A stretch of DNA of 64,000 bases from Caenorhabditis remanei. Lineage: Eukaryota; Nematoda; Chromadorea; Rhabditida; Rhabditidae. The translations under genes were made by a program, and so were the position numbers. The DNA is taken from assembly GCF_010183535.1 (NCBI RefSeq), contig NC_071331.1, positions 9,486,001 through 9,550,000 on the forward strand. The letters run 5' to 3'. Below are positions 1 through 64,000 of the stretch, in pieces (within the stretch, counting starts at the first letter, position 1; every line of letters starts with the position of its first letter). Below the pieces are notes generated by a model. That model was given only the letters and a program-made list of their open reading frames with translations. It was not told the origin of the DNA and searched no databases.

Positions 1-306
1 TTTCTTTATGCTATGATTCATTGTCTCTAATTTTTTCAAATAAAATCACTAACCTCTCCTAATTTTTTAATCAGCAACCGGAAAATTTTGAAAATGGTAC
101 ATGGCAGTGTGTGGTTTCGAGACCGCTTCGAGAAATTTCCCGATAAATTTTCTCGATACTTTCTCGATACTTTCTCGAGAAATTTATCGAGACGTTTCTC
201 GAGAAAGTATCGAGACTTTTTTGATCACAAAAGTATCGATACTTTCGGCTCTATTGGCAAAGAATGGTCCCAACCGCAAAAAACGGTCCCAACCGCAAAG
301 AATGGT

Positions 307-481
307 CCCTCAAAATTGATACGAAAAACGTTTCACCATTCTCTTAGGCTTAGGTTTCTTAGAAATTGGGAAAAAAATTGACAAATACGATTAATAATCG
401 GTTTTGTCAATTTTTTCACCAATTTCTAAGAAACCTAAGCCTAAGAGAATGGTGAAAAGTTTTTCGTATCAATTTTGAAGG
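307..481. repeat. Nested palindrome inside the foldback element
   Basis: About 80 bp around CTTAGGCTTAGGTTTCTTAG recur as an almost perfect inverted copy, separated by a short AT-rich spacer with AATCGATTATTAATCGG-like symmetry. It is probably a smaller inverted-repeat element inserted in, or amplified with, the larger one. Confidence 0.6.
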
Positions 482-496
482 ACCATTCTTTGCGGT

Positions 497-660
497 AGGG
501 ACCATTCAATTCGGAAACTTGTGTCACCCAAAATTTTGGGACCATTCTTTGCGGTTGGGACCATTCTTTGCGGTAGGGACCATTCAATTCGGAAACTTGT
601 GTCACCCAAAATTTTGGGACCATTCTTTGCGGTTGGGACCATTCTTTGCGGTAGGGACCA
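497..660. repeat. 78-bp tandem repeat, 2 copies
   Basis: The segment with TCGGAAACTTGTGTCACCC followed by GGGACCATTCTTTGCGG recurs with a 78-bp period (511 and 589). The GACCATTCTTTGCGG word also occurs singly and inverted (CCGCAAAGAATGGTC) between 260 and 720. Confidence 0.7.
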
Positions 661-1095
661 TGTAAGTCTTTGGGACCGTTCTTTTATTTTTTGGGACCGT
701 TCTTTGCGGTTGGGACCATTATTTGCCAATAGAGCCATACTTTCTCGATACTTTTCTCGAAAAATATTGGTATCGAGACCCGGAGTTTCGATAATTTCCC
801 GATAAATCAGAGAGTTTTCAGTGTGTTTTGAAACCGGACGGTTAGAAACCGAGCATTTCACAATTGTTCGTTCTTTTGACATTTTGGTACCAATCTGACA
901 ACCAGGGTTCGACCCCCACTCGTGCCAAAACATTTTTCATTATTTTTCTTTGGTTTTTGGTACCAATCTGGTTCTGAAATGGCTTGGAACCAAAAAGCAA
1001 AAAGTAAAATGAAAAAAGTTTTGCCACCGGAGTGTTGGGGACCGATCCCTGGTTGTCAGATTGGTACCAAAAAGTCTGAAACAAAAAACAAAAAA

Positions 1096-1292
1096 GTTTT
1101 GCCACGAGTGGGGGTCGAACCCTGGTTGTCAGATTGGTACCAAAATGTCAAAAACAAAAAACAAAAAAGTTTTGCCACGAGTGGGGGTCGAACCCTGGTT
1201 GTCAGATTGGTACCAAAATGTCAAAAACAAAAAACAAAAAAGTTTTGCCACGAGTGGGGGTCGAACCCTGGTTGTTAGATTGGTACTAAAAA
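1096..1292. repeat. 73-bp tandem repeat with tRNA T-arm-like word
   Basis: GCCACGAGTGGGGGTCGAACC recurs at 1101, 1174 and 1247, a 73-bp period, with an inverted copy near 900-930. On the minus strand each unit reads GGGTTCGACCCCC, which matches an RNA polymerase III B box (GGTTCGANNCC). A complete tRNA fold is not present, so this is a tRNA-derived or convergent motif inside a transposon. Confidence 0.6.
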
Positions 1293-1909
1293 GTCAGAGA
1301 CAAAAATTTGTGAAATGTCCGGTTTCTAAACGTCTGGTTTCAAAACACACTGAAAACTTTTTCACAAAATACAACTTCCCGGGAAAAGTATCGATACGTC
1401 TCGAAAGTATCGAGAAAGTATCGAGAAATCACTCAAAATTTCTCGAGAAAGTATCGATACTTTCGAGACGTCTCGAGAAAGTTTCGAGAAATTTTCGAGA
1501 AATTTTTCCCGGGAAATTTCTCGATAATTTCTCGAAATGGGCTAGTATCGAGAAAATCATATCGATACTTACACACTGAGTACATGCTTAGAGTTATTAG
1601 CTAAACCAAATATAAAACCACTGTCATGTATTGTAAGAAACCGTAATACCTTTATTATCGTACATAAAACATCCAGATCGTCTAAAAGCACGCTGACCAT
1701 TCTGTTAAAACCCTATTTCCAAATTATAACGTGAAAACGTGTTCATCGATAATTATTGCTGGACTTCCTGTTTTTTCTTGTTGCTCCAACGGGCCCAGTT
1801 TATCCCCCCGTCTAAAATTTTGAATGTTGTTCATTTGGAAAAGCAGCAGCTGTATGAAAACCTTTAAATAACATGAGTAATGAATTCAAAAATGTGCGGA
1901 TTCTCTTAT

Positions 1910-1978
1910 CTGTTTCAATCTTTCTATTTGAATCTGCGAAGAAACATTTAAAGTTAGTCTTGAATTACTATAAAATTA
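1910..1978 (+). ncRNA. Candidate 21U-RNA gene
   Basis: Core CTGTTTCA at 1910-1917. TAGT places the first U at 1958, 41 nt after the core; predicted RNA starts UCUUGAAUUA. The matching place in duplication copy B has lost the core. Confidence 0.55.
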
Positions 1979-2270
1979 AGGTAATTCAGTCAAAAAAAGT
2001 AATGATCATAGAATTAGTTGGTTGTCAGTTTCAAGTTTTTCACGAACTGTACTTTAAAACAGCTCCTAGAGATTGCTGCTTCTAAAAGTAATCTGTCAAA
2101 ATTACACTGTATCATTGAACCTTTCTTTTCCTTTTATTCCAAGTATCGGTAATAGACACAAACTGTTTTTTGTAAAACTTTACCTTCTTTTCCCCTCATC
2201 TCACATTCATCTCCACTCCCCCAACATTATTCTCTCAAAGTTTGTTTGAATTTTAGAATTATGTAGTTGC

Positions 2271-2337
2271 CAGTTTCAAATTCTTTCCATTTTCGCGGAA
2301 CTGTAATTCGAAGCAATGCTTCGATTTCTTCATCATC
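2271..2337 (+). ncRNA. Candidate 21U-RNA gene, variant core
   Basis: Core CAGTTTCA at 2271-2278; CAAT puts the start at 2317, 39 nt on. Its duplicate at 25759-25825 keeps core, CAAT and the 39-nt spacing while the 21-nt bodies differ. Confidence 0.5.
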
Positions 2338-2504
2338 TGGCTCTTTCTCTTACACTTTAACGTTGTTTCATAACATTCTACTTCTAGAATTTTCCCAGTT
2401 ACTTTGTATCTTAAGTAGGTTTCTTTATTCTTTCATTCTCTTAGCCATTTCTCAAATCATTTTCTTGTAAATCCATCCTTCCTCAGCTCCACTCCTCCCA
2501 ACAA

Positions 2505-2669
2505 TTTCTTGTAGTTTGACCCCCTCTCATTCCCCGACTCTCTTTCGTTGACTCCTAATGTTTTCCTCCGATTTTCGCGCCTCTTCCCCCTCTTTATACT
2601 ACCAAATGAAATATTAGATGATGAAGGGAAAAACGAGCGGTCTCTACTCAAATAGACACCCACTTTGTG
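2505..2669. other. Highly conserved island between duplication arms
   Basis: This segment is almost identical to 25995-26160, including about 90 bp with no visible difference, while flanking duplicated sequence has drifted clearly more. On the minus strand it has a TATAAAG box followed by purine-rich sequence, and an open frame shared by both copies. It could be a promoter, an exon or a structured RNA; I do not recognise it. Confidence 0.5.
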
Positions 2670-4038
2670 GGGAAAAGTTGTTCTTTTGTGTTCTGTTTAA
2701 ATGCTAGAGGGATCTAACCTTCAGATTTTTCCCACTTTTTTGAACTGTTTGAGACAGCGAATATTTCAGGAATTCTGGTTTTCACTTACTTTAATTAGTC
2801 TGGAAGAATTTTCCAACATTAAAGTTCTAGAATGATGATTAGATCTTGATTCATTTGTAAATTTTACAATTGTTCACCGTTTCAAAAAGTTATCGTCACT
2901 CAACAAAATATCTGACTTGAGTTGTTCCATTGATGGTGGTATCATCAAACTCTAATTTGAATAAACAAACTCAATTTTTGGGAAAAAAATTCTCAAAACT
3001 GATTTTTGGTAGGTTTCAAAGGTTTTTGAATAATATATTTGAGAAAAAATTGATAGTTTAAATCCGGGCCGACCGGACCGAAACGACCCAGGGCAAAACC
3101 AGGTCTGGAATAAAAACATCGTAGTAGATTCATCCAAGGTTAAACGAAATTTGACCATTAGAATAGCGCTTCGTTTATGATGCGGAAAACTGAAATGGAG
3201 TATTGGAAACTGTAATAAATTCTCCGTTTCAATCAATTTATAAGATATTTTTTCTGATAATGGTGTCGAAAACAAACACCGAACACATGAAGTCCGTTAT
3301 ATAAAGACGCAATGAAATGGAAACTTATTGTTTTTTTTTATTAGAAAGGAACCAAGTATCACTTCATGCTATCACTTTTCAGAGAGAATTCAGAACTGTT
3401 GAAAATAATACATTTCCCTCTAAAAATTCTCGGTTGCTTATTAGTTTCATATTTTTAGGTTCGCTCATTTAGATGTTGTGTCTTACCTCAGATTTCATCT
3501 ATTTCTTGTCGAAAAAACACTATTTCAAGTTTTAGAGAATGACCTGCCAAATCATTTATAGCTTTCCGATATTCTGTCAGATATTTTTCTGTTTAAGTTA
3601 GTTTTGAAGTTTTTGGAATTGATACGTTGACCGTTAATCCTTTCCGAGGGTTTTTTTTATCACAACTGTTTAATTTTAATAATGAAATTTCACCAATCTA
3701 ATATTTTCTTCATACACCAGCTAAAGCTGACGCACCTGCGGCGCGTTTAGAGACTCTCTCATTTTATATAAGAACACTCATTCGGCACTCATTATAGTGG
3801 AATATTTAACGATTTTGTAGTAAAACATGTACATTTTTAAATTCATAGAAACAGTTCTATGTGAGCTTTCTTTCTGTTCAAACCCACAATCAAGTTTTAC
3901 AAGTTGAAGTGATTTTTAGTGTATTTTTAGCCAATAATTGATTCAATAACATGCAAAATCTGTTACAAAGGATGATGGCAGCAGAAAACTGAGTAATCTT
4001 GACATTTCTAAGAAATTGGTCTACTTTCCAAGCTTTTA

Positions 4039-4104
4039 CAGTTTCAACGCATTTACATAGAGATGGGATATAGGTAACAACGGTAAGTGATCGGAACTCT
4101 GTGC
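4039..4104 (+). ncRNA. Candidate 21U-RNA gene, variant core
   Basis: Core CAGTTTCA at 4039-4046. CGGT gives a start at 4084, 38 nt downstream. Confidence 0.4.
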
Positions 4105-4406
4105 TACATACATTAAACGAAAAACGCAAAGGAAACAAATCGTGATGCAAAAAATAGTAAGAATTCAGCGACTGGCATAAAAATTTGGAGGATCTGCAGT
4201 TCATTTTTATACTGGTTGCGGGCAAGGTTAGACACTTTGAATCAAACAGTTTAGAGGAACTAGGTGGTTAAAAAAAGGCCAATGAAGGGCATAATTTCCA
4301 ATGAATCAGAAATTTCATGCGTCTATTCGTTTTGTGCTTTGTGAGAAACTGCAAAGAACAGTTAACTCGAATTTAGCGCTTCTGGCAGAAGCTTCGATTC
4401 TCTACT

Positions 4407-4471
4407 CTGTTTCAGTTCATCTTCTTATTGGATAAAAGCGTAGCTCTTGATTCCGATTTCTACATTTACGT
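4407..4471 (+). ncRNA. Candidate 21U-RNA gene, short spacing
   Basis: Exact core CTGTTTCA at 4407-4414. The best YRNT is TGAT with start 4451, 37 nt on, one base shorter than the range shared by the other loci. Confidence 0.4.
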
Positions 4472-5248
4472 GTGTGTTTTTTGGGAGAAACTGCAAAGAA
4501 CCTATGGAAAAACTCGGAAAAAAACTAAAAAGAAATTAGAAAACGTCTGCGGATAGCGGATACTCTTTCGGAAAAGGCGTCGAGGAGAAACAGACAACAA
4601 CAACAGCAAAGAAAACAACAAACTTTAATGCCATTGACTCTTTGTGTTACTACAAATCTCTCTCTCTCTCCCAATCACAACTTGTCAGTGTATCTATTCC
4701 TCTCTTTCCTAGCCACCAAACAACTTAATCCTCCTCTTTATATTCTCTCTTCTCAATCCGAGAGACCTCATTACAATGTCAATCTCGTCTTATGTACATT
4801 ACATTACTCCTTCTCTTTTTATATCTGAAAATGGATGATCTTTCTCTCTTGATTTATATTCCTAAGAGTTTGATCTTGACATGGAAAAATTCTTTGAAGA
4901 AATGTTCACCGCAAATGTGACTGAGATTAGGTCTGTGAAAAAACTTAAATTTTAAAAATTGTTCGAAACATAACTTTTTTGGAAACTTTCCATATTTCGG
5001 TTTGTCTACTTCTAGTGTTTTCTTTTCTGCTTACTTGAATTGTGAAATTCTTCTGTTTCTAAACTTTGATGTTCACGAGTTTATGCACTGAAAATTTGAA
5101 AAAGACGGAAAAAATAGTATTGGTTCATCCCCCAAAATTTTGTTTTTTGAAACAATTCAGTTTCGAGCGTATTGTATCAAGTATTAATTGATCATTACAT
5201 GGGATACTGTTTCAATTATCTGACACGTATGAAGCTGAAACATTTGAT

Positions 5249-5678
5249 GGCTCCGCGACAATTCGCAACTGCGACGATTCGCAACTCACGTAGGTTTCGC
5301 AACTGCGACACTTCGCAACTGCGACATTCCGCAACTACGACATTTCGCAACCACGACGTTTCGCAACCACTGGGCATTTGCATATTTGGGTCAGCTAAAA
5401 ATGTTGAGTGTACCAAAAGGTTTGGGAACATATTTGGAAACAACTAAATAGAAGAAAAAGTTGTCTGACCCATTTTTAGACAAAACTAGGTCAAACTATT
5501 GCTAGTTCAATGGTTGCGAAACGTCGTAGTTGCGAAATGTCGCAGTTGCGAAACGTCGTAGTTGCGGAATGTCGCAGTTGCGAAATGAAAAGTTGCAAAA
5601 TGTCGCAGTTGCGAAACCTACGTGAGTTGCGAAATGTCGCAGTTGCGGAATGTCGCAGTTGCGAATTGTCGCGGAGCC
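5249..5678. mobile_element. hAT-type MITE with TTCGCAACTGCGAC repeats
   Basis: The terminal inverted repeats begin GGCTCCGCGACAATTCGCAA and are flanked by a perfect 8-bp duplication CATTTGAT (5241-5248 and 5679-5686). Both arms are built from many copies of a 15-bp unit, TTCGCAACTGCGACA, direct on the left and inverted on the right, around a unique centre near 5370-5510. It encodes no protein. Confidence 0.85.
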
Positions 5679-6568
5679 CATTTGATAGTCAATACATGAT
5701 TTTCGACAAATCCAAACTCTCAGTTTCTGTTTCCAATGGTCCACATAAAACGTCTAAAAACGTGGAACTTTAGTTTTTGCGGAAAATCAGTTTCGATATA
5801 GTTAAACCACATTTCCAACAACGCATTCAATGTGCACAATGCCTTATTCACCGAAGCTCTGAAAAAAACTGTTAATGAAAAATCGAGAGACGCCTATTCT
5901 CGATCACAAATTCCGAGGATCCATATCTTTCTGAGCTGGTTCCTATAGATAGTTCGTCGATTCAGTTAGTCAAAACAACATTCAATCTACTATGAACTCA
6001 TTCCAAAAATCCAAAATCTCGAATAAAAAAATTCACCGTCCCCTCAATCGATCTTTCCAAAATCCTTGTTTTGAAACTTCTGTTTTATCTGCATCATATA
6101 AATTTTCAGAGCGATGATTAGCTAATCCGATCTGATTCTGCCTTGAGTGAGCAAAATTTCACATTTACCGAAACTCAGTAAAAATTCCGATGAAAAATTC
6201 AGTGACACCTGTCTTGACCGCAGTTTCTGAGCTTGAAACTGTAGGTAGTTCGTCGATTCAGATAGTCAAATCCTCATCCAGCTTACTTTGAACTGATTCC
6301 AAAAACCCAACATCCTGAACACATCCCCCTCCCTTTTTTCTCCATTCTCCCAAAACTTGACCACTCCTTCCTCCCCCTTTTCTTTCCAACAAAAACTACA
6401 CAATGGCATCAAAATATCTTATTTTTGGCTCCTTCCTCTTCTGACTCCGATTGTTCTCTGTCTTCTTCTTTTCTTTTCTCTTGGCTCGGAGGCTCCCTTG
6501 GATACGCTTCCGTGCGTTTTGTTCCTCCCGTTTTCCAGAATTCATTTTACACACTTTGTAGTATATTT

Positions 6569-6635
6569 CAGTTTCAGATTGTTCTGAAATTTTGCACTTT
6601 TCTGATTCTTCTGATATCGCATTTTGCTGCTCTTC
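6569..6635 (+). ncRNA. Candidate 21U-RNA gene, variant core
   Basis: Core CAGTTTCA at 6569-6576; TGAT with start 6615, spacing 39. Confidence 0.42.
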
Positions 6636-7123
6636 TTTAAAAAACGTATTGCAAAAATTGGCTCAGAAAGAGTGAGAAAGAGAGAAAAAATGACACCCGC
6701 AGCAAAAAAGAATTTATTGTTTCCTGATGGATATACGGAGACTTCTCCCAAGAGATCTCATCGCCATTCGAACTTTTCTCTCTTTTTTTGACTTCCCCGT
6801 TCCAAAACGTAATTTTTACCTATTTGTTTGTTCTGTTAAATAGTGGTTTGGCCGTAAACTGAATATGTGAAGCTCTATGTAGACTAATGAATGCATGCAC
6901 TTTTTGACATGTTGCTCATTTTACATCTTTCTAAAATTTTGGTAGTAAATGTAAAAACGGAGCATTCTAAATTTTTCAAATAAGTTATAAAGTAAATCTG
7001 AAAACGTGCATTTTTGATTGTTTTGTCAAAAGCTGGAGAATTAAATCCGACAGATGTTCTCGTAACTGAAAACGAAAACAGAACTAACGCTAAAAGTTCA
7101 TTTAATATCCTATCCAGACAATG

Positions 7124-7189
7124 TATTAAATAATTTGACACCGATTACTATACCTTTCATTGACTGTGAATACCTTCAGCCTGAAACTG
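7124..7189 (-). ncRNA. Candidate 21U-RNA gene, variant core
   Basis: TGAAACTG at 7182-7189 is the CAGTTTCA core on the minus strand; the start base is 7144 (TAAT on the minus strand), spacing 38. Confidence 0.4.
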
Positions 7190-7768
7190 AAGAACTTTAT
7201 ATTTTTAGTTTCTCTTCATCTTACTATCGTAGTTACAGACTCTTATCAGGAGATTTTTATAAACTTGGAATAGGGTTAAACTCCAATTACTTAATCATTC
7301 AATAACTCAATGTCAGAATTATACTGATCATGAAACCGTAAACGTTTTTACTGTGGCAGGTATTTGATGTTAACGAATAGAAGATTGTTTGATATTTCCA
7401 GATCATCAATAGGTTCTGAAAATAACACAAGAAAACAGTTATCTTCCGTTTTAAACAGTAGTTTAACTGAATATAATGTTTTTTTTCTAAAAGTAGTTGT
7501 TTTTCCATTAAAAAGCGAAAGTTTCATCATAACACCGGTTGTATAATTTGAGATCCTTGAAACAGTAGCCGACACCGAAGACACACTGAAAACCATAAAA
7601 CAATAAAGAGCCGTTTGAGCAAATTACCAAAGTTCTAGCAAGGCAGACAGTTTTTCTTCAACCTTTGAATGAAAATGAATACATACATTCGAATCGAAGA
7701 TTCTGTGTGATAAAATTCCCATAACTGAAACCATTTTGAAATAATGATGAAATAATGAAGTTTTTCGA

Positions 7769-7834
7769 AATCTGCTTAATCCGATTCCAGCAAAGCGACA
7801 ACTCTCATATGTTTTTGAAAATGTCTTGAAACTG
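7769..7834 (-). ncRNA. Candidate 21U-RNA gene, variant core
   Basis: Minus-strand core CAGTTTCA at 7827-7834 with start 7789 (TGCT), spacing 38. The paralogous locus at 45962-46028 has the same core and a valid start. Confidence 0.45.
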
Positions 7835-7925
7835 CAAATTTTTGAAGTTTATAGATTTCGGTTATTTTTTCACAAGATCATATTCATCTACTGTTTCACT
7901 TCCAACTTTTACACGATCACTGTTT
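7800..7925. repeat. Paralogue of the 45.5/46.0-kb tandem block
   Basis: The segment from the minus-strand core at 7827 to ACACGATCA aligns with 45515-45620 and 46010-46110. All three contain a C-AAATTTTTGAA-TTT-AGATT-CGGTT backbone and a TACTNTTTCACTTCC word that is an intact CTGTTTCA in two of the three. Confidence 0.65.
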
Positions 7926-7956
7926 TCTCTTCTGTTTTTTTCTTCCCGACATTTTT
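7891..7956 (+). ncRNA. Candidate 21U-RNA gene
   Basis: Core CTGTTTCA at 7891-7898; TGTT with start 7936, spacing 38. The paralogue at 46085 is intact, and the one near 45585 has decayed to CTTTTTCA. Confidence 0.55.
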
Positions 7957-8132
7957 CAGTTCCTCATTGATTTCATATGAGTTTCATGAAAATTTATACT
8001 GTTAACGATGTAATTTTCTCCATTCATAAATTCCAATATCTAGAACATCATCAGAACCCATTTCCAAATAGTACCTCAAAATCCTGGAATTCCAACATTG
8101 AATTTCTCCGTTTGACTGGTAGTTTCCAGATA

Positions 8133-8200
8133 CTGTTTCACACAACTTTTTTGTTTTTCACTTTTTCCACCCAATCCAGTCCACCCAATCCCTTTACGAC
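8133..8200 (+). ncRNA. Candidate 21U-RNA gene
   Basis: Core CTGTTTCA at 8133-8140; CAGT with start 8180, spacing 40; RNA would begin UCCACCCAAU. Confidence 0.58.
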
Positions 8201-9147
8201 AATTGAGCTCAACTCCCTTTTTCATTCCCTTCCATTTCGTCTCCTTATTCTCCTCTCAATGTTGATCTTCTCGAACACCAATATCCTTCCCTTCCTAATT
8301 CATTTCTCCCTCAAAATGATCATCTTGTCCTTCTAAGATACGCCCCATTAAATACGGTATTTGAGTCGTAAGAAGGAGGAGAAGATGATGATTGTCAGTG
8401 TACAAAGTACACATCAGATCATTATTTTCTTCGAACGTCCTTGTCACGTTTGAATAGGAACGCAGTTTTTGTGAGTATAGGGCTAAGATAGTGTGATTGG
8501 ATAATGCCACAGGCCCAAAATATAAGACACAATTGAGAAACTGAAAACAATTAGTCAGTTATATAAATGAACTCGATAAATCAGAATACCGCCATGTTAC
8601 CATAATTTGTGTTTCCTTATTTGTCAGTGAATATATTTTCTATATTTTCATTTTCAAATCACTGTTAATCAATGGTAGAATTGGTGGTTTGGTAGTACAT
8701 GTGAATTTATCTAAAGGATTTTGCAATATAACCGAAACGGTAAATTCCCAGATTTCATTTTCATTCTGAACATACGTCCAGTTTCTGAAAGCGTTCAAGT
8801 TGAGAATATTGGTGATAGTTTGTGAATTTCATGATAGTTCAACAATTGTTTTAAGTAGTTAGTTTTTAGTCAAAATGTGTACTTTTCTGAATGCAATTCA
8901 TTTTTCAATCCATTCCATTCTTAAACTCTACTGTTTCCAAACGCTAGTTTCTTCTCGCTATCATAACGCACAATCAGTGATACCGCCTCATAGTATTATC
9001 GATACTCTTTTATTTTCCGCATAATACTATCACTAATGAATATTATAATTTCAGATAAAACGACACGTCCATATCTCTCATCCCCCAGGATTTTTAGAAT
9101 ACTACCGAAATAGTGAGCTCTACATTTTTCCGCTTTTCTTTTACTAT

Positions 9148-9216
9148 CCGTTTCATTTCAATGCTAAAAGTGTCAGCTTTTTCATCGTTGGCTAATGTCA
9201 TTAATTACGTTTTATA
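9148..9216 (+). ncRNA. Candidate 21U-RNA gene, variant core
   Basis: Core CCGTTTCA at 9148-9155; TAAT with start 9196, spacing 41. Confidence 0.35.
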
Positions 9217-9819
9217 TATTATATTTATCCGTATACTTACTACTCTCTGTTTCATTTTCATGAAAATTTTCAATCTAAAATCACCCCCGGAAAACAGAAA
9301 ATGTTAAATAAAGTAGTGGAAAACTACAATGAAATTACAAAAATTACACTGAAATCGAGCTCCCTCAAATTTCTTTCTGTTTTTACTTAGTGATAATTGT
9401 TAGTAGCTGTATAGCTGTCTGATATGTACACATCTTGAGTTTTATGCTAGTACAAAAATTTCAAACAAGCCAGAAGCAGTGAGTAATGAAAGCTATTTGA
9501 TGACCGAAATGTCTCCAAATAGTCAGAAAAATGAAATTTAATAGTTTTTGAACTATATATCATCTCTTGGGACTAGTTCCATGTTGGAACTTCCAACCAC
9601 GTCTGAAAACTTCTCAAAGTAGTAAAAGTGAGGATTCAAATATTCTCCTAAAGAGCTCACCGCTACACTAAACTATGGAACAAACCACCTCAACCTCCTG
9701 TTTCTACTATTCGTTATATAAATTCTGACTATTGCACTACTCTAATTTTGATTCAATTGTCAGCAAAGGTTTGAAATTCTTCTGAAGTGCCTCCAGGACA
9801 ATCTGCCATAAATAGTTGT

Positions 9820-9886
9820 TCTACGCTAAAAACAGATCGATCAACTACTGATAAGACACAAACCCTAACTGGGATATCTGAAACCG
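9820..9886 (-). ncRNA. Candidate 21U-RNA gene, variant core
   Basis: Minus-strand core CGGTTTCA at 9879-9886; start 9840 (TGAT), spacing 39. Confidence 0.35.
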
Positions 9887-11419
9887 TACGTTATGAAATT
9901 CTGATTTTATGGAGAAGAGGTTTTCAGAAAAAAATTCTCGAAGCACTAAAAGTTATCTCCGGATTTTACAATCTACTAAACTGCAATATTCGAAACTATA
10001 TTTATGTCTGTGTAAGCAATATTATTTCTCGCAAGGAATATTATTTCAAAAAAAATCTGAAACTTTGAAAAGAAGTCTCGGAAACCGCAAGTATTAAAAC
10101 TTTTCATTTCCCGAAGATGTTTCCAAAAAATCTCCAGAAACCCCATCGATTAATTTATTTTCGGTTTCAGAAATCTACTGAATAATAACTTCTCAAACTA
10201 TACTGATCCAGATCCTCTAGTTTCTAATCAAACTTTAGATTAAAACGCGTCACAAGGCGCGCCAGCCGTGACCTCTCTTCTCTAAATTTGTTCAATTCCT
10301 AATCCCTTCTCACTCTCAATCTCCGTCCCATCCCAAAAGCACCATTCTTCTGCTCCAATCATGTTGCTGCTCCGAATCAAAAGAGTCAATATTTGTCATT
10401 TCTTTCCGCCTGTCTACTCATCCTTTTCACCCCTATTTTCAATGTCATTAGGAGTCAATGTGACACACACACAGACCCCCACTAAAAGAAACAATTTCGT
10501 TTCGTATAGTTCTTCTTCTTTTTTATTCAAATCGAAGAAAAACATTATTTTTGTTTGGAAACAAAAATTTGAATATTCCCTTTTTTGTTATGTTTTTTTC
10601 TTTGCTATTGTGAGCGATCACAAGGTTTCTTTTTCTTTCTCTTTTCGATGCTTTTCTGCTTCTTCCCCGTGACTGTACACACATGATGGAAAGCCACGTC
10701 AATTTGAAGAAAATATTTTCTGTTTTTGTCCAGTTTTGATCTCAAGAGTCTAGTTTCATGTGTTTTGATATAGGGAGAGTTCATCAGTAGAGCAAACTTT
10801 CATCAAATCGGATTTCCAATGGAGTGTAGAACTTTTTCTAAACTTGACGATGAGTTGAATTTCAAATTTTTGTATTTTGAATTGCTAAAAAAATCGAATC
10901 CGACAAATCCGTGTTCAGTCCGTTGAAAATCTGAAACGATAATTGTCGTCACACGTCAATATAATTGTTATCAAGGCGAATGCAATTACAGATAACATTT
11001 AACAATTACGGCTTCATGAAGCTGTTAAAAATGTTCCAATAGTCATACATTTCAATAGTGCTAGATTTTTAAGTACTAGATTTGTCCTTTATTGTTACAG
11101 TCATGATAGTTCATGAAGTTCGAAACCATGTGTTTCCATTTTCATCTAGTTAGAATTCTTCGAAAATTGGTCATTTTTTCTTTGAAACTTTATAAGCTCA
11201 AATCTACTGAATCTAAATTTTTTACAGTAGAATATCAAACTTTGGTGAAACGGAACTCCTTAAATTATTTTTATTCTTATTTCTCCCAATTTTTTGTAAC
11301 TTTCAACCGAAAATATGGCTTTTTTTCAATCAATTCAATGTTACCTCTATCAGTACACAACTCCCAGTTCATAATTTATCTACCTTTGTGACTTTTGTGA
11401 AACTTCAATTCATATTCAA

Positions 11420-11486
11420 ATTTTACCCGAAATTCGATGAGCATATTTCTGTTATACAGTGTCGACAAAGCCTGGTCATGAAACAG
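11420..11486 (-). ncRNA. Candidate 21U-RNA gene
   Basis: TGAAACAG at 11479-11486 (minus-strand CTGTTTCA); start 11440 (TGCT), spacing 39. In the duplicate near 46678 the core is changed to ATGTTTCA. Confidence 0.58.
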
Positions 11487-11926
11487 CAGGGAACATTTAC
11501 CTTGTTCTATTCGATTTTAATTCCTATACTATTATTCCACCATCTTTCATGGAATTCAGTTTTTTGTAAAGTTAAAATACTTAGTGATGATTGAACCTTG
11601 AAAAAATATTGTATGTCTCATTTTTACGTTCAACATATCACTTTCTGCAGTTTATTCTGTTTTGTAACTGTTAGATAGCGCTATTACATTACTTGAAACC
11701 ATCATTAGTATGTGAAGTAAATTTTTCTTTTTTAAAATCATTAAAATCATTTTCAATAATCAAGGAAATTTGAGTTTACACTTTCTGTAAGCGCTTTCCT
11801 TGAATACTGAAATAATGAAATAATGAAACGGAATCTTTTCGACCAGGTTGATTATTCTTTTATCCACTAACTCACTCATTTCCTCCTACACGATGTGAAT
11901 CTGATTAAGTTGTAAATGCAACTAGA

Positions 11927-11993
11927 TCAAAACTGACCTAAATTTTATCATACTGTCAGAAAAAGGAAACGCATTATTTTTGAATTGAAACTG
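11927..11993 (-). ncRNA. Candidate 21U-RNA gene, variant core
   Basis: Minus-strand core CAGTTTCA at 11986-11993; start 11947 (TGAT), spacing 39. The duplicate near 48250 lacks the core. Confidence 0.42.
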
Positions 11994-12064
11994 ATTTCGA
12001 TATCCTACAGGTGATGCAGTAAATTATTTTGTCGATAGTTCACCTATTTGTTTTGTTATTTTAG

Positions 12065-12132
12065 AAAACTTAAAAGTTTTGTCAATTGTTCAAAACACTC
12101 ATCGACATTAAGATATCTGTTTCATGAAACTG
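12065..12132 (-). ncRNA. Candidate 21U-RNA gene, half of a bidirectional pair
   Basis: Minus-strand core CAGTTTCA at 12125-12132, directly abutting the plus-strand core at 12117-12124; start 12085 (CAAT), spacing 40. Core, CAAT and spacing are all preserved in the duplicate at 48326-48393. Confidence 0.5.
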
Positions 12133-12183
12133 GTAAATACATCACTTTTACTATCATTTTACTTTTTCTTTCGCTCCTTCAAC
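12117..12183 (+). ncRNA. Candidate 21U-RNA gene, half of a bidirectional pair
   Basis: Core CTGTTTCA at 12117-12124; TACT with start 12163, spacing 39. The duplicate has GTGTTTCA. Confidence 0.55.
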
Positions 12184-12356
12184 TTTAAAGAGATTTTGGT
12201 TCCTAATATCCCTCAACGATAGTATATCAAGAGGTAACCAGTTATTACTAGGAAATCTGCTCGAAAATCTCGGTACCAGACTATACAATTATTTCGATAC
12301 GTATTACTGAGTGGGACTACTACTAAAATAATTCAGCTGACAAGAATAAGCTCTAG

Positions 12357-12600
12357 TGGCTTCGCCGAAGTTATACATTCTCGAAACCCATTGGAAGAGA
12401 AGGAACAAAAGGAGAAAAGCCACGTGGAATCTGGACGACCCAAGCCACGTAAAAGGCTGATGTGAAATTGAACTCTCCTTAACTAATCAGTTCTAAGTTT
12501 TGCTTTTGGCAAGAAATAAACGCTCTTTGACTTGTAAGTTTTAGTTGTGTTCTTAGTTCTCAAAGTCTGTTTCTGTCCTAAGTGATAGAAATAGATAACT
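12357..12600 (+). repeat. 5' LTR of gypsy-like element
   Basis: It begins TGGCTTCGCCGAAG, contains an AATAAA signal near 12517, and ends ...GATAGAAATAGATAACT. The same ends recur at 15531 and 15783. Immediately downstream TGGGGGCCGAACC (12601) has the form of a tRNA primer-binding site (TGG then complementarity). No clear target duplication is recoverable. Confidence 0.8.
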
Positions 12601-12613
12601 TGGGGGCCGAACC
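12601..12613 (+). promoter_or_regulatory. Putative primer-binding site
   Basis: TGGGGGCCGAACC directly follows the 5' LTR. The leading TGG would pair with a tRNA CCA end. I could not assign the tRNA. Confidence 0.5.
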
Positions 12614-12833
12614 AAATTAGTTGTATTAGCAGAAGTCAGACGCTGGTGAAGGTGATAAGACCTGATCCGAGCTCCTTCGCTATTAGAACTATTTCCTCTC
12701 GTTGACTAAAAATCAGCGAACGTACTGTTCCTGTCTCGGAGATTGAAGATCGAAGAGTCGGACAAATAAAAACGGTGAGACCGTGGGGAGATACTTTGGT
12801 GTGATATTGGTGAGACGGTGGTGAGAAACGGTG

Positions 12834-15488
12834 ATGTCGTTCAGTACGGAGAGAATTAAAGAGAGAAGCTCGAGTGTTACTTCTTCCGAGAAGTCATGGG
12901 CTGTCCAAATGAACGAGGTGAGACTGAAGGAGAGACGCAAGTTGGTGAAGGGATTCACTTACTTTTTGGAGTCTTCGGGTCGTATGGAGAGTGATATGTA
13001 TGAGGCACTCAAGGCGGCGTGCAAAGGCAATGAGAGACAGTCAGAAGTGCTTGTAGAGCCGGTGAAAAAGTACTGTCATGAGTTGCGAGAACGATTTGAA
13101 GAGCTTGGCGGAGAGAGATGGCCGCTAGAGATTATTGGAGTAATGAGGGAAAATGGAGTGGAAACGGTAGAAGAGTTGCGTGAACTCTGTGAGAAAGGTG
13201 TAGAAATGGTGTCAGGTGGCATGGTGGAGAATGCCAAAAAGGCCCAGGATGAGTTGGCATTGTTACAAGATGCTTGGAATGAGGAGAGAGAGACGTTGTC
13301 CAGAGAATTGAACAAGCTGAAAGAGGAGAAGAGATTGGCTGAGGAGGCTGTCTCGAAGTACAAAAAGACGCTAACGGAGGAGCGTGAGGCAAGTAGCGAG
13401 TTGAGAGGACTGCTCAGAAAGCAGGAAAGTGAGCCTAAGAAGGCTGGACAGGCCCGTGATACTAAGGAAGTTCCGGTGCCCTCGAGGTTGGAGGTGGTCA
13501 GAAAGTGGTCCTCAAGGGATTCGGATGACGAATTCTCGATGCATGGCAGGCGTGGAGAATTCTCGGATAGTGAAAGAAGTTGGGGTGAAGATTGGAAGAG
13601 TGGCAGAAGTTCCAGGTATAGCGCGGGGAACGAGGTTATGATGGGAATGGTGGCATCTATGGGGAGAATGATGAAGGCGTCGGCGTTGCCAGAGCCAAAA
13701 ACGTTTGACGGTACTGGGGACTTCAAGGAGTTCAAGAGAGCGTTCTTGCTGAAATACCAGCAGGTTACGGATGAGGATGATGAGCTAGTAGCCATATTGG
13801 AGGAGAGATACTTGAAGGGGGCAGCGAAGTCGTTGTTCAAGTCACTGGGAGATAGGCAGGAGAGGCCGATTGCTGAGTTGTTTGTGGAGTTTGAGAGAAA
13901 ACTCCGGAAGAGACAGGGGGATGCGAAGGTTGAGGCCTTGCATGAGTTCGATCGCCTTCAGAAGGCTCCGGGACAGAAGTTGTGGGAGTACCTGGTGGAG
14001 GTAGAGAAGTGGTCGAAAAAGGCGTACCCCGAGGTCGAGAAAGCGACGTTGTCGCAGATGAGAACGACAAAGTTGATGAGAGCTACGGAGGATGATGACA
14101 TGCTGCAGTCGGTGCTGGTAGCTAAACGGTTGGAGTTGCCACTGGCGGCGCAGTATGACCAGTTGAAGGATATTGTACTCCAGAGGGAGAATGAGAAACT
14201 GCGGAAGCAGAAAGAGAGAATGGGGAGATTGAGAGGTCAGGGAAACATTGATGGCCGTCGGTGGCCTGAAGGTAGTAACGATGGTGACCGGAAAACTGTA
14301 GGGGAGAGAAGAGATAGTGGAGCGAAAATGAAATGCTTCACTTGTGGAGGAATTGGACATGGTTCCTGGCAATGTGTATCGAAAAGAGTCGATAAAGTGC
14401 AGATCCAGGAGGGGACTGTCAAGAATGCTGGGGTGGAAACCGTGGAAATGGTGGAGATGTTGGGACAACGGAGACGGGTTGTCATTGATAGTGGGGCAGT
14501 CGTATCGGTGATATCGACTAGTGCTTATGAGAGGTTGAAGGCGGGGTGTCGTGACTGGGAAAAGGAAGTTGAAGTGTTCGGAAAGCCGACATTCACAGTT
14601 TTGAATGCGTCAAACTCTAAGATGAGAGTCAGGGGGCAGATCAAAATTCCCATGGTGGTCAGAGGCCGGAAAGTGAGAGTAGTTTTCCAGTTGGTTGAGA
14701 ATTGGGTGGAGAAGATACTGATAGGAACTAATGCTTTTGAGAGCATTGGCGTTGAGCTGAAATGGAAAGATCCATATGGTTTGGTGAATGCCGAAGAGAA
14801 CTCGGCAGAAGTACAGTTCATTGGAGGTGAGAAGAAACTGGAGAGACCAGGAGAGAAACTTCGGAAGGTTCCGACGGAGGTATCAGAGATACAGTGCAAG
14901 AGCGTTGCCGTGCGTGGAGAGAGGGGGAGAAGTGCAAGCACGGGTGACGTGGGAGAGGTGTTCAAGTCGGAAGGGGAGAAGGAAAGAAAGAAGGTGAAGA
15001 TTCGGGCGAGTGTGGCGGTCATCGGACCTAGATTGGAGGCGAGGGGGCCAGGTGTTCTCGAGTATCGTAATAAGACGATAACGGGGTGGACTCAGAAGTT
15101 CGATTGGGGAGAAGTGAAGGAGGCAGTGGTGCTTGTTGAGTACACTGATAAGGAGGATGAGAACAGCAAGAGAGTTGAGTTCGTAAAATCAGTTGCGAAG
15201 GAAGTGGAGAAAGTCTGGATGATGCCGAGAAGTCTACAATGTGAATTCGGGGACGTCGGCAATGTGGCCAAACAGTGGAAAGAATGGTTGAAGACATCAG
15301 CGAACGTGGAAGTTGTGGATCCGTTGATGCCCGTCGGAAATCACAAGACACCGTTGATCTTGGAGAAATGGCATCGGAAGTCGCTGGATGGTCTACAGAA
15401 GTACTTGCACAATGCGTTGCCGAGCCATTCAGTCAGATGTCAGTGGGAGAAGAACACAGACAGAAGACCACAATCTGGATTGAAGTAA
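12834..15488 (+). CDS. Gag-protease polyprotein of LTR element
   Basis: One uninterrupted frame of 884 codons if translation starts at the ATG at 12834. Residues about 75-200 are Glu/Lys/Arg-rich with coiled-coil character; about 275-460 have the look of a retrotransposon gag capsid (Phe/Trp-spaced helices, e.g. FKEFKRAF). A CCHC zinc knuckle spans residues 501-514 (C-x2-C-x4-H-x4-C) and would bind RNA. A retropepsin active site DSGA is at 552-555. The remaining 330 residues show no polymerase or integrase motif. The sense strand is strongly purine-rich and clearly less AT-rich than the surroundings. An intact frame in a polymerase-less element suggests recent activity in trans. Confidence is high for gag and protease, low for the C-terminal third. 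Confidence 0.85.
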   Translation: MSFSTERIKERSSSVTSSEKSWAVQMNEVRLKERRKLVKGFTYFLESSGRMESDMYEALKAACKGNERQSEVLVEPVKKYCHELRERFEELGGERWPLEIIGVMRENGVETVEELRELCEKGVEMVSGGMVENAKKAQDELALLQDAWNEERETLSRELNKLKEEKRLAEEAVSKYKKTLTEEREASSELRGLLRKQESEPKKAGQARDTKEVPVPSRLEVVRKWSSRDSDDEFSMHGRRGEFSDSERSWGEDWKSGRSSRYSAGNEVMMGMVASMGRMMKASALPEPKTFDGTGDFKEFKRAFLLKYQQVTDEDDELVAILEERYLKGAAKSLFKSLGDRQERPIAELFVEFERKLRKRQGDAKVEALHEFDRLQKAPGQKLWEYLVEVEKWSKKAYPEVEKATLSQMRTTKLMRATEDDDMLQSVLVAKRLELPLAAQYDQLKDIVLQRENEKLRKQKERMGRLRGQGNIDGRRWPEGSNDGDRKTVGERRDSGAKMKCFTCGGIGHGSWQCVSKRVDKVQIQEGTVKNAGVETVEMVEMLGQRRRVVIDSGAVVSVISTSAYERLKAGCRDWEKEVEVFGKPTFTVLNASNSKMRVRGQIKIPMVVRGRKVRVVFQLVENWVEKILIGTNAFESIGVELKWKDPYGLVNAEENSAEVQFIGGEKKLERPGEKLRKVPTEVSEIQCKSVAVRGERGRSASTGDVGEVFKSEGEKERKKVKIRASVAVIGPRLEARGPGVLEYRNKTITGWTQKFDWGEVKEAVVLVEYTDKEDENSKRVEFVKSVAKEVEKVWMMPRSLQCEFGDVGNVAKQWKEWLKTSANVEVVDPLMPVGNHKTPLILEKWHRKSLDGLQKYLHNALPSHSVRCQWEKNTDRRPQSGLK

Positions 15489-15515
15489 GACCTCGGAAAA
15501 GGATGCCCGATCGCC

Positions 15516-15530
15516 GAGAGGAGGGGGAAG
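15516..15530 (+). promoter_or_regulatory. Polypurine tract
   Basis: GAGAGGAGGGGGAAG ends exactly where the 3' LTR begins, as expected for the plus-strand primer of reverse transcription. Confidence 0.7.
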
Positions 15531-15783
15531 TGGCTTCGCCGAAGTTCTACATTCTCGCAACCCCATGGAATCACAGAGGTCAAAGGAAATGAATATTCGC
15601 GTGGCAACCGTAAAACCTAATCCACATCATGAAACTCAACCCTTTATAAGATTGAACTCATTGATAAAGTTTAGTTCTAAGTTTGCTTTTGGCAACGAAT
15701 AAACGCTCTTTGACTTGTAAGTTTTAGTTGTGTTCTTAGTTCTCGAAGTCTGTTTCTGTCCTAAGAGATAGAAATAGATAACT
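15531..15783 (+). repeat. 3' LTR of gypsy-like element
   Basis: The first about 28 bp and the last about 120 bp match the 5' LTR closely, but the middle (about 15560-15655) differs strongly. It contains a TTTATAAG box and AATAAA. It abuts the satellite array without a gap. Confidence 0.8.
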
Positions 15784-17663
15784 AAAAAATACCCTGTTTT
15801 TACGAATTTCAATCATAATTTTATGGATTTCTAGATAAAAAATGTCCTGTTTTTAGGAATTTCAATCATAATTTTGTTGATTTCTAACCCGAGAGGATTC
15901 AAATCCGCGTCTACTGAAGTATCCTTCAGCCCGGGTATTATAGACTACTACATCCTCTGATCGACGAGTCTATCCGGTACCGACACAGATAAGAATGGTG
16001 GGGGAAGTCAATTTCATTAAAAAATACCCTGTTTTTAAGAATTTCAATTATAATTTTATGGATTTCTAGATAAAAAATGTCCTGTTTTTAGGAATTTCAA
16101 TTATAATTTCGTTGATTTCTAACCCGAGAGGATTCAAATCCGCGTCTACTGAAGTATCCTTCAGCCCGGGTATTATAGACTACTACATCCTCTGATCGAC
16201 GAGTCTATCCGGTACCGACACAGATAAGAATGGTGGGGGAAGTCAATTTCATTAAAAAATACCCTGTTTTTAAGAATTTCAATTAAAATTTTATGGATTT
16301 CTATATTTAAAAAATGTCCTGTTTTTAGGAATTTCAATTATAATTTCGTTGATTTCTAACCCGGGAGGATTCAAATCCGCGTCTACTGAAGTATCCTTCA
16401 GCCCGGGTATTATAGACTACTACATCCTCTGATCGACGAGTCTATCCGGTACCGACACAGATAAGAATGGTGGGGGAAGTCAATTTCATTAAAAAATACC
16501 CTGTTTTTAAGAATTTCAATTATAATTTTATGGATTTCTAGATAAAAAATGTCCTGTTTTTAGGAATTTCAATTATAATTTCGTTGATTTCTAACCCGAG
16601 AGGATTCAAATCCGCGTCTACTGAAGTATCCTTCAGCCCGGGTATTATAGACTACTACATCCTCTGATCGACGAGTCTATCCGGTACCGACACAGATAAG
16701 AATGGTGGGGGAAGTCAATTTCATTAAAAAAATACCCTGTTTTTAAGAATTTCAATTAAAATTTTATGGATTTCTATATTTAAAAAATGTCCTGTTTTTA
16801 GGAATTTCAATTATAATTTCGTTGATTTCTAACCCGAGAGGATTCAAATCCGCGTCTACTGAAGTATCCTTCAGCCCGGGTATTATAGACTACTACATCC
16901 TCTGATCGACGAGTCTATCCGGTACCGACACAGATAAGAATGGTGGGGGAAGTTAATTTCAAAAAAAGTACCCTGTTTTTAAGAATTCCAATCATAATTT
17001 TATGGATTTCTAGATAAAAAATGTCCTGTTTTTAGGAATTTCAATTATAATTTCGTTGATTTCTAACCCGGGAGGATTCAAACCCGCGTCTACTGAAGTA
17101 TCCTTCAGCCCGGGTATTATAGACTACTACATCCTCTGATCGACGAGTCTATCCGGTACCGACACAGATAAGAATGGTGGGGGAAGTCAATTTCATTAAA
17201 AAAATACCCTGTTTTTAAGAATTTCAATTAAAATTTTATGGATTTCTATATTTAAAAAATGTCCTGTTTTTAGGAATTTCAATTATAATTTCGTTGATTT
17301 CTAACCCGAGAGGATTCAAATCCGCGTCTACTGAAGTATCCTTCAGCCCGGGTATTATAGACTACTACATCCTCTGATCGACGAGTCTATCCGGTACCGA
17401 CACAGATAAGAATGGTGGGGGAAGTTAATTTCAAAAAAAGTACCCTGTTTTTAAGAATTCCAATCATAATTTTATGGATTTCTAGATAAAAAATGTCCTG
17501 TTTTTAGGAATTTCAATCATAATTTTGTTGATTTCTAACCCGGGAGGATTCAAATCCGCGTCTACTGAAGTATCCTTCAGCCCGGGTATTATAGACTACT
17601 ACATCCTCTGATCGACGAGTCTATCCGGTACCGACACAGATAAGAATGGTGGGGGAAGTTAAT
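15784..17663. repeat. Satellite array 1 (higher-order, 8 cassettes)
   Basis: Each higher-order unit of about 235-245 bp joins two AT-rich monomers of about 53 bp (CCTGTTTTTAGGAATTTC...) to a GC-richer cassette of about 140 bp that runs from ACCCGGGAGG or ACCCGAGAGG to GGTACCGACACAGATAAG and GGGGGAAGT. Eight cassettes end in GGTACCGACACAG here. The cassettes mostly read GAAGTATCCTTCAG, against GAAGTAACCTTCAG in array 2, so the two arrays have been homogenised separately. Confidence 0.95.
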
Positions 17664-17670
17664 AACTTAC

Positions 17671-17801
17671 CAATTTCCGAGTCCTTTCGTGTGATAAGCA
17701 ACTTTTCAGGGCAGTCATCGGTTCGTCTCGGTCACCATTTCCATTTCTTCCATGTGGTCTCCCATTTGTCGATGTGCAGGCCATCAGCTCGGCACGCGGT
17801 G
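17671..17801 (-). CDS. Orphan internal exon, unknown gene
   Basis: On the minus strand a 131-bp segment has an acceptor TTATTTCAG just before it and a donor GTAAGTT just after it. It is open in one frame (two leading bases then 43 codons, starting P-R-A-E-L-M-A and ending T-R-K-L). The next exon downstream would lie beyond satellite array 1, which starts 7 bp from the donor, so the array either occupies an intron or has cut the gene. I see no recognisable domain, and it may be a relic. Confidence 0.35.
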
Positions 17802-19635
17802 CTGAAATAAATAGTTGAATTCAACGTAAATGGTATAACATTAAAAATATATACATAAGTAATATGCTGCAGGAAACTATAAGCAATAGAACAAAAATCG
17901 AAAACCTAGAAAGACTTTGTTTTAGGCCAGAATGAAAGGAGAATGACTGAGTACTGGTCTACTAGCAGTTGCGCGCAAGAGGGCGGGGCCTGTTGGCCTG
18001 ATTTCACGAGGAGATAAAGTGGCAGATGGTAATAGGTGAAGAAAAATGTCCAAGACAATAGACCGGAAGAGACAACGTGTGAATTATTTGATATGCCAAC
18101 GTTGGAGATAGACATCTGTTATTTACCCGAACTACTGCAGTAGGAATCAATAATTGGGGTCAGGGAATAGTAACTTTTCGAAAAACTAGACATTAATTTA
18201 AAGAGTCTGGGGGGTCTTCCCGACAGCCCGAAGGAAAGACTAACAAAACAAAACTTTTTGATCAATTTATTTCAAGCCAACCGGCTAAAAATGCACAATA
18301 AACCCAAAAAAACTATAAAATGGTCTAAAACCCAAAGCAAGAGATAAAAATCTCCTAACGAGAATAAAGGAGCACCTAACGTGCCTCCGCCAGCGCCTAA
18401 GAGTGCCTAAAATTTATATTTTAAAGTGAAATTGACAATATTAACGACGAGAAATGCGCGCGCGCCCGTAGTTCAACGCGGCAACACAGTGACATACGGA
18501 GTTGAGTCTAGAAACTTAAGCGACTTCAAAGAATTATTTAGAAGAGCACACGGTGCATCGAAATGCAATGAGAAGCAGAGAGAGCCCAAAAAGAGGGCTG
18601 CTCGATGTGGGAGTAAAAGGGAAAACTGACTGTGTTCCACCAGTCTGACTTCATTAAGACTGGGGGCGTGTCCTGTTTGCCATCGTCTATCCGATTTCCC
18701 AGGATGATAAGTGACAGGTGTGAATGTTTATGACAGAGAATAACAATAAGAACACAGGCCGGCATCCTCACTTTTGTTATTATTGATCTGCGCGTTCGCA
18801 CCATGTCGACGTAATGAGAATTGTCTACATTGGTATCGGATTCGAGTAGGGACACATGAATCACACCTGTAGATTTCCATCGCTTTAAACAACACAATAT
18901 AATTTGGAATGAAAATTAGTCTTTTTTTCTTCTAGAACATTTGATGCAGTTCTGAAACGGATGGTGGTTGAAGATTGGCATGCGAAAAGTTTTACCAATT
19001 AAATTATGCACATTTTATCTCAATGAAACAATGGAACTATGAAAGCAAGAAACCTTTAACAATATCACAAAACAGTAAATCAGTGAGGTGCCATTGCTGA
19101 AGAAAAAAGCAAATTATGACTGTGATTCACTATAGACAATCTGATTTTCATTGCAGAAAATAAATGATCTGGCTGATCAAAAGTAAGTATTGTCGTGTTC
19201 GCCATTTGATTTTTGAACTTTCTTTTTTGGATAATAAAGAGACATAGTGATTCTAAGAAACGTAGGAAAATGTTCTAGTAACCATTTTGAATTTTTTTCG
19301 GAAACAGCACAGAACTGGAAATCTATAAGAAAACTAAACAAAAAAAACTCATAAGAAAGGCTTTAAAAGAACGTGAATAACGGAGACTTTTCCAAATAAT
19401 GTCGAGCTCTCTCAGTCACTTATCTAGGTTTCATGTTCCAATGAATGCATGTATATGCGTTGTTTTTTTAATGCGGATGTAAATGTAAAAGTATCAGAAG
19501 TATATTCCAATAAGACCACAAACATCTGTCTTGAATCGTATTTCTTTTACAAACCACAACCATTTTTAGAAATACATAATTACGTTTAAACGACTGAAAA
19601 ATCTTTATTTTTCAAAAGATAACTCAAGATGTTGG

Positions 19636-19704
19636 AACAGTAAATAAACTTTGTTAGCAACTCTGAACAATTAATTGAGTTTATATTTTTATCACATGAA
19701 ACAG
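19636..19704 (-). ncRNA. Candidate 21U-RNA gene
   Basis: TGAAACAG at 19697-19704; start 19656 (TGCT on minus), spacing 41; RNA would begin UAACAAAGUU. Confidence 0.55.
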
Positions 19705-19713
19705 TAATTTCAT

Positions 19714-19780
19714 ATTAACCACAGCTGCAAGATATTATACCCCGCAACACCGTTTGTATCATCAAACTTTTTTGAAACAG
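19714..19780 (-). ncRNA. Candidate 21U-RNA gene
   Basis: TGAAACAG at 19773-19780; start 19734 (TAAT on minus), spacing 39; RNA would begin UAUCUUGCAG. It follows directly behind the previous candidate on the same strand. Confidence 0.6.
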
Positions 19781-19890
19781 TGAGAAAAAAAATTATCACG
19801 TTCATCGATAATCATAACTATAGGCTTCTTTGATATTATCAATCGGATATTTTTAAAAAACCCACGTTATTTTTGCAGGAACTTTTTTTA

Positions 19891-19957
19891 GAAACACATT
19901 TGAGTGACTGACTAATATTTTCATGTTTCATTTGAAAAAATTAGGAGTCTGAAACTG
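19891..19957 (-). ncRNA. Candidate 21U-RNA gene, variant core
   Basis: Minus-strand core CAGTTTCA at 19950-19957; start 19911 (TAGT), spacing 39. Confidence 0.42.
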
Positions 19958-20356
19958 ATTTATTTTAATTCTAAAATTTTTTGCTCATTCTCTCAGTTTC
20001 GAAACTTTTTTCCACGTAGTTATGTTTTTAATAAGTTTTTAAAAAATAATTTTCAGAGAAAAAATTACTAAGTGATAACAACTTATGAATTTATGGACTG
20101 CCTGAAACATACTTTTTGGTTGACAATTGAATTTTTTCAGTTTTTTTAATTTCGTATTTCGATTTCGAAAAGTCGTTCGATTTGGGAGATGTTATCCTTG
20201 ACACCGACCATTTTTCGATTTGGAACAATAATAGCATTACACGATCGTCGTAACAAAACTTATTTTACAATACTAAAACACAATATTTTCCCACTCTCTT
20301 CCCTCAACTTCATTCACCATTTTTTGTGGTACAAGTACTCATCACAAATATCTTTA

Positions 20357-20423
20357 CGGTTTCAAGAGCATGATTTGGGCAGGGACTGATATCCTTTTCT
20401 GATCGTGATTCAATTATACACAG
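20357..20423 (+). ncRNA. Candidate 21U-RNA gene, variant core
   Basis: Core CGGTTTCA at 20357-20364; TGAT with start 20403, spacing 39. Confidence 0.35.
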
Positions 20424-20512
20424 ACAACTGTTCTTTTTTCTTTTAATTTAACTAGGGAAATGATAGCAGGCCTAAAGGATTTCTGAAACGTGAAAAAATT
20501 GTCAAATACGTC

Positions 20513-20581
20513 CAATACGTTCGAAGAATCAGAATGGTTTTTATGTGATCACACACAATATTACACGTGTTTCTGAAACAG
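20513..20581 (-). ncRNA. Candidate 21U-RNA gene
   Basis: TGAAACAG at 20574-20581; start 20533 (CATT on minus), spacing 41; RNA would begin UCUGAUUCUU. Confidence 0.55.
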
Positions 20582-20805
20582 AATCAGATCATAACATGAA
20601 GCATTCCAGTAAAGATCATTCACAATGATTACCGTCGGGTATTATGCAATTACTCAATATCAGACACAACCGGAACAGAAAAAATTCAGTGGTTTTTTTG
20701 TTCTTTGAAATTTACTGGTTTACAAAAAGCACCAGTTAGACGAGAATGATTTTTGGAATAGGAACAGGCCAAAGTTCTTAAGATGTATAATTTGATAACG
20801 AAAAT

Positions 20806-20871
20806 AAGAATCGATTCATACAATAATTAACAAGGCCACCGTGATCCGTAATAATAGACTTCCTGAAACTG
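20806..20871 (-). ncRNA. Candidate 21U-RNA gene, variant core
   Basis: Minus-strand core CAGTTTCA at 20864-20871; start 20826 (TAAT), spacing 38. Confidence 0.4.
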
Positions 20872-21500
20872 AAAACTGAAATTGCATTAATTTATCATAT
20901 TTAAATGACGAAAAAGACGCGACACCAAAGTTTGTTATTATTATGAAACATCTTACTGTTATCTGAAACGGTAGTTTCGATAAAATTTTATCAATTTACG
21001 AGAATGAAAGACAATGGAAATCTGAAAATGTCAAAACGACCCAGAAGAAATCACACTTTTTCTCATATTTTTAAATTTATGTACCTTCAGAAACACAAAA
21101 CTTGTACAAATTTGCACATGTTTCAAATAATTTTTCAACTTTCCAACTATAACATTTCATATTTAAATTTTTCCCGTTTCTTCTGTTGCTTTTATTCTGG
21201 AGACGATTCTACGTACATTGCTTCAGGTTGTACCAGACCAGATGAATTTTTCAAATGACAAAAAAGAGGGAAAAGAATTGAGGATGGGGAGTGAAATGGG
21301 ACGAATAGAAGGGCAAAATGAATTCATTTCCTCCTCTTCTCTTTTCTCTATTCCATCCCACCCCACTCATTTCCATTCCACACTGACCACCAGCTGCCCT
21401 TCCAAAATGCTCTCTCTACCAATACCGTCTGCGTCTCTTCATCTCCCCCACTATTTCTCTCAATTGCTCTACCAGCCTGGGTGTCAATGTCTGAGTGGAC

Positions 21501-21854
21501 CAGGGTTGGGAAATTCCGGGCTGGCCCGGCCCGGCCCGTCAGCCCGGCCCGGGCTGACAGAAATTTTTTGCCGGCCCGGTCGGCCCGGATTCAAAAAATG
21601 TGCTCAATTTTTTTCACATACTTTTTCGAAATTTTCATTAAAAAATGATCAAAATGCTCCAAAATTCTCGTACACTTCAGTTTTTTATCGACATTCCAAA
21701 ACATAGTCGAAAATTCGACTTTTTGCAAAAAAAAACTCAAAATTTTTTCAAAAAATTTCAAATTTCTACAGGAGCCGGGCCGACCGGGCCGAACGGGCCG
21801 GGCCGAGAAAAATTTCTCAGTCGGCCCGGCCCGGCCCGGAATTTCCCAACCCTG
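21501..21854. mobile_element. hAT-type MITE, GGCCCGGCCC family
   Basis: Perfect inverted ends CAGGGTTGGGAAATTCCGGG and a perfect 8-bp target duplication GAGTGGAC (21493-21500, 21855-21862). The arms are strings of GGCCCGG around an AT-rich centre with CATAGTCGAAAATTCGAC. Related cores are at 30442 and 50732. Confidence 0.9.
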
Positions 21855-22308
21855 GAGTGGACCCAGAGCCCTGGAGACGGCTTATTTCAATCGGAGGGAG
21901 TGAGAGAGAGAGTGTGTTATCTCTCCCCCTCTGAAGAAATATCATCAGATCATGGAGACGCAGACGCTTTGTTTCACTAATCACTTACTTCTTATCAGTT
22001 GGAACACTTTTACATTTGTGTTCTCACTTTTCACATGGTTGTTACTGAAAGAATTAAAATTGAAATTTTCTTTAAGAAAAATGAGGTTTCTGAAACCGGT
22101 TTTTTTTCAATAGTTGTTCTTCTAGCAATCCTTTTTCCATTCTCCGCCGTTTCAAAACTTTATTAAAACAATACTTTTTTTGTTACTGTCAGATTGATTC
22201 TTTTTACATACACTTTACATTACTATTCATATTTATCAGTCGCAAGACTAAAATATTTCATAGTTGTTCTCACCTGGCATCAAATTTTCTTTGTAGTTTT
22301 AAAAAAGT

Positions 22309-22374
22309 AAAAAATTTGTAGTGGCACCAGTAAGTTCTAAAACTTTTTTTGAAAATATGATCTAACTGAAACAG
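22309..22374 (-). ncRNA. Candidate 21U-RNA gene
   Basis: TGAAACAG at 22367-22374; start 22329 (TACT on minus), spacing 38; 22326 (TGGT), spacing 41, is an equally valid start. Confidence 0.55.
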
Positions 22375-22455
22375 ATTTTCTATGTCGGATTTTCGCCCAG
22401 CTGTTTGACAGGTTCCAGTTAAAGTTTTTTGATTTACTGGTTTCCTGTGTGTTTT

Positions 22456-22522
22456 TTATGCGGACGTTCGACTATATTACAGCGTATCTGCGATTTTTAG
22501 TTTCTAAAATTCTCTGAAACTG
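22456..22522 (-). ncRNA. Candidate 21U-RNA gene, variant core
   Basis: Minus-strand core CAGTTTCA at 22515-22522; start 22476 (TAAT), spacing 39. Confidence 0.42.
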
Positions 22523-22863
22523 AAAGAATAATTTTTCTTGTCTTTTTTTTCAGCTTTCTCAAATTTCTCTATGACAGAAAATATAAAATTCCCAGATTGG
22601 ATATTAACCAAAATTGAATTCTGTATTACCGATTCATCTCCCCTATTCTGACACATAAACTTTATGCAACATTATCTTTGTTTCTCATAATTAACTAATA
22701 TCGTTGTCAAGAACTGCTTCTGTTTCTTCAATTTTTTAAAAATGACCGTAAGAAGCAGAATAGCTAATCCATGACGATTATTGTCTATTTTTTCTAGCCA
22801 ACCTCCTAAATATCACATAATCACACATTGGTCTATAAATATTATTCAGCTTTTTGTTTAATT

Positions 22864-22930
22864 CTGTTTCAAATTCTTTATTTTCCGTCATAAAAAAATT
22901 AAAAAACACTTCCTTGAATTTTTTCAAAAT
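22864..22930 (+). ncRNA. Candidate 21U-RNA gene
   Basis: Core CTGTTTCA at 22864-22871; CACT with start 22910, spacing 39; RNA would begin UUCCUUGAAU. Confidence 0.6.
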
Positions 22931-23063
22931 TTTCAAAACTATCCCAACGCTTGAAATCCACCAAAATTCGATATATTCCTTTCGTCAGTGCTGTTCAAAT
23001 CATGAATGGTAATTCTGAAAAAACCGAATGATTCTATTTGAGAAGACAATTCTCAGATTGTCT

Positions 23064-23130
23064 CTGTTTCAAGTGTTCCACATCCGTAAACCATTCATTT
23101 CAAATTCACTCCATCCTTTATTCATTAGTT
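23064..23130 (+). ncRNA. Candidate 21U-RNA gene
   Basis: Core CTGTTTCA at 23064-23071; CACT with start 23110, spacing 39; RNA would begin UCCAUCCUUU. Confidence 0.6.
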
Positions 23131-23319
23131 CACTGTCTCTAATTTCTTCAAATCAGTAGCAGCTCCTAACTTTTTATATGTATTACCAAAAAAAAACAAA
23201 CAACCGAAAAAATTCGAGAACAATATCTTCATTGGCTATACCACATATGAAACCATTGTCAAGTACTGTCAGAAACCGTGAAACTTTTATCATCGTGCAT
23301 AAAACATGTAGATCGTCTA

Positions 23320-23579
23320 CTGTCGAAAAAATAAAGTTTCGACAAGGATTTTCAAAAAAAAATTCGCGCGCTGAAACGCGCAAGCGCATAAAGTTCTGGG
23401 CGGAGCTTAAACTGCAAGTGGCACGGTTCTTAATTTGGAAAAAAACAACTGGAATTAGAACCGCGCCGCTTATTTAAGCTTGCAGTTTAAGCTCCGCCCA
23501 GAACTTTATGCGCTTGCGCGTTTCGGCGCGCGAATTTTTTTTTTTGAAAATCATTGTCGAAACTTTATTTTTTCGACAT
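23320..23579. mobile_element. Tc1/mariner-type palindromic MITE
   Basis: A 260-bp palindrome with ends CTGTCGAAAAAATAAAGTTT and its inverse, flanked by TA at 23318-23319 and 23580-23581. The arms contain GGGCGGAGCTTAAACTGCA and CGCGCAAGCGCATAAAG in both orientations. Copy A of the duplication reads straight across the site (GATCGTCTAAAAGCACGCTGAC near 1675), so this is a clean post-duplication insertion. Confidence 0.88.
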
Positions 23580-23654
23580 TAAAAAAACGCTGACTATTCC
23601 GTTAAAACCCTATTTCCAAATTATGACGTGAAAGTGTGTCCATCGATAAATATT

Positions 23655-25230
23655 ACTCGACCAGTCGGTTCACGTCGCCTGACGGCGACTAAACCTCCTT
23701 TTCTACACCACCATTCCGGTTGTTACAGCGCCTGCGGCGCTTCCCAAACGGTTGAGACTATAGAGGTTTCAGAATTCTCTTCTACTTTTGGATCGTATAA
23801 CTTATTCCCTTGTTGGTAGTTTTTGTTAGCTAAGCAGCCCGTTCCGGTAGAGAACAATTAAAAAATCTGTTTTTCTGATAATATTTGGACAAATTTTCTC
23901 AATGACATTTTTCCTGTGGAATATGAAATTCAGTATGAGCGGTTTCTTCACTTCTAGAATTTGTTTCTTTTTTGAAGGTAACCGAGCTACGACAAAGTTC
24001 CTTATTCACAAATCACCATCACTTCTTGACCATTTTGCTTGAATTTGTTCTACTATTTTTTTCTCTGCTTGAAATATTTTTCTGAAGCTTAGGAATTTGG
24101 AGATTTTCCTATTCATATATTCAAAAAATGCGCTTAAAATATCTTTTTGAGTTTTTGACTGATCGGCGGCGATATCGCCTCCCTCCCCAAAACCTTTCAA
24201 GATGTTTTCCATATACACGGAATTCTTCTTCATAGTCTGGTTTGATCCAAAATGTTCTGCTTTCTGAATTTTAATTTTTCGGCGGAGATGCCGCCTCTCT
24301 TCTCTGGAATACTTCAAAACTATTTTGCATACTTCTACATAAGTTAAAAAGTTGAAGAACCCTTTTATTCAGTCTATTTTGATTCCAACCCTCATTTATA
24401 CCGGAAAGCGCTCCACAAAAGTTGGCAAAATTCTTAAAGATCTTCAATGAAATGCACTTTATGTACAGGGTGTGGTATAAATAGTGATATACGCAAAAAA
24501 CGTTACAACTTTTTTCAAAAACTTCAAAACATAATTTCCTTTTGACAAAAAATGTAATCTTTTTGAGTTTTTGACTGATCGGCGGCGATGCCGCCTCCCT
24601 TCCCCAAGAAGATGCGGACGGAAGTATTATGGATAAGTCAGTTTCTGACTCGGCGTTTGCAGGATCGTAATTTTTAAACACTTTGAAAGTTGGAACTCAA
24701 TCACCTATTATGGCAGAATTGTAGCGGTGTCAACAGTGGAAAAAAAACTGGTGCAGATACCCACGTAACCCTTTATCTATGAAATCTCGACTGTAACGAC
24801 GTTATTTACAACTTTCATTTACTGGATGTCTATGTTCCTATCAAAACAAAAAACCAAAAAACATTTCCAAACTAGCGGGAACGAACTCATCTCCCCATAC
24901 GCGTGAGTCATCTGCGTAGACCGCTACACCAAATACGCGCGGCCGGGCGCTCTCGAGAGTGCAGTCAAGAAACACCGAGTCAGTAGTGTTAGGTTGATAT
25001 TTTGAGCTTCTACCACCCTGTCGGGACACACCTTTTCTCAACGCTTTTTGCCGTTGAAATCGTCATCGTCTCCAGAAGACGTCAAAACAGACATTTTTGA
25101 AAAAAGAAAAGTTCGGGCATCAACTAAGACACATTTCCAATACATCTATCCAGGTTTCATAAAAATCGGCCCACTACGAAGGGAGTTATGGCTGGCAACA
25201 AATAAATACACAAACGGATCTGTTGAATAT
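23655..25230. mobile_element. 1.5-kb insertion in duplication copy B, unclassified
   Basis: Copy A runs from TCGATAATTATT directly into GCTGGACTTCC, whereas copy B has about 1.5 kb between AAATATTA (about 23648) and AATATTATTA (about 25226), a possible short target duplication. Inside, three copies of a GGCGGnGATnnCGCC hairpin word occur (about 24170, 24283, 24582) and the minus strand has open frames of about 100-136 codons around 24006-24681. I recognise no transposase, and the ends are not inverted repeats. Confidence 0.45.
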
Positions 25231-25259
25231 TATTAGTAAAGATTTCCTGGTTTTTCTTG

Positions 25260-25325
25260 CTGTTTCAACGGGTCCAGTTTAATCCTCAAAATTTTGAAGA
25301 TTGTTTTTGGCTTCTTTTCCAGCGA
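25260..25325 (+). ncRNA. Candidate 21U-RNA gene
   Basis: Core CTGTTTCA at 25260-25267; TGTT with start 25305, spacing 38. The matching position in copy A (about 1782) reads TTGCTCCA, so the core exists in only one arm. Confidence 0.55.
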
Positions 25326-25384
25326 ATAAGTACAAAGTTAGAAGTAGTTCCGTGAAAAAAGATAAGGATCATAGAATTAGTTGC

Positions 25385-25451
25385 CAGTTTCAAGTTTTTC
25401 ATAATTTCACAAAAGTTTACTTCAAAATAGTTCATTAGACAGGCTGTTTCT
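25385..25451 (+). ncRNA. Candidate 21U-RNA gene, variant core
   Basis: Core CAGTTTCA at 25385-25392; TAGT with start 25431, spacing 39. Confidence 0.42.
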
Positions 25452-25710
25452 AAAATGGTATCGATTATTTTGGTTACGGACTATTATTGTAAAACTTTAC
25501 CATCTTTTCCCCTCGTCTCACCTTCCCTTCCACTCCCCCATATTATTCTGTCAAAGTTATTTTAGAACCAGCTTAAGCTGACGCGCCGTCGGCGCGTTTT
25601 CTCACGGCTACGCCACTCGTGTTCACGTGAAAACATTTTTGTTGTTAATTTGTATTTTTGGAAATGGAAATAAAATGCCGATATTTTGAGATGCAGACAA
25701 ACCCCACATG

Positions 25711-25734
25711 CATTTTATATATATATATATATGT
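25711..25734. repeat. (AT)n microsatellite
   Basis: A short run of alternating TA within AT-rich sequence; no other content. Confidence 0.8.
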
Positions 25735-25758
25735 AAGTATGATTGTAGAATTAGTTGC

Positions 25759-25825
25759 CAGTTTCAAGTGTTTCTTAATTTCGGAGAACTGAAATTTGAA
25801 TCAATTTAGTGTTCCTTTTATCATC
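25759..25825 (+). ncRNA. Candidate 21U-RNA gene, variant core
   Basis: Core CAGTTTCA at 25759-25766; CAAT with start 25805, spacing 39. It is the duplicate of 2271-2337 with the same core, start signal and spacing but a different RNA body. Confidence 0.5.
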
Positions 25826-25994
25826 TGGCTCTTTCCCTTACACTCTCACTTTCCCACCCAACATTCTGCTTCTAGAATTTTCCCTGTTACAGTAACTCTG
25901 TATCTTATGTAGCTTTCTTTCCTCTTCAATTACGATTTCAAATCATTTTCTTGTAAATCCAAACCATCCTCCCTCACCTCCACTCCCCCACCAA

Positions 25995-26160
25995 TTTCTT
26001 GTAGTTTGACCCCCCTCATTCATTCCGACTCTCTTTCGTTGACTCCTAATGTTTTCCTCCGATTTTCGCGCCTCTTCCCCCTCTTTATACTACCAAATGA
26101 AATATTAGATGATGAAGGAAAAAGCGATGGGTCTCTACTCAAATAGACACCCACTTTGTG
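25995..26160. other. Conserved island, partner of 2505-2669
   Basis: Same sequence as the copy A island, with differences mostly near the two ends. The minus strand again has TATAAAG and the same open frame. See the entry at 2505. Confidence 0.5.
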
Positions 26161-26279
26161 CTGGGGAAGAGAGAAGTTGTTCTGTTTTAATGTGCTAGAT
26201 TGTTGACAGTGAATTGAACGTAAGCGCCAAATTTTTTCCACTTCTGAACTGTTGTAGTAAATTCATTCAAGATTTAAAG

Positions 26280-26346
26280 AAAAAGAAAAATCGTACGAAA
26301 TTAGCCGTTTCGTTTGGGGAAAACTGAAATAGACATTATGAAACAG
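26280..26346 (-). ncRNA. Candidate 21U-RNA gene
   Basis: TGAAACAG at 26339-26346; start 26300 (TAAT on minus), spacing 39. Copy A has TGGAAACTG at the matching place (about 3214), a broken core. Confidence 0.58.
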
Positions 26347-26357
26347 TAATAAATGCT

Positions 26358-26426
26358 CCGTTTCAATCAATTTTTAAAATGTTTAGGATATTTTTCTGTT
26401 AATGATGCTCTCAATTTAAGACCGAC
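26358..26426 (+). ncRNA. Candidate 21U-RNA gene, variant core
   Basis: Core CCGTTTCA at 26358-26365; TGAT with start 26406, spacing 41. The copy A core at 3224-3231 has no YRNT at usable spacing. Confidence 0.33.
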
Positions 26427-26605
26427 ACAATGTAATGGTAATTTATTGTTTTTGTACTAGAAAGAAATTTTGATGTCCGCTGATTCAAATATCGTACTTT
26501 GTGTCAGATTACATCGTTTCATTTTGAGAGAAAACACTTCTTCAAGTTTTAGAGGATGGGCTGGCAAATCATTTCTATATTTGCATAACTCTGTCGGATA
26601 TTTTT

Positions 26606-26672
26606 CCGTTTCAGTTAGTGCTGAAGTTTTTGGGATTGATATGTTTATCGGTATGATCAGTTAACCTGTGTT
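26606..26672 (+). ncRNA. Candidate 21U-RNA gene, variant core
   Basis: Core CCGTTTCA at 26606-26613; CGGT with start 26652, spacing 39. Copy A has CTGTTTAAG at this place (about 3590). Confidence 0.35.
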
Positions 26673-26860
26673 GGCCTTTTTTGTTACAACTGTTTAACTT
26701 CAATAATCAAATTCCATCAATTTTATCTTTCCTTCATTCACCAGCAAAGGCTGACGCACTTGCGGCGCGTTCGCAGACTCCCCATTTTATATATAAGAAT
26801 TATTTTAGTGACTCTTGGAATATAAAGAAAGTTCTCGAAAGTACATTTAACTTTTTCAAG

Positions 26861-26927
26861 CCATCTTTTGTGAAGAAATAAACGATTGTTTAGGAACACA
26901 TGCTCATTTTTAAAGTTACTGAAACAG
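26861..26927 (-). ncRNA. Candidate 21U-RNA gene, divergent pair
   Basis: TGAAACAG at 26920-26927; start 26881 (CGTT on minus), spacing 39. A plus-strand core lies 20 bp away, so the two would be transcribed away from each other. Confidence 0.55.
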
Positions 26928-26946
26928 TTATATTTGAGTTTACTTT

Positions 26947-27013
26947 CTGTTTCAACCCGTCATTAACTTTATCAAGTTGAAATGACTTTTAGTGCATGTT
27001 TAGCCAAGTATTT
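26947..27013 (+). ncRNA. Candidate 21U-RNA gene, divergent pair
   Basis: Core CTGTTTCA at 26947-26954; TAGT with start 26993, spacing 39. Copy A reads TTCTGTTCAAAC here (about 3875), one T short of the core. Confidence 0.58.
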
Positions 27014-28160
27014 ATGCGATATAATGCAAAAGCTGTTACAGAGAATGCTGTCTGCAAAAATCTGAGTAATCTTGGCAATTCTGGGAAAATTGGGTACAAC
27101 GAATTCTGTCCTACAGACGAAAAACACATACACGCAATCGGCAGATTTAGAAAAAATAGGTAGAAAAAGGTCAAGGAAAGACAAAATTTCCATGAATCAG
27201 GAATTTTCAGAATCTATTCCTTTTTTCTTCTCTTTTTATATCTGAAAATGGATGCTCTTTCTCTTGATTTATATTCTTAAGCGTTTGATCTTAGCATAGA
27301 ATGATTCTTTGAGAAAATGTCCATCATATGTGTAAATGTATTATAATTAGGCTCGTGAATTTACTCAAGTGTTAAACATTGTGCGAAACATAACCTTTTT
27401 GGAAACTTTCCATATTTCGCTTTGTCTACTTCAAGTGTTTTCTTTTCTGTTTACTTGAATTGTGAATTTCTTCTGTTTCTTTGATGTTCACGAGTTTATG
27501 TACTGAAAATTTTCAAATTCAGTTGGTCAAAACTTCATGCAACTTACTAAAAACTGATTCCAGAAATCCTACACATCCCAAACAAACTCCCTCTCTCTTT
27601 ATCTTTCCGAAAACTTTTTTCAAAACTTCTGTTTTATCTGCACCATATAAACTTTACGTGCGATTATTAGCTAATTCTTCGTATGATACATTCACCTTTT
27701 ACTGTTGCTTACCAGTGTCGCGAGTCAGGCTCATCTATAGTTCTCATGCCTCACACTGTCCAATAATTTCACGATTTATTGTTCCACTTTCTTCATTTGA
27801 GTTTCAAAAAATTTGGCAATTTATTCTTCCAGGTATGAAGAATAGTTTCCCTCCCTCAACCGTAGTTTCGTTTTCATGAAAATTCCAATTCGTAGTTTCT
27901 GTTCTGCAAGTTCGGAAAAGGTCGTTCCTCTAAACGTGGAATTTTAGTTCTTACGGTTACACCACTCCGCTATATGAAAGTTGGATGTGATTTCCAGCAA
28001 TTTATCTTCTCATACATGATTCGTAAAATATTCTATGAGCAAAATTCTTTATTCATCGAAGCTCAGAAACGTTTGCCGAAGAAAAATCGAGAGACGTTTA
28101 TTCTCGGTCACAGTTTCTGAGCAGCCATATCTTTCCAAGCTGGTGCTTATAGGCAATTCG

Positions 28161-30441
28161 TCTATAACCTATTCTCCGTAAGACTCGAGCATCACCACTG
28201 TATGTAGGGGCGTAGAGCCCACAGGAAAGATAGGGTTTACACAGTTTGTGGACATGCACTATGAGTCTTCGGTAACCCAAATGCAAAATTTTGGTTCCCA
28301 CCGACCGGTCTCTGGGTTACTGTAGGTGCTCAAAGGTGCAAAACTTAAATTTTTTCTTTCGAGTTGAAGAAGCCCAATTTTTTTAGTGTAGTTTATAGAC
28401 GTTTATTGTAGTTTTTCCACAAAGTTTCAAAAAATTTCGAAAAAATTTTGTAGAGTTTTTCGCAAAAAAACTAACTTTTTGGAGCATTTTATCTCTATAC
28501 TGTATCCTGCTAAAATTTTGAGTTTTTGCCAAAAATTTTTTTTTTCAAATTTTTTAAAATGTTAACCTTCAATGATGAAGTTAGTTTTCTTTATTTATAG
28601 CGTGTAACAACTCCGTTTCCAGGAAGTTGCAGACACGTTTTACTTGTTGGTCGATTTTTTTTGATAGAGTCACTTTGAGACATTGTAACTTTATTCACTT
28701 CGAAGGACTTCTATAAATTTAAAATGATCTAAGAAGGTGAAGACGTAGGCTACAAAAAAAGCTATTTACACCAATTTACCAAAACTGAAGCCTGGAAAGA
28801 TACGAGTCATAACTAGAGACCGCAACATTTTTTTCAAACTCATTTTTTCATAAAAATTTCCATCCTGACCTGTTCTTCAGGTAAATGGAAGTACATTTCC
28901 AAATTTTTTTCCGAAAATATTCACACTCTCCGAAGTTACAGGACCTTTTAGTCAGCCATGGTTTCTACTGAATTCTCTTGGAGAATTCTTTCGTTTTCCT
29001 GACCACGCAAAAAATATTTTTTATTTTCACGTTCAATTTGTCAAATTTTTGCAAAAATTGGTAAAGTTCGAACCAGAAACTCTTTGATTAAAAACCCAGC
29101 GTGTTATCCACTGAACTAAATGAGCACAAATGTGACGCTGATAATAGGAAAATATATTTTTGACGTGATTTTTTAAAATTCAAGAGAATTTTTTGAAGGA
29201 TTTTCAGCATATTTCGAGATAAAACATCATATATCTAAAATTCGACAGCACGAAATTTTTTGTTTCCAAGCGGATCTAGATCGAAATTTTGCGTAGAATC
29301 TGAATCCGTCAAGAAATGATCCGTGTTCGACCGCCTTTAACCTAAACTGTCGGGAAAACTGATATTCTTTCTGAGTCTGTTGTCTTCCGACACAGAGGAA
29401 ACGGCATTTTACGAATCAATGAGCTTCAAAATGCCCAGGTACCTGAAGAGATGTCAAAAAAGAATATGTGAGAAAATAGATATGTTATCACAGAAAGTTT
29501 TTTGCTATGATGCCTCGCAGTTCAGATGGCTCCCAAAAAAATTCGACAGCACGAAAATCGAATTTTCTTTCAAAACCTATTAGAGTATGTCCAGAACTAT
29601 TAGAAACTGTCAAAAAATGATGCGTGTTCGACCTAGAACAAATTAAACGTGACATTTTTCTGAAAAATGCAAAACGTTTTTTTCAGTTTTCTGAGAAAAC
29701 TAAACATTTGGGTGAAACGAAAGTCTGTTCATTGAATTCTACGTACTCGATTACATAGGGGTAAAAAGTTTTCATTCTGTTTTAGCGTACTGGGCTCTCA
29801 GGGCTGTCCCCCAAACATTCTGATAATCTCCCCATGACGTCCCAAGAGAAGAAAATGAAAAACTCCGCCCACGTTCATTGCGGTCCCTAGTCATAACGTA
29901 AAAATTGACATTACTCGTGAAATCAGAAAGGGATCATTTTTGAAAAACGTCTTGCCTTGAGTGATGTTCACATACATCTGTAAATATAAAACTTATTTTT
30001 TATTTTGGAGACTTTTGGACCTAAACGCAAGGTTGCAAAATAGCGAAAAACTATTTTTGAAAAAATGTTGAAAAAAGTGATTTTTTGGCAAAAATTCAAA
30101 ATTTTAGAAGAATACAGTGAAGTTAGTAAGAAAAGTGTAATACAAAAAATGTTCAAAAAACAATGATCTAGTCATTTTGATAAAGAAAATCGACTTATCT
30201 TCAATTTTGAAATTTTCAGTACTTTACATGGACACTTTTCGGCCTTCGCACAGACTTAAAATTTATTCAAATAACATTTATTTATAAACTCATCAAAAGA
30301 CTTTTATTTCAAATGAAGTTTACCGAGGGTGTTTTTTGTTTTAAGATCCGAAAATTTTAAAAATACAGAAAAAAAAATTTCTAGCAAGACATATTTACTT
30401 TAACATTTGGATAGAAATGAATACGAACCAAAGGTGTAATC
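28161..30441. other. AT-rich stretch without genes or 21U cores
   Basis: Homopolymer-rich sequence with no supported exon and no exact CTGTTTCA on either strand. The only feature seen is a tRNA-like relic at 29064-29132. Confidence 0.6.
29064..29132 (-). pseudogene. tRNA-like relic, Lys(UUU)-like
   Basis: On the minus strand an A-box-like TAGTTCAGTGGATAACAC, an anticodon-loop-like TTTTTAA and a B box TGGTTCGAAC occur in tRNA order and at near-tRNA spacing. The acceptor ends are not complementary and the anticodon stem is broken, so it is not a working tRNA. Confidence 0.5.
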
Positions 30442-30764
30442 CATACTTGCAAAATATCGGCCCGGCCCGTCGGCCCGGCCCGTCGGCCCGGCCCGGCCGG
30501 TAGAGAAAGTTGCCGGCCCGGCCCGGCCCGGTCAACCCGGAGTCAAAAAATGAGCACAATTTTTTCACAAAATTTTTTGAAATTTTTTTGAAATTTTCAT
30601 CAAAAATAGTCAAAAATCCTATGTACACTTGAGTTTTATCGATATGTGAAAACATAGTCGAAAATTCGACTTTTTTGCGAAAAAATCAAAAAAATTTTCA
30701 AAAAAATTAAAAATTTCAAATTTTTTTACTGTGACTCGGGCCGGCCCGGCCCGTTGCAAGTATG
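30442..30764. mobile_element. hAT-type MITE, GGCCCGGCCC family
   Basis: Ends CATACTTGCAA / TTGCAAGTATG with perfect 8-bp duplications GTGTAATC (30434-30441, 30765-30772). The interior matches the element at 21501 (GGCCCGG strings, CATAGTCGAAAATTCGAC) although the terminal repeats differ. Its right target copy overlaps the first base of the next element. Confidence 0.88.
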
Positions 30765-30771
30765 GTGTAAT

Positions 30772-32296
30772 CAGTGTGTGTTTTTCGAAATTTCTTATTC
30801 GAAAATATCTATTTTCGAAAAAAATTCGAATGATATTCGAATAATTTTTCGAATATTCGTTCGAACAGTTGTTCGAAATTTTAATCGAACAATTATTCGA
30901 GCGAATATTCGAACGAATATTCGAATGACTATTCGAATATTCGTTCGAATATTCGTTCGAACATTTCTTTCGTTTGGTAAACAAGGCGCGGTATGTTCTT
31001 TCGGAGTGTCGTTTGCAGTTTGTTTTTCTTCATTGCGAAATAAATATTTACATTTTTGCGGGTTTTTATTCGTTTTTACTTATTTTTTTCTCTTCTCGTA
31101 TATGTTTTAAATATTTTCCACTATGTTTTCTGAATTTTTTCCGCTTTCAATCAATTTTTTGCAGAATGAGCAACTCTTCAAAACGTAAGAGACCGTCAAA
31201 TCACAGATCGATCGTATGGAAGTTTTATGTTTATCCAACGGACGGATCGAGCTATGTACCCTGCCCAAAGTACCCAGACACAATTCTGACATTCAATGGA
31301 TCAACAACTACAAACATATTGTATCATTTACAATCTCAACACGAAGATTCGTACGCGCGTCTAAGAGGAGAATCGGTGCGTTTATTTTATTTTTTTCTTA
31401 GTTGCAAATCAGTATAAACAAAGTTTCAGATCGCGGAGAGCGCCGGATCTTCAGGAAATACCTAAGAAGATGCTGAATATCAACTTGCAAAGTCGTTTGT
31501 GACTGGATTAGTGCCATTTCGTTTCTCTCAAAACATGGAATTCCGAAAATTTCTGGTTCTGAAACCTGAGAATTTCCATCCTCCCAGTGGAGCCAAGATC
31601 CGAAAATTAATCGGAAAAATGGCAGAAACTCATACAAATAGCTTATTCGACTTCAGGAGATCAAAAAACGAAGCAGAAGCATTCTTCGAAGAAGACGAGG
31701 AAGAATTTCAGCCGGATGAAGAGAACGAGGAAGACTCAGAAAAAGCTGATTTGGATGATTGGATGGATGATGATGAGCTGCAAGGTTTTGGAACCGAAGA
31801 ACTTTAAAGATAAATATGAAATTTGAAATGATTTTCGTCCGGTTTTTTTTCAATTCCACACTCGGTTATTATCGTTCTTAAAAGGGTCCAAATAAAATCA
31901 AAATTTCCAACATATACTTATATTTTTGATTTAAAACTTTGCTCAATTTTAAAAAATGAAGATATGTGTCAGCTATTTCGAATGTTTTGAACAGTTCAGA
32001 TGGAAATTTATCCACAAAACTAGCAATTCTTGCGAAAATTTTCCGTCGGGAAACAATACTTTTTGAAAAACAGTAAAAATTTTCAAATTTTATTAGAAAC
32101 GATATTCGAAAATTGTTCGAATAAAATTGCCTTCGAATACTGTTCGAACAATTATTCGAATAGTTCGAATAATTATTCGAAAATATTCGAATAAGTATTC
32201 GAACAAAATATTCGAACAGTATTCGAAAAATGTTCGAATAATTATTCGAATAAATTTTCGAATAATTATTCGAACGTCGTCGAAAAACACACACTG
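30772..32296 (+). mobile_element. hAT-like element, internally deleted
   Basis: Ends CAGTGTGTGTTTTTCGA and TCGAAAAACACACACTG are perfect inverses. About 200-bp subterminal zones on both sides carry many ATTCGAA/TTCGAAT words, likely transposase-binding sites. It encloses a broken BED-finger transposase gene fragment. Flanking 8-mers do not match, so the target duplication has been lost. The right flank is SPK exon I sequence. Confidence 0.75.
31166..31807 (+). pseudogene. hAT transposase fragment with BED zinc finger
   Basis: Exon 1 (31166-31375) encodes a basic start, then a BED-finger-like module (S-I-V-W-K-F-Y near residue 15, C-P-K-Y, then T-T-T-N-I-L-Y-H-L-x3-H). The second zinc-ligand cysteine of the usual C-x2-C is missing. 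A 64-bp intron (31376-31439, GTGCGT...TTTCAG) follows. Exon 2 stays in frame but has a TAA after 11 codons. The same frame then continues with hAT-like text (L-A-K-S-F-V-T-G-L-V-P-F-R-F, P-P-S) and ends in an acidic tail (D-D-W-M-D-D-D-E). The catalytic RNase-H-like region is absent, so this is an internally deleted relic. Confidence 0.65.
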
Positions 32297-32802
32297 ATCT
32301 ATTCCTTCGTCCATTTGTTGATATTTAGATAAATCCATTTATGACGTCGGAAATGTGTATAGTAAAGAATAATTAGAAACGGAGGAACTAATTTAGTTCC
32401 TCCTAGAACAATTCCTGCCCAGAATGTTTTCAACGCCACAAGTACCACGTGTCTAGAAAAACTAAATTTGTTTTCTGGAAACTTAAGGTCACGTTGAAAA
32501 CTGATTGAAAATTGAAAATCGGATTTGAATATTTTCTTGCGTGAAATGTTTTTTATTCTTTTTCAGACTACAGTCTCGATTTTAGCAGTGCTCATGAAAA
32601 AAAGAGAAAAAAAATTAGAGCGAAAATCAATGAATGAAGAACACTGCGAGAGGGGATTTTTGAGCACTTTGAGAGGCCATAACTCTTTACTGACTGATTT
32701 TCCGACCTACCTCCAAGAGGATTTTCTTTTCTACTCAAAATTCTGAGTCGATTCATATTGAAAACTCAACTTTTTTTACTCCACTACCTCTTTGGTGATT
32801 AC

Positions 32803-32869
32803 TGTTTCAATGTTCTTTCATAAAAACAAGATGGAAATCTCACTTTAGTTCATAACTTAAAAATTATTC
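32803..32869 (+). ncRNA. Candidate 21U-RNA gene in SPK array
   Basis: Core CTGTTTCA at 32803-32810; TAGT with start 32849, spacing 39; RNA would begin UUCAUAACUU. It overlaps the antisense of the decayed SPK exon IV of the adjacent unit. Confidence 0.55.
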
Positions 32870-32879
32870 GATTCTTCAT

Positions 32880-33298
32880 GATTTTGTTGGTTCCCATTTA
32901 TACTTGTGTTCCTCTTCTTTCAATCTGGAAAAGGAACTCGATTTTCATAAATATACGATGGAAGACTTACTTTTTTCTCAAACTCTGGTAAGCAAGTTGT
33001 GGATGTGCAGTAATGGAAGAATGTTTTCTTCTCCTGCACAGACAACATTTCAAATTTTTCGATAAATTGAGATATATGGATCCTGAATCTGAAAACGAAA
33101 TGAGAAAGTGAGATTGCAAAGAGTTGGTAGATAACATACCGTTCCTCAGATCATCATGTCTTTGGGTCCCGTGGTTTTCCTCCTTCATTCCTTTCCAAAA
33201 GCTAGTCATTGGTATTTTCTTTTCTTTTTTCACTTCTTTCCAAACAAGTTGAAGGAGACGAACATCGGATTTTACCGTGAACAGAGTTGACTTGGTCT
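32880..33298 (-). pseudogene. SPK-domain pseudogene, unit A
   Basis: Exon II is 33140-33298 (T-K-S-T-L-F-T-V-K-S-D-V-R, ending near H-D-D-L-R-N), the intron is 33089-33139 (GTATG...TTTTCAG), and exon III is 32971-33088 (F-R-I-H-I-S-Q-F-I-E-K, ending F-E-K-K before GTAAG). Exon II ends one base short of the other units (AACG against AACCG), which shifts exon III out of frame. The exon IV equivalent after TTTTCCAG at about 32930 meets a stop within about 15 codons. Domain identity rests on the family pattern F-R-I-H...E-R...D-F-x-K-K plus exon IV of unit E. SPK domains occur in chromatin-associated nematode proteins, but their biochemical role is poorly known. Confidence 0.6.
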
Positions 33299-33368
33299 CT
33301 GAAAAATTACGATCTGTTTCAAATGCTAAAACTAAAATGTTTCAAATGCTCAAACTAAAAAAACTTAC

Positions 33369-33493
33369 TTCACTTCAAAGGCTGTTCCGTACAGTTGTCG
33401 TCTGAATTATCTTCTTTTCCTTTTTCGCATTTCGCCATGCTAGTTGAAGAAGTCTCACGTCCTCTTTTACAGTGAAAATGGGAGACTTCGACT
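33369..33493 (-). pseudogene. SPK exon II fragment, unit A2
   Basis: An exon II copy bounded by an acceptor TTTTTCAG and a GTAAG donor encodes S-K-S-P-I-F-T-V-K-E-D-V-R-L-L-Q-L-A-W, then diverges. It lacks the second half of the domain. Confidence 0.5.
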
Positions 33494-34148
33494 CTGAAAA
33501 ATTACGTTCTCGACAACTTTTAAACCTTTTAAAACTAACTCTTTGGCAGTATCATGTTGCAGAAGGTCCAATCGATATCTTCATATAATTCAAACCTTTA
33601 TGGAGAAATGCAAAAATTTTCGGTTTCAAAACTTTTACTTATAATAATTCATCCATTTGTTCGTACTTTTTTTTTTAATCCATTTATGATGAGGAACCAA
33701 ATAAAGTGAAGAACGGAGAAACCTTTAGTTTCTCAGAAAACATTTTCTCTTTGGATTTTTTGAATCCACAAACACCACGTGACTAGAAAAAATAAATTTG
33801 ATTTCTGGAAACTTCGGATCACGTGGAAAACTGATTGAAAATTGAAAATCAGATTCGAAAATTTTTTGCGTGAGGAGGTTTTTAAAATTATTTTTCAGAC
33901 TGGATTTCTATGTTTTCAAAGAAAAAAACTGAAAGTTAATGGGAGCAACACACTGCGCGAAGGTGTTTTTGAGAACTTCCAGAGGTTATAACTTTTTTCT
34001 GACTGATTTTCAGACATTTCTCCAAGAGGATTTTCTCTTTTTCACAAAGTCATGAAACGATTTATATTTAAACAAAATAAATTTGTTAAAACTTCTTCAC
34101 GCCCACAATCAGTGATTACTGTTTCTATGATAAAACTAAAAATCTTAC

Positions 34149-34273
34149 TTCACTTCGAAAGCTGTTCCAAAAAGTAGTCATTGGTATTATTTTCTTTCCT
34201 TTTTTCACTTCTTTCCAAACAAGTTGAAAGAGACGAACATCGGATTTTACCATGAACAGAGTTGACTTGGTCT
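34149..34273 (-). pseudogene. SPK exon II fragment, unit B
   Basis: Same structure as the preceding fragment. The upstream sequence (to about 34370) preserves a possible exon I reading Y-R-L-D-L-L-L-H-D-I-T-K-E-S. Confidence 0.5.
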
Positions 34274-34692
34274 CTGAAAAATTACGATCTCGACAAATTT
34301 TAAACCTTTTAAAACTGACTCTTTGGTTATATCATGTAGCAGAAGGTCTAGTCGATACCTGCAAATAATTTCAACCTTTATGGTAAAATCAAATAAATCT
34401 CTGTTTTAAAATTTTTACTTATAAAAAATATTGTGACGGCAGTAATCGAAGAATTTTTAAATCCATTATTGAGGAGGAAATGAATAAAGTCTAGAATGAT
34501 TAGAAACGTAGAAACTTTTAGTTTCTCCTAGAATATTTTCTTTCCAGAAATTTTGAAAGCCACTAACACCACGTTCAGCTTGTTGTATAGAAAAACTAAC
34601 TTTGTTTTCTGGAAACTTAGGGTCACGTTGAAAACTCATTGAAAATTGAAAATCAGATTTAAAATGTCTTGCTTGAGTAGTTTTGATAAATA

Positions 34693-35071
34693 CCGTAAAA
34701 ACTGTAATAGAAGCACCCCTTTATTTGAGGCACCCCTCTAATAGAGGCGCACCTAAAAAAGCGGTTTGAATAATAGTGGCGCACCCTCTAATAGAGGCGC
34801 CCCCTTATACGTTTCGAATATTTTTTCTGGTTTTCAGTCATTCTTTTTCAAAGTTCGTGAAAAACACAACTAAAACCCAACTTTTTCGTTCAAAATACTG
34901 CAAACTTGGGGATTTTCGTTTAATTTTGTCCGAGAAAGTGTTAGTTTGGTTGAAAATTGTTCACTTAAAAGTTGAAAAAATAATCGAACGAACAGGTTGA
35001 AAAATAGAGGCGCATCTGCGAACGGGGGTTGAAAAATAGAGGCGCATGCGCTTCTATTACAGTTTTTACGG
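34693..35071. mobile_element. Tc-type MITE with AATAGAGGCGC words
   Basis: Ends CCGTAAAAACTGTAATAGAAGC-like and exact inverse, flanked by TA (34691-34692, 35072-35073). The subterminal words AATAGAGGCGC recur four times. It interrupts a SPK-array unit. Non-coding. Confidence 0.85.
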
Positions 35072-35464
35072 TATCTCTAGAAAGAGACAGGAAAGTAATT
35101 GTGTGCTGTATTTTTTAAAGTCTGAATCGACTCAGAATTCTGGGGAAAAGAGAGCACCGTCTTTCTCGCAGCGCTCTTTGTCATCAAATTCAAGCATAGA
35201 AATTATTTTTCTCATTTTTCATTGATTTCTTCTTTATGTGTTACTCAAAAATTTTCACATTGAAAATTATTGGAAACAAAGTAATGCGAGAAGCATTTGC
35301 CTCCAAGCCTAGTGGAGTGCGTGTAGTTTCAGTATTCACCCACAGAACCCGTGACTTCCAATATGGAACAAATATTGATTGATAATTTTTTTCAAATAAT
35401 GACTTATTGTAAAAATAATCCTTGAAAAGAAAGATGAAAAAAAAGAAAAAAAAGAAAAATAGAA

Positions 35465-35535
35465 GTTGGAACCGAACTTGAGTGGAAATTTTCCAAAACG
35501 GAGGTGTCTACCGACTGAGCCAATTGAACACTTTC
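35465..35535 (-). pseudogene. tRNA-like relic
   Basis: The minus strand has TGGCTCAGTCGGTAGACACC (A-box/D-arm like) and, at tRNA spacing, AAGTTCGGTTCC (B-box like). The stems do not close. Type uncertain. Confidence 0.45.
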
Positions 35536-35954
35536 TATCTGCCGTGTTCAGTGATTTATAAAGAGGGCATGCTTCGGAGAGGAAAACGGGGAGGCACAGG
35601 CAAAATCCTGTGGTTAAGAATCAGAAAATAACTAGGATTTGACTGCGAATTACACCATGACAGATATCAATGAATCAGGTTTTGAAACTGGACTTGTAGG
35701 TTTTCGATGATTTCCTATTCGTATGATTAGTTTTCCAAGGCAGTATTTCCGACTTGAATGGTGTCTTTGTGAGAATTAATGAGAGCAGCGCGTTGGGAGA
35801 TGGTGTTTTTGACCACTTTGAGAGCTCATAACTTGTTTCTCGCTGATTTTCAGACCTACCTCCAAGACGATTTTCTCTTTTCCTCAAAATTCTGAGTCGA
35901 TTCATATAATAAAATCAAAACGTTTTTTTCACATCTCTACCTCCTTGATGATTA

Positions 35955-36022
35955 CTGTTTCAATGTTTTTTCATATACGATGGAACTTGACACCGACTCG
36001 ATACGTCTTGAGATTGTTTATT
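35955..36022 (+). ncRNA. Candidate 21U-RNA gene antisense to SPK exon IV
   Basis: Core CTGTTTCA at 35955-35962; CGAT with start 36002, spacing 40; RNA would begin UACGUCUUGA. The 21-nt body lies antisense in a SPK exon IV copy and matches the antisense of unit E exon IV (38886-38906) at 19 of 21 positions, including the whole 5' half. Confidence 0.55.
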
Positions 36023-36425
36023 CAATTATTAACTTGTGACCTTCTTCCTTTATTCTGAAGGACGAACTAGATTCTCTTAAAGATATGATGGAAAACTTAC
36101 TTCTTTTCAAAATCTGGAGAGAAAGTTGTAGACGTACAATATATGAAGAGTACACGCTCTACCGCAGAAAGCATTTTCATTTTCTCGATGAATGGAGCCA
36201 CGTGGATCCGGAATCTGAAAACGAAATGAGAAAGTGAGATAGCAGAGAGTTGGTAGATAACATACCGGTTTTTCAGATTATCATGAATTGTCTCCCAATT
36301 GTTTTCCGTTTTCACGCGTCTCCAGAAAATTGTCATCTGGAGTATCTTCTTTAGAAACGGAGAAACTTTTAGTTTCTCCGAAAATATTTTCTTTTCGGAT
36401 TTTTTTGAATCCACACATACGACGT
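35985..36425 (-). pseudogene. SPK-domain pseudogene, unit D
   Basis: It has the 3' part of exon II (M-T-I-F-W-R-R-V-K...H-D-N-L-K-N-R), a 47-bp-class intron GTATG...TTTTCAG, an intact exon III (about 36103-36216: F-R-I-H-V-A-P-F-I-E-K, ending F-E-K-K) and an exon IV start after TTCAG at about 36058 that stops after about 11 codons (TGA). The 5' half of exon II is replaced by the GAGAAACTTTTAG upstream block, so the unit is a deletion hybrid. Confidence 0.6.
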
Positions 36426-36837
36426 GTCTAGAAAAACGAATTTTGTTTTCTGGAATCTTCGGGTCACGTTGAAAACAGAATGAAAAATGGTTTAAAAAAA
36501 TTCTTTTTCAAACCGGATTTCTATGTTTTCAAAGAGAAAAAAACTGAAAGTTAATGGGAGCAACATACTGAGATAGGATGTTTTTGAGAACTTCCAGAGG
36601 TCGTAACTTTTTTTCTGACTGATTTCCAGACCTACCTTCAAGAAAATGTTTAATTTTCCCCGAAATTTTGAGTCGATTCATATTTTAAAAAACGACACCT
36701 TTTTTCCACTTTAATCATTGTTTCAATGTTATTACTAATGAAATGCTTCTTCTCGATTAGCCGATATTGTGGTTTTCTTCTTAAACTTCTTTACGCCCAC
36801 AATCAGTGATTACCGTTTCAATGCTAAAATTAAAAAC

Positions 36838-36960
36838 TTACTTTGAAAGTTGTTCCAGAAGCTTGTTATCCGGATTTTCTTTTCCTTTTTCGCTTTTCCG
36901 ATGCTAGTTGAAGAAGCCATATCACGTAGCAGAAGGTCCAATCGATGTCTTCAAATAATT
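36838..36960 (-). pseudogene. SPK fragment, unit D2
   Basis: Short remnant joining the end of an exon II-like piece to exon I-like sequence (R-L-D-L-L-L type, GATATGGCTTC junction). Most of the domain is deleted. Confidence 0.4.
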
Positions 36961-37168
36961 CAAGCTTTTACGGTAAAATCAAGAAAGTTAATGGGAAAAT
37001 AGAGCAAGAGGGTGTTTTTGAAGCACTTTGAGGGTCCATAACTTGTTTCTGACTGATTTTCAGAACTACCTCCAAGAGGATTTTCTTTTTTTCTCAAAAT
37101 TCTGAGTCGATTCATACTAAAAAAACAATAACTTTTGTTTTGTTTTTCTACCTTTTAACCGGTGATTT

Positions 37169-37237
37169 CTGTTTCACTGTAATGTTATAGTGACATCAAG
37201 AAACTCAGAAACCCGATTTCGACACTTTTGTTGACCC
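37169..37237 (+). ncRNA. Candidate 21U-RNA gene in SPK array
   Basis: Core CTGTTTCA at 37169-37176; CGAT with start 37217, spacing 41; RNA would begin UUUCGACACU. Confidence 0.5.
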
Positions 37238-37579
37238 TTTCGATGTGGAGACGTGTCGACTTGCCTCTTCGTATCACTGGTATCTGAAATGAGAAGATCG
37301 TTGATGACGTGTATGTACTTTTTCCTGGAAATCAGATGATTTTTCTCGAATTCCCGATCAAAACTACTTCACCAAAGAAGAATTTCTATCCGGTTGGGCC
37401 TAGGCAGACCAGCGTGCCACTCTCTCAATTCATACATTTCTTCCCAAAAAAGGGAGTCCTAGTGGTTCACAAAGTGAATAACTCTAGTTGAGAGTAGTTC
37501 AATTTTTGATTCGATGTTCTAATTTTGTTTCTGTTATTCTTAAAATCGTGATCTTATAAACAATGATACTCTATTTTTT

Positions 37580-38720
37580 CTATCGCAAAAAAGAAAACAA
37601 AAGAATAAGAAGCGAAAAGGTTCGAACTCGGAAGGCACAGGTGAATCGCGACTCATGAATAATCATACGCTTACAAGTAATTGGGAAATCACTCACATGT
37701 CGCGAAAATGGAAGACTTGTAATACGCGTGATCGCGAAAATATACACATCCATGAATAATTGACGAAATATTGGACAATCGCGAAAAGTATGATAAGTAA
37801 TTGGTAAATCGCGAAAATGTGGGCGAGACATATTTTCCAAGTCTTTTTTCTTTATTTTCATCTGTTTTTCCTATTTTTACCACTCCCTGTAAAACCACCT
37901 CTCAATGTGACAACCTAAAAAAACTAAAAACTGCTTGGACAATCAACAAGAAGAGGTTTGTCTGAAATCACATTGAGAGTCTAATGATAAATGGAGACAT
38001 ATTTTCAGATTTGGATAGGACAGTATAGGATGGTAATTCAAACAAACTCGGAAAAATACCGTCGGAAATGGACTCACAATGCGACCAGAGGATCAAGAAG
38101 AACGACTAAGCTTCTTCGGCTTGTAAGCTGAGAATATATGGAAATATCTTTAGGTAATATAAAAAAACTTTTTGTTAAAAGTACTTATTGCTATTTTTTT
38201 AGTATCCCCTTAACCCCATGAACAACACCAGCGACGGCCACGAATCAAGGAAGCTGTTTGGAGAGGAGCTGCATCTTCGAAAAGGAGGCGAAGCTCATGA
38301 GGACGAAAATAATTTATTACTGACTTTACTGTGTATAATTTGAATCATCCTTCCCCTTCTTATGTTACCCATTGTATTTTCTTATTTTATTCATTTTTTC
38401 CATAAAATATTGTTCTCAAATCCAGCGAATTCAAATAATTTTCGCGATAGGTGAATAATTACCGATCGCGATTACACAAATATCATACGATTTTAGTCGC
38501 GATTTGCGAGCAATATGTGAATAATTCGTCAATATTCGCGATTTACAAATTACACACCAATAATAGATATCATCGCTTGTACGTATCGGGACAAGTTCGC
38601 GAACAATATTTGACAAATTACACGCTTGCCGCGATTCACCTGTGGGAGCATATCCAAAAGCAAAACTGTTAGCCACTAGGCCAAACCTCCACGCGCGTAC
38701 AGGGAGTGGAAGGGGAGATA
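37580..38720. mobile_element. Inverted-repeat element rich in TCGCGA
   Basis: The word CACAGGTGAATCGCG near 37640 recurs inverted as CGCGATTCACCTGTG near 38630. Both flanking zones carry many TCGCGA/TTCGCGA words. ACTCCCTGTA (about 37882) and TACAGGGAGT (about 38699) form another inverted pair. Between them, 38050-38310 contains two exon-like pieces with GTAAGC and TTTTTAG junctions encoding Arg/Lys-rich text. Borders and class are unresolved. Confidence 0.45.
38630..38695 (-). pseudogene. tRNA-like segment at element end
   Basis: The minus strand reads GGTTTGGCCTAGTGGCTAAC (A-box like) and then GGTGAATCGC (weak B box). The left end of the same element (about 37617-37625) has GTTCGAAC. Confidence 0.35.
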
Positions 38721-38820
38721 AGAAAGAGAGGTGTCACGCAAAGAGATCAATTGTCACGGGGGGAAAAAAGGGACTGTTCGGAGTGAAAGTGCGAATCCAA
38801 AATGAATCAAGTATTCGAAC

Positions 38821-39420
38821 TCACCGTTGTTTCTTGTGTTTTCCTTCTAGATGGATTGTTTCATCATAAGACAAAAAATATTCGATACGTCTTGAGCTTG
38901 TTTTTTCAAGTCTTAACTTGTGACCTTCTCCCTTTATTCTGAAAAACGAACTAGATTCTCTTAAGGATATGATGGAAAACTTACTTCTTTTCAAAATCTG
39001 GAGAGCAAGTTGTAGACGTGCAATGTACGAAGAGTGCACGTTCTTCCACAGTCAGCATTTCCATCTTCTCGATGAATGGAGATATTAGGATCCGGAATCT
39101 GAAAACGAAATGAGAAATTGAGATAGCAGAGAGTTGGTAGATAACATACCGGTTTTTCAGATTGTCGTGAGTCGGCATCCAGTTGTTTTCTGCCTTCATT
39201 TTTCTCCAAAAGGAAGTCATTGGTATTATTTTCTTTTCCTTTTTCACTTCTCTTCAAGCCAATTGCATCAATCTCACATCTGATTTCACCGTGAACAGAG
39301 GAGACTTCGTTTCTGAAAAATTACGATCTCGACAAATTTTAAACCTTTTAAAACTGACTGTGTGGCAACAGCAAGAAGCAGCAATCCCAATCTATTCCTT
39401 CATCCCATTGTTGATATTTT
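38821..39420 (-). pseudogene. SPK-domain pseudogene, unit E (most complete)
   Basis: Exon II 39150-39312, intron 39099-39149, exon III 38985-39098 (F-R-I-L-I-S-P-F-I-E-K...V-E-E-R-A-L-F, ending D-F-E-K-K), intron 38939-38984, exon IV 38824-38938 (I-K-G-E-G-H-K...R-R-I-E-Y-F...L-E-G-K-H). Exon IV ends either at a GTGAGT donor or at TGA 38821-38823. The R-I-x-Y...L-E-G-x-H ending is the signature of the SPK domain C-terminus. Exon II has a TGA where related units have TGG (L-A-W), and exon I (about 39345-39420) is frameshifted. The unit is therefore dead as it stands, though all domain exons are present. Confidence 0.68.
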
Positions 39421-39893
39421 GATCAATCCATTTGGAAATGTATATAGTAAAGAATAATTAGAAACGGAGGAACTACTTTAGTTCCTCCTAGAAAATTTAC
39501 TCTTTTTAGTTTTTTGAAAGCCACAAACGCCACGTGTTTCGAAAAACCAAATTTGTTTTCTGGAAGCTTAGGGTCACGTTGAAAACTCATTGAAAATTGA
39601 AATTTGGATTGGAATTGTTTCTTGCGTGTGATTGTTTTATTTTTATTTTTCAGACTACATTCTCAATTTTCGCAATGCTTATGAAGAAAAAAAGAAAACA
39701 TAATTAGAGCGGAAATGAATGAATAAAGAACACTGTGAGAGGGTGTTTTTGAGAACTTTGAGAGATCATAACTTGTTTCAGACTGATTTTCCGACCTACC
39801 TCCAAGAGGATTTTCTTTTCTACTCAAAATTCTGAGTCGATTCATATTAAAACTCATCACTTTTCTTTTACATCTCTACCTCTTTGGTGATTA

Positions 39894-39961
39894 CTGTTTC
39901 AATGTTCTTTCATAAAGACACAATGGAAAACTCACCTTAGTTCGTATGATAAGAATTATTC
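39894..39961 (+). ncRNA. Candidate 21U-RNA gene in SPK array
   Basis: Core CTGTTTCA at 39894-39901; TAGT with start 39941, spacing 40; RNA would begin UUCGUAUGAU. It is paralogous to the locus at 32803: same flank, related body. Confidence 0.55.
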
Positions 39962-40285
39962 GATTCTTCTGGATTTCGTTAGTTCCCATTTATACTTGGT
40001 GTCCCTACAGGTTGTCACGTCTTGGGGTCCCGTTGTTTTCCTCCTTCATTCTTCTCCAAAAGGAAGTCATATGGAGTATCTTCTTTTCCTTTTTCACTTC
40101 TCTCCAAGCTAGCTGCATAATGCGTACATCTGATTTTACCGTGAATAGAGGAGACTTTGTTTCTGAAAAATTACGATCTCGACAAATTTTAAACCTTTTA
40201 GAACTGACTCTTTGGCAACAACATGAATCAGCAATCCCAATCAATTCCTTCATCCATTTGTTCGTATTTATTTAGATCCATTATA
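39935..40285 (-). pseudogene. SPK-domain pseudogene, unit F
   Basis: Exon I starts M-D-L-N-K-Y-E-Q-M-D-E-G-I-D at about 40276 and then hits a stop. Exon II is intact (T-K-S-P-L-F-T-V-K-S-D-V-R-I-M-Q-L-A-W-R to R-D-N-L). Exon III is deleted and the sequence joins directly to an exon IV-like piece. Confidence 0.55.
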
Positions 40286-40574
40286 GGAGGAAAAGAATAA
40301 AGTCAAGAATGATTAGAAAAAGAGAAACTTTTAGTTTCTTCGAAAGTATTTCTTTTTTTTGCTTAGTTTCACAAGTGAAACAAAGAAATCGTGACTGTTT
40401 CTCATTTGACATTTTTGATTGCTGAGTTCTGCTTATTATTCTCTTGATTATAAATTGCAAAAAAAGCTGATGCTAAAACCAAAGAGTTTATACATAAGTC
40501 CCATCGAAAATCAAGACGATTTCAAAATCAAAAAATATGAAGTAGACAAACAAAATGCTTGGTTGTTTTTTTTT

Positions 40575-40641
40575 CTGTTTCAATAATCACATTTTTGGTG
40601 GTGATTATTTTCAGCAATACTGCTTTGCGGGCAATGAGTTT
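40575..40641 (+). ncRNA. Candidate 21U-RNA gene
   Basis: Core CTGTTTCA at 40575-40582; TACT with start 40621, spacing 39; RNA would begin UGCUUUGCGG. Confidence 0.6.
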
Positions 40642-41179
40642 CAATTTGGTGTTTGGCAGAATTTTTTGATTAATCGTCAATTTGAACAATATTTTGCCAA
40701 TTTTTTCACTCAGTTTAAGCAAATATAAAAGTAAGCTTTCCTACTTATCAATTTCTTGCAATAGTGGAAATTTTCAAAAAAAAGCTAATGAAAAATCACA
40801 TGCTTGTTATTAAACAAACTACAAAAAACAACATGTGGTTCCAAAAAAAATGTTCCACTCGAAAATTAATTCAATCCGCATATCTACCAAGACAACGCAA
40901 AATATATTCCACATGTTAGCGAGTGCCAAAGCACATTTTTCAATGTCTCGAGCTAACAAGGCGCAGACACAAAGACACGCGAAATAGTATGGCATTCGGA
41001 AGAGACGCAGCGACACAGAATACGATGCCATCAACTTATTGAGCCCCCTCCCCCTTTCCCGTGAGGAAAAGAGAGAGGGGGGACTCTACTGCTCAGTCTC
41101 TTCTGTTTTCCGTGCTCTTTACATTTCAATGTGCTCATTTTGTTCTCTCTCTCTTTCTATCTTTCTTTCTCCCCAGTTG

Positions 41180-41376
41180 GACTCGTAAAATGGAAAATGA
41201 TGGGCGTGGCTTATTGGCCCTTCTCTCTGTCTATACAACACGTTTTTTGGTTGAAAGAGCCCGACTGGGTTTTGTTTCTTTTTGGTCTTTTTGGTCTATT
41301 TTCAGTTGCGTTAGAGCAGTTTTACCTTTACTTTTTTCTGTTGGAGAAATTAACTTACAAAGAGAAGTCGCTTTGA
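41180..41376 (+). CDS. Possible membrane-protein exon
   Basis: After a good acceptor TTTCTCCCCAG (to 41176), one frame is open to a TGA near 41376 and encodes an aromatic-rich hydrophobic stretch (V-K-W-K-M-M-G-V-A-Y-W-P-F, then W-V-L-F-L-F-G-L-F-G-L-F) that would form one or two membrane helices. A second frame is also open across the region, so coding status is doubtful. No upstream exon was found. Confidence 0.25.
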
Positions 41377-41777
41377 AATTTAGACTCGGATTGTTTTCTA
41401 AATGCTTTTACTGAAACAAAATAAAATATCGTTTTCTGGAAATTTTTACTGTTTTATTTCATTCTTAATTCCTAAATCAACATTTTTCGAATGTTCCATT
41501 TATTTTGAGTTCCTTTAAAATTTATTTTCAAAGTCCATTTTCGTCTTACTTTCTTGAAATCTCAAAAATAGCATCTCCCATGACCTTCTTGTTGTTTAAT
41601 AGCGGTTTCTCATACATCTTACCAAAATTGACTCAAATTTTTGTACTTAAAATACGACGTGAAAAAAACCAATTATCAAACGAATCAAAACACAAGAAAA
41701 ATCATCAGTAGTCGAAACTGTAACAAATTATTTCACGCCAATGTGTAGTCTTATTTTCCATAAGTTTCTATACTTAT

Positions 41778-41844
41778 CTGTTTCAGTTTCCGGATATGTC
41801 TGAAAACAAATAACTGATAATAATAAGTCCTCAAGTTCGCTAGA
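41778..41844 (+). ncRNA. Candidate 21U-RNA gene, tandem copy 1
   Basis: Core CTGTTTCA at 41778-41785; TAAT with start 41824, spacing 39; RNA would begin UAAGUCCUCA. Confidence 0.62.
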
Positions 41845-42443
41845 ATCTGAGTAAATAGTATAATAGATCAAATATCTGTTCATATCAGGAATCTGAACCG
41901 GTAGATGAAAAACCGAGGTGAAGATTTTGTGGACAAAATTTCAGCTTGACATTGATTTTATATTCTATTCTTAGTAGTGTCGGAACAGATTTCCTTTATT
42001 TTCTTTATTTGAGAACATTACCGTTCAGATGTCAATTGATATTTAGGGTAGGATTGTTTTCTAAATGCTTATACTGAAACAAAAACCTTTTTGCAAATTT
42101 TTACTGCTTTAGTTTCTTCTTGATATCTTTTTCACATATTTGAAAATGTTCAGTTTAGAAAATTTCTGTTGAAAGCCCAAAGTGTCAACTTTTGCCGTAC
42201 TTGCATACTTTTTTTTCAGAAATCTTAAAATAGTGTATCCCAAGGCCTCCCAGTTGTTCAATAGCGTGTTCTGTTACATCTTACTAAATAAACTTAATTA
42301 TAATTTTGTATTTCAAATGAATTGAAAAAATATTCAATAAACAAATGATTCAAACCACAAGAATGATAAATTGTCGAAACTGTAACAAATTATTTCTCCT
42401 CAATTCTATGTAGGTCTTATTTTCAACATTTATCTGTATTTAT

Positions 42444-42510
42444 CTGTTTCACTTTCTGGATTTGTCGGAAAATAAATAACTGAAAATAATACTCTCGATC
42501 ATGACAGAAT
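42444..42510 (+). ncRNA. Candidate 21U-RNA gene, tandem copy 2
   Basis: Core CTGTTTCA at 42444-42451; TAAT with start 42490, spacing 39; RNA would begin UACUCUCGAU. Core, start signal and spacing equal those of copy 1, but the body differs. Confidence 0.62.
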
Positions 42511-42900
42511 CTCAGTAACCAGTAAAATAGAAAAAATATCAGTTCATTAACGGTAGATGAAAAACCGAGGTGCAGATTTTGTGGACTTAATCATAATGAT
42601 CCTGAATTCAATTGAACGAAAAGTGCCTTTCTTGTGATAACTTTCTCAAAGTGAAGTTCCAGTGAAAAACTTTTCCTGTGCCATTTCGAACATTTTAGTA
42701 GTTTTTATTGAAAAATGGTTCTTCTTTATGATCGAAAAGTTCTTCTTTATGATCGAACAAAACAAATTTTTACAGTTTTCAAAAGTTGTTCTGTGTCGAA
42801 AAATAAAAATAATATTAATGAGATCTCTCTCTCTAAATATGATGTGTTTTTTGCTAAAAGCGTGCTACTGTCTTTTTAAACACTAAAAACTTGTTTTTTT

Positions 42901-42966
42901 CTGTTTCAATCATTCCAGAATTCTAGTTTGACATTGATTTCATAATCGAGTCCAGAACGACTGGTC
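42901..42966 (+). ncRNA. Candidate 21U-RNA gene
   Basis: Core CTGTTTCA at 42901-42908; TAAT with start 42946, spacing 38; RNA would begin UCGAGUCCAG. Confidence 0.6.
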
Positions 42967-43008
42967 CAATAGTGTTCGATAGAGCGCACTTGCGATTTCA
43001 AATTACTT

Positions 43009-43076
43009 CAGTTTCATGAAGGCTCCTAGTACTAACCACAATTTTCTCCGTTTATTTCTATCTCATCGTCTTCTTT
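43009..43076 (+). ncRNA. Candidate 21U-RNA gene, variant core
   Basis: Core CAGTTTCA at 43009-43016; TATT with start 43056, spacing 40. Confidence 0.42.
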
Positions 43077-43583
43077 TCCGAGTTTTCCGAGTCCAATGTT
43101 TCCAACTCTACGAGCCACATCACTTGAAAAACTGAGTTCCCTTCTCTCTCTTTTTTTTTGCAGCATCATAATTTATTCGGCTGTCAAAAAATATATAGAC
43201 ATGCCATCTCGATTTTCTTTCTTTTTTCTTCATCCTTTTTTCAAAAAAAAAAGAAAAATTGAGTGACGTGAAGAGAAAAAAGGAGATATAGACATGATGT
43301 GCGTTTCTTTTCTTTTCGATTTCCTTTTTTCTTAATCTAGATGAATTTGGAGTTTTTGACGGAAGGATTTATGTAGGTGAGGGTGGGAATCCGGATGTGA
43401 GAATTATGTGTCGGTGAGCAATCGGAAATGTAATCTTTGGGAAGGTGGGGGAGAGAAAGAGATCTTTGAGAGGAAATCAGAAACTTTTTGAGATACATTT
43501 TGAGATATATTCCATTTATCAGTAAACGATTGAAACTCATTTTGAATTATTGTTAGTGTGAAATGGTGATGTTTGATAAAAAG

Positions 43584-43650
43584 AGTCAGAGTCAACAGCG
43601 AGTACCACTAAACATTCAGTTTCACAGAAATTGTAATTAGTATGAAACAG
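43584..43650 (-). ncRNA. Candidate 21U-RNA gene
   Basis: TGAAACAG at 43643-43650; start 43604 (TGGT on minus), spacing 39; RNA would begin UACUCGCUGU. A plus-strand TTGTTTCA abuts it at 43651. Confidence 0.6.
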
Positions 43651-43685
43651 TTGTTTCATGCTAGTCACGTAATTGGAATTGAGCA
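43617..43685 (+). ncRNA. Candidate 21U-RNA gene, variant core
   Basis: Core CAGTTTCA at 43617-43624; TAGT with start 43665, spacing 41. It overlaps the minus-strand locus just listed. Confidence 0.4.
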
Positions 43686-44912
43686 CAAATTGACGTACTT
43701 AATCTTGTCCTTAAATACAGTATCCACCGATTCTAAACAAATTTTTTCACAGAAAATCAAATTTTTGGAATACTGGCTATTTGCTGTAATGTCTGATAGG
43801 TGGATTAGTACATTTGTTTCTGATAGCTATTCAGGACGGATCGGAATTCTGTCTCATCACATTTTTTATCAATCAGGTGAGACAGTATTTTTTATTCCGT
43901 GGCAGGTTTTCATATTCACTATCTTAATTGATTCAATTCTAACTTTCAAATCCAACTAATTGCTCGCTCAGTTTTTCTTAAATTTTAATTGCATTCCTGA
44001 TATTCTCAAAAATAACGAGTTTTCTAAACGGTACTAAGATTTATAAACTCACTGAAACGCAATTTCTTTCTAACTGATTCGTGAGTGATGCATACTGTTT
44101 TAAGTTCTCCTCTAAATCCGTTCAAATGTTAATATAGAAGTTTGAGAGTAATCTTCAAAAGAATCCCGTGGCAGTAGCTTTTATTAGGTTCCCCCAATAT
44201 CTTTGTCCTTATGTGTAATGGGTCTATTCTCAAGGTAGGGAAAAATTAATCCAAGTAAAATGGAGTTTTCTCAAAACATGTATTATCAAGACAAGATGAA
44301 ACTGTATTCTCTAATCATCCCGTGTCACCACCAGTTATTTTCAATGTTGTATCTATCAACTTTAAAATCTTTCCAGTTAAGACTAATTGGCTTATAAGTG
44401 TACAGGGATTGTGTGATGTAATAACAGGAAAAGACAAGCTTACCGCATTTTTACTATCCTACTCCAATTTACCATCTTACTGAAACATTATATTTCTTCA
44501 ACTCTGATTGTAAAACACTCCATAGTTCTCCTATTCGGATGTAATGAACATAGTTTCAACTGTTCAATTTCGAGCTGATTATGAATCTAATTCGAGATGC
44601 TCGGCTGAGATTATTAGTAGTACTTTTCTGAACATTTTCTTACTATTTATGACATTGAACGATTCAAATTATTTGCAACTAACATGGAATGACTCCCGAC
44701 TGGCTCCACAAAATTTGTGATTTTTTTGGCTCATATGATAGATTCTACAGAAAAAATGACAAATCTAATAGCTTTTCCGGTGACTGGACCTAGTTTTCAT
44801 TTTTTAACAACTTTTTTTGATTTTTTATAAAAAACCAGCCTGTCTCCCCCGCCTTCGGCGGTTGAGCCGGCTGGTCTCTCTTCATTCACGTGGTCATTGA
44901 CTTTCGAATGTG

Positions 44913-44995
44913 CCCGCATGGCCGAGTGGTCTAAAGCGGCGGTCGCTGCCCAAAGCACGTCAGTTCGGTTTTGCCCGCTGGCTCAGTTTCTCATC
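44913..44995 (+). pseudogene. tRNA-Leu-like 5' half (pseudo-tRNA)
   Basis: GCATGGCCGAGTGGTCTAAAG is an A-box/D-arm of the Leu/Ser type. The downstream CAGTTCGGTTTT is a poor B box and the acceptor does not pair, so it is a relic or part of a tRNA-derived repeat. An inverted pair ACCAGCC/GGCTGGT with GCCTTCGGCGG loop lies just upstream (44834-44874). Confidence 0.5.
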
Positions 44996-45054
44996 TCTTT
45001 CCAAAACCGCTGCGGACATTGCCTCAGACAAACAGACAACGCCCAATTGTCTTT

Positions 45055-45340
45055 TATATATTAGCCGAGCAAATTCGTTACAACTGCGCCCCGCCGCAAA
45101 CGAGAGAGTATCGGCGAGAGACGCAGATTTTTTTCTCGCGCCAACAATTATTTTCACAGTTTTTGACCTATTTTCATTATTTTTCGAAAGTTTTTATGTA
45201 ATTTGTTCTTAAAAACAGCGAAAATAGGTCAAAAATGGTAAAAATATTTGTTCGCGCGAGAAAAAATTCTGCGTCTCTCACCGATACTCTCTCGTTTGCG
45301 GTGGGGCGCAGTTGTAAGAGGGGGTGGGCCGCTAATATAA
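45055..45340. mobile_element. Palindromic element
   Basis: Long inverted arms: CAACTGCGCCCCGCCGCAAA (45080) and its inverse (about 45297-45316), with CGAGAGAGTATCGG, CTCGCG and GACCTATTTTC also inverted. Outermost TATTAGCCG / GGCCGCTAATA. Non-coding; class not assigned. Confidence 0.7.
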
Positions 45341-45836
45341 GAATGATAGTCAAAAATCCTATGTACACCCTTTATCGAGTGAAAAATGTTAAATCAACCC
45401 ACCTAGTCCGGCCCAGCACCGGCCAGCAAGTAAAAGTGATCGTAGCAATGAATTAGTGTGCATATTGCTCAGAATGAGTCTGGAATGAAAAAAAAGAATG
45501 AAAACTGTCATGAAAATGCGTTGGAACCGCAAATTTTTGAAATTTTTAGATTCCGGTTGATCTTCCACAAAATCCCATTTGCATACTTTTTCACTTCCAA
45601 CATTTAGACGATCATAGTCTAGGTAAATTCAGTTCAAGTTCTTTAGGCTCTTTCTTTTCACCATTTCCTCTATTCAAAATCTTCTCAAACTTTATTAAAT
45701 GTTCAACACCTTTTACTGTTTTATGGTCTATTTATTTTTTCACGGTCATAATTTATATTAATTCAATCAAAATATTCGAATGATTGTTAATTCAGACTAC
45801 AATTTATTTTGCTTTTGAAAACAGTTATTGAGGTTT

Positions 45837-45903
45837 AAAACACCAACACCTGCCGAACTATACGTAACTGTACCGTGAATATCAAGAGACTTCCTTGAAA
45901 CAG
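45837..45903 (-). ncRNA. Candidate 21U-RNA gene
   Basis: TGAAACAG at 45896-45903; start 45857 (TAGT on minus), spacing 39; RNA would begin UUCGGCAGGU. The tandem copy near 46455 has lost the core (CGACGAAATAGG). Confidence 0.58.
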
Positions 45904-45961
45904 TGGCCAAAAACCAAAAAACATTCGAACACACCAATATGTATTGTGAAGAAAGAATGTA

Positions 45962-46028
45962 TTAATCTATGTTAGACGTTAACTAAAATAGGAAACTCTT
46001 ATGTTTTTTTGAAAATGTGGTGAAACTG
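45962..46028 (-). ncRNA. Candidate 21U-RNA gene, variant core
   Basis: Minus-strand core CAGTTTCA at 46021-46028; start 45982 (TAGT), spacing 39; paralogue of 7769-7834. Confidence 0.45.
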
Positions 46029-46084
46029 CAAACTTTTGAAATTTTTAGATTCCGGTTAATTATCCATAAATTCACATTCGCATA

Positions 46085-46152
46085 CTGTTTCACTTCCTCT
46101 TTTTACATGATCATAATCTATGTCATTTCAGTAGTTTTTTTTCATGGTATCA
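46085..46152 (+). ncRNA. Candidate 21U-RNA gene
   Basis: Core CTGTTTCA at 46085-46092; CAGT with start 46132, spacing 40. Confidence 0.58.
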
Positions 46153-46999
46153 GGTTCAAACTCTTTTTTTCTGTTCACCATTTCCTCTACTCGAAATCTT
46201 CTCGAACTGTATTCTATTTTCAACACTTTGTGCATCTTCATTAGCCATTTTTTCACGGTCATAATTTATATTAATTCAATACGGCACAACCCTTTTGGTG
46301 CTCAAAATACTCCTCTTCTCTCGAATATTTGAATTGCAATTGTTAATTCTGACTCCAATTTACTGTGCTTTTAAAAATAGTTGTTGGGCTTTTGAGAGCT
46401 AATCCGTGCGGAACTGTACGTTACTATTCCGTGAATATCAATACACCTCGACGAAATAGGAACCAATATCTGGGAAATGATGAAAAAAGTAAAATAAATT
46501 AAACTTGGATGTGTTGGAACTGCAAACATTCGAGCTCTATCAGTTACACAACGCAACTCCCAACTCATAATTAACCTATCTTTGAGACTTTTATGAAACT
46601 TCAAATCATATTCAAACTTTACTCAAAATTCGATAAATCATATTTCTGTTATACAGTGTTGACAAAGCCTGGTCATGAAACATCAGGGAACATGTACCTT
46701 GTTCTATTCAATTTTAATTTCTATACTATTATTCCACCATCTTTCATGGAATTCAATTTTTTGTAAAGTTAAAATACTTAATGATGATTGAACCTTGAAA
46801 GAATACTGTATGTCTCATTGTTACCTTCAAAACATTAAGCACTTTCCAAAGTTTTATTCTGTTTTGTAGCTGTTAGATATAATAAGCACTTTCCTTGAAT
46901 ACTGAAATAATGAAATATTGAAACGGAATCTTTCCGACCAGGTTGATTATTGTTTTTATAAATGCAGAAACCACTACGTATCTCACTCATTTTCTCCTA

Positions 47000-48151
47000 C
47001 AGTAGCGAGCATAAGTGAGTATACCTCCATACATATTCCATTCATATGTATCTCAGCTGAAACAAGTCCGTTTTGCATAAACTTTTTTTCAAAGATAGCT
47101 GAAGTATCCAGTAAAATCGACATAAGTTTTTTGTTTGAGGTGATCAGGTGATTTTTTTGATTATCGATTTTTCCTGATCTTGATTTGAAAATCCGAAAAA
47201 AAAACTTTTTATTTTTGAACTGGACCCTATGATTTTTTGGGTTGGAAATATTTATCAGCGTTCATAAAAACAAAATATGCTGTTAGAATGCTTCTGTGAA
47301 TCTTCATCATCGTGCTACAGCTCTAGAAGTCCAAAGTAGTATGCTTGGCTAAATTGTCATAACTCATCGAAAAATGGTTCAAATTAGTTGAAAATTGCGG
47401 GAAGAGATGCGTAATATGTTTATCAACAATCTTATATTTAAAAATAATAATTTTGAGAAAATTTTTTTTCGAATTTTTTTCACTCGAAAAATTTTGGTTT
47501 CCAACTTTTGCCCAATTTCTCATGTTTTTTGATTATGAAACAGTAACAATTTGCAAATTTGAGTTGAATTTTACATGAAACATCAAATTTAAATTTTCAT
47601 TAATTCAATTACAGCGGTTTCATAATCCAAAAACATGAAAAATTGATCAAAAGTTGGAAACCAAAATTTTTCGAGTGAAAAAAATTCGAAAAAATTTTTT
47701 TTCTAAAATTTTTATTTTTTTAAATACGATTGTTGATAAATATATTACAAATCTTTTCCCGCAATTTTCAACTAATTTGAACCATTTTTCAATGAGTTAT
47801 GACGATTTAGCCAAGCATACCACTTTGGACTTCTGGAGCTGCAGCACGATGATGAAGATTCACAGAAGCATTCTAACAGCATATTTTGTTTTTATAAACG
47901 CTGCTGAATATTTCCAACCCAAAAAATCATAGGGTCCAGTTCAAAAATAAAAAGTTTTTTTCGGATTTTCAAATCAAGATCAGGAAAAATCGATAATCTT
48001 AAAAATCAGCTGATCACCTCAAACAAAAAACTTATGTCGATTTAACTGGATACTTCAGCTATCTTTGAAAAAAAAATTTATGCAAAACGGACTTGTTTCA
48101 GCTGAGATACATATGAAAGTATGGAGGTATACTCACTTATGCTCGCTACTG
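47000..48151. mobile_element. Tc1/mariner-type long palindrome
   Basis: Ends CAGTAGCGAGCATAAGTGAG and its inverse are flanked by TA (46998-46999, 48152-48153). The arms are near-perfect inverted repeats of about 550 bp around a centre near 47560. No transposase is encoded. The equivalent position in copy A (about 11885) is uninterrupted, so insertion followed the duplication. Confidence 0.92.
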
Positions 48152-48325
48152 TACATGGTGTGAATCAGATTAAGTTGTAAATGTAACTAGATCAAAACTG
48201 AGACCTGAATGTTATCATACTGTCTGGAAAACGGACAAGAATTATTTTTGAATTACACTGATTTTGATATTCTACTGGTGATACAGTAAATTTTTTCGTT
48301 TAGAGTTCTCGTTTTGATATTTTAG

Positions 48326-48393
48326 GAAACATCGAAGTGTTGCCAATTGTTCAAAACAATTACTTAATGGTGGATAAGTGTTTCATGAAACTG
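48326..48393 (-). ncRNA. Candidate 21U-RNA gene, variant core
   Basis: Minus-strand core CAGTTTCA at 48386-48393; start 48346 (CAAT), spacing 40; duplicate of 12065-12132 with the same geometry. Confidence 0.48.
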
Positions 48394-48763
48394 GGAAATA
48401 CATCAGTTACTTTTTCTCTCGCTCCGGCAAATTTAAAGAGATTTTGGTTCCTAACATCGATCAACCATTGTCAGATAGGCAGTTATTACTAGGAAACCTG
48501 CTCGAAAATCTCGACGCCAGACCGTACAATTATTTCGATACGTATTACTGAGAGAGGGACTACTAAAATATTTCAGCTGACAAGAATAAGCTCTCACTGA
48601 AACGGTGTTTTTAAATTTCTCAACCGAACTTTTTACCTTTTGGATTTTCAATAGATTTCGGAACAATAGATGTTCTGTTGATTTCTGGTCCGTGGCCATT
48701 GAAAGTGAGCCCGGACTCGGAGACGGTATGACAATTTTCACAAGAAAACAAAAATCAGACCTA

Positions 48764-48829
48764 CAGTTTCATGAAAGTGTTATAATACCAGAGGTGTTAT
48801 AATGTCAGTAGCGATAGTGTTGTTGGTCC
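48764..48829 (+). ncRNA. Candidate 21U-RNA gene, variant core
   Basis: Core CAGTTTCA at 48764-48771; CAGT with start 48809, spacing 38. Confidence 0.4.
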
Positions 48830-49559
48830 TCGATCAAGTTTTCTGGAAATTTTAGAGTCATCGACTGTGAGTTCTGAAGTAACTGAAATGTAGACCACGA
48901 CTTCATCAGTTAATAACAAGCGGAATTTGAACCAGATATACACACATGTACTATCTCATCCATTGGAAATCAAATTATTCATCAAAGAGTTTGATGAAGC
49001 AGAAACTGAACTTTCCAACTCTTTTGGTTTTGAGTCAGCTATGAATTACTTTATGAACATACGTATGTGTTAATCATCCTCTTTTAATTGAAAGTGATGG
49101 AATTTCAATCACTGTTGAAGATCTTTAAAAAATTGCATCGAAACACCGACAAGAGCATCAAAACCATTTTTTGGGAAATAAATCACGTTTAGAAGAGAGA
49201 AGACCACTCTATTGTTTTGAACAATTTGTTCTGTTTTGTAACATTTTCGTCTGAATTTTGATTTTCTTATGCGTACATTTACTTCTCACAGAAATGTGCG
49301 GTGACTTAAATTGATTCTTCAAGATTTCCCCCTTTGAAAATTAATATTGCACATTTTCCCATAATTCACCCGTAGTACAACTTCAAAGTAGGGCAAAATT
49401 CAAAAATGTATCAGTAATGGATGAGGAAAAACGCCTGTCAGAATCAATCAAAATTTATAAAAATAACCAGAACCAGTTTCTTTTTTTTACCACTAACAAC
49501 AGTTCAGTCAATAACTTTGATCTTTTACTGAATCGACAACCAATTCGATTTCGGAGTTT

Positions 49560-49625
49560 CAGTCTTTTAATTCAATAGGAATGCCGGTCAATTCAAGAAA
49601 CATGAATAAGCCATTCGTGAAACAG
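49560..49625 (-). ncRNA. Candidate 21U-RNA gene
   Basis: TGAAACAG at 49618-49625; start 49580 (CATT on minus), spacing 38; RNA would begin UCCUAUUGAA. Confidence 0.55.
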
Positions 49626-49748
49626 GTTTTTGTAAAGTTAGTATCAATCTTCAATCAATCAACAGTTTATATAAAACAACATTAAATAACCAAATTTCAA
49701 CGTTAATTTAACTACTACGTTTTTGCTAGATATCTGGAGTCAGATTTT

Positions 49749-49817
49749 AGTCAAACAAATCGATACGAATTAACTGGAAATGTTTTAATCAGTACGAATC
49801 AGACCTCCATGAAACAG
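49749..49817 (-). ncRNA. Candidate 21U-RNA gene
   Basis: TGAAACAG at 49810-49817; start 49769 (TAAT on minus), spacing 41; RNA would begin UUCGUAUCGA. Confidence 0.57.
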
Positions 49818-50030
49818 ATTTCCAAAATGCTTATTGAAAAAACTGATTTTATAACTTTTGATATGTTGAGAATGTAGACCAGGGACTATTAACAGTTTCC
49901 AATCAGCAGTTTTCTGTTATTACTGAATTTGTATATTTACTGTTTTATAACATAGTTATTTGGGCTCTTTGGTTTTAAGAATGACAGGCTATTCACATCG
50001 GTTCGGAACTTTTCGATATTTATGTTTTTT

Positions 50031-50097
50031 TGAGACCTATAACTCAGAAGATTAGAATGGTGATCTCTCTCTAACATTAACACAATTCATGAAACAG
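50031..50097 (-). ncRNA. Candidate 21U-RNA gene
   Basis: TGAAACAG at 50090-50097; start 50051 (TAAT on minus), spacing 39; RNA would begin UCUUCUGAGU. Confidence 0.6.
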
Positions 50098-50421
50098 GTA
50101 TCCTTTGTGAGCTCGTCATAGTCCTCAATCGGAATCTTGCAAAAAAAAAAATATTTTAATGATTCTCAATAGATCGGACTTCCTCACATATTTCCTCACG
50201 GTCGTTTTTCGTGCGTGTTTTTTTAAAATTTCAAACGTTTTTCTTGAACATTCGGTCTTGTTATCATTTATCAGAACAATCAGAAACAGGTTATCTATAA
50301 TTTATATTAAAGTAAATCAAAAACATAAATATAAGCTCTTATAAAAATGACCAACTCACTTTTACGAACTAAATGATTGACTTTTGATCCGAATGGAATC
50401 AATAGACACTGTGACTTCAAA

Positions 50422-50487
50422 TCAAACCCAGACGATGGCCCAGCAAACAGAATACGACTCAACTAATACTGATGTCTCATGAAACAG
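50422..50487 (-). ncRNA. Candidate 21U-RNA gene
   Basis: TGAAACAG at 50480-50487; start 50442 (TGCT on minus), spacing 38; RNA would begin UGGGCCAUCG. A GTGTTTCA on the plus strand overlaps at 50487-50494. Confidence 0.6.
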
Positions 50488-50731
50488 TGTTTCATGTGTC
50501 AAGTTATCCCTTATTACTCAAATTTACGGTATTTGGGCTCATGGGCTCTGAGAATGATTCTCCGAAAATTTCCTAGGTGATAATCAGAATATATCAGAAC
50601 TCTCAAACATTATCCCAATTTCATGAAACATGAATCCTTTGTGAGCTCGTCTTAGTCTCCAACCAGTATTCTTTAAAGGAAAATTCAGTGTTTCGAGTGA
50701 TTCTCATTTGAGCGCACATCATAACTTTCAT

Positions 50732-51022
50732 CAGACTTGTCAAAAATCGGGCCGGCCCGGCTCGGCTCGGATCAAAAATGTGTACTCATTTTGTAACACA
50801 ATTTTCTGAACATTTTCGAAAGTTTAGAATAAATAGCTTAAATTATCATACCTATTTACCTTTTTATTAAGTTTTGAATTTTATTCGAAAACTATTCTTT
50901 TTTTGAAAAAATTTCCAAAAAAAACATCAAAATTTCAAAAAATGTTTCAAAACGTTCCGAGCGGGCCGGGTAGAGAATATTTTTGATTTCGGCCCGGCCC
51001 GGCCCTGCCCGTGACAAGTCTG
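50732..51022. mobile_element. hAT-type MITE, GGCCCGGCCC family, aged
   Basis: Ends CAGACTTGTCA / TGACAAGTCTG, GGCCCGG arms and an AT-rich centre. Flanking 8-mers match only 5 of 8, so the target duplication has decayed. Confidence 0.7.
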
Positions 51023-51369
51023 ACACTCACGATCCACTGAGATTACAGAATGATCTCAAAACCACACCACTCTTGCGTTATTTTTTTACCATTGTTCAAG
51101 TGGTCGGCAAACTCAAACTAGAAACACAAACTTTCCACGTCATGAGTGCGCAGAACTTTCGAAAAAGCAAACATTGCAAGCGCGCTTTACTGGCCTCCGA
51201 TAAAGTACGGTGGAGCGTGTTTTCTTCGAAAGATCAATGAAATCACCATTTTTCCCTCATTACTTCTCTCTTTCCATTTTCATTTTCTAATCTTTCTCAC
51301 TGCGCCTCCCTCGTATCTTCTAAAATCAAATCCCACTCCTTATTTCTCTCAACATGTTTCAATTTCCAG

Positions 51370-52751
51370 AAAACCAGATATCATCGATGATGAACCAACA
51401 GGACCAACCACTCCATTCGATATCAATAATTTGGAGACATGTGTTCCGGAAGGGTCTACAAAAGAACCGTACATGCCGAAACCGGTAACAAAACCTAAAC
51501 CAGGGCAACACAACTATTCCGACGATTCCACTGATGGATATTCTGGAGGAACAGGTTACACAGACTTCTCCGACTTCACAGATGTCCCTGGAGGGTCTAG
51601 TGAGCTTCCGATGGAAAGTATCCCACCGGTTCATTGGACGAAATCAACACCAAGAGATTTCACGATTAGTCAGAAGATTGATGAGAATAGTGCAGGCTAT
51701 CAACAGTTGTTGCACATGTTGGAGGTTAGTAAAACAATTAAAAGCTTTAATTTTGTTAATGAATATTAATTACAATATGCTAATTAATTAATTAAACTAC
51801 TTAGAAACCGTAAAAAATTTATGTTTTAGTTGTTTGAGGTGTAATGCACCACGTGTACACCATAGTAAATAACTAGATTTTGTCATGGAGTCTAGTAACT
51901 CCAATGTGCAAATTAAATTATTAATTAATCTATTCTAACCTTGTTGATCATTAAAACCATTATTACAGGACCTTGGACACCGTCGCAAAGACGACATCAT
52001 CGAAAAACAACAGACTGAATTCTATGTCAGCAGAGCTTCAAGTCTTATGGATTCTATAGATAATGTAAGAAAACATAAAATACAAATACAAAATTCCACT
52101 GCTCAACTATGCATATATTGACTTTACTGAAACACAAATTATTGTTTTACCGACTTTTTATCTATTATCATATTTTATTTCACACTAATATATTCAATTC
52201 AATTGTTCGATTTCAGTCCTTCACAAACGTGGCGATTTCGAATATCACAATGGCACAGGAGTACATCAAAGGATTGTTGGCAGCCGCTTCTGTTTCAGTG
52301 AGTTTTAGAGACGCTATTTAGACAGAATCAACTAGCTTATTTGAAAATTGTTTGCGAATAAGCTACACAGGAAACTGTAAATGTTTTTAATGTCTTAATG
52401 CGAGACATCATTACTTTACTTTTTCAGTTTCCTCGAATCGATTTAGCGCAATTTTTTACAATCTAATAATTCTTGATATTCCCTCAACTTTTATTCCAGG
52501 TCCGCACCGCCTACTTTGAAATAAAATCACTGACAAGTCAACCAAGTTTCTATTATATTCCAAAACGACAGAGATATCTGATGGTGAATAAAATAGTTAC
52601 TGATATGAGTGCAACTGGTCAAACGGAGATGATGTCATTGAATAAGAAGGCGAAGGCATACTGTCGGACTGCAAATGTGGACACTCCACCGTATTCATTG
52701 GGCAATTTATTCGGAAATATGTTGGCGAATGGGGCTGTTTTGTCGAAATAA
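51370..52751 (+). CDS. Uncharacterised nematode protein, four 3' exons
   Basis: Exons 51370-51724, 51969-52064, 52217-52297 and 52500-52751 (TAA) join in phase 0 with good sites: TTTCCAG, GTTAGT, TTACAG, GTAAGA, TTTCAG, GTGAGT, TTCCAG. The first exon encodes a Pro/Asp/Gly/Thr-rich low-complexity segment (K-P-D-I-I-D-D-E-P, T-D-G-Y-S-G-G-T-G-Y, D-F-S-D-F). The later exons encode a helical region of about 140 residues (L-L-H-M-L-E-D-L, A-Q-E-Y-I-K-G-L-L, Y-I-P-K-R-Q-R-Y). Exon 51370 starts with the last base of a split codon, so at least one 5' exon lies upstream; I could not place it. No known domain is recognised. This is the most gene-like host locus in the window. Confidence 0.7.
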
Positions 52752-53160
52752 ATGAATCGTTGCAAACGTGTTTCATTATTTTAAGAAGTTGTGAAGATTT
52801 TGGTTTTTAGATTGCAGTTTCAAAAAATGCTGAAAGTGCTGAAAATATCATAATTGGTCGAATTAGCACGTTACAACAATCTAAAGTGGAAAGTTGCTTT
52901 ATCTGTTCTTTATAGACTGGATAATGAATAAATTGATGCTTTCGAAGAACAACTAAATTTGTTGCTTTCCCTTTACTCAAAGCGTCCAATCAAAACAGAA
53001 CAACACATTAAATTCTATCACAGTTATATGAAACAGTACTTAGAATAGTGTATTGACAACACTTCTTTTCCCCATGTTACTTTATATGGTCCATCTAGGC
53101 GGGCCTTTAATTTTGAAAAAAACTTTCATAAAACAAATACTCCCAAAAAGCTACAGAAAT
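52752..53160. other. 3' flank of the four-exon gene
   Basis: AT-rich, without a clear AATAAA close to the stop. It contains one minus-strand 21U candidate and runs into satellite array 2. Confidence 0.6.
52969..53036 (-). ncRNA. Candidate 21U-RNA gene
   Basis: TGAAACAG at 53029-53036; start 52989 (TGAT on minus), spacing 40; RNA would begin UUGGACGCUU. Confidence 0.58.
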
Positions 53161-56100
53161 TCATGCGTCTACTGAAGTAAACCTCAGCCCGGGTATTATA
53201 GACTACTACATCCTCTGATCGACGAGTCTAACCGGTACCGACACAGATAAGAATGGTGGGGGAAGTTAATTTCATAAAAAATACCCTGTTTTTAGGAATT
53301 TCAATCATAATTTTATTGATTTCTAGATACAAAATGTCCTGTTTTTAGGAATTTCAATCATAATTTTATTGATTTCTAGATACAAAATGTCCTGTTTTTA
53401 GGAATTTCAATCATAATTTTATTGATTTCTAGATACAAAATGTCCTGTTTTTAGGAATTTTAAACATAATTTTGTTGATTTCTAACCCGGGAGGATTCAA
53501 ACCCGCGTCTACTGAAGTAACCTTCAGCCCTGGTATTATAGATTACTACATCCTCTGATCGACGAGTCTTACCGGTACCGACACAGATAAGAATGGTGGG
53601 GGAAGTTAATTTCATAAAAAATACCCTGTTTTTAGGAATTTCAATAATAATTTTATTGATTTCTATATTTTAAAAAAGTCCTGTTTTTTAGGAATTACAA
53701 TCATAATTTTGTTGATTTCTAACCCGGGAGGATTCAAACCCGCGTCTACTGAAGTAACCTTCAGCCCTGGTATTATAGACTACTACATCCTCTGATCGAC
53801 AAGTCTAACCGGTACCGACACAGATAAGAATGGTGGGGGAAGTTAATTTCATAAAAAATACCCTGTTTTTAGGAATTTCAATAATAATTTTATTGATTTC
53901 TATATTTTAAAAAAGTCCTGTTTTTAGGAGATTTGATCATAATTTTATGGATTTCAAGGTAAAAAATGTCCTGTTTTTAGGAATTTTAATCATAATTTTA
54001 TTGATTTCTAGATACAAAATGTCCTGTTTTTAGGAATTTCAATCATAATTTTATGGATTTCTAGATAAAAAATGTACTGTTTTTAGGAATTTTAAACATA
54101 ATTTTGTTGATTTCTAACCCGGGAGGATTCAAACCCGCGTCTACTGAAGTAACCTTCAGCCCGGGTATTATAGACTACTACATCCTCTGATCGACGAGTC
54201 TATCCGGTACCGACACAGATAAGAATGGTGGGGGAAGTTAATTTCATAAAAAATACCCTGTTTTTAGGAATTTTAATTATAATATTACTGATTTCTATAT
54301 TTAAAAAAAGTCCTGTTTTTAGGAGATTTGATCATAATTTTATGGATTTCAAGGTAAAAAATGTCCTGTTTTTAGGAATTTTAATCATAATTTTATTGAT
54401 TTCTAGATACAAAATGTCCTGTTTTTAGGAATTTTAAACATAATTTTGTTGATTTCTAACCCGGGAGGATTCAAACCCGCGTCTACTGAAGTAACCTTCA
54501 GCCCTGGTATTATAGACTACTACATCCTCTGATCGACGAGTCTAACCGGTACCGACACAGATAAGAATGGTGGGGGAAGTTAATTTCATAAAAAGTACCC
54601 TGTTTTTAGGAATTTTAAACATAATTTTATTGATTTCTAGATACAAAATGTCCTGTTTTTAGGAATTTTAAACATAATTTTATTGATTTCTAGATACAAA
54701 ATGTCCTGTTTTTAGGAATTTCAATCATAATTTTATGGATTTCTAGATACAAAATGTCCTGTTTTTAGGAATTTCAATCATAATTTTATGGATTTCTAGA
54801 TACAAAATGTCCTGTTTTTAGGAATTTTAAACATAATTTTATTGATTTCTAGATACAAAATGTCCTGTTTTTAGGAATTTTAAACATAATTTTATTGATT
54901 TCTAGATACAAAATGTCCTGTTTTTAGGAATTTTAAACATAATTTTATTGATTTCTAGATACAAAATGTCCTGTTTTTAGGAATTTTAAACATAATTTTA
55001 TTGATTTCTAGATACAAATGTCCTGTTTTTAGGAATTTTAAACATAATTTTATTGATTTCTAGATACAAAATGTCCTGTTTTTAGGAATTTTAAACATAA
55101 TTTTATTGATTTCTAGATACAAAATGTCCTGTTTTTAGGAATTTTAAACATAATTTTATTGATTTCTAGATACAAAATGTCCTGTTTTTAGGAATTTTAA
55201 ACATAATTTTATTGATTTCTAGATACAAAATGTCCTGTTTTTAGGAATTTTAAACATAATTTTATTGATTTCTAGATACAAAATGTCCTGTTTTTAGGAA
55301 TTTTAAACATAATTTTATTGATTTCTAGATACAAAATGTCCTGTTTTTAGGAATTTTAAACATAATTTTATTGATTTCTAGATACAAAATGTCCTGTTTT
55401 TAGGAATTTTAAACATAATTTTATTGATTTCTAGATACAAAATGTCCTGTTTTTAGGAATTTTAAACATAATTTTATTGATTTCTAGATACAAAATGTCC
55501 TGTTTTTAGGAATTTTAAACATAATTTTATTGATTTCTAGATACAAAATGTCCTGTTTTTAGGAATTTTAAACATAATTTTATTGATTTCTAGATACAAA
55601 ATGTCCTGTTTTTAGGAATTTTAAACATAATTTTATTGATTTCTAGATACAAAATGTCCTGTTTTTAGGAATTTTAAACATAATTTTATTGATTTCTAGA
55701 TACAAAATGTCCTGTTTTTAGGAATTTTAAACATAATTTTATTGATTTCTAGATACAAAATGTCCTGTTTTTAGGAATTTCAATCATAATTTTATTGATT
55801 TCTAGATACAAAATGTCCTGTTTTTAGGAATTTTAAACATAATTTTATTGATTTCTAGATACAAAATGTCCTGTTTTTAGGAATTTCAATCATAATTTTA
55901 TGGATTTCTAGATACAAAATGTCCTGTTTTTAGGAATTTCAATCATAATTTTATTGATTTCTAGATACAAAATGTCCTGTTTTTAGGAATTTTAAACATA
56001 ATTTTATTGATTTCTAGATACAAAATGTCCTGTTTTTAGGAATTTCAATCATAATTTTATGGATTTCTAGATACAAAATGTCCTGTTTTTAGGAATTTCA

Positions 56101-59100
56101 ATCATAATTTTATGGATTTCTAGATACAAAATGTCCTGTTTTTAGGAATTTTAAACATAATTTTATTGATTTCTAGATACAAAATGTCCTGTTTTTAGGA
56201 ATTTCAATCGTAATTTTATGGATTTCTAGATAAAAAATGTCCTGTTTTTAGGAATTTTAAACATAATTTTGTTGATTTCTAACCCGGGAGGATTCAAACC
56301 CGCGTCTACTGAAGTAACCTTCAGCCCTGGTTTTATAGACTACTACATCCTCTGATCGACGAGTCTAACCGGTACCGACACAGATAAGAATGGTGGGGGA
56401 AGTTAATTTCATAAAAAAATACCCTGTTTTTAGGAATTTTAATTATAATATTACTGATTTCTATATTTAAAAAAAGTCCTGTTTTTAGGAGATTTGATCA
56501 TAATTTTATGGATTTCAAGGTAAAAAATGTCCTGTTTTTAGGAATTTTAATCATAATTTTATTGATTTCTAGATACAAAATGTCCTGTTTTTAGGAATTT
56601 CAATCATAATTTTATTGATTTCTAGATAAAAAATGTCCTGTTTTTAGGAATTTTAAACATAATTTTGTTGATTTCTAACCCGGGAGGATTCAAACCCGCG
56701 TCTACTGAAGTAACCTTCAGCCCTGGTTTTATAGACTACTACATCCTCTGATCGACGAGTCTAACCGGTACCGACACAGATAAGAATGGTGGGGGAAGTT
56801 AATTTCATAAAAAGTACCCTGTTTTTAGGAATTTCAATCATAATTTTATGGATTTCTAGATAAAAAATGTCCTGTTTTTAGGAATTTCAATCATAATTTT
56901 ATGGATTTCTAGATACAAAATGTCCTGTTTTTAGGAATTTTAAACATAATTTTATTGATTTCTAGATACAAAATGTCCTGTTTTTAGGAATTTTAAACAT
57001 AATTTTATTGATTTCTAGATACAAAATGTCCTGTTTTTAGGAATTTCAATCATAATTTTATGGATTTCTAGATACAAAATGTCCTGTTTTTAGGAATTTT
57101 AAACATAATTTTATTGATTTCTAGATACAAAATGTCCTGTTTTTAGGAATTTCAATCATAATTTTATGGATTTCTAGATACAAAATGTCCTGTTTTTAGG
57201 AATTTCAATCATAATTTTATGGATTTCTAGATACAAAATGTCCTGTTTTTAGGAATTTCAATCATAATTTTATGGATTTCTAGATACAAAATGTCCTGTT
57301 TTTAGGAATTTTAAACATAATTTTATTGATTTCTAGATACAAAATGTCCTGTTTTTAGGAATTTCAATCGTAATTTTATGGATTTCTAGATAAAAAATGT
57401 CCTGTTTTTAGGAATTTTAAACATAATTTTGTTGATTTCTAACCCGGGAGGATTCAAACCCGCGTCTACTGAAGTAACCTTCAGCCCTGGTATTATAGAC
57501 TACTACATCCTCTGATCGACGATTCTATCCGGTACCGACACAGATAAGAATGGTGGGGGAAGTTAATTTCATAAAAAAATACCCTGTTTTTAGGAATTTT
57601 AATTATAATATTACTGATTTCTATATTTAAAAAAAGTCCTGTTTTTAGGAGATTTGATCATAATTTTATGGATTTCTAGATACAAAATGTCCTGTTTTTA
57701 GGAATTTTAAACATAATTTTATTGATTTCTAGATACAAAATGTCCTGTTTTTAGGAATTTCAATCGTAATTTTATGGATTTCTAGATAAAAAATGTCCTG
57801 TTTTTAGGAATTTTAAACATAATTTTGTTGATTTCTAACCCGGGAGGATTCAAACCCGCGTCTACTGAAGTAACCTTCAGCCCTGGTTTTATAGACTACT
57901 ACATCCTCTGATCGACGAGTCTAACCGGTACCGACACAGATAAGAATGGTGGGGGAAGTTAATTTCATAAAAAGTACCCTGTTTTTAGGAATTTTAAACA
58001 TAATTTTATTGATTTCTAGATACAAAATGTCCTGTTTTTAGGAATTTCAATCATAATTTTATGGATTTCTAGATACAAAATGTCCTGTTTTTAGGAATTT
58101 TAAACATAATTTTATTGATTTCTAGATACAAAATGTCCTGTTTTTAGGAATTTCAATCATAATTTTATGGATTTCTAGATACAAAATGTCCTGTTTTTAG
58201 GAATTTCAATCATAATTTTATGGATTTCTAGATACAAAATGTCCTGTTTTTAGGAATTTCAATCATAATTTTATGGATTTCTAGATACAAAATGTCCTGT
58301 TTTTAGGAATTTTAAACATAATTTTATTGATTTCTAGATACAAAATGTCCTGTTTTTAGGAATTTCAATCATAATTTTATGGATTTCTAGATACAAAATG
58401 TCCTGTTTTTAGGAATTTTAAACATAATTTTATTGATTTCTAGATACAAAATGTCCTGTTTTTAGGAATTTCAATCATAATTTTATGGATTTCTAGATAC
58501 AAAATGTCCTGTTTTTAGGAATTTCAATCGTAATTTTATGGATTTCTAGATAAAAAATGTCCTGTTTTTAGGAATTTTAAACATAATTTTGTTGATTTCT
58601 AACCCGGGAGGATTCAAACCCGCGTCTACTGAAGTAACCTTCAGCCCTGGTATTATAGACTACTACATCCTCTGATCGACGATTCTATCCGGTACCGACA
58701 CAGATAAGAATGGTGGGGGAAGTTAATTTCATAAAAAAATACCCTGTTTTTAGGAATTTTAATTATAATATTACTGATTTCTATATTTAAAAAAAGTCCT
58801 GTTTTTAGGAGATTTGATCATAATTTTATGGATTTCAAGGTAAAAAATGTCCTGTTTTTAGGAATTTTAATCATAATTTTATTGATTTCTAGATACAAAA
58901 TGTCCTGTTTTTAGGAATTTCAATCATAATTTTATTGATTTCTAGATACAAAATGTCCTGTTTTTAGGAATTTCAATCATAATTTTATTGATTTCTAGAT
59001 ACAAAATGTCCTGTTTTTAGGAATTTCAATCATAATTTTATTGATTTCTAGATACAAAATGTCCTGTTTTTAGGAATTTCAATCATAATTTTATTGATTT

Positions 59101-62100
59101 CTAGATACAAAATGTCCTGTTTTTAGGAATTTCAATCATAATTTTATTGATTTCTAGATACAAAATGTCCTGTTTTTAGGAATTTTAAACATAATTTTGT
59201 TGATTTCTAACCCGGGAGGATTCAAACCCGCGTCTACTGAAGTAACCTTCAGCCCTGGTTTTATAGACTACTACATCCTCTGATCGACGAGTCTATCCGG
59301 TACCGACACAGATAAGAATGGTGGGGGAAGTTAATTTCATAAAAAATACCCTGTTTTTAGGAATTTTAATTATAATATTACTGATTTCTATATTTAAAAA
59401 AAGTCCTGTTTTTAGGAGATTTGATCATAATTTTATGGATTTCAAGGTAAAAAATGTCCTGTTTTTAGGAATTTTAATCATAATTTTATTGATTTCTAGA
59501 TACAAAATGTCCTGTTTTTAGGAATTTCAATCATAATTTTATTGATTTCTAGATACAAAATGTCCTGTTTTTAGGAATTTTAAACATAATTTTGTTGATT
59601 TCTAACCCGGGAGGATTCAAACCCGCGTCTACTGAAGTAACCTTCAGCCCGGGTATTATAGACTACTACATCCTCTGATCGACGAGTCTAACCGGTACCG
59701 ACACAGATAAGAATGGTGGGGGAAGTTAATTTCATAAAAAATACCCTGTTTTTAGGAATTTTAATTATAATATTACTGATTTCTATATTTAAAAAAAGTC
59801 CTGTTTTTAGGAGATTTGATCATAATTTTATGGATTTCAAGGTAAAAAATGTCCTGTTTTTAGGAATTTCAATCATAATTTTATTGATTTCTAGATACAA
59901 AATGTCCTGTTTTTAGGAATTTCAATCATAATTTTATTGATTTCTAGATACAAAATGTCCTGTTTTAGGAATTTCAATCATAATTTTATTGATTTCTAGA
60001 TACAAAATGTCCTGTTTTTAGGAATTTCAATCATAATTTTATTGATTTCTAGATACAAAATGTCCTGTTTTTAGGAATTTTAAACATAATTTTGTTGATT
60101 TCTAACCCGGGAGGATTCAAACCCGCGTCTACTGAAGTAACCTTCAGCCCTGGTTTTATAGACTACTACATCCTCTGATCGACGAGTCTATCCGGTACCG
60201 ACACAGATAAGAATGGTGGGGGAAGTTAATTTCATAAAAAATACCCTGTTTTTAGGAATTTTAATTATAATATTACTGATTTCTATATTTAAAAAAAGTC
60301 CTGTTTTTAGGAGATTTGATCATAATTTTATGGATTTCAAGGTAAAAAATGTCCTGTTTTTAGGAATTTTAATCATAATTTTATTGATTTCTAGATACAA
60401 AATGTCCTGTTTTTAGGAATTTCAATCATAATTTTATGGATTTCTAGATAAAAAATGTCCTGTTTTTAGGAATTTTAAACATAATTTTGTTGATTTCTAA
60501 CCCGGGAGGATTCAAACCCGCGTCTACTGAAGTAACCTTCAGCCCGGGTATTATAGACTACTACATCCTCTGATCGACGAGTCTAACCGGTACCGACACA
60601 GATAAGAATGGTGGGGGAAGTTAATTTCATAAAAAATACCCTGTTTTTAGGAATTTCAATCATAATTTTATTGATTTCTAGATACAAAATGTCCTGTTTT
60701 TAGGAATTTCAATCATAATTTTATTGATTTCTAGATACAAAATGTCCTGTTTTTAGGAATTTCAATCATAATTTTATTGATTTCTAGATACAAAATGTCC
60801 TGTTTTTAGGAATTTTAAACATAATTTTGTTGATTTCTAACCCGGGAGGATTCAAACCCGCGTCTACTGAAGTAACCTTCAGCCCTGGTTTTATAGACTA
60901 CTACATCCTCTGATCGACGAGTCTATCCGGTACCGACACAGATAAGAATGGTGGGGGAAGTTAATTTCATAAAAAATACCCTGTTTTTAGGAATTTTAAT
61001 TATAATATTACTGATTTCTATATTTAAAAAAAGTCCTGTTTTTAGGAGATTTGATCATAATTTTATGGATTTCAAGGTAAAAAATGTCCTGTTTTTAGGA
61101 ATTTTAATCATAATTTTATTGATTTCTAGATACAAAATGTCCTGTTTTTAGGAATTTCAATCATAATTTTATGGATTTCTAGATAAAAAATGTCCTGTTT
61201 TTAGGAATTTTAAACATAATTTTGTTGATTTCTAACCCGGGAGGATTCAAACCCGCGTCTACTGAAGTAACCTTCAGCCCGGGTATTATAGACTACTACA
61301 TCCTCTGATCGACGAGTCTAACCGGTACCGACACAGATAAGAATGGTGGGGGAAGTTAATTTCATAAAAAGTACCCTGTTTTTAGGAATTTCAATCATAA
61401 TTTTATGGATTTCTAGATAAAAAATGTCCTGTTTTAGGAATTTTAAACATAATTTTGTTGATTTCTAACCCGGGAGGATTCAAACCCGCGTCTACTGAAG
61501 TAACCTTCAGCCCGGGTATTATAGACTACTACATCCTCTGATCGACGAGTCTAACCGGTACCGACACAGATAAGAATGGTGGGGGAAGTTAATTTCATAA
61601 AAAGTACCCTGTTTTTAGGAATTTCAATCATAATTTTATGGATTTCTAGATAAAAAATGTCCTGTTTTTAGGAATTTTAAACATAATTTTGTTGATTTCT
61701 AACCCGGGAGGATTCAAACCCGCGTCTACTGAAGTAACCTTCAGCCCGGGTATTATAGACTACTACATCCTCTGATCGACGAGTCTAACCGGTACCGACA
61801 CAGATAAGAATGGTGGGGGAAGTTAATTTCATAAAAAGTACCCTGTTTTTAGGAATTTCAATCATAATTTTATGGATTTCTAGATAAAAAATGTCCTGTT
61901 TTTAGGAATTTTAAACATAATTTTGTTGATTTCTAACCCGGGAGGATTCAAACCCGCGTCTACTGAAGTGACCTTCAGCCCGGGTATTATAGACTACTAC
62001 ATCCTCTGATCGACGAGTCTAACCGGTACCGACACAGATAAGAATGGTGGGGGAAGTTAATTTCATAAAAAGTACCCTGTTTTTAGGAATTTCAATCATA

Positions 62101-64000
62101 ATTTTATTGATTTCTAGATAAAAAATGTCCTGTTTTTAGGAATTTCAATCATAATTTTATTGATTTCTAGATACAAAATGTCCTGTTTTTAGGAATTTCA
62201 ATCATAATTTTATTGATTTCTAGATAAAAAATGTCCTGTTTTTAGGAATTTTAAACATAATTTTGTTGATTTCTAACCCGGGAGGATTCAAACCCGCGTC
62301 TACTGAAGTAACCTTCAGCCCGGGTATTATAGACTACTACATCCTCTGATCGACGAGTCTAACCGGTACCGACACAGATAAGAATGGTGGGGGAAGTTAA
62401 TTTCATAAAAAATACCCTGTTTTTAGGAATTTCAATCATAATTTTATTGATTTCTAGATACAAAATGTCCTGTTTTTAGGAATTTCAATCATAATTTTAT
62501 TGATTTCTAGATACAAAATGTCCTGTTTTTAGGAATTTCAATCATAATTTTATTGATTTCTAGATAAAAAATGTCCTGTTTTTAGGAATTTTAAACATAA
62601 TTTTGTTGATTTCTAACCCGGGAGGATTCAAACCCGCGTCTACTGAAGTAACCTTCAGCCCTGGTTTTATAGACTACTACATCCTCTGATCGACGAGTCT
62701 AACCGGTACCGACACAGATAAGAATGGTGGGGGAAGTTAATTTCATAAAAAGTACCCTGTTTTTAGGAATTTCAATCATAATTTTATGGATTTCTAGATA
62801 AAAAATGTCCTGTTTTTAGGAATTTTAAACATAATTTTGTTGATTTCTAACCCGGGAGGATTCAAACCCGCGTCTACTGAAGTAACCTTCAGCCCGGGTA
62901 TTATAGACTACTACATCCTCTGATCGACGAGTCTAACCGGTACCGACACAGATAAGAATGGTGGGGGAAGTTAATTTCATAAAAGTACCCTGTTTTTAGG
63001 AATTTCAATCATAATTTTATTGATTTCTAGATAAAAAATGTCCTGTTTTTAGGAATTTCAATCATAATTTTATTGATTTCTAGATACAAAATGTCCTGTT
63101 TTTAGGAATTTCAATCATAATTTTATTGATTTCTAGATAAAAAATGTCCTGTTTTTAGGAATTTTAAACATAATTTTGTTGATTTCTAACCCGGGAGGAT
63201 TCAAACCCGCGTCTACTGAAGTAACCTTCAGCCCGGGTATTATAGACTACTACATCCTCTGATCGACGAGTCTAACCGGTACCGACACAGATAAGAATGG
63301 TGGGGGAAGTTAATTTCATAAAAAATACCCTGTTTTTAGGAATTTCAATCATAATTTTATTGATTTCTAGATACAAAATGTCCTGTTTTTAGGAATTTCA
63401 ATCATAATTTTATTGATTTCTAGATACAAAATGTCCTGTTTTTAGGAATTTCAATCATAATTTTATTGATTTCTAGATAAAAAATGTCCTGTTTTTAGGA
63501 ATTTTAAACATAATTTTGTTGATTTCTAACCCGGGAGGATTCAAACCCGCGTCTACTGAAGTAACCTTCAGCCCTGGTTTTATAGACTACTACATCCTCT
63601 GATCGACGAGTCTAACCGGTACCGACACAGATAAGAATGGTGGGGGAAGTTAATTTCATAAAAAGTACCCTGTTTTTAGGAATTTCAATCATAATTTTAT
63701 GGATTTCTAGATAAAAAATGTCCTGTTTTTAGGAATTTTAAACATAATTTTGTTGATTTCTAACCCGGGAGGATTCAAACCCGCGTCTACTGAAGTAACC
63801 TTCAGCCCGGGTATTATAGACTACTACATCCTCTGATCGACGAGTCTAACCGGTACCGACACAGATAAGAATGGTGGGGGAAGTTAATTTCATAAAAAAT
63901 ACCCTGTTTTTAGGAATTTTAATTATAATATTACTGATTTCTATATTTAAAAAAAGTCCTGTTTTTAGGAGATTTGATCATAATTTTATGGATTTCAAGG
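53161..64000. repeat. Satellite array 2 (higher-order, continues past window)
   Basis: At least 25 cassettes of about 140 bp (ACCCGGGAGGATTCAAACCC to GGTACCGACACAGATAAG and GGGGGAAGTTAATTTC) are separated by 1 to more than 30 copies of a 53-bp AT-rich monomer (CCTGTTTTTAGGAATTTCAA...GATTTCTAGATACAAAATGT). The longest pure-monomer run is about 54600-56270. Monomers come in CAATCATAA and TAAACATAA types and in ATTGATT and ATGGATT types that tend to alternate in blocks. The repeated 67-codon frames here are repeat artefacts, not genes. Confidence 0.97.
60495..60625 (-). other. tRNA-like cassette of the satellite (representative copy)
   Basis: On the minus strand every cassette reads GCGGGTTTGAATCCTCC, a T-arm/B-box-like hairpin. 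It is preceded by a CTGAAGG-TACTTCAG hairpin and a TAGACT...AGTCTA inverted pair with about 20 nt between. No acceptor stem closes, so it is not a tRNA, but the order of hairpins is tRNA-like and is kept in all copies of both arrays. Confidence 0.4.

Follow-up and report, generated by a model that had tools for sequence, protein, structure and literature searches.

Where new piRNA genes come from in worms, and whether selection acts on their guides at all, are two open questions that duplicated genes allow to be tested from a genome sequence. Such duplicates are found in the 64,000 nucleotides analysed here (the window), which are positions 9,486,001-9,550,000 of chromosome IV of Caenorhabditis remanei PX506. 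In the accessible text of two reports, an undiscovered mechanism may generate new piRNA genes, with guides under little selection (PMC9683057, 2022), and guides are presumed to be constrained only by selection against mRNA silencing (PMC3597512). The anatomy and clustering of the predicted genes, their duplication and the unequal divergence of the copies are observed directly. The window very probably belongs to a chromosome IV 21U cluster of tiny autonomous units, copied by local duplication, in which the core is kept and guides diverge about twice as much as flanks.

The exact core CTGTTTCA was recounted and occurs 38 times (22 plus, 16 minus) between 1910 and 53036, identical to the number in the preliminary description, and 0 times in the terminal satellite (from ~53.3 kb). 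Roughly 2 had been expected by chance in 50 kb on both strands. This figure matches a Markov model of order 0 (2.01 for both strands of 1579-53036) and is too low for orders 1-3, which give 3.45, 5.19 and 6.50; higher orders, which increasingly include the core itself, give 10.6, 18.1 and 29.7 (order 6). Among 840 letter permutations of the core (mean count 2.2), the core ranks first with 38. The whole genome (130.5 Mb) contains 19,000 cores against 6,781 for the reversed pattern. Genome-wide density is thus 1.5 per 10 kb, well below the 7.4 per 10 kb of the window, and the equal density that had been named as evidence against a cluster is absent. Within its own cluster (5.9 per 10 kb in stretches L005-L020), the density of the window is not unusual.

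A YRNT lies 34-37 nt past the core in 31 of the 38 exact cores (27% expected). The spacing peaks at 35 both in the window (14/38) and in 16 other chromosome stretches (29/94), so the earlier placement of the core about 40 nt before YRNT is borne out as a fixed distance. Variant cores CAGTTTCA, ATGTTTCA and CCGTTTCA likewise have YRNT at the proper spacing; 38 is therefore right for exact cores and too low for genes, of which about 70 are predicted. A bipartite promoter matrix was trained on L005-L020, with the window left out. At a score of at least 14 it yielded 76 sites in 1579-53036 (without 15701-17700); ten dinucleotide shuffles averaged 2.8 such sites, and the reversed sequence had 1. 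A further element of the predicted genes is an A/T pair, 18-19 nt downstream of the first base of the core. An AT-rich, low-melting pausing signal of type I genes would lie downstream; over 421 sites, mean GC (means only) was 0.386 in bases 2-7 of the guide, 0.310 in 22-31 and 0.360 in 47-60. The cluster slice and predicted 21U genes with the exact core, or CAGTTTCA where given, are as follows (T, base from which the guide would start).

1579..53036, no strand: cluster slice, 99 predicted sites at score at least 12
1910..1978, plus: exact core at 1910, T 1958
2271..2337, plus: CAGTTTCA, T 2317; in a family whose 5 predicted sites all differ in guide
7124..7189, minus: CAGTTTCA, T 7144; L031 copy with flank identity 92%, guide differences 7/20
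7891..7956, plus: exact core, T 7936; copy at 46085
8133..8200, plus: exact core, T 8180
11420..11486, minus: exact core, T 11440; L037 copy with flank identity 97% (insertions uncounted), guide differences 11/20
12117..12183, plus: exact core, T 12163; inside duplicated segment
19636..19704, minus: exact core, T 19656
19714..19780, minus: exact core, T 19734
20513..20581, minus: exact core, T 20533
22306..22374, minus: exact core, T 22326
22864..22930, plus: exact core, T 22910; in a family whose 5 sites all differ in guide
23064..23130, plus: exact core, T 23110
25260..25325, plus: exact core, T 25305
25759..25825, plus: CAGTTTCA, T 25805; copy of gene at 2271, guide differs
26280..26346, minus: exact core, T 26300
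26861..26927, minus: exact core, T 26881
26947..27013, plus: exact core, T 26993
32802..32869, plus: exact core, T 32849; copy at 39894
35955..36022, plus: exact core, T 36002
37169..37237, plus: exact core, T 37217
39894..39961, plus: exact core, T 39941; copy of 32802
40575..40641, plus: exact core, T 40621
41778..41844, plus: exact core, T 41824; copy at 42444, core identical, guide differs
42444..42510, plus: exact core, T 42490; copy of 41778
42901..42966, plus: exact core, T 42946
43584..43650, minus: exact core, T 43604
45837..45903, minus: exact core, T 45857
46085..46152, plus: exact core, T 46132; copy of 7891
49560..49625, minus: exact core, T 49580
49749..49817, minus: exact core, T 49769
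50031..50097, minus: exact core, T 50051
50422..50487, minus: exact core, T 50442
52969..53036, minus: exact core, T 52989

Two intervals are devoid of predicted sites (score at least 12): 12.2-18.9 kb, occupied by a gag-like reading frame and a 235-bp satellite, and 28.2-32.8 kb. The motif GTTTCATG (22 window copies) was considered as a second promoter type and rejected: across 47 copies, YRNT has no clear peak. Its palindrome copies at 12119 and 48380 fall inside duplicated block C (below). GTTTCA pairs, convergent and divergent, had no clear preferred spacing. Type II 21U-RNAs, which are defined without the Ruby motif, were ruled out as the motif is present.

The chromosome-wide picture was based on sampled stretches and the listed places of three extended core patterns. 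Chromosome IV (20% of the genome) contains 30 of the 45 places of one of these, a 13-mer, of which 14 fall between 0.6 and 11.8 Mb, 15 between 19.6 and 24.2 Mb and a single one at 15.7 Mb; the other two patterns (at least 100 places each) lie mainly on chromosome IV among the matches listed. This concentration, in two blocks plus one isolated place, agrees with the proposed membership of a large cluster and supports assignment of the window to a multi-megabase chromosome IV cluster of predicted type I 21U-RNA (piRNA) genes. Clusters of this type are already known, and the window is an ordinary slice of one. Its mode of evolution, duplication with fast guides, is less expected.

Duplicated DNA was located by aligning the window to itself and by retrieving copies from elsewhere.

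1683..6126, plus: duplicated block A (patchy), direct copy 23580-28165; part 2250-2687 has further copies at chromosome IV 9.45-9.64 Mb
23580..28165, plus: block A, second copy (patchy)
7800..7919, plus: duplicated block B, direct copies 45511-45614 and 45994-46113
11345..12354, plus: duplicated block C, direct copy 46535-48594; part 11887-12354 has further copies at chromosome IV 9.43-9.65 Mb
46535..48594, plus: block C, second copy
32297..40359, plus: block D, internal direct repeats, multi-copy; weak SPK/DUF545-like exons on minus strand
41295..42586, plus: block E, tandem duplication of ~0.65 kb; 3 predicted 21U sites in first copy, 2 in second

A Pfam search of 19 different reading frames gave only matches under the Pfam cut-offs. 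Within the window, 106 of 110 directed alignments are same-strand. Duplicated DNA in the window makes up 31.5% of unmasked bases and contains 42 of the 99 predicted sites, and for 72 of the 99 the core region is copied in the window or in copies retrieved elsewhere. Five segments were searched for copies, and three have few, local copies only. Local, mostly direct duplication thus multiplies the predicted 21U genes.

Within-window pairs were too few for a study of divergence (25 sites spanning the cassette; guide/flank ratio 1.49, 1.29-1.75), so copies from elsewhere were added. Alignments with at least 99% identity, or not covering 10 nt before the core to ~30 nt after T, were excluded. Across 106 families, divergence is 29% over bases 2-21 of the guide versus ~15% in flanks, and the guide exceeds the flanks in 86 (sign test, 6e-11). 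Relative to flanks, identity by family was 6.0 points higher in the core (CI 3.4 to 8.5) and 14.8 points lower in the guide (CI -17.7 to -12.3). The fast block started at +2 in 269/300 bootstraps and ended at +18 to +22 in 243/300; at ~17-21 nt, with its first base directly after the predicted T, it resembles a mature 21U-RNA. By a single metric, the guide/flank ratio was 2.13 (1.98-2.28; 171/202) for real sites and 1.18 (1.09-1.29; 202/415) for pseudo-sites, so alignment bias makes up part of the effect. Predicted guides thus diverge about twice as much as flanks after duplication while the core is retained, which is ~1.6 to 1.8-fold above the pseudo-site baseline.

The ratio was 1.89 around the window and equally 1.89 in L001-L025. 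By promoter class it ranged from 1.68 (weakest) to 2.25 (strongest), not monotonically and with overlapping intervals, and was 1.24 for low-score GTTTCA sites. Conservation of the YRT bases over all pairs was not above that of flanks (+0.4 points, CI -4.1 to 4.2). In 52 alignments with flanks of at least 92% identity, the guide was unchanged in 22 and had one change in 10. In 29 ungapped pairs, rates were nearly equal (guide 0.031, downstream 0.025, upstream 0.032), the selection of these pairs by total identity of at least 90% including the guide itself. The ungapped-only set (72/370 alignments) placed the 3' edge at +21 in 140/200 bootstraps and gave no sharp 5' edge (start -20 in 63 and -1 in 32 of 200).

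Several other origins of these patterns were weighed. The cores might make no RNA and simply accompany an amplified repeat or reflect base composition; this would suit the large share of sites in copied DNA, but is very improbable given the fixed YRNT spacing, the better preservation of the core than of flanks in copies and the near absence of sites from shuffled and reversed sequence; the few, local copies of three of the five searched segments are also unlike a dispersed repeat. The Ruby motif is described, in the accessible part of PMC6436959, as a derivative of snRNA promoter elements, and the cores might accordingly be SNAPc elements of snRNA or SL RNA genes. An Rfam scan of the window, however, found 0 families at the gathering score, and ARAGORN found 0 tRNA, leaving this idea scarcely credible. 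It is improbable, if less so, that guides are neutral and appear fast only because constraint on the cluster DNA around them, or its homogenisation by gene conversion, keeps that DNA alike. Conversion is possible between local duplicates, and flanks were the one yardstick of the comparison; yet flank identity at real sites (0.851) is close to that of pseudo-sites placed randomly in aligned DNA (0.867), so nearly all aligned DNA would need to be constrained.

A more serious possibility, though still an unlikely one, is a mutational hot spot, in which Pol II initiation, pausing or R-loops raise mutation just past the start. Gaps are also raised in the fast block (0.05-0.12 per position versus ~0.02 outside), guide identity stays 11.8 points under that of flanks where the partner has lost its core, and spacer bases +12 to +17 from the first base of the core, which are untranscribed, are fast too (0.17-0.24), a feature unexplained by selection on the guide. 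From the precursor start and length in the literature, however, one would expect a block from -2 to ~+26, whereas the one observed runs from +2 to ~+18-+22, and divergence at position -1 is only at spacer level (0.17). Selection on the mature guide is the preferred cause of the fast guides.

A gene unit would consist of the Ruby core (CTGTTTCA or a near variant), the A/T pair, the YRNT initiator and a 21-nt guide starting from its T. From this anatomy we infer transcription, a 21-nt product, its processing and PRG-1 binding. By analogy with C. elegans, USTC factors (PRDE-1, SNPC-4, TOFU-4/5) would recruit Pol II, which would start 2 nt before T to give a capped precursor of ~28 nt, and trimming of this would yield the PRG-1-bound 21U-RNA. 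PRG-1 is present in all examined Rhabditina except one, according to the accessible text of PMC6436959. Local direct duplication would copy the cassettes, after which the guide would change and the core would stay. With selection on the mature guide as the preferred cause, the cluster might go further and diversify guides: a force confined to the mature 21 nt would rewrite them in duplicated cassettes, through substitutions and small indels, at a rate ~1.6 to 1.8 times that of the surrounding DNA over baseline, with the core kept. For this stronger proposal we consider the case evenly balanced. Positive selection, favouring new specificities or avoidance of self-targeting, could be the force; mutation directed at the block is the less likely candidate. 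If true, the cluster would be comparable to the variable regions of immune-receptor families, with the variation carried by single 21-nt RNAs. A guide rate above the flank rate follows from neither published view, as given in the accessible text of PMC9683057 and PMC3597512. If the fast guides hold, the edges of the fast block would show where mature small RNAs lie, with no need for RNA data.

C. remanei 21U-RNAs are known through small-RNA sequencing (PMC6468775, accessible text). A locus-level map of this stretch was not found in the accessible literature on them, and a search of titles and abstract openings, mostly outside subscription literature, found no report of guide acceleration or worm piRNA gene duplication. 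The accessible text of PMC3597512 and PMC6436959 describes C. elegans type I clusters that have in common with the window the 8-nt core, spacing, YR initiator and T start, as well as the chromosome IV location, two blocks and predicted autonomous units. The left block seems longer in C. remanei (0.6-1.3 to ~11.8 Mb, from listed places) than in C. elegans, with its two 3-Mb regions. C. briggsae clusters share the Ruby motif, YR dinucleotide, chromosome IV location and poorly conserved guides (PMC9683057). The accessible text of that paper reports little selective pressure on guides, whereas guides in the C. remanei duplicates are faster than flanks; it leaves the origin of new genes open for C. 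briggsae, and the C. remanei copies show duplication as a source.

The exact core CTGTTTCA occurred at 22 plus-strand and 16 minus-strand positions in the window, as counted in the preliminary description, with the first copy at 1910 and the end of the last at 53036. The expectation of about 2 copies given there was reproduced at Markov order 0 (2.0 for 1579-53036, both strands) and not at order 3 (6.5). Orders 4, 5 and 6 gave 10.6, 18.1 and 29.7 for the same interval and strands, these models increasingly containing the core itself. The core was the commonest of all 840 permutations of its letters (38 copies versus a mean of 2.2), and the whole genome (130.5 Mb, 186 contigs) contained 19,000 copies versus 6,781 of the backward pattern. 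In this genome the window occupies positions 9,486,001-9,550,000 of chromosome IV (C4).

YRNT peaked 34-37 nt after exact cores of the window and of sampled genomic stretches L005-L020, with a maximum at 35 nt (14/38 and 29/94 cores, respectively) and about 8% at other distances. The set spacing described previously was recovered, 31 of the 38 window cores having a YRNT at 34-37 nt (chance 0.273 each). An A/T pair was visible in the composition profile 18-19 nt past the first base of the core. YRNT was present at the exact-core spacing after the variant cores CAGTTTCA, ATGTTTCA and CCGTTTCA too. GTTTCATG was over-represented, with 22 copies in the window versus 2 in low-density stretches totalling 50 kb, and its copies showed no clear YRNT peak.

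For a bipartite matrix, 165 sites of L005-L020 served as the training set, the window sequence being excluded. At score 14, the matrix found 76 sites in the window; ten dinucleotide shuffles averaged 2.8, the reversed window sequence had 1 and the satellite end had none. The same score yielded 216 sites in 160 kb of L005-L020 (the matrix's own training stretches) and 30 in 40 kb of L001-L004 at the chromosome end. At score 12, there were 99 sites in the whole window, 31 with an exact core, and 5 in 25 kb of other chromosomes (five 5-kb stretches from five chromosomes). Because of these counts in window, control and cluster stretches, the window is predicted to hold roughly 70 21U genes at a density ordinary for the cluster; the dozens of clustered genes proposed earlier were retained as predictions, their number being about 70 rather than 38. 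No predicted sites were found at 12.2-18.9 kb. Other elements of the window were as follows.

12825-15488, plus strand: 887-codon open frame of higher GC, between predicted 21U genes and 235-bp satellite; Retrotrans_gag match below the Pfam cut-off (20.2 versus 24.1 bits)
15783-17663 and 53274-64000: satellite arrays of 53-bp units, also showing longer periods (~235, 318, 340 and 395 bp); one satellite family includes both the internal array (15.8 kb) and the terminal one
18538-18915, minus strand: weak Transposase_1 (partial DDE) match, E 0.038, below the Pfam cut-off
32297-40359: internal multi-copy repeats, weak SPK/DUF545-like exons (minus strand) and a dispersed ~130-bp element occurring as inverted pairs on several chromosomes

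A second copy inside the window was present for 15,220 of 48,317 unmasked bases (E 1e-10 or better), and 106/110 directed alignments within the window were on the same strand. This duplicated DNA contained 42 of the 99 predicted cores; when fetched copies L031-L042 were included, the core was covered by a copy at 72/99 sites (E 1e-8 or better). Five segments were searched against the genome, four picked as already duplicated inside the window and one (22800-23180) not. Matches on chromosome IV (C4) were as follows.

2250-2687: 9 further matches, some partial, plus strand, C4 9.43-9.65 Mb
11887-12354: 4 further matches, some partial, plus strand, C4 9.43-9.65 Mb
22800-23180: 5 further matches, some partial, plus strand, C4 9.43-9.65 Mb
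41700-41934: one adjoining copy; at 8.998 Mb, three matches in inverted orientation
32622-32913: 292-bp copy in inverted orientation, identical in sequence, at C4:9345526-9345817, ~173 kb away

The last copy is a sign of recent inverted duplication; part of this segment also occurs in a dispersed element with copies on each of the six chromosomes.

To measure divergence, 551 predicted sites (window, L001-L025, L031-L042) were aligned to their own copies, yielding 370 alignments spanning the cassette (promoter and guide) from 202 sites in 99 families. Identity by family was 0.858 upstream, 0.911 in the core, 0.826 in the spacer, 0.855 in YRT, 0.703 in guide bases 2-21, 0.811 in the next ten bases and 0.869 downstream. 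Differences from flank identity were +0.060 for the core (CI 0.034 to 0.085), +0.004 for YRT (CI -0.041 to 0.042) and -0.148 for the guide (CI -0.177 to -0.123). Pseudo-sites placed at random in aligned DNA gave 0.845 (guide), 0.848 (core) and 0.867 (flank), with guide minus flank at -0.022 (CI -0.033 to -0.012). Among unique pairs (242, 106 families), guides differed at 0.293 versus ~0.15 in flanks (ratio 1.93, 1.75-2.12), the guide being higher in 86/106 families. A per-site metric gave 2.13 (1.98-2.28) for real sites, with guide above flank in 171/202, and 1.18 (1.09-1.29) for pseudo-sites 80-260 bp away (202/415); from these two ratios, net guide acceleration was about 1.6 to 1.8-fold.

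Substitution ratios from weakest to strongest promoter score were 1.68, 1.83, 1.97, 1.91, 1.87 and 2.25, with overlapping intervals, and low-scoring GTTTCA sites gave 1.24 (1.11-1.38). The window together with its local copies gave a ratio of 1.89, as did L001-L025 sites, and window-against-window pairs gave 1.49 (1.29-1.75). In some individual alignments with flanks 92-97% identical, substitutions and small indels had altered 7 to 11 of the 20 guide positions; of the 76 alignments whose flanks were at least 90% identical, 26 had four or more guide changes. Each of the five members of the 2271 family had a guide of its own. The five members of the 22864 family also had five different guides, two of them differing by one base. 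Among the 52 alignments with at least 92% flank identity, the guide was unchanged in 22, had one change in 10 and nine or more in 5, so guides may change in bursts.

The best-fitting elevated block ran from +2 to +19, starting at +2 in 269/300 bootstraps and ending at +18 to +22 in 243/300. Selection and mutation as causes of fast guides are not separated for certain by these sequence data. The block edges speak more for selection acting on the mature RNA, because the precursor as published begins 2 nt upstream and is ~28 nt long (PMC6436959). The ungapped subset (72/370) kept the 3' edge at +21 and had no sharp 5' edge; among 29 ungapped pairs with high identity overall, the rates in guide (0.031), downstream (0.025) and upstream (0.032) sequence did not clearly differ. 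Six spacer bases, +12 to +17 of the core, were also fast (0.17-0.24 versus ~0.14 in flanks), and core +18 and +19 were conserved in predicted sites (divergence 0.07-0.08). The guide effect persisted where the partner lacked a core (-0.118, CI -0.168 to -0.069). Uncollapsed haplotypes could be among the copies; against this, the C. remanei PX506 strain is inbred (PMC10461856), and flanks differed by >10% in 174/226 alignments in which both promoters were kept.

C4 was sampled in 10-kb stretches, one per 0.3 Mb. Stretches at 0.3-1.2 Mb had 0-3 exact cores each; those at 1.5-6.0 Mb had 3-10, apart from L019 (0). In the full list for one extended core pattern, 30/45 places were on C4 (14 at 0.6-11.8 Mb, 1 at 15.7 Mb, 15 at 19.6-24.2 Mb). 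Two further patterns each had 69 places on C4 among the 100 matches listed, which reached 10.3 and 10.9 Mb of C4. In 5-kb samples further right, there were 1 exact core and 3 score-12 sites at 12.5 Mb, 2 and 6 at 18.5 Mb, and no exact cores at 15.5, 21.5 and 24.5 Mb. With right-hand sampling this thin (5 kb each), the right block has provisional limits. On C1, 9/14 places of one extended pattern, among the matches listed, lay at 8.88-11.72 Mb; this was not repeated by other patterns (2/13, among the matches listed, and 0/4), and a stretch at C1 10.0 Mb (L026) contained no predicted sites. In C. briggsae, 9.8-12.0 Mb of chromosome I is described as a piRNA cluster (PMC9683057).

No report of guides outpacing flanks in duplicates was found in a literature search of titles and abstract openings. 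21U-RNAs are already known from C. remanei (PMC6468775), and PMC9683057 describes little selective pressure on guide sequences and raises the question of where new piRNA genes come from. The class to which the window belongs is that of the type I 21U-RNA cluster of C. elegans (PMC3597512; PMC6436959), and C. briggsae likewise has such a cluster (PMC9683057).
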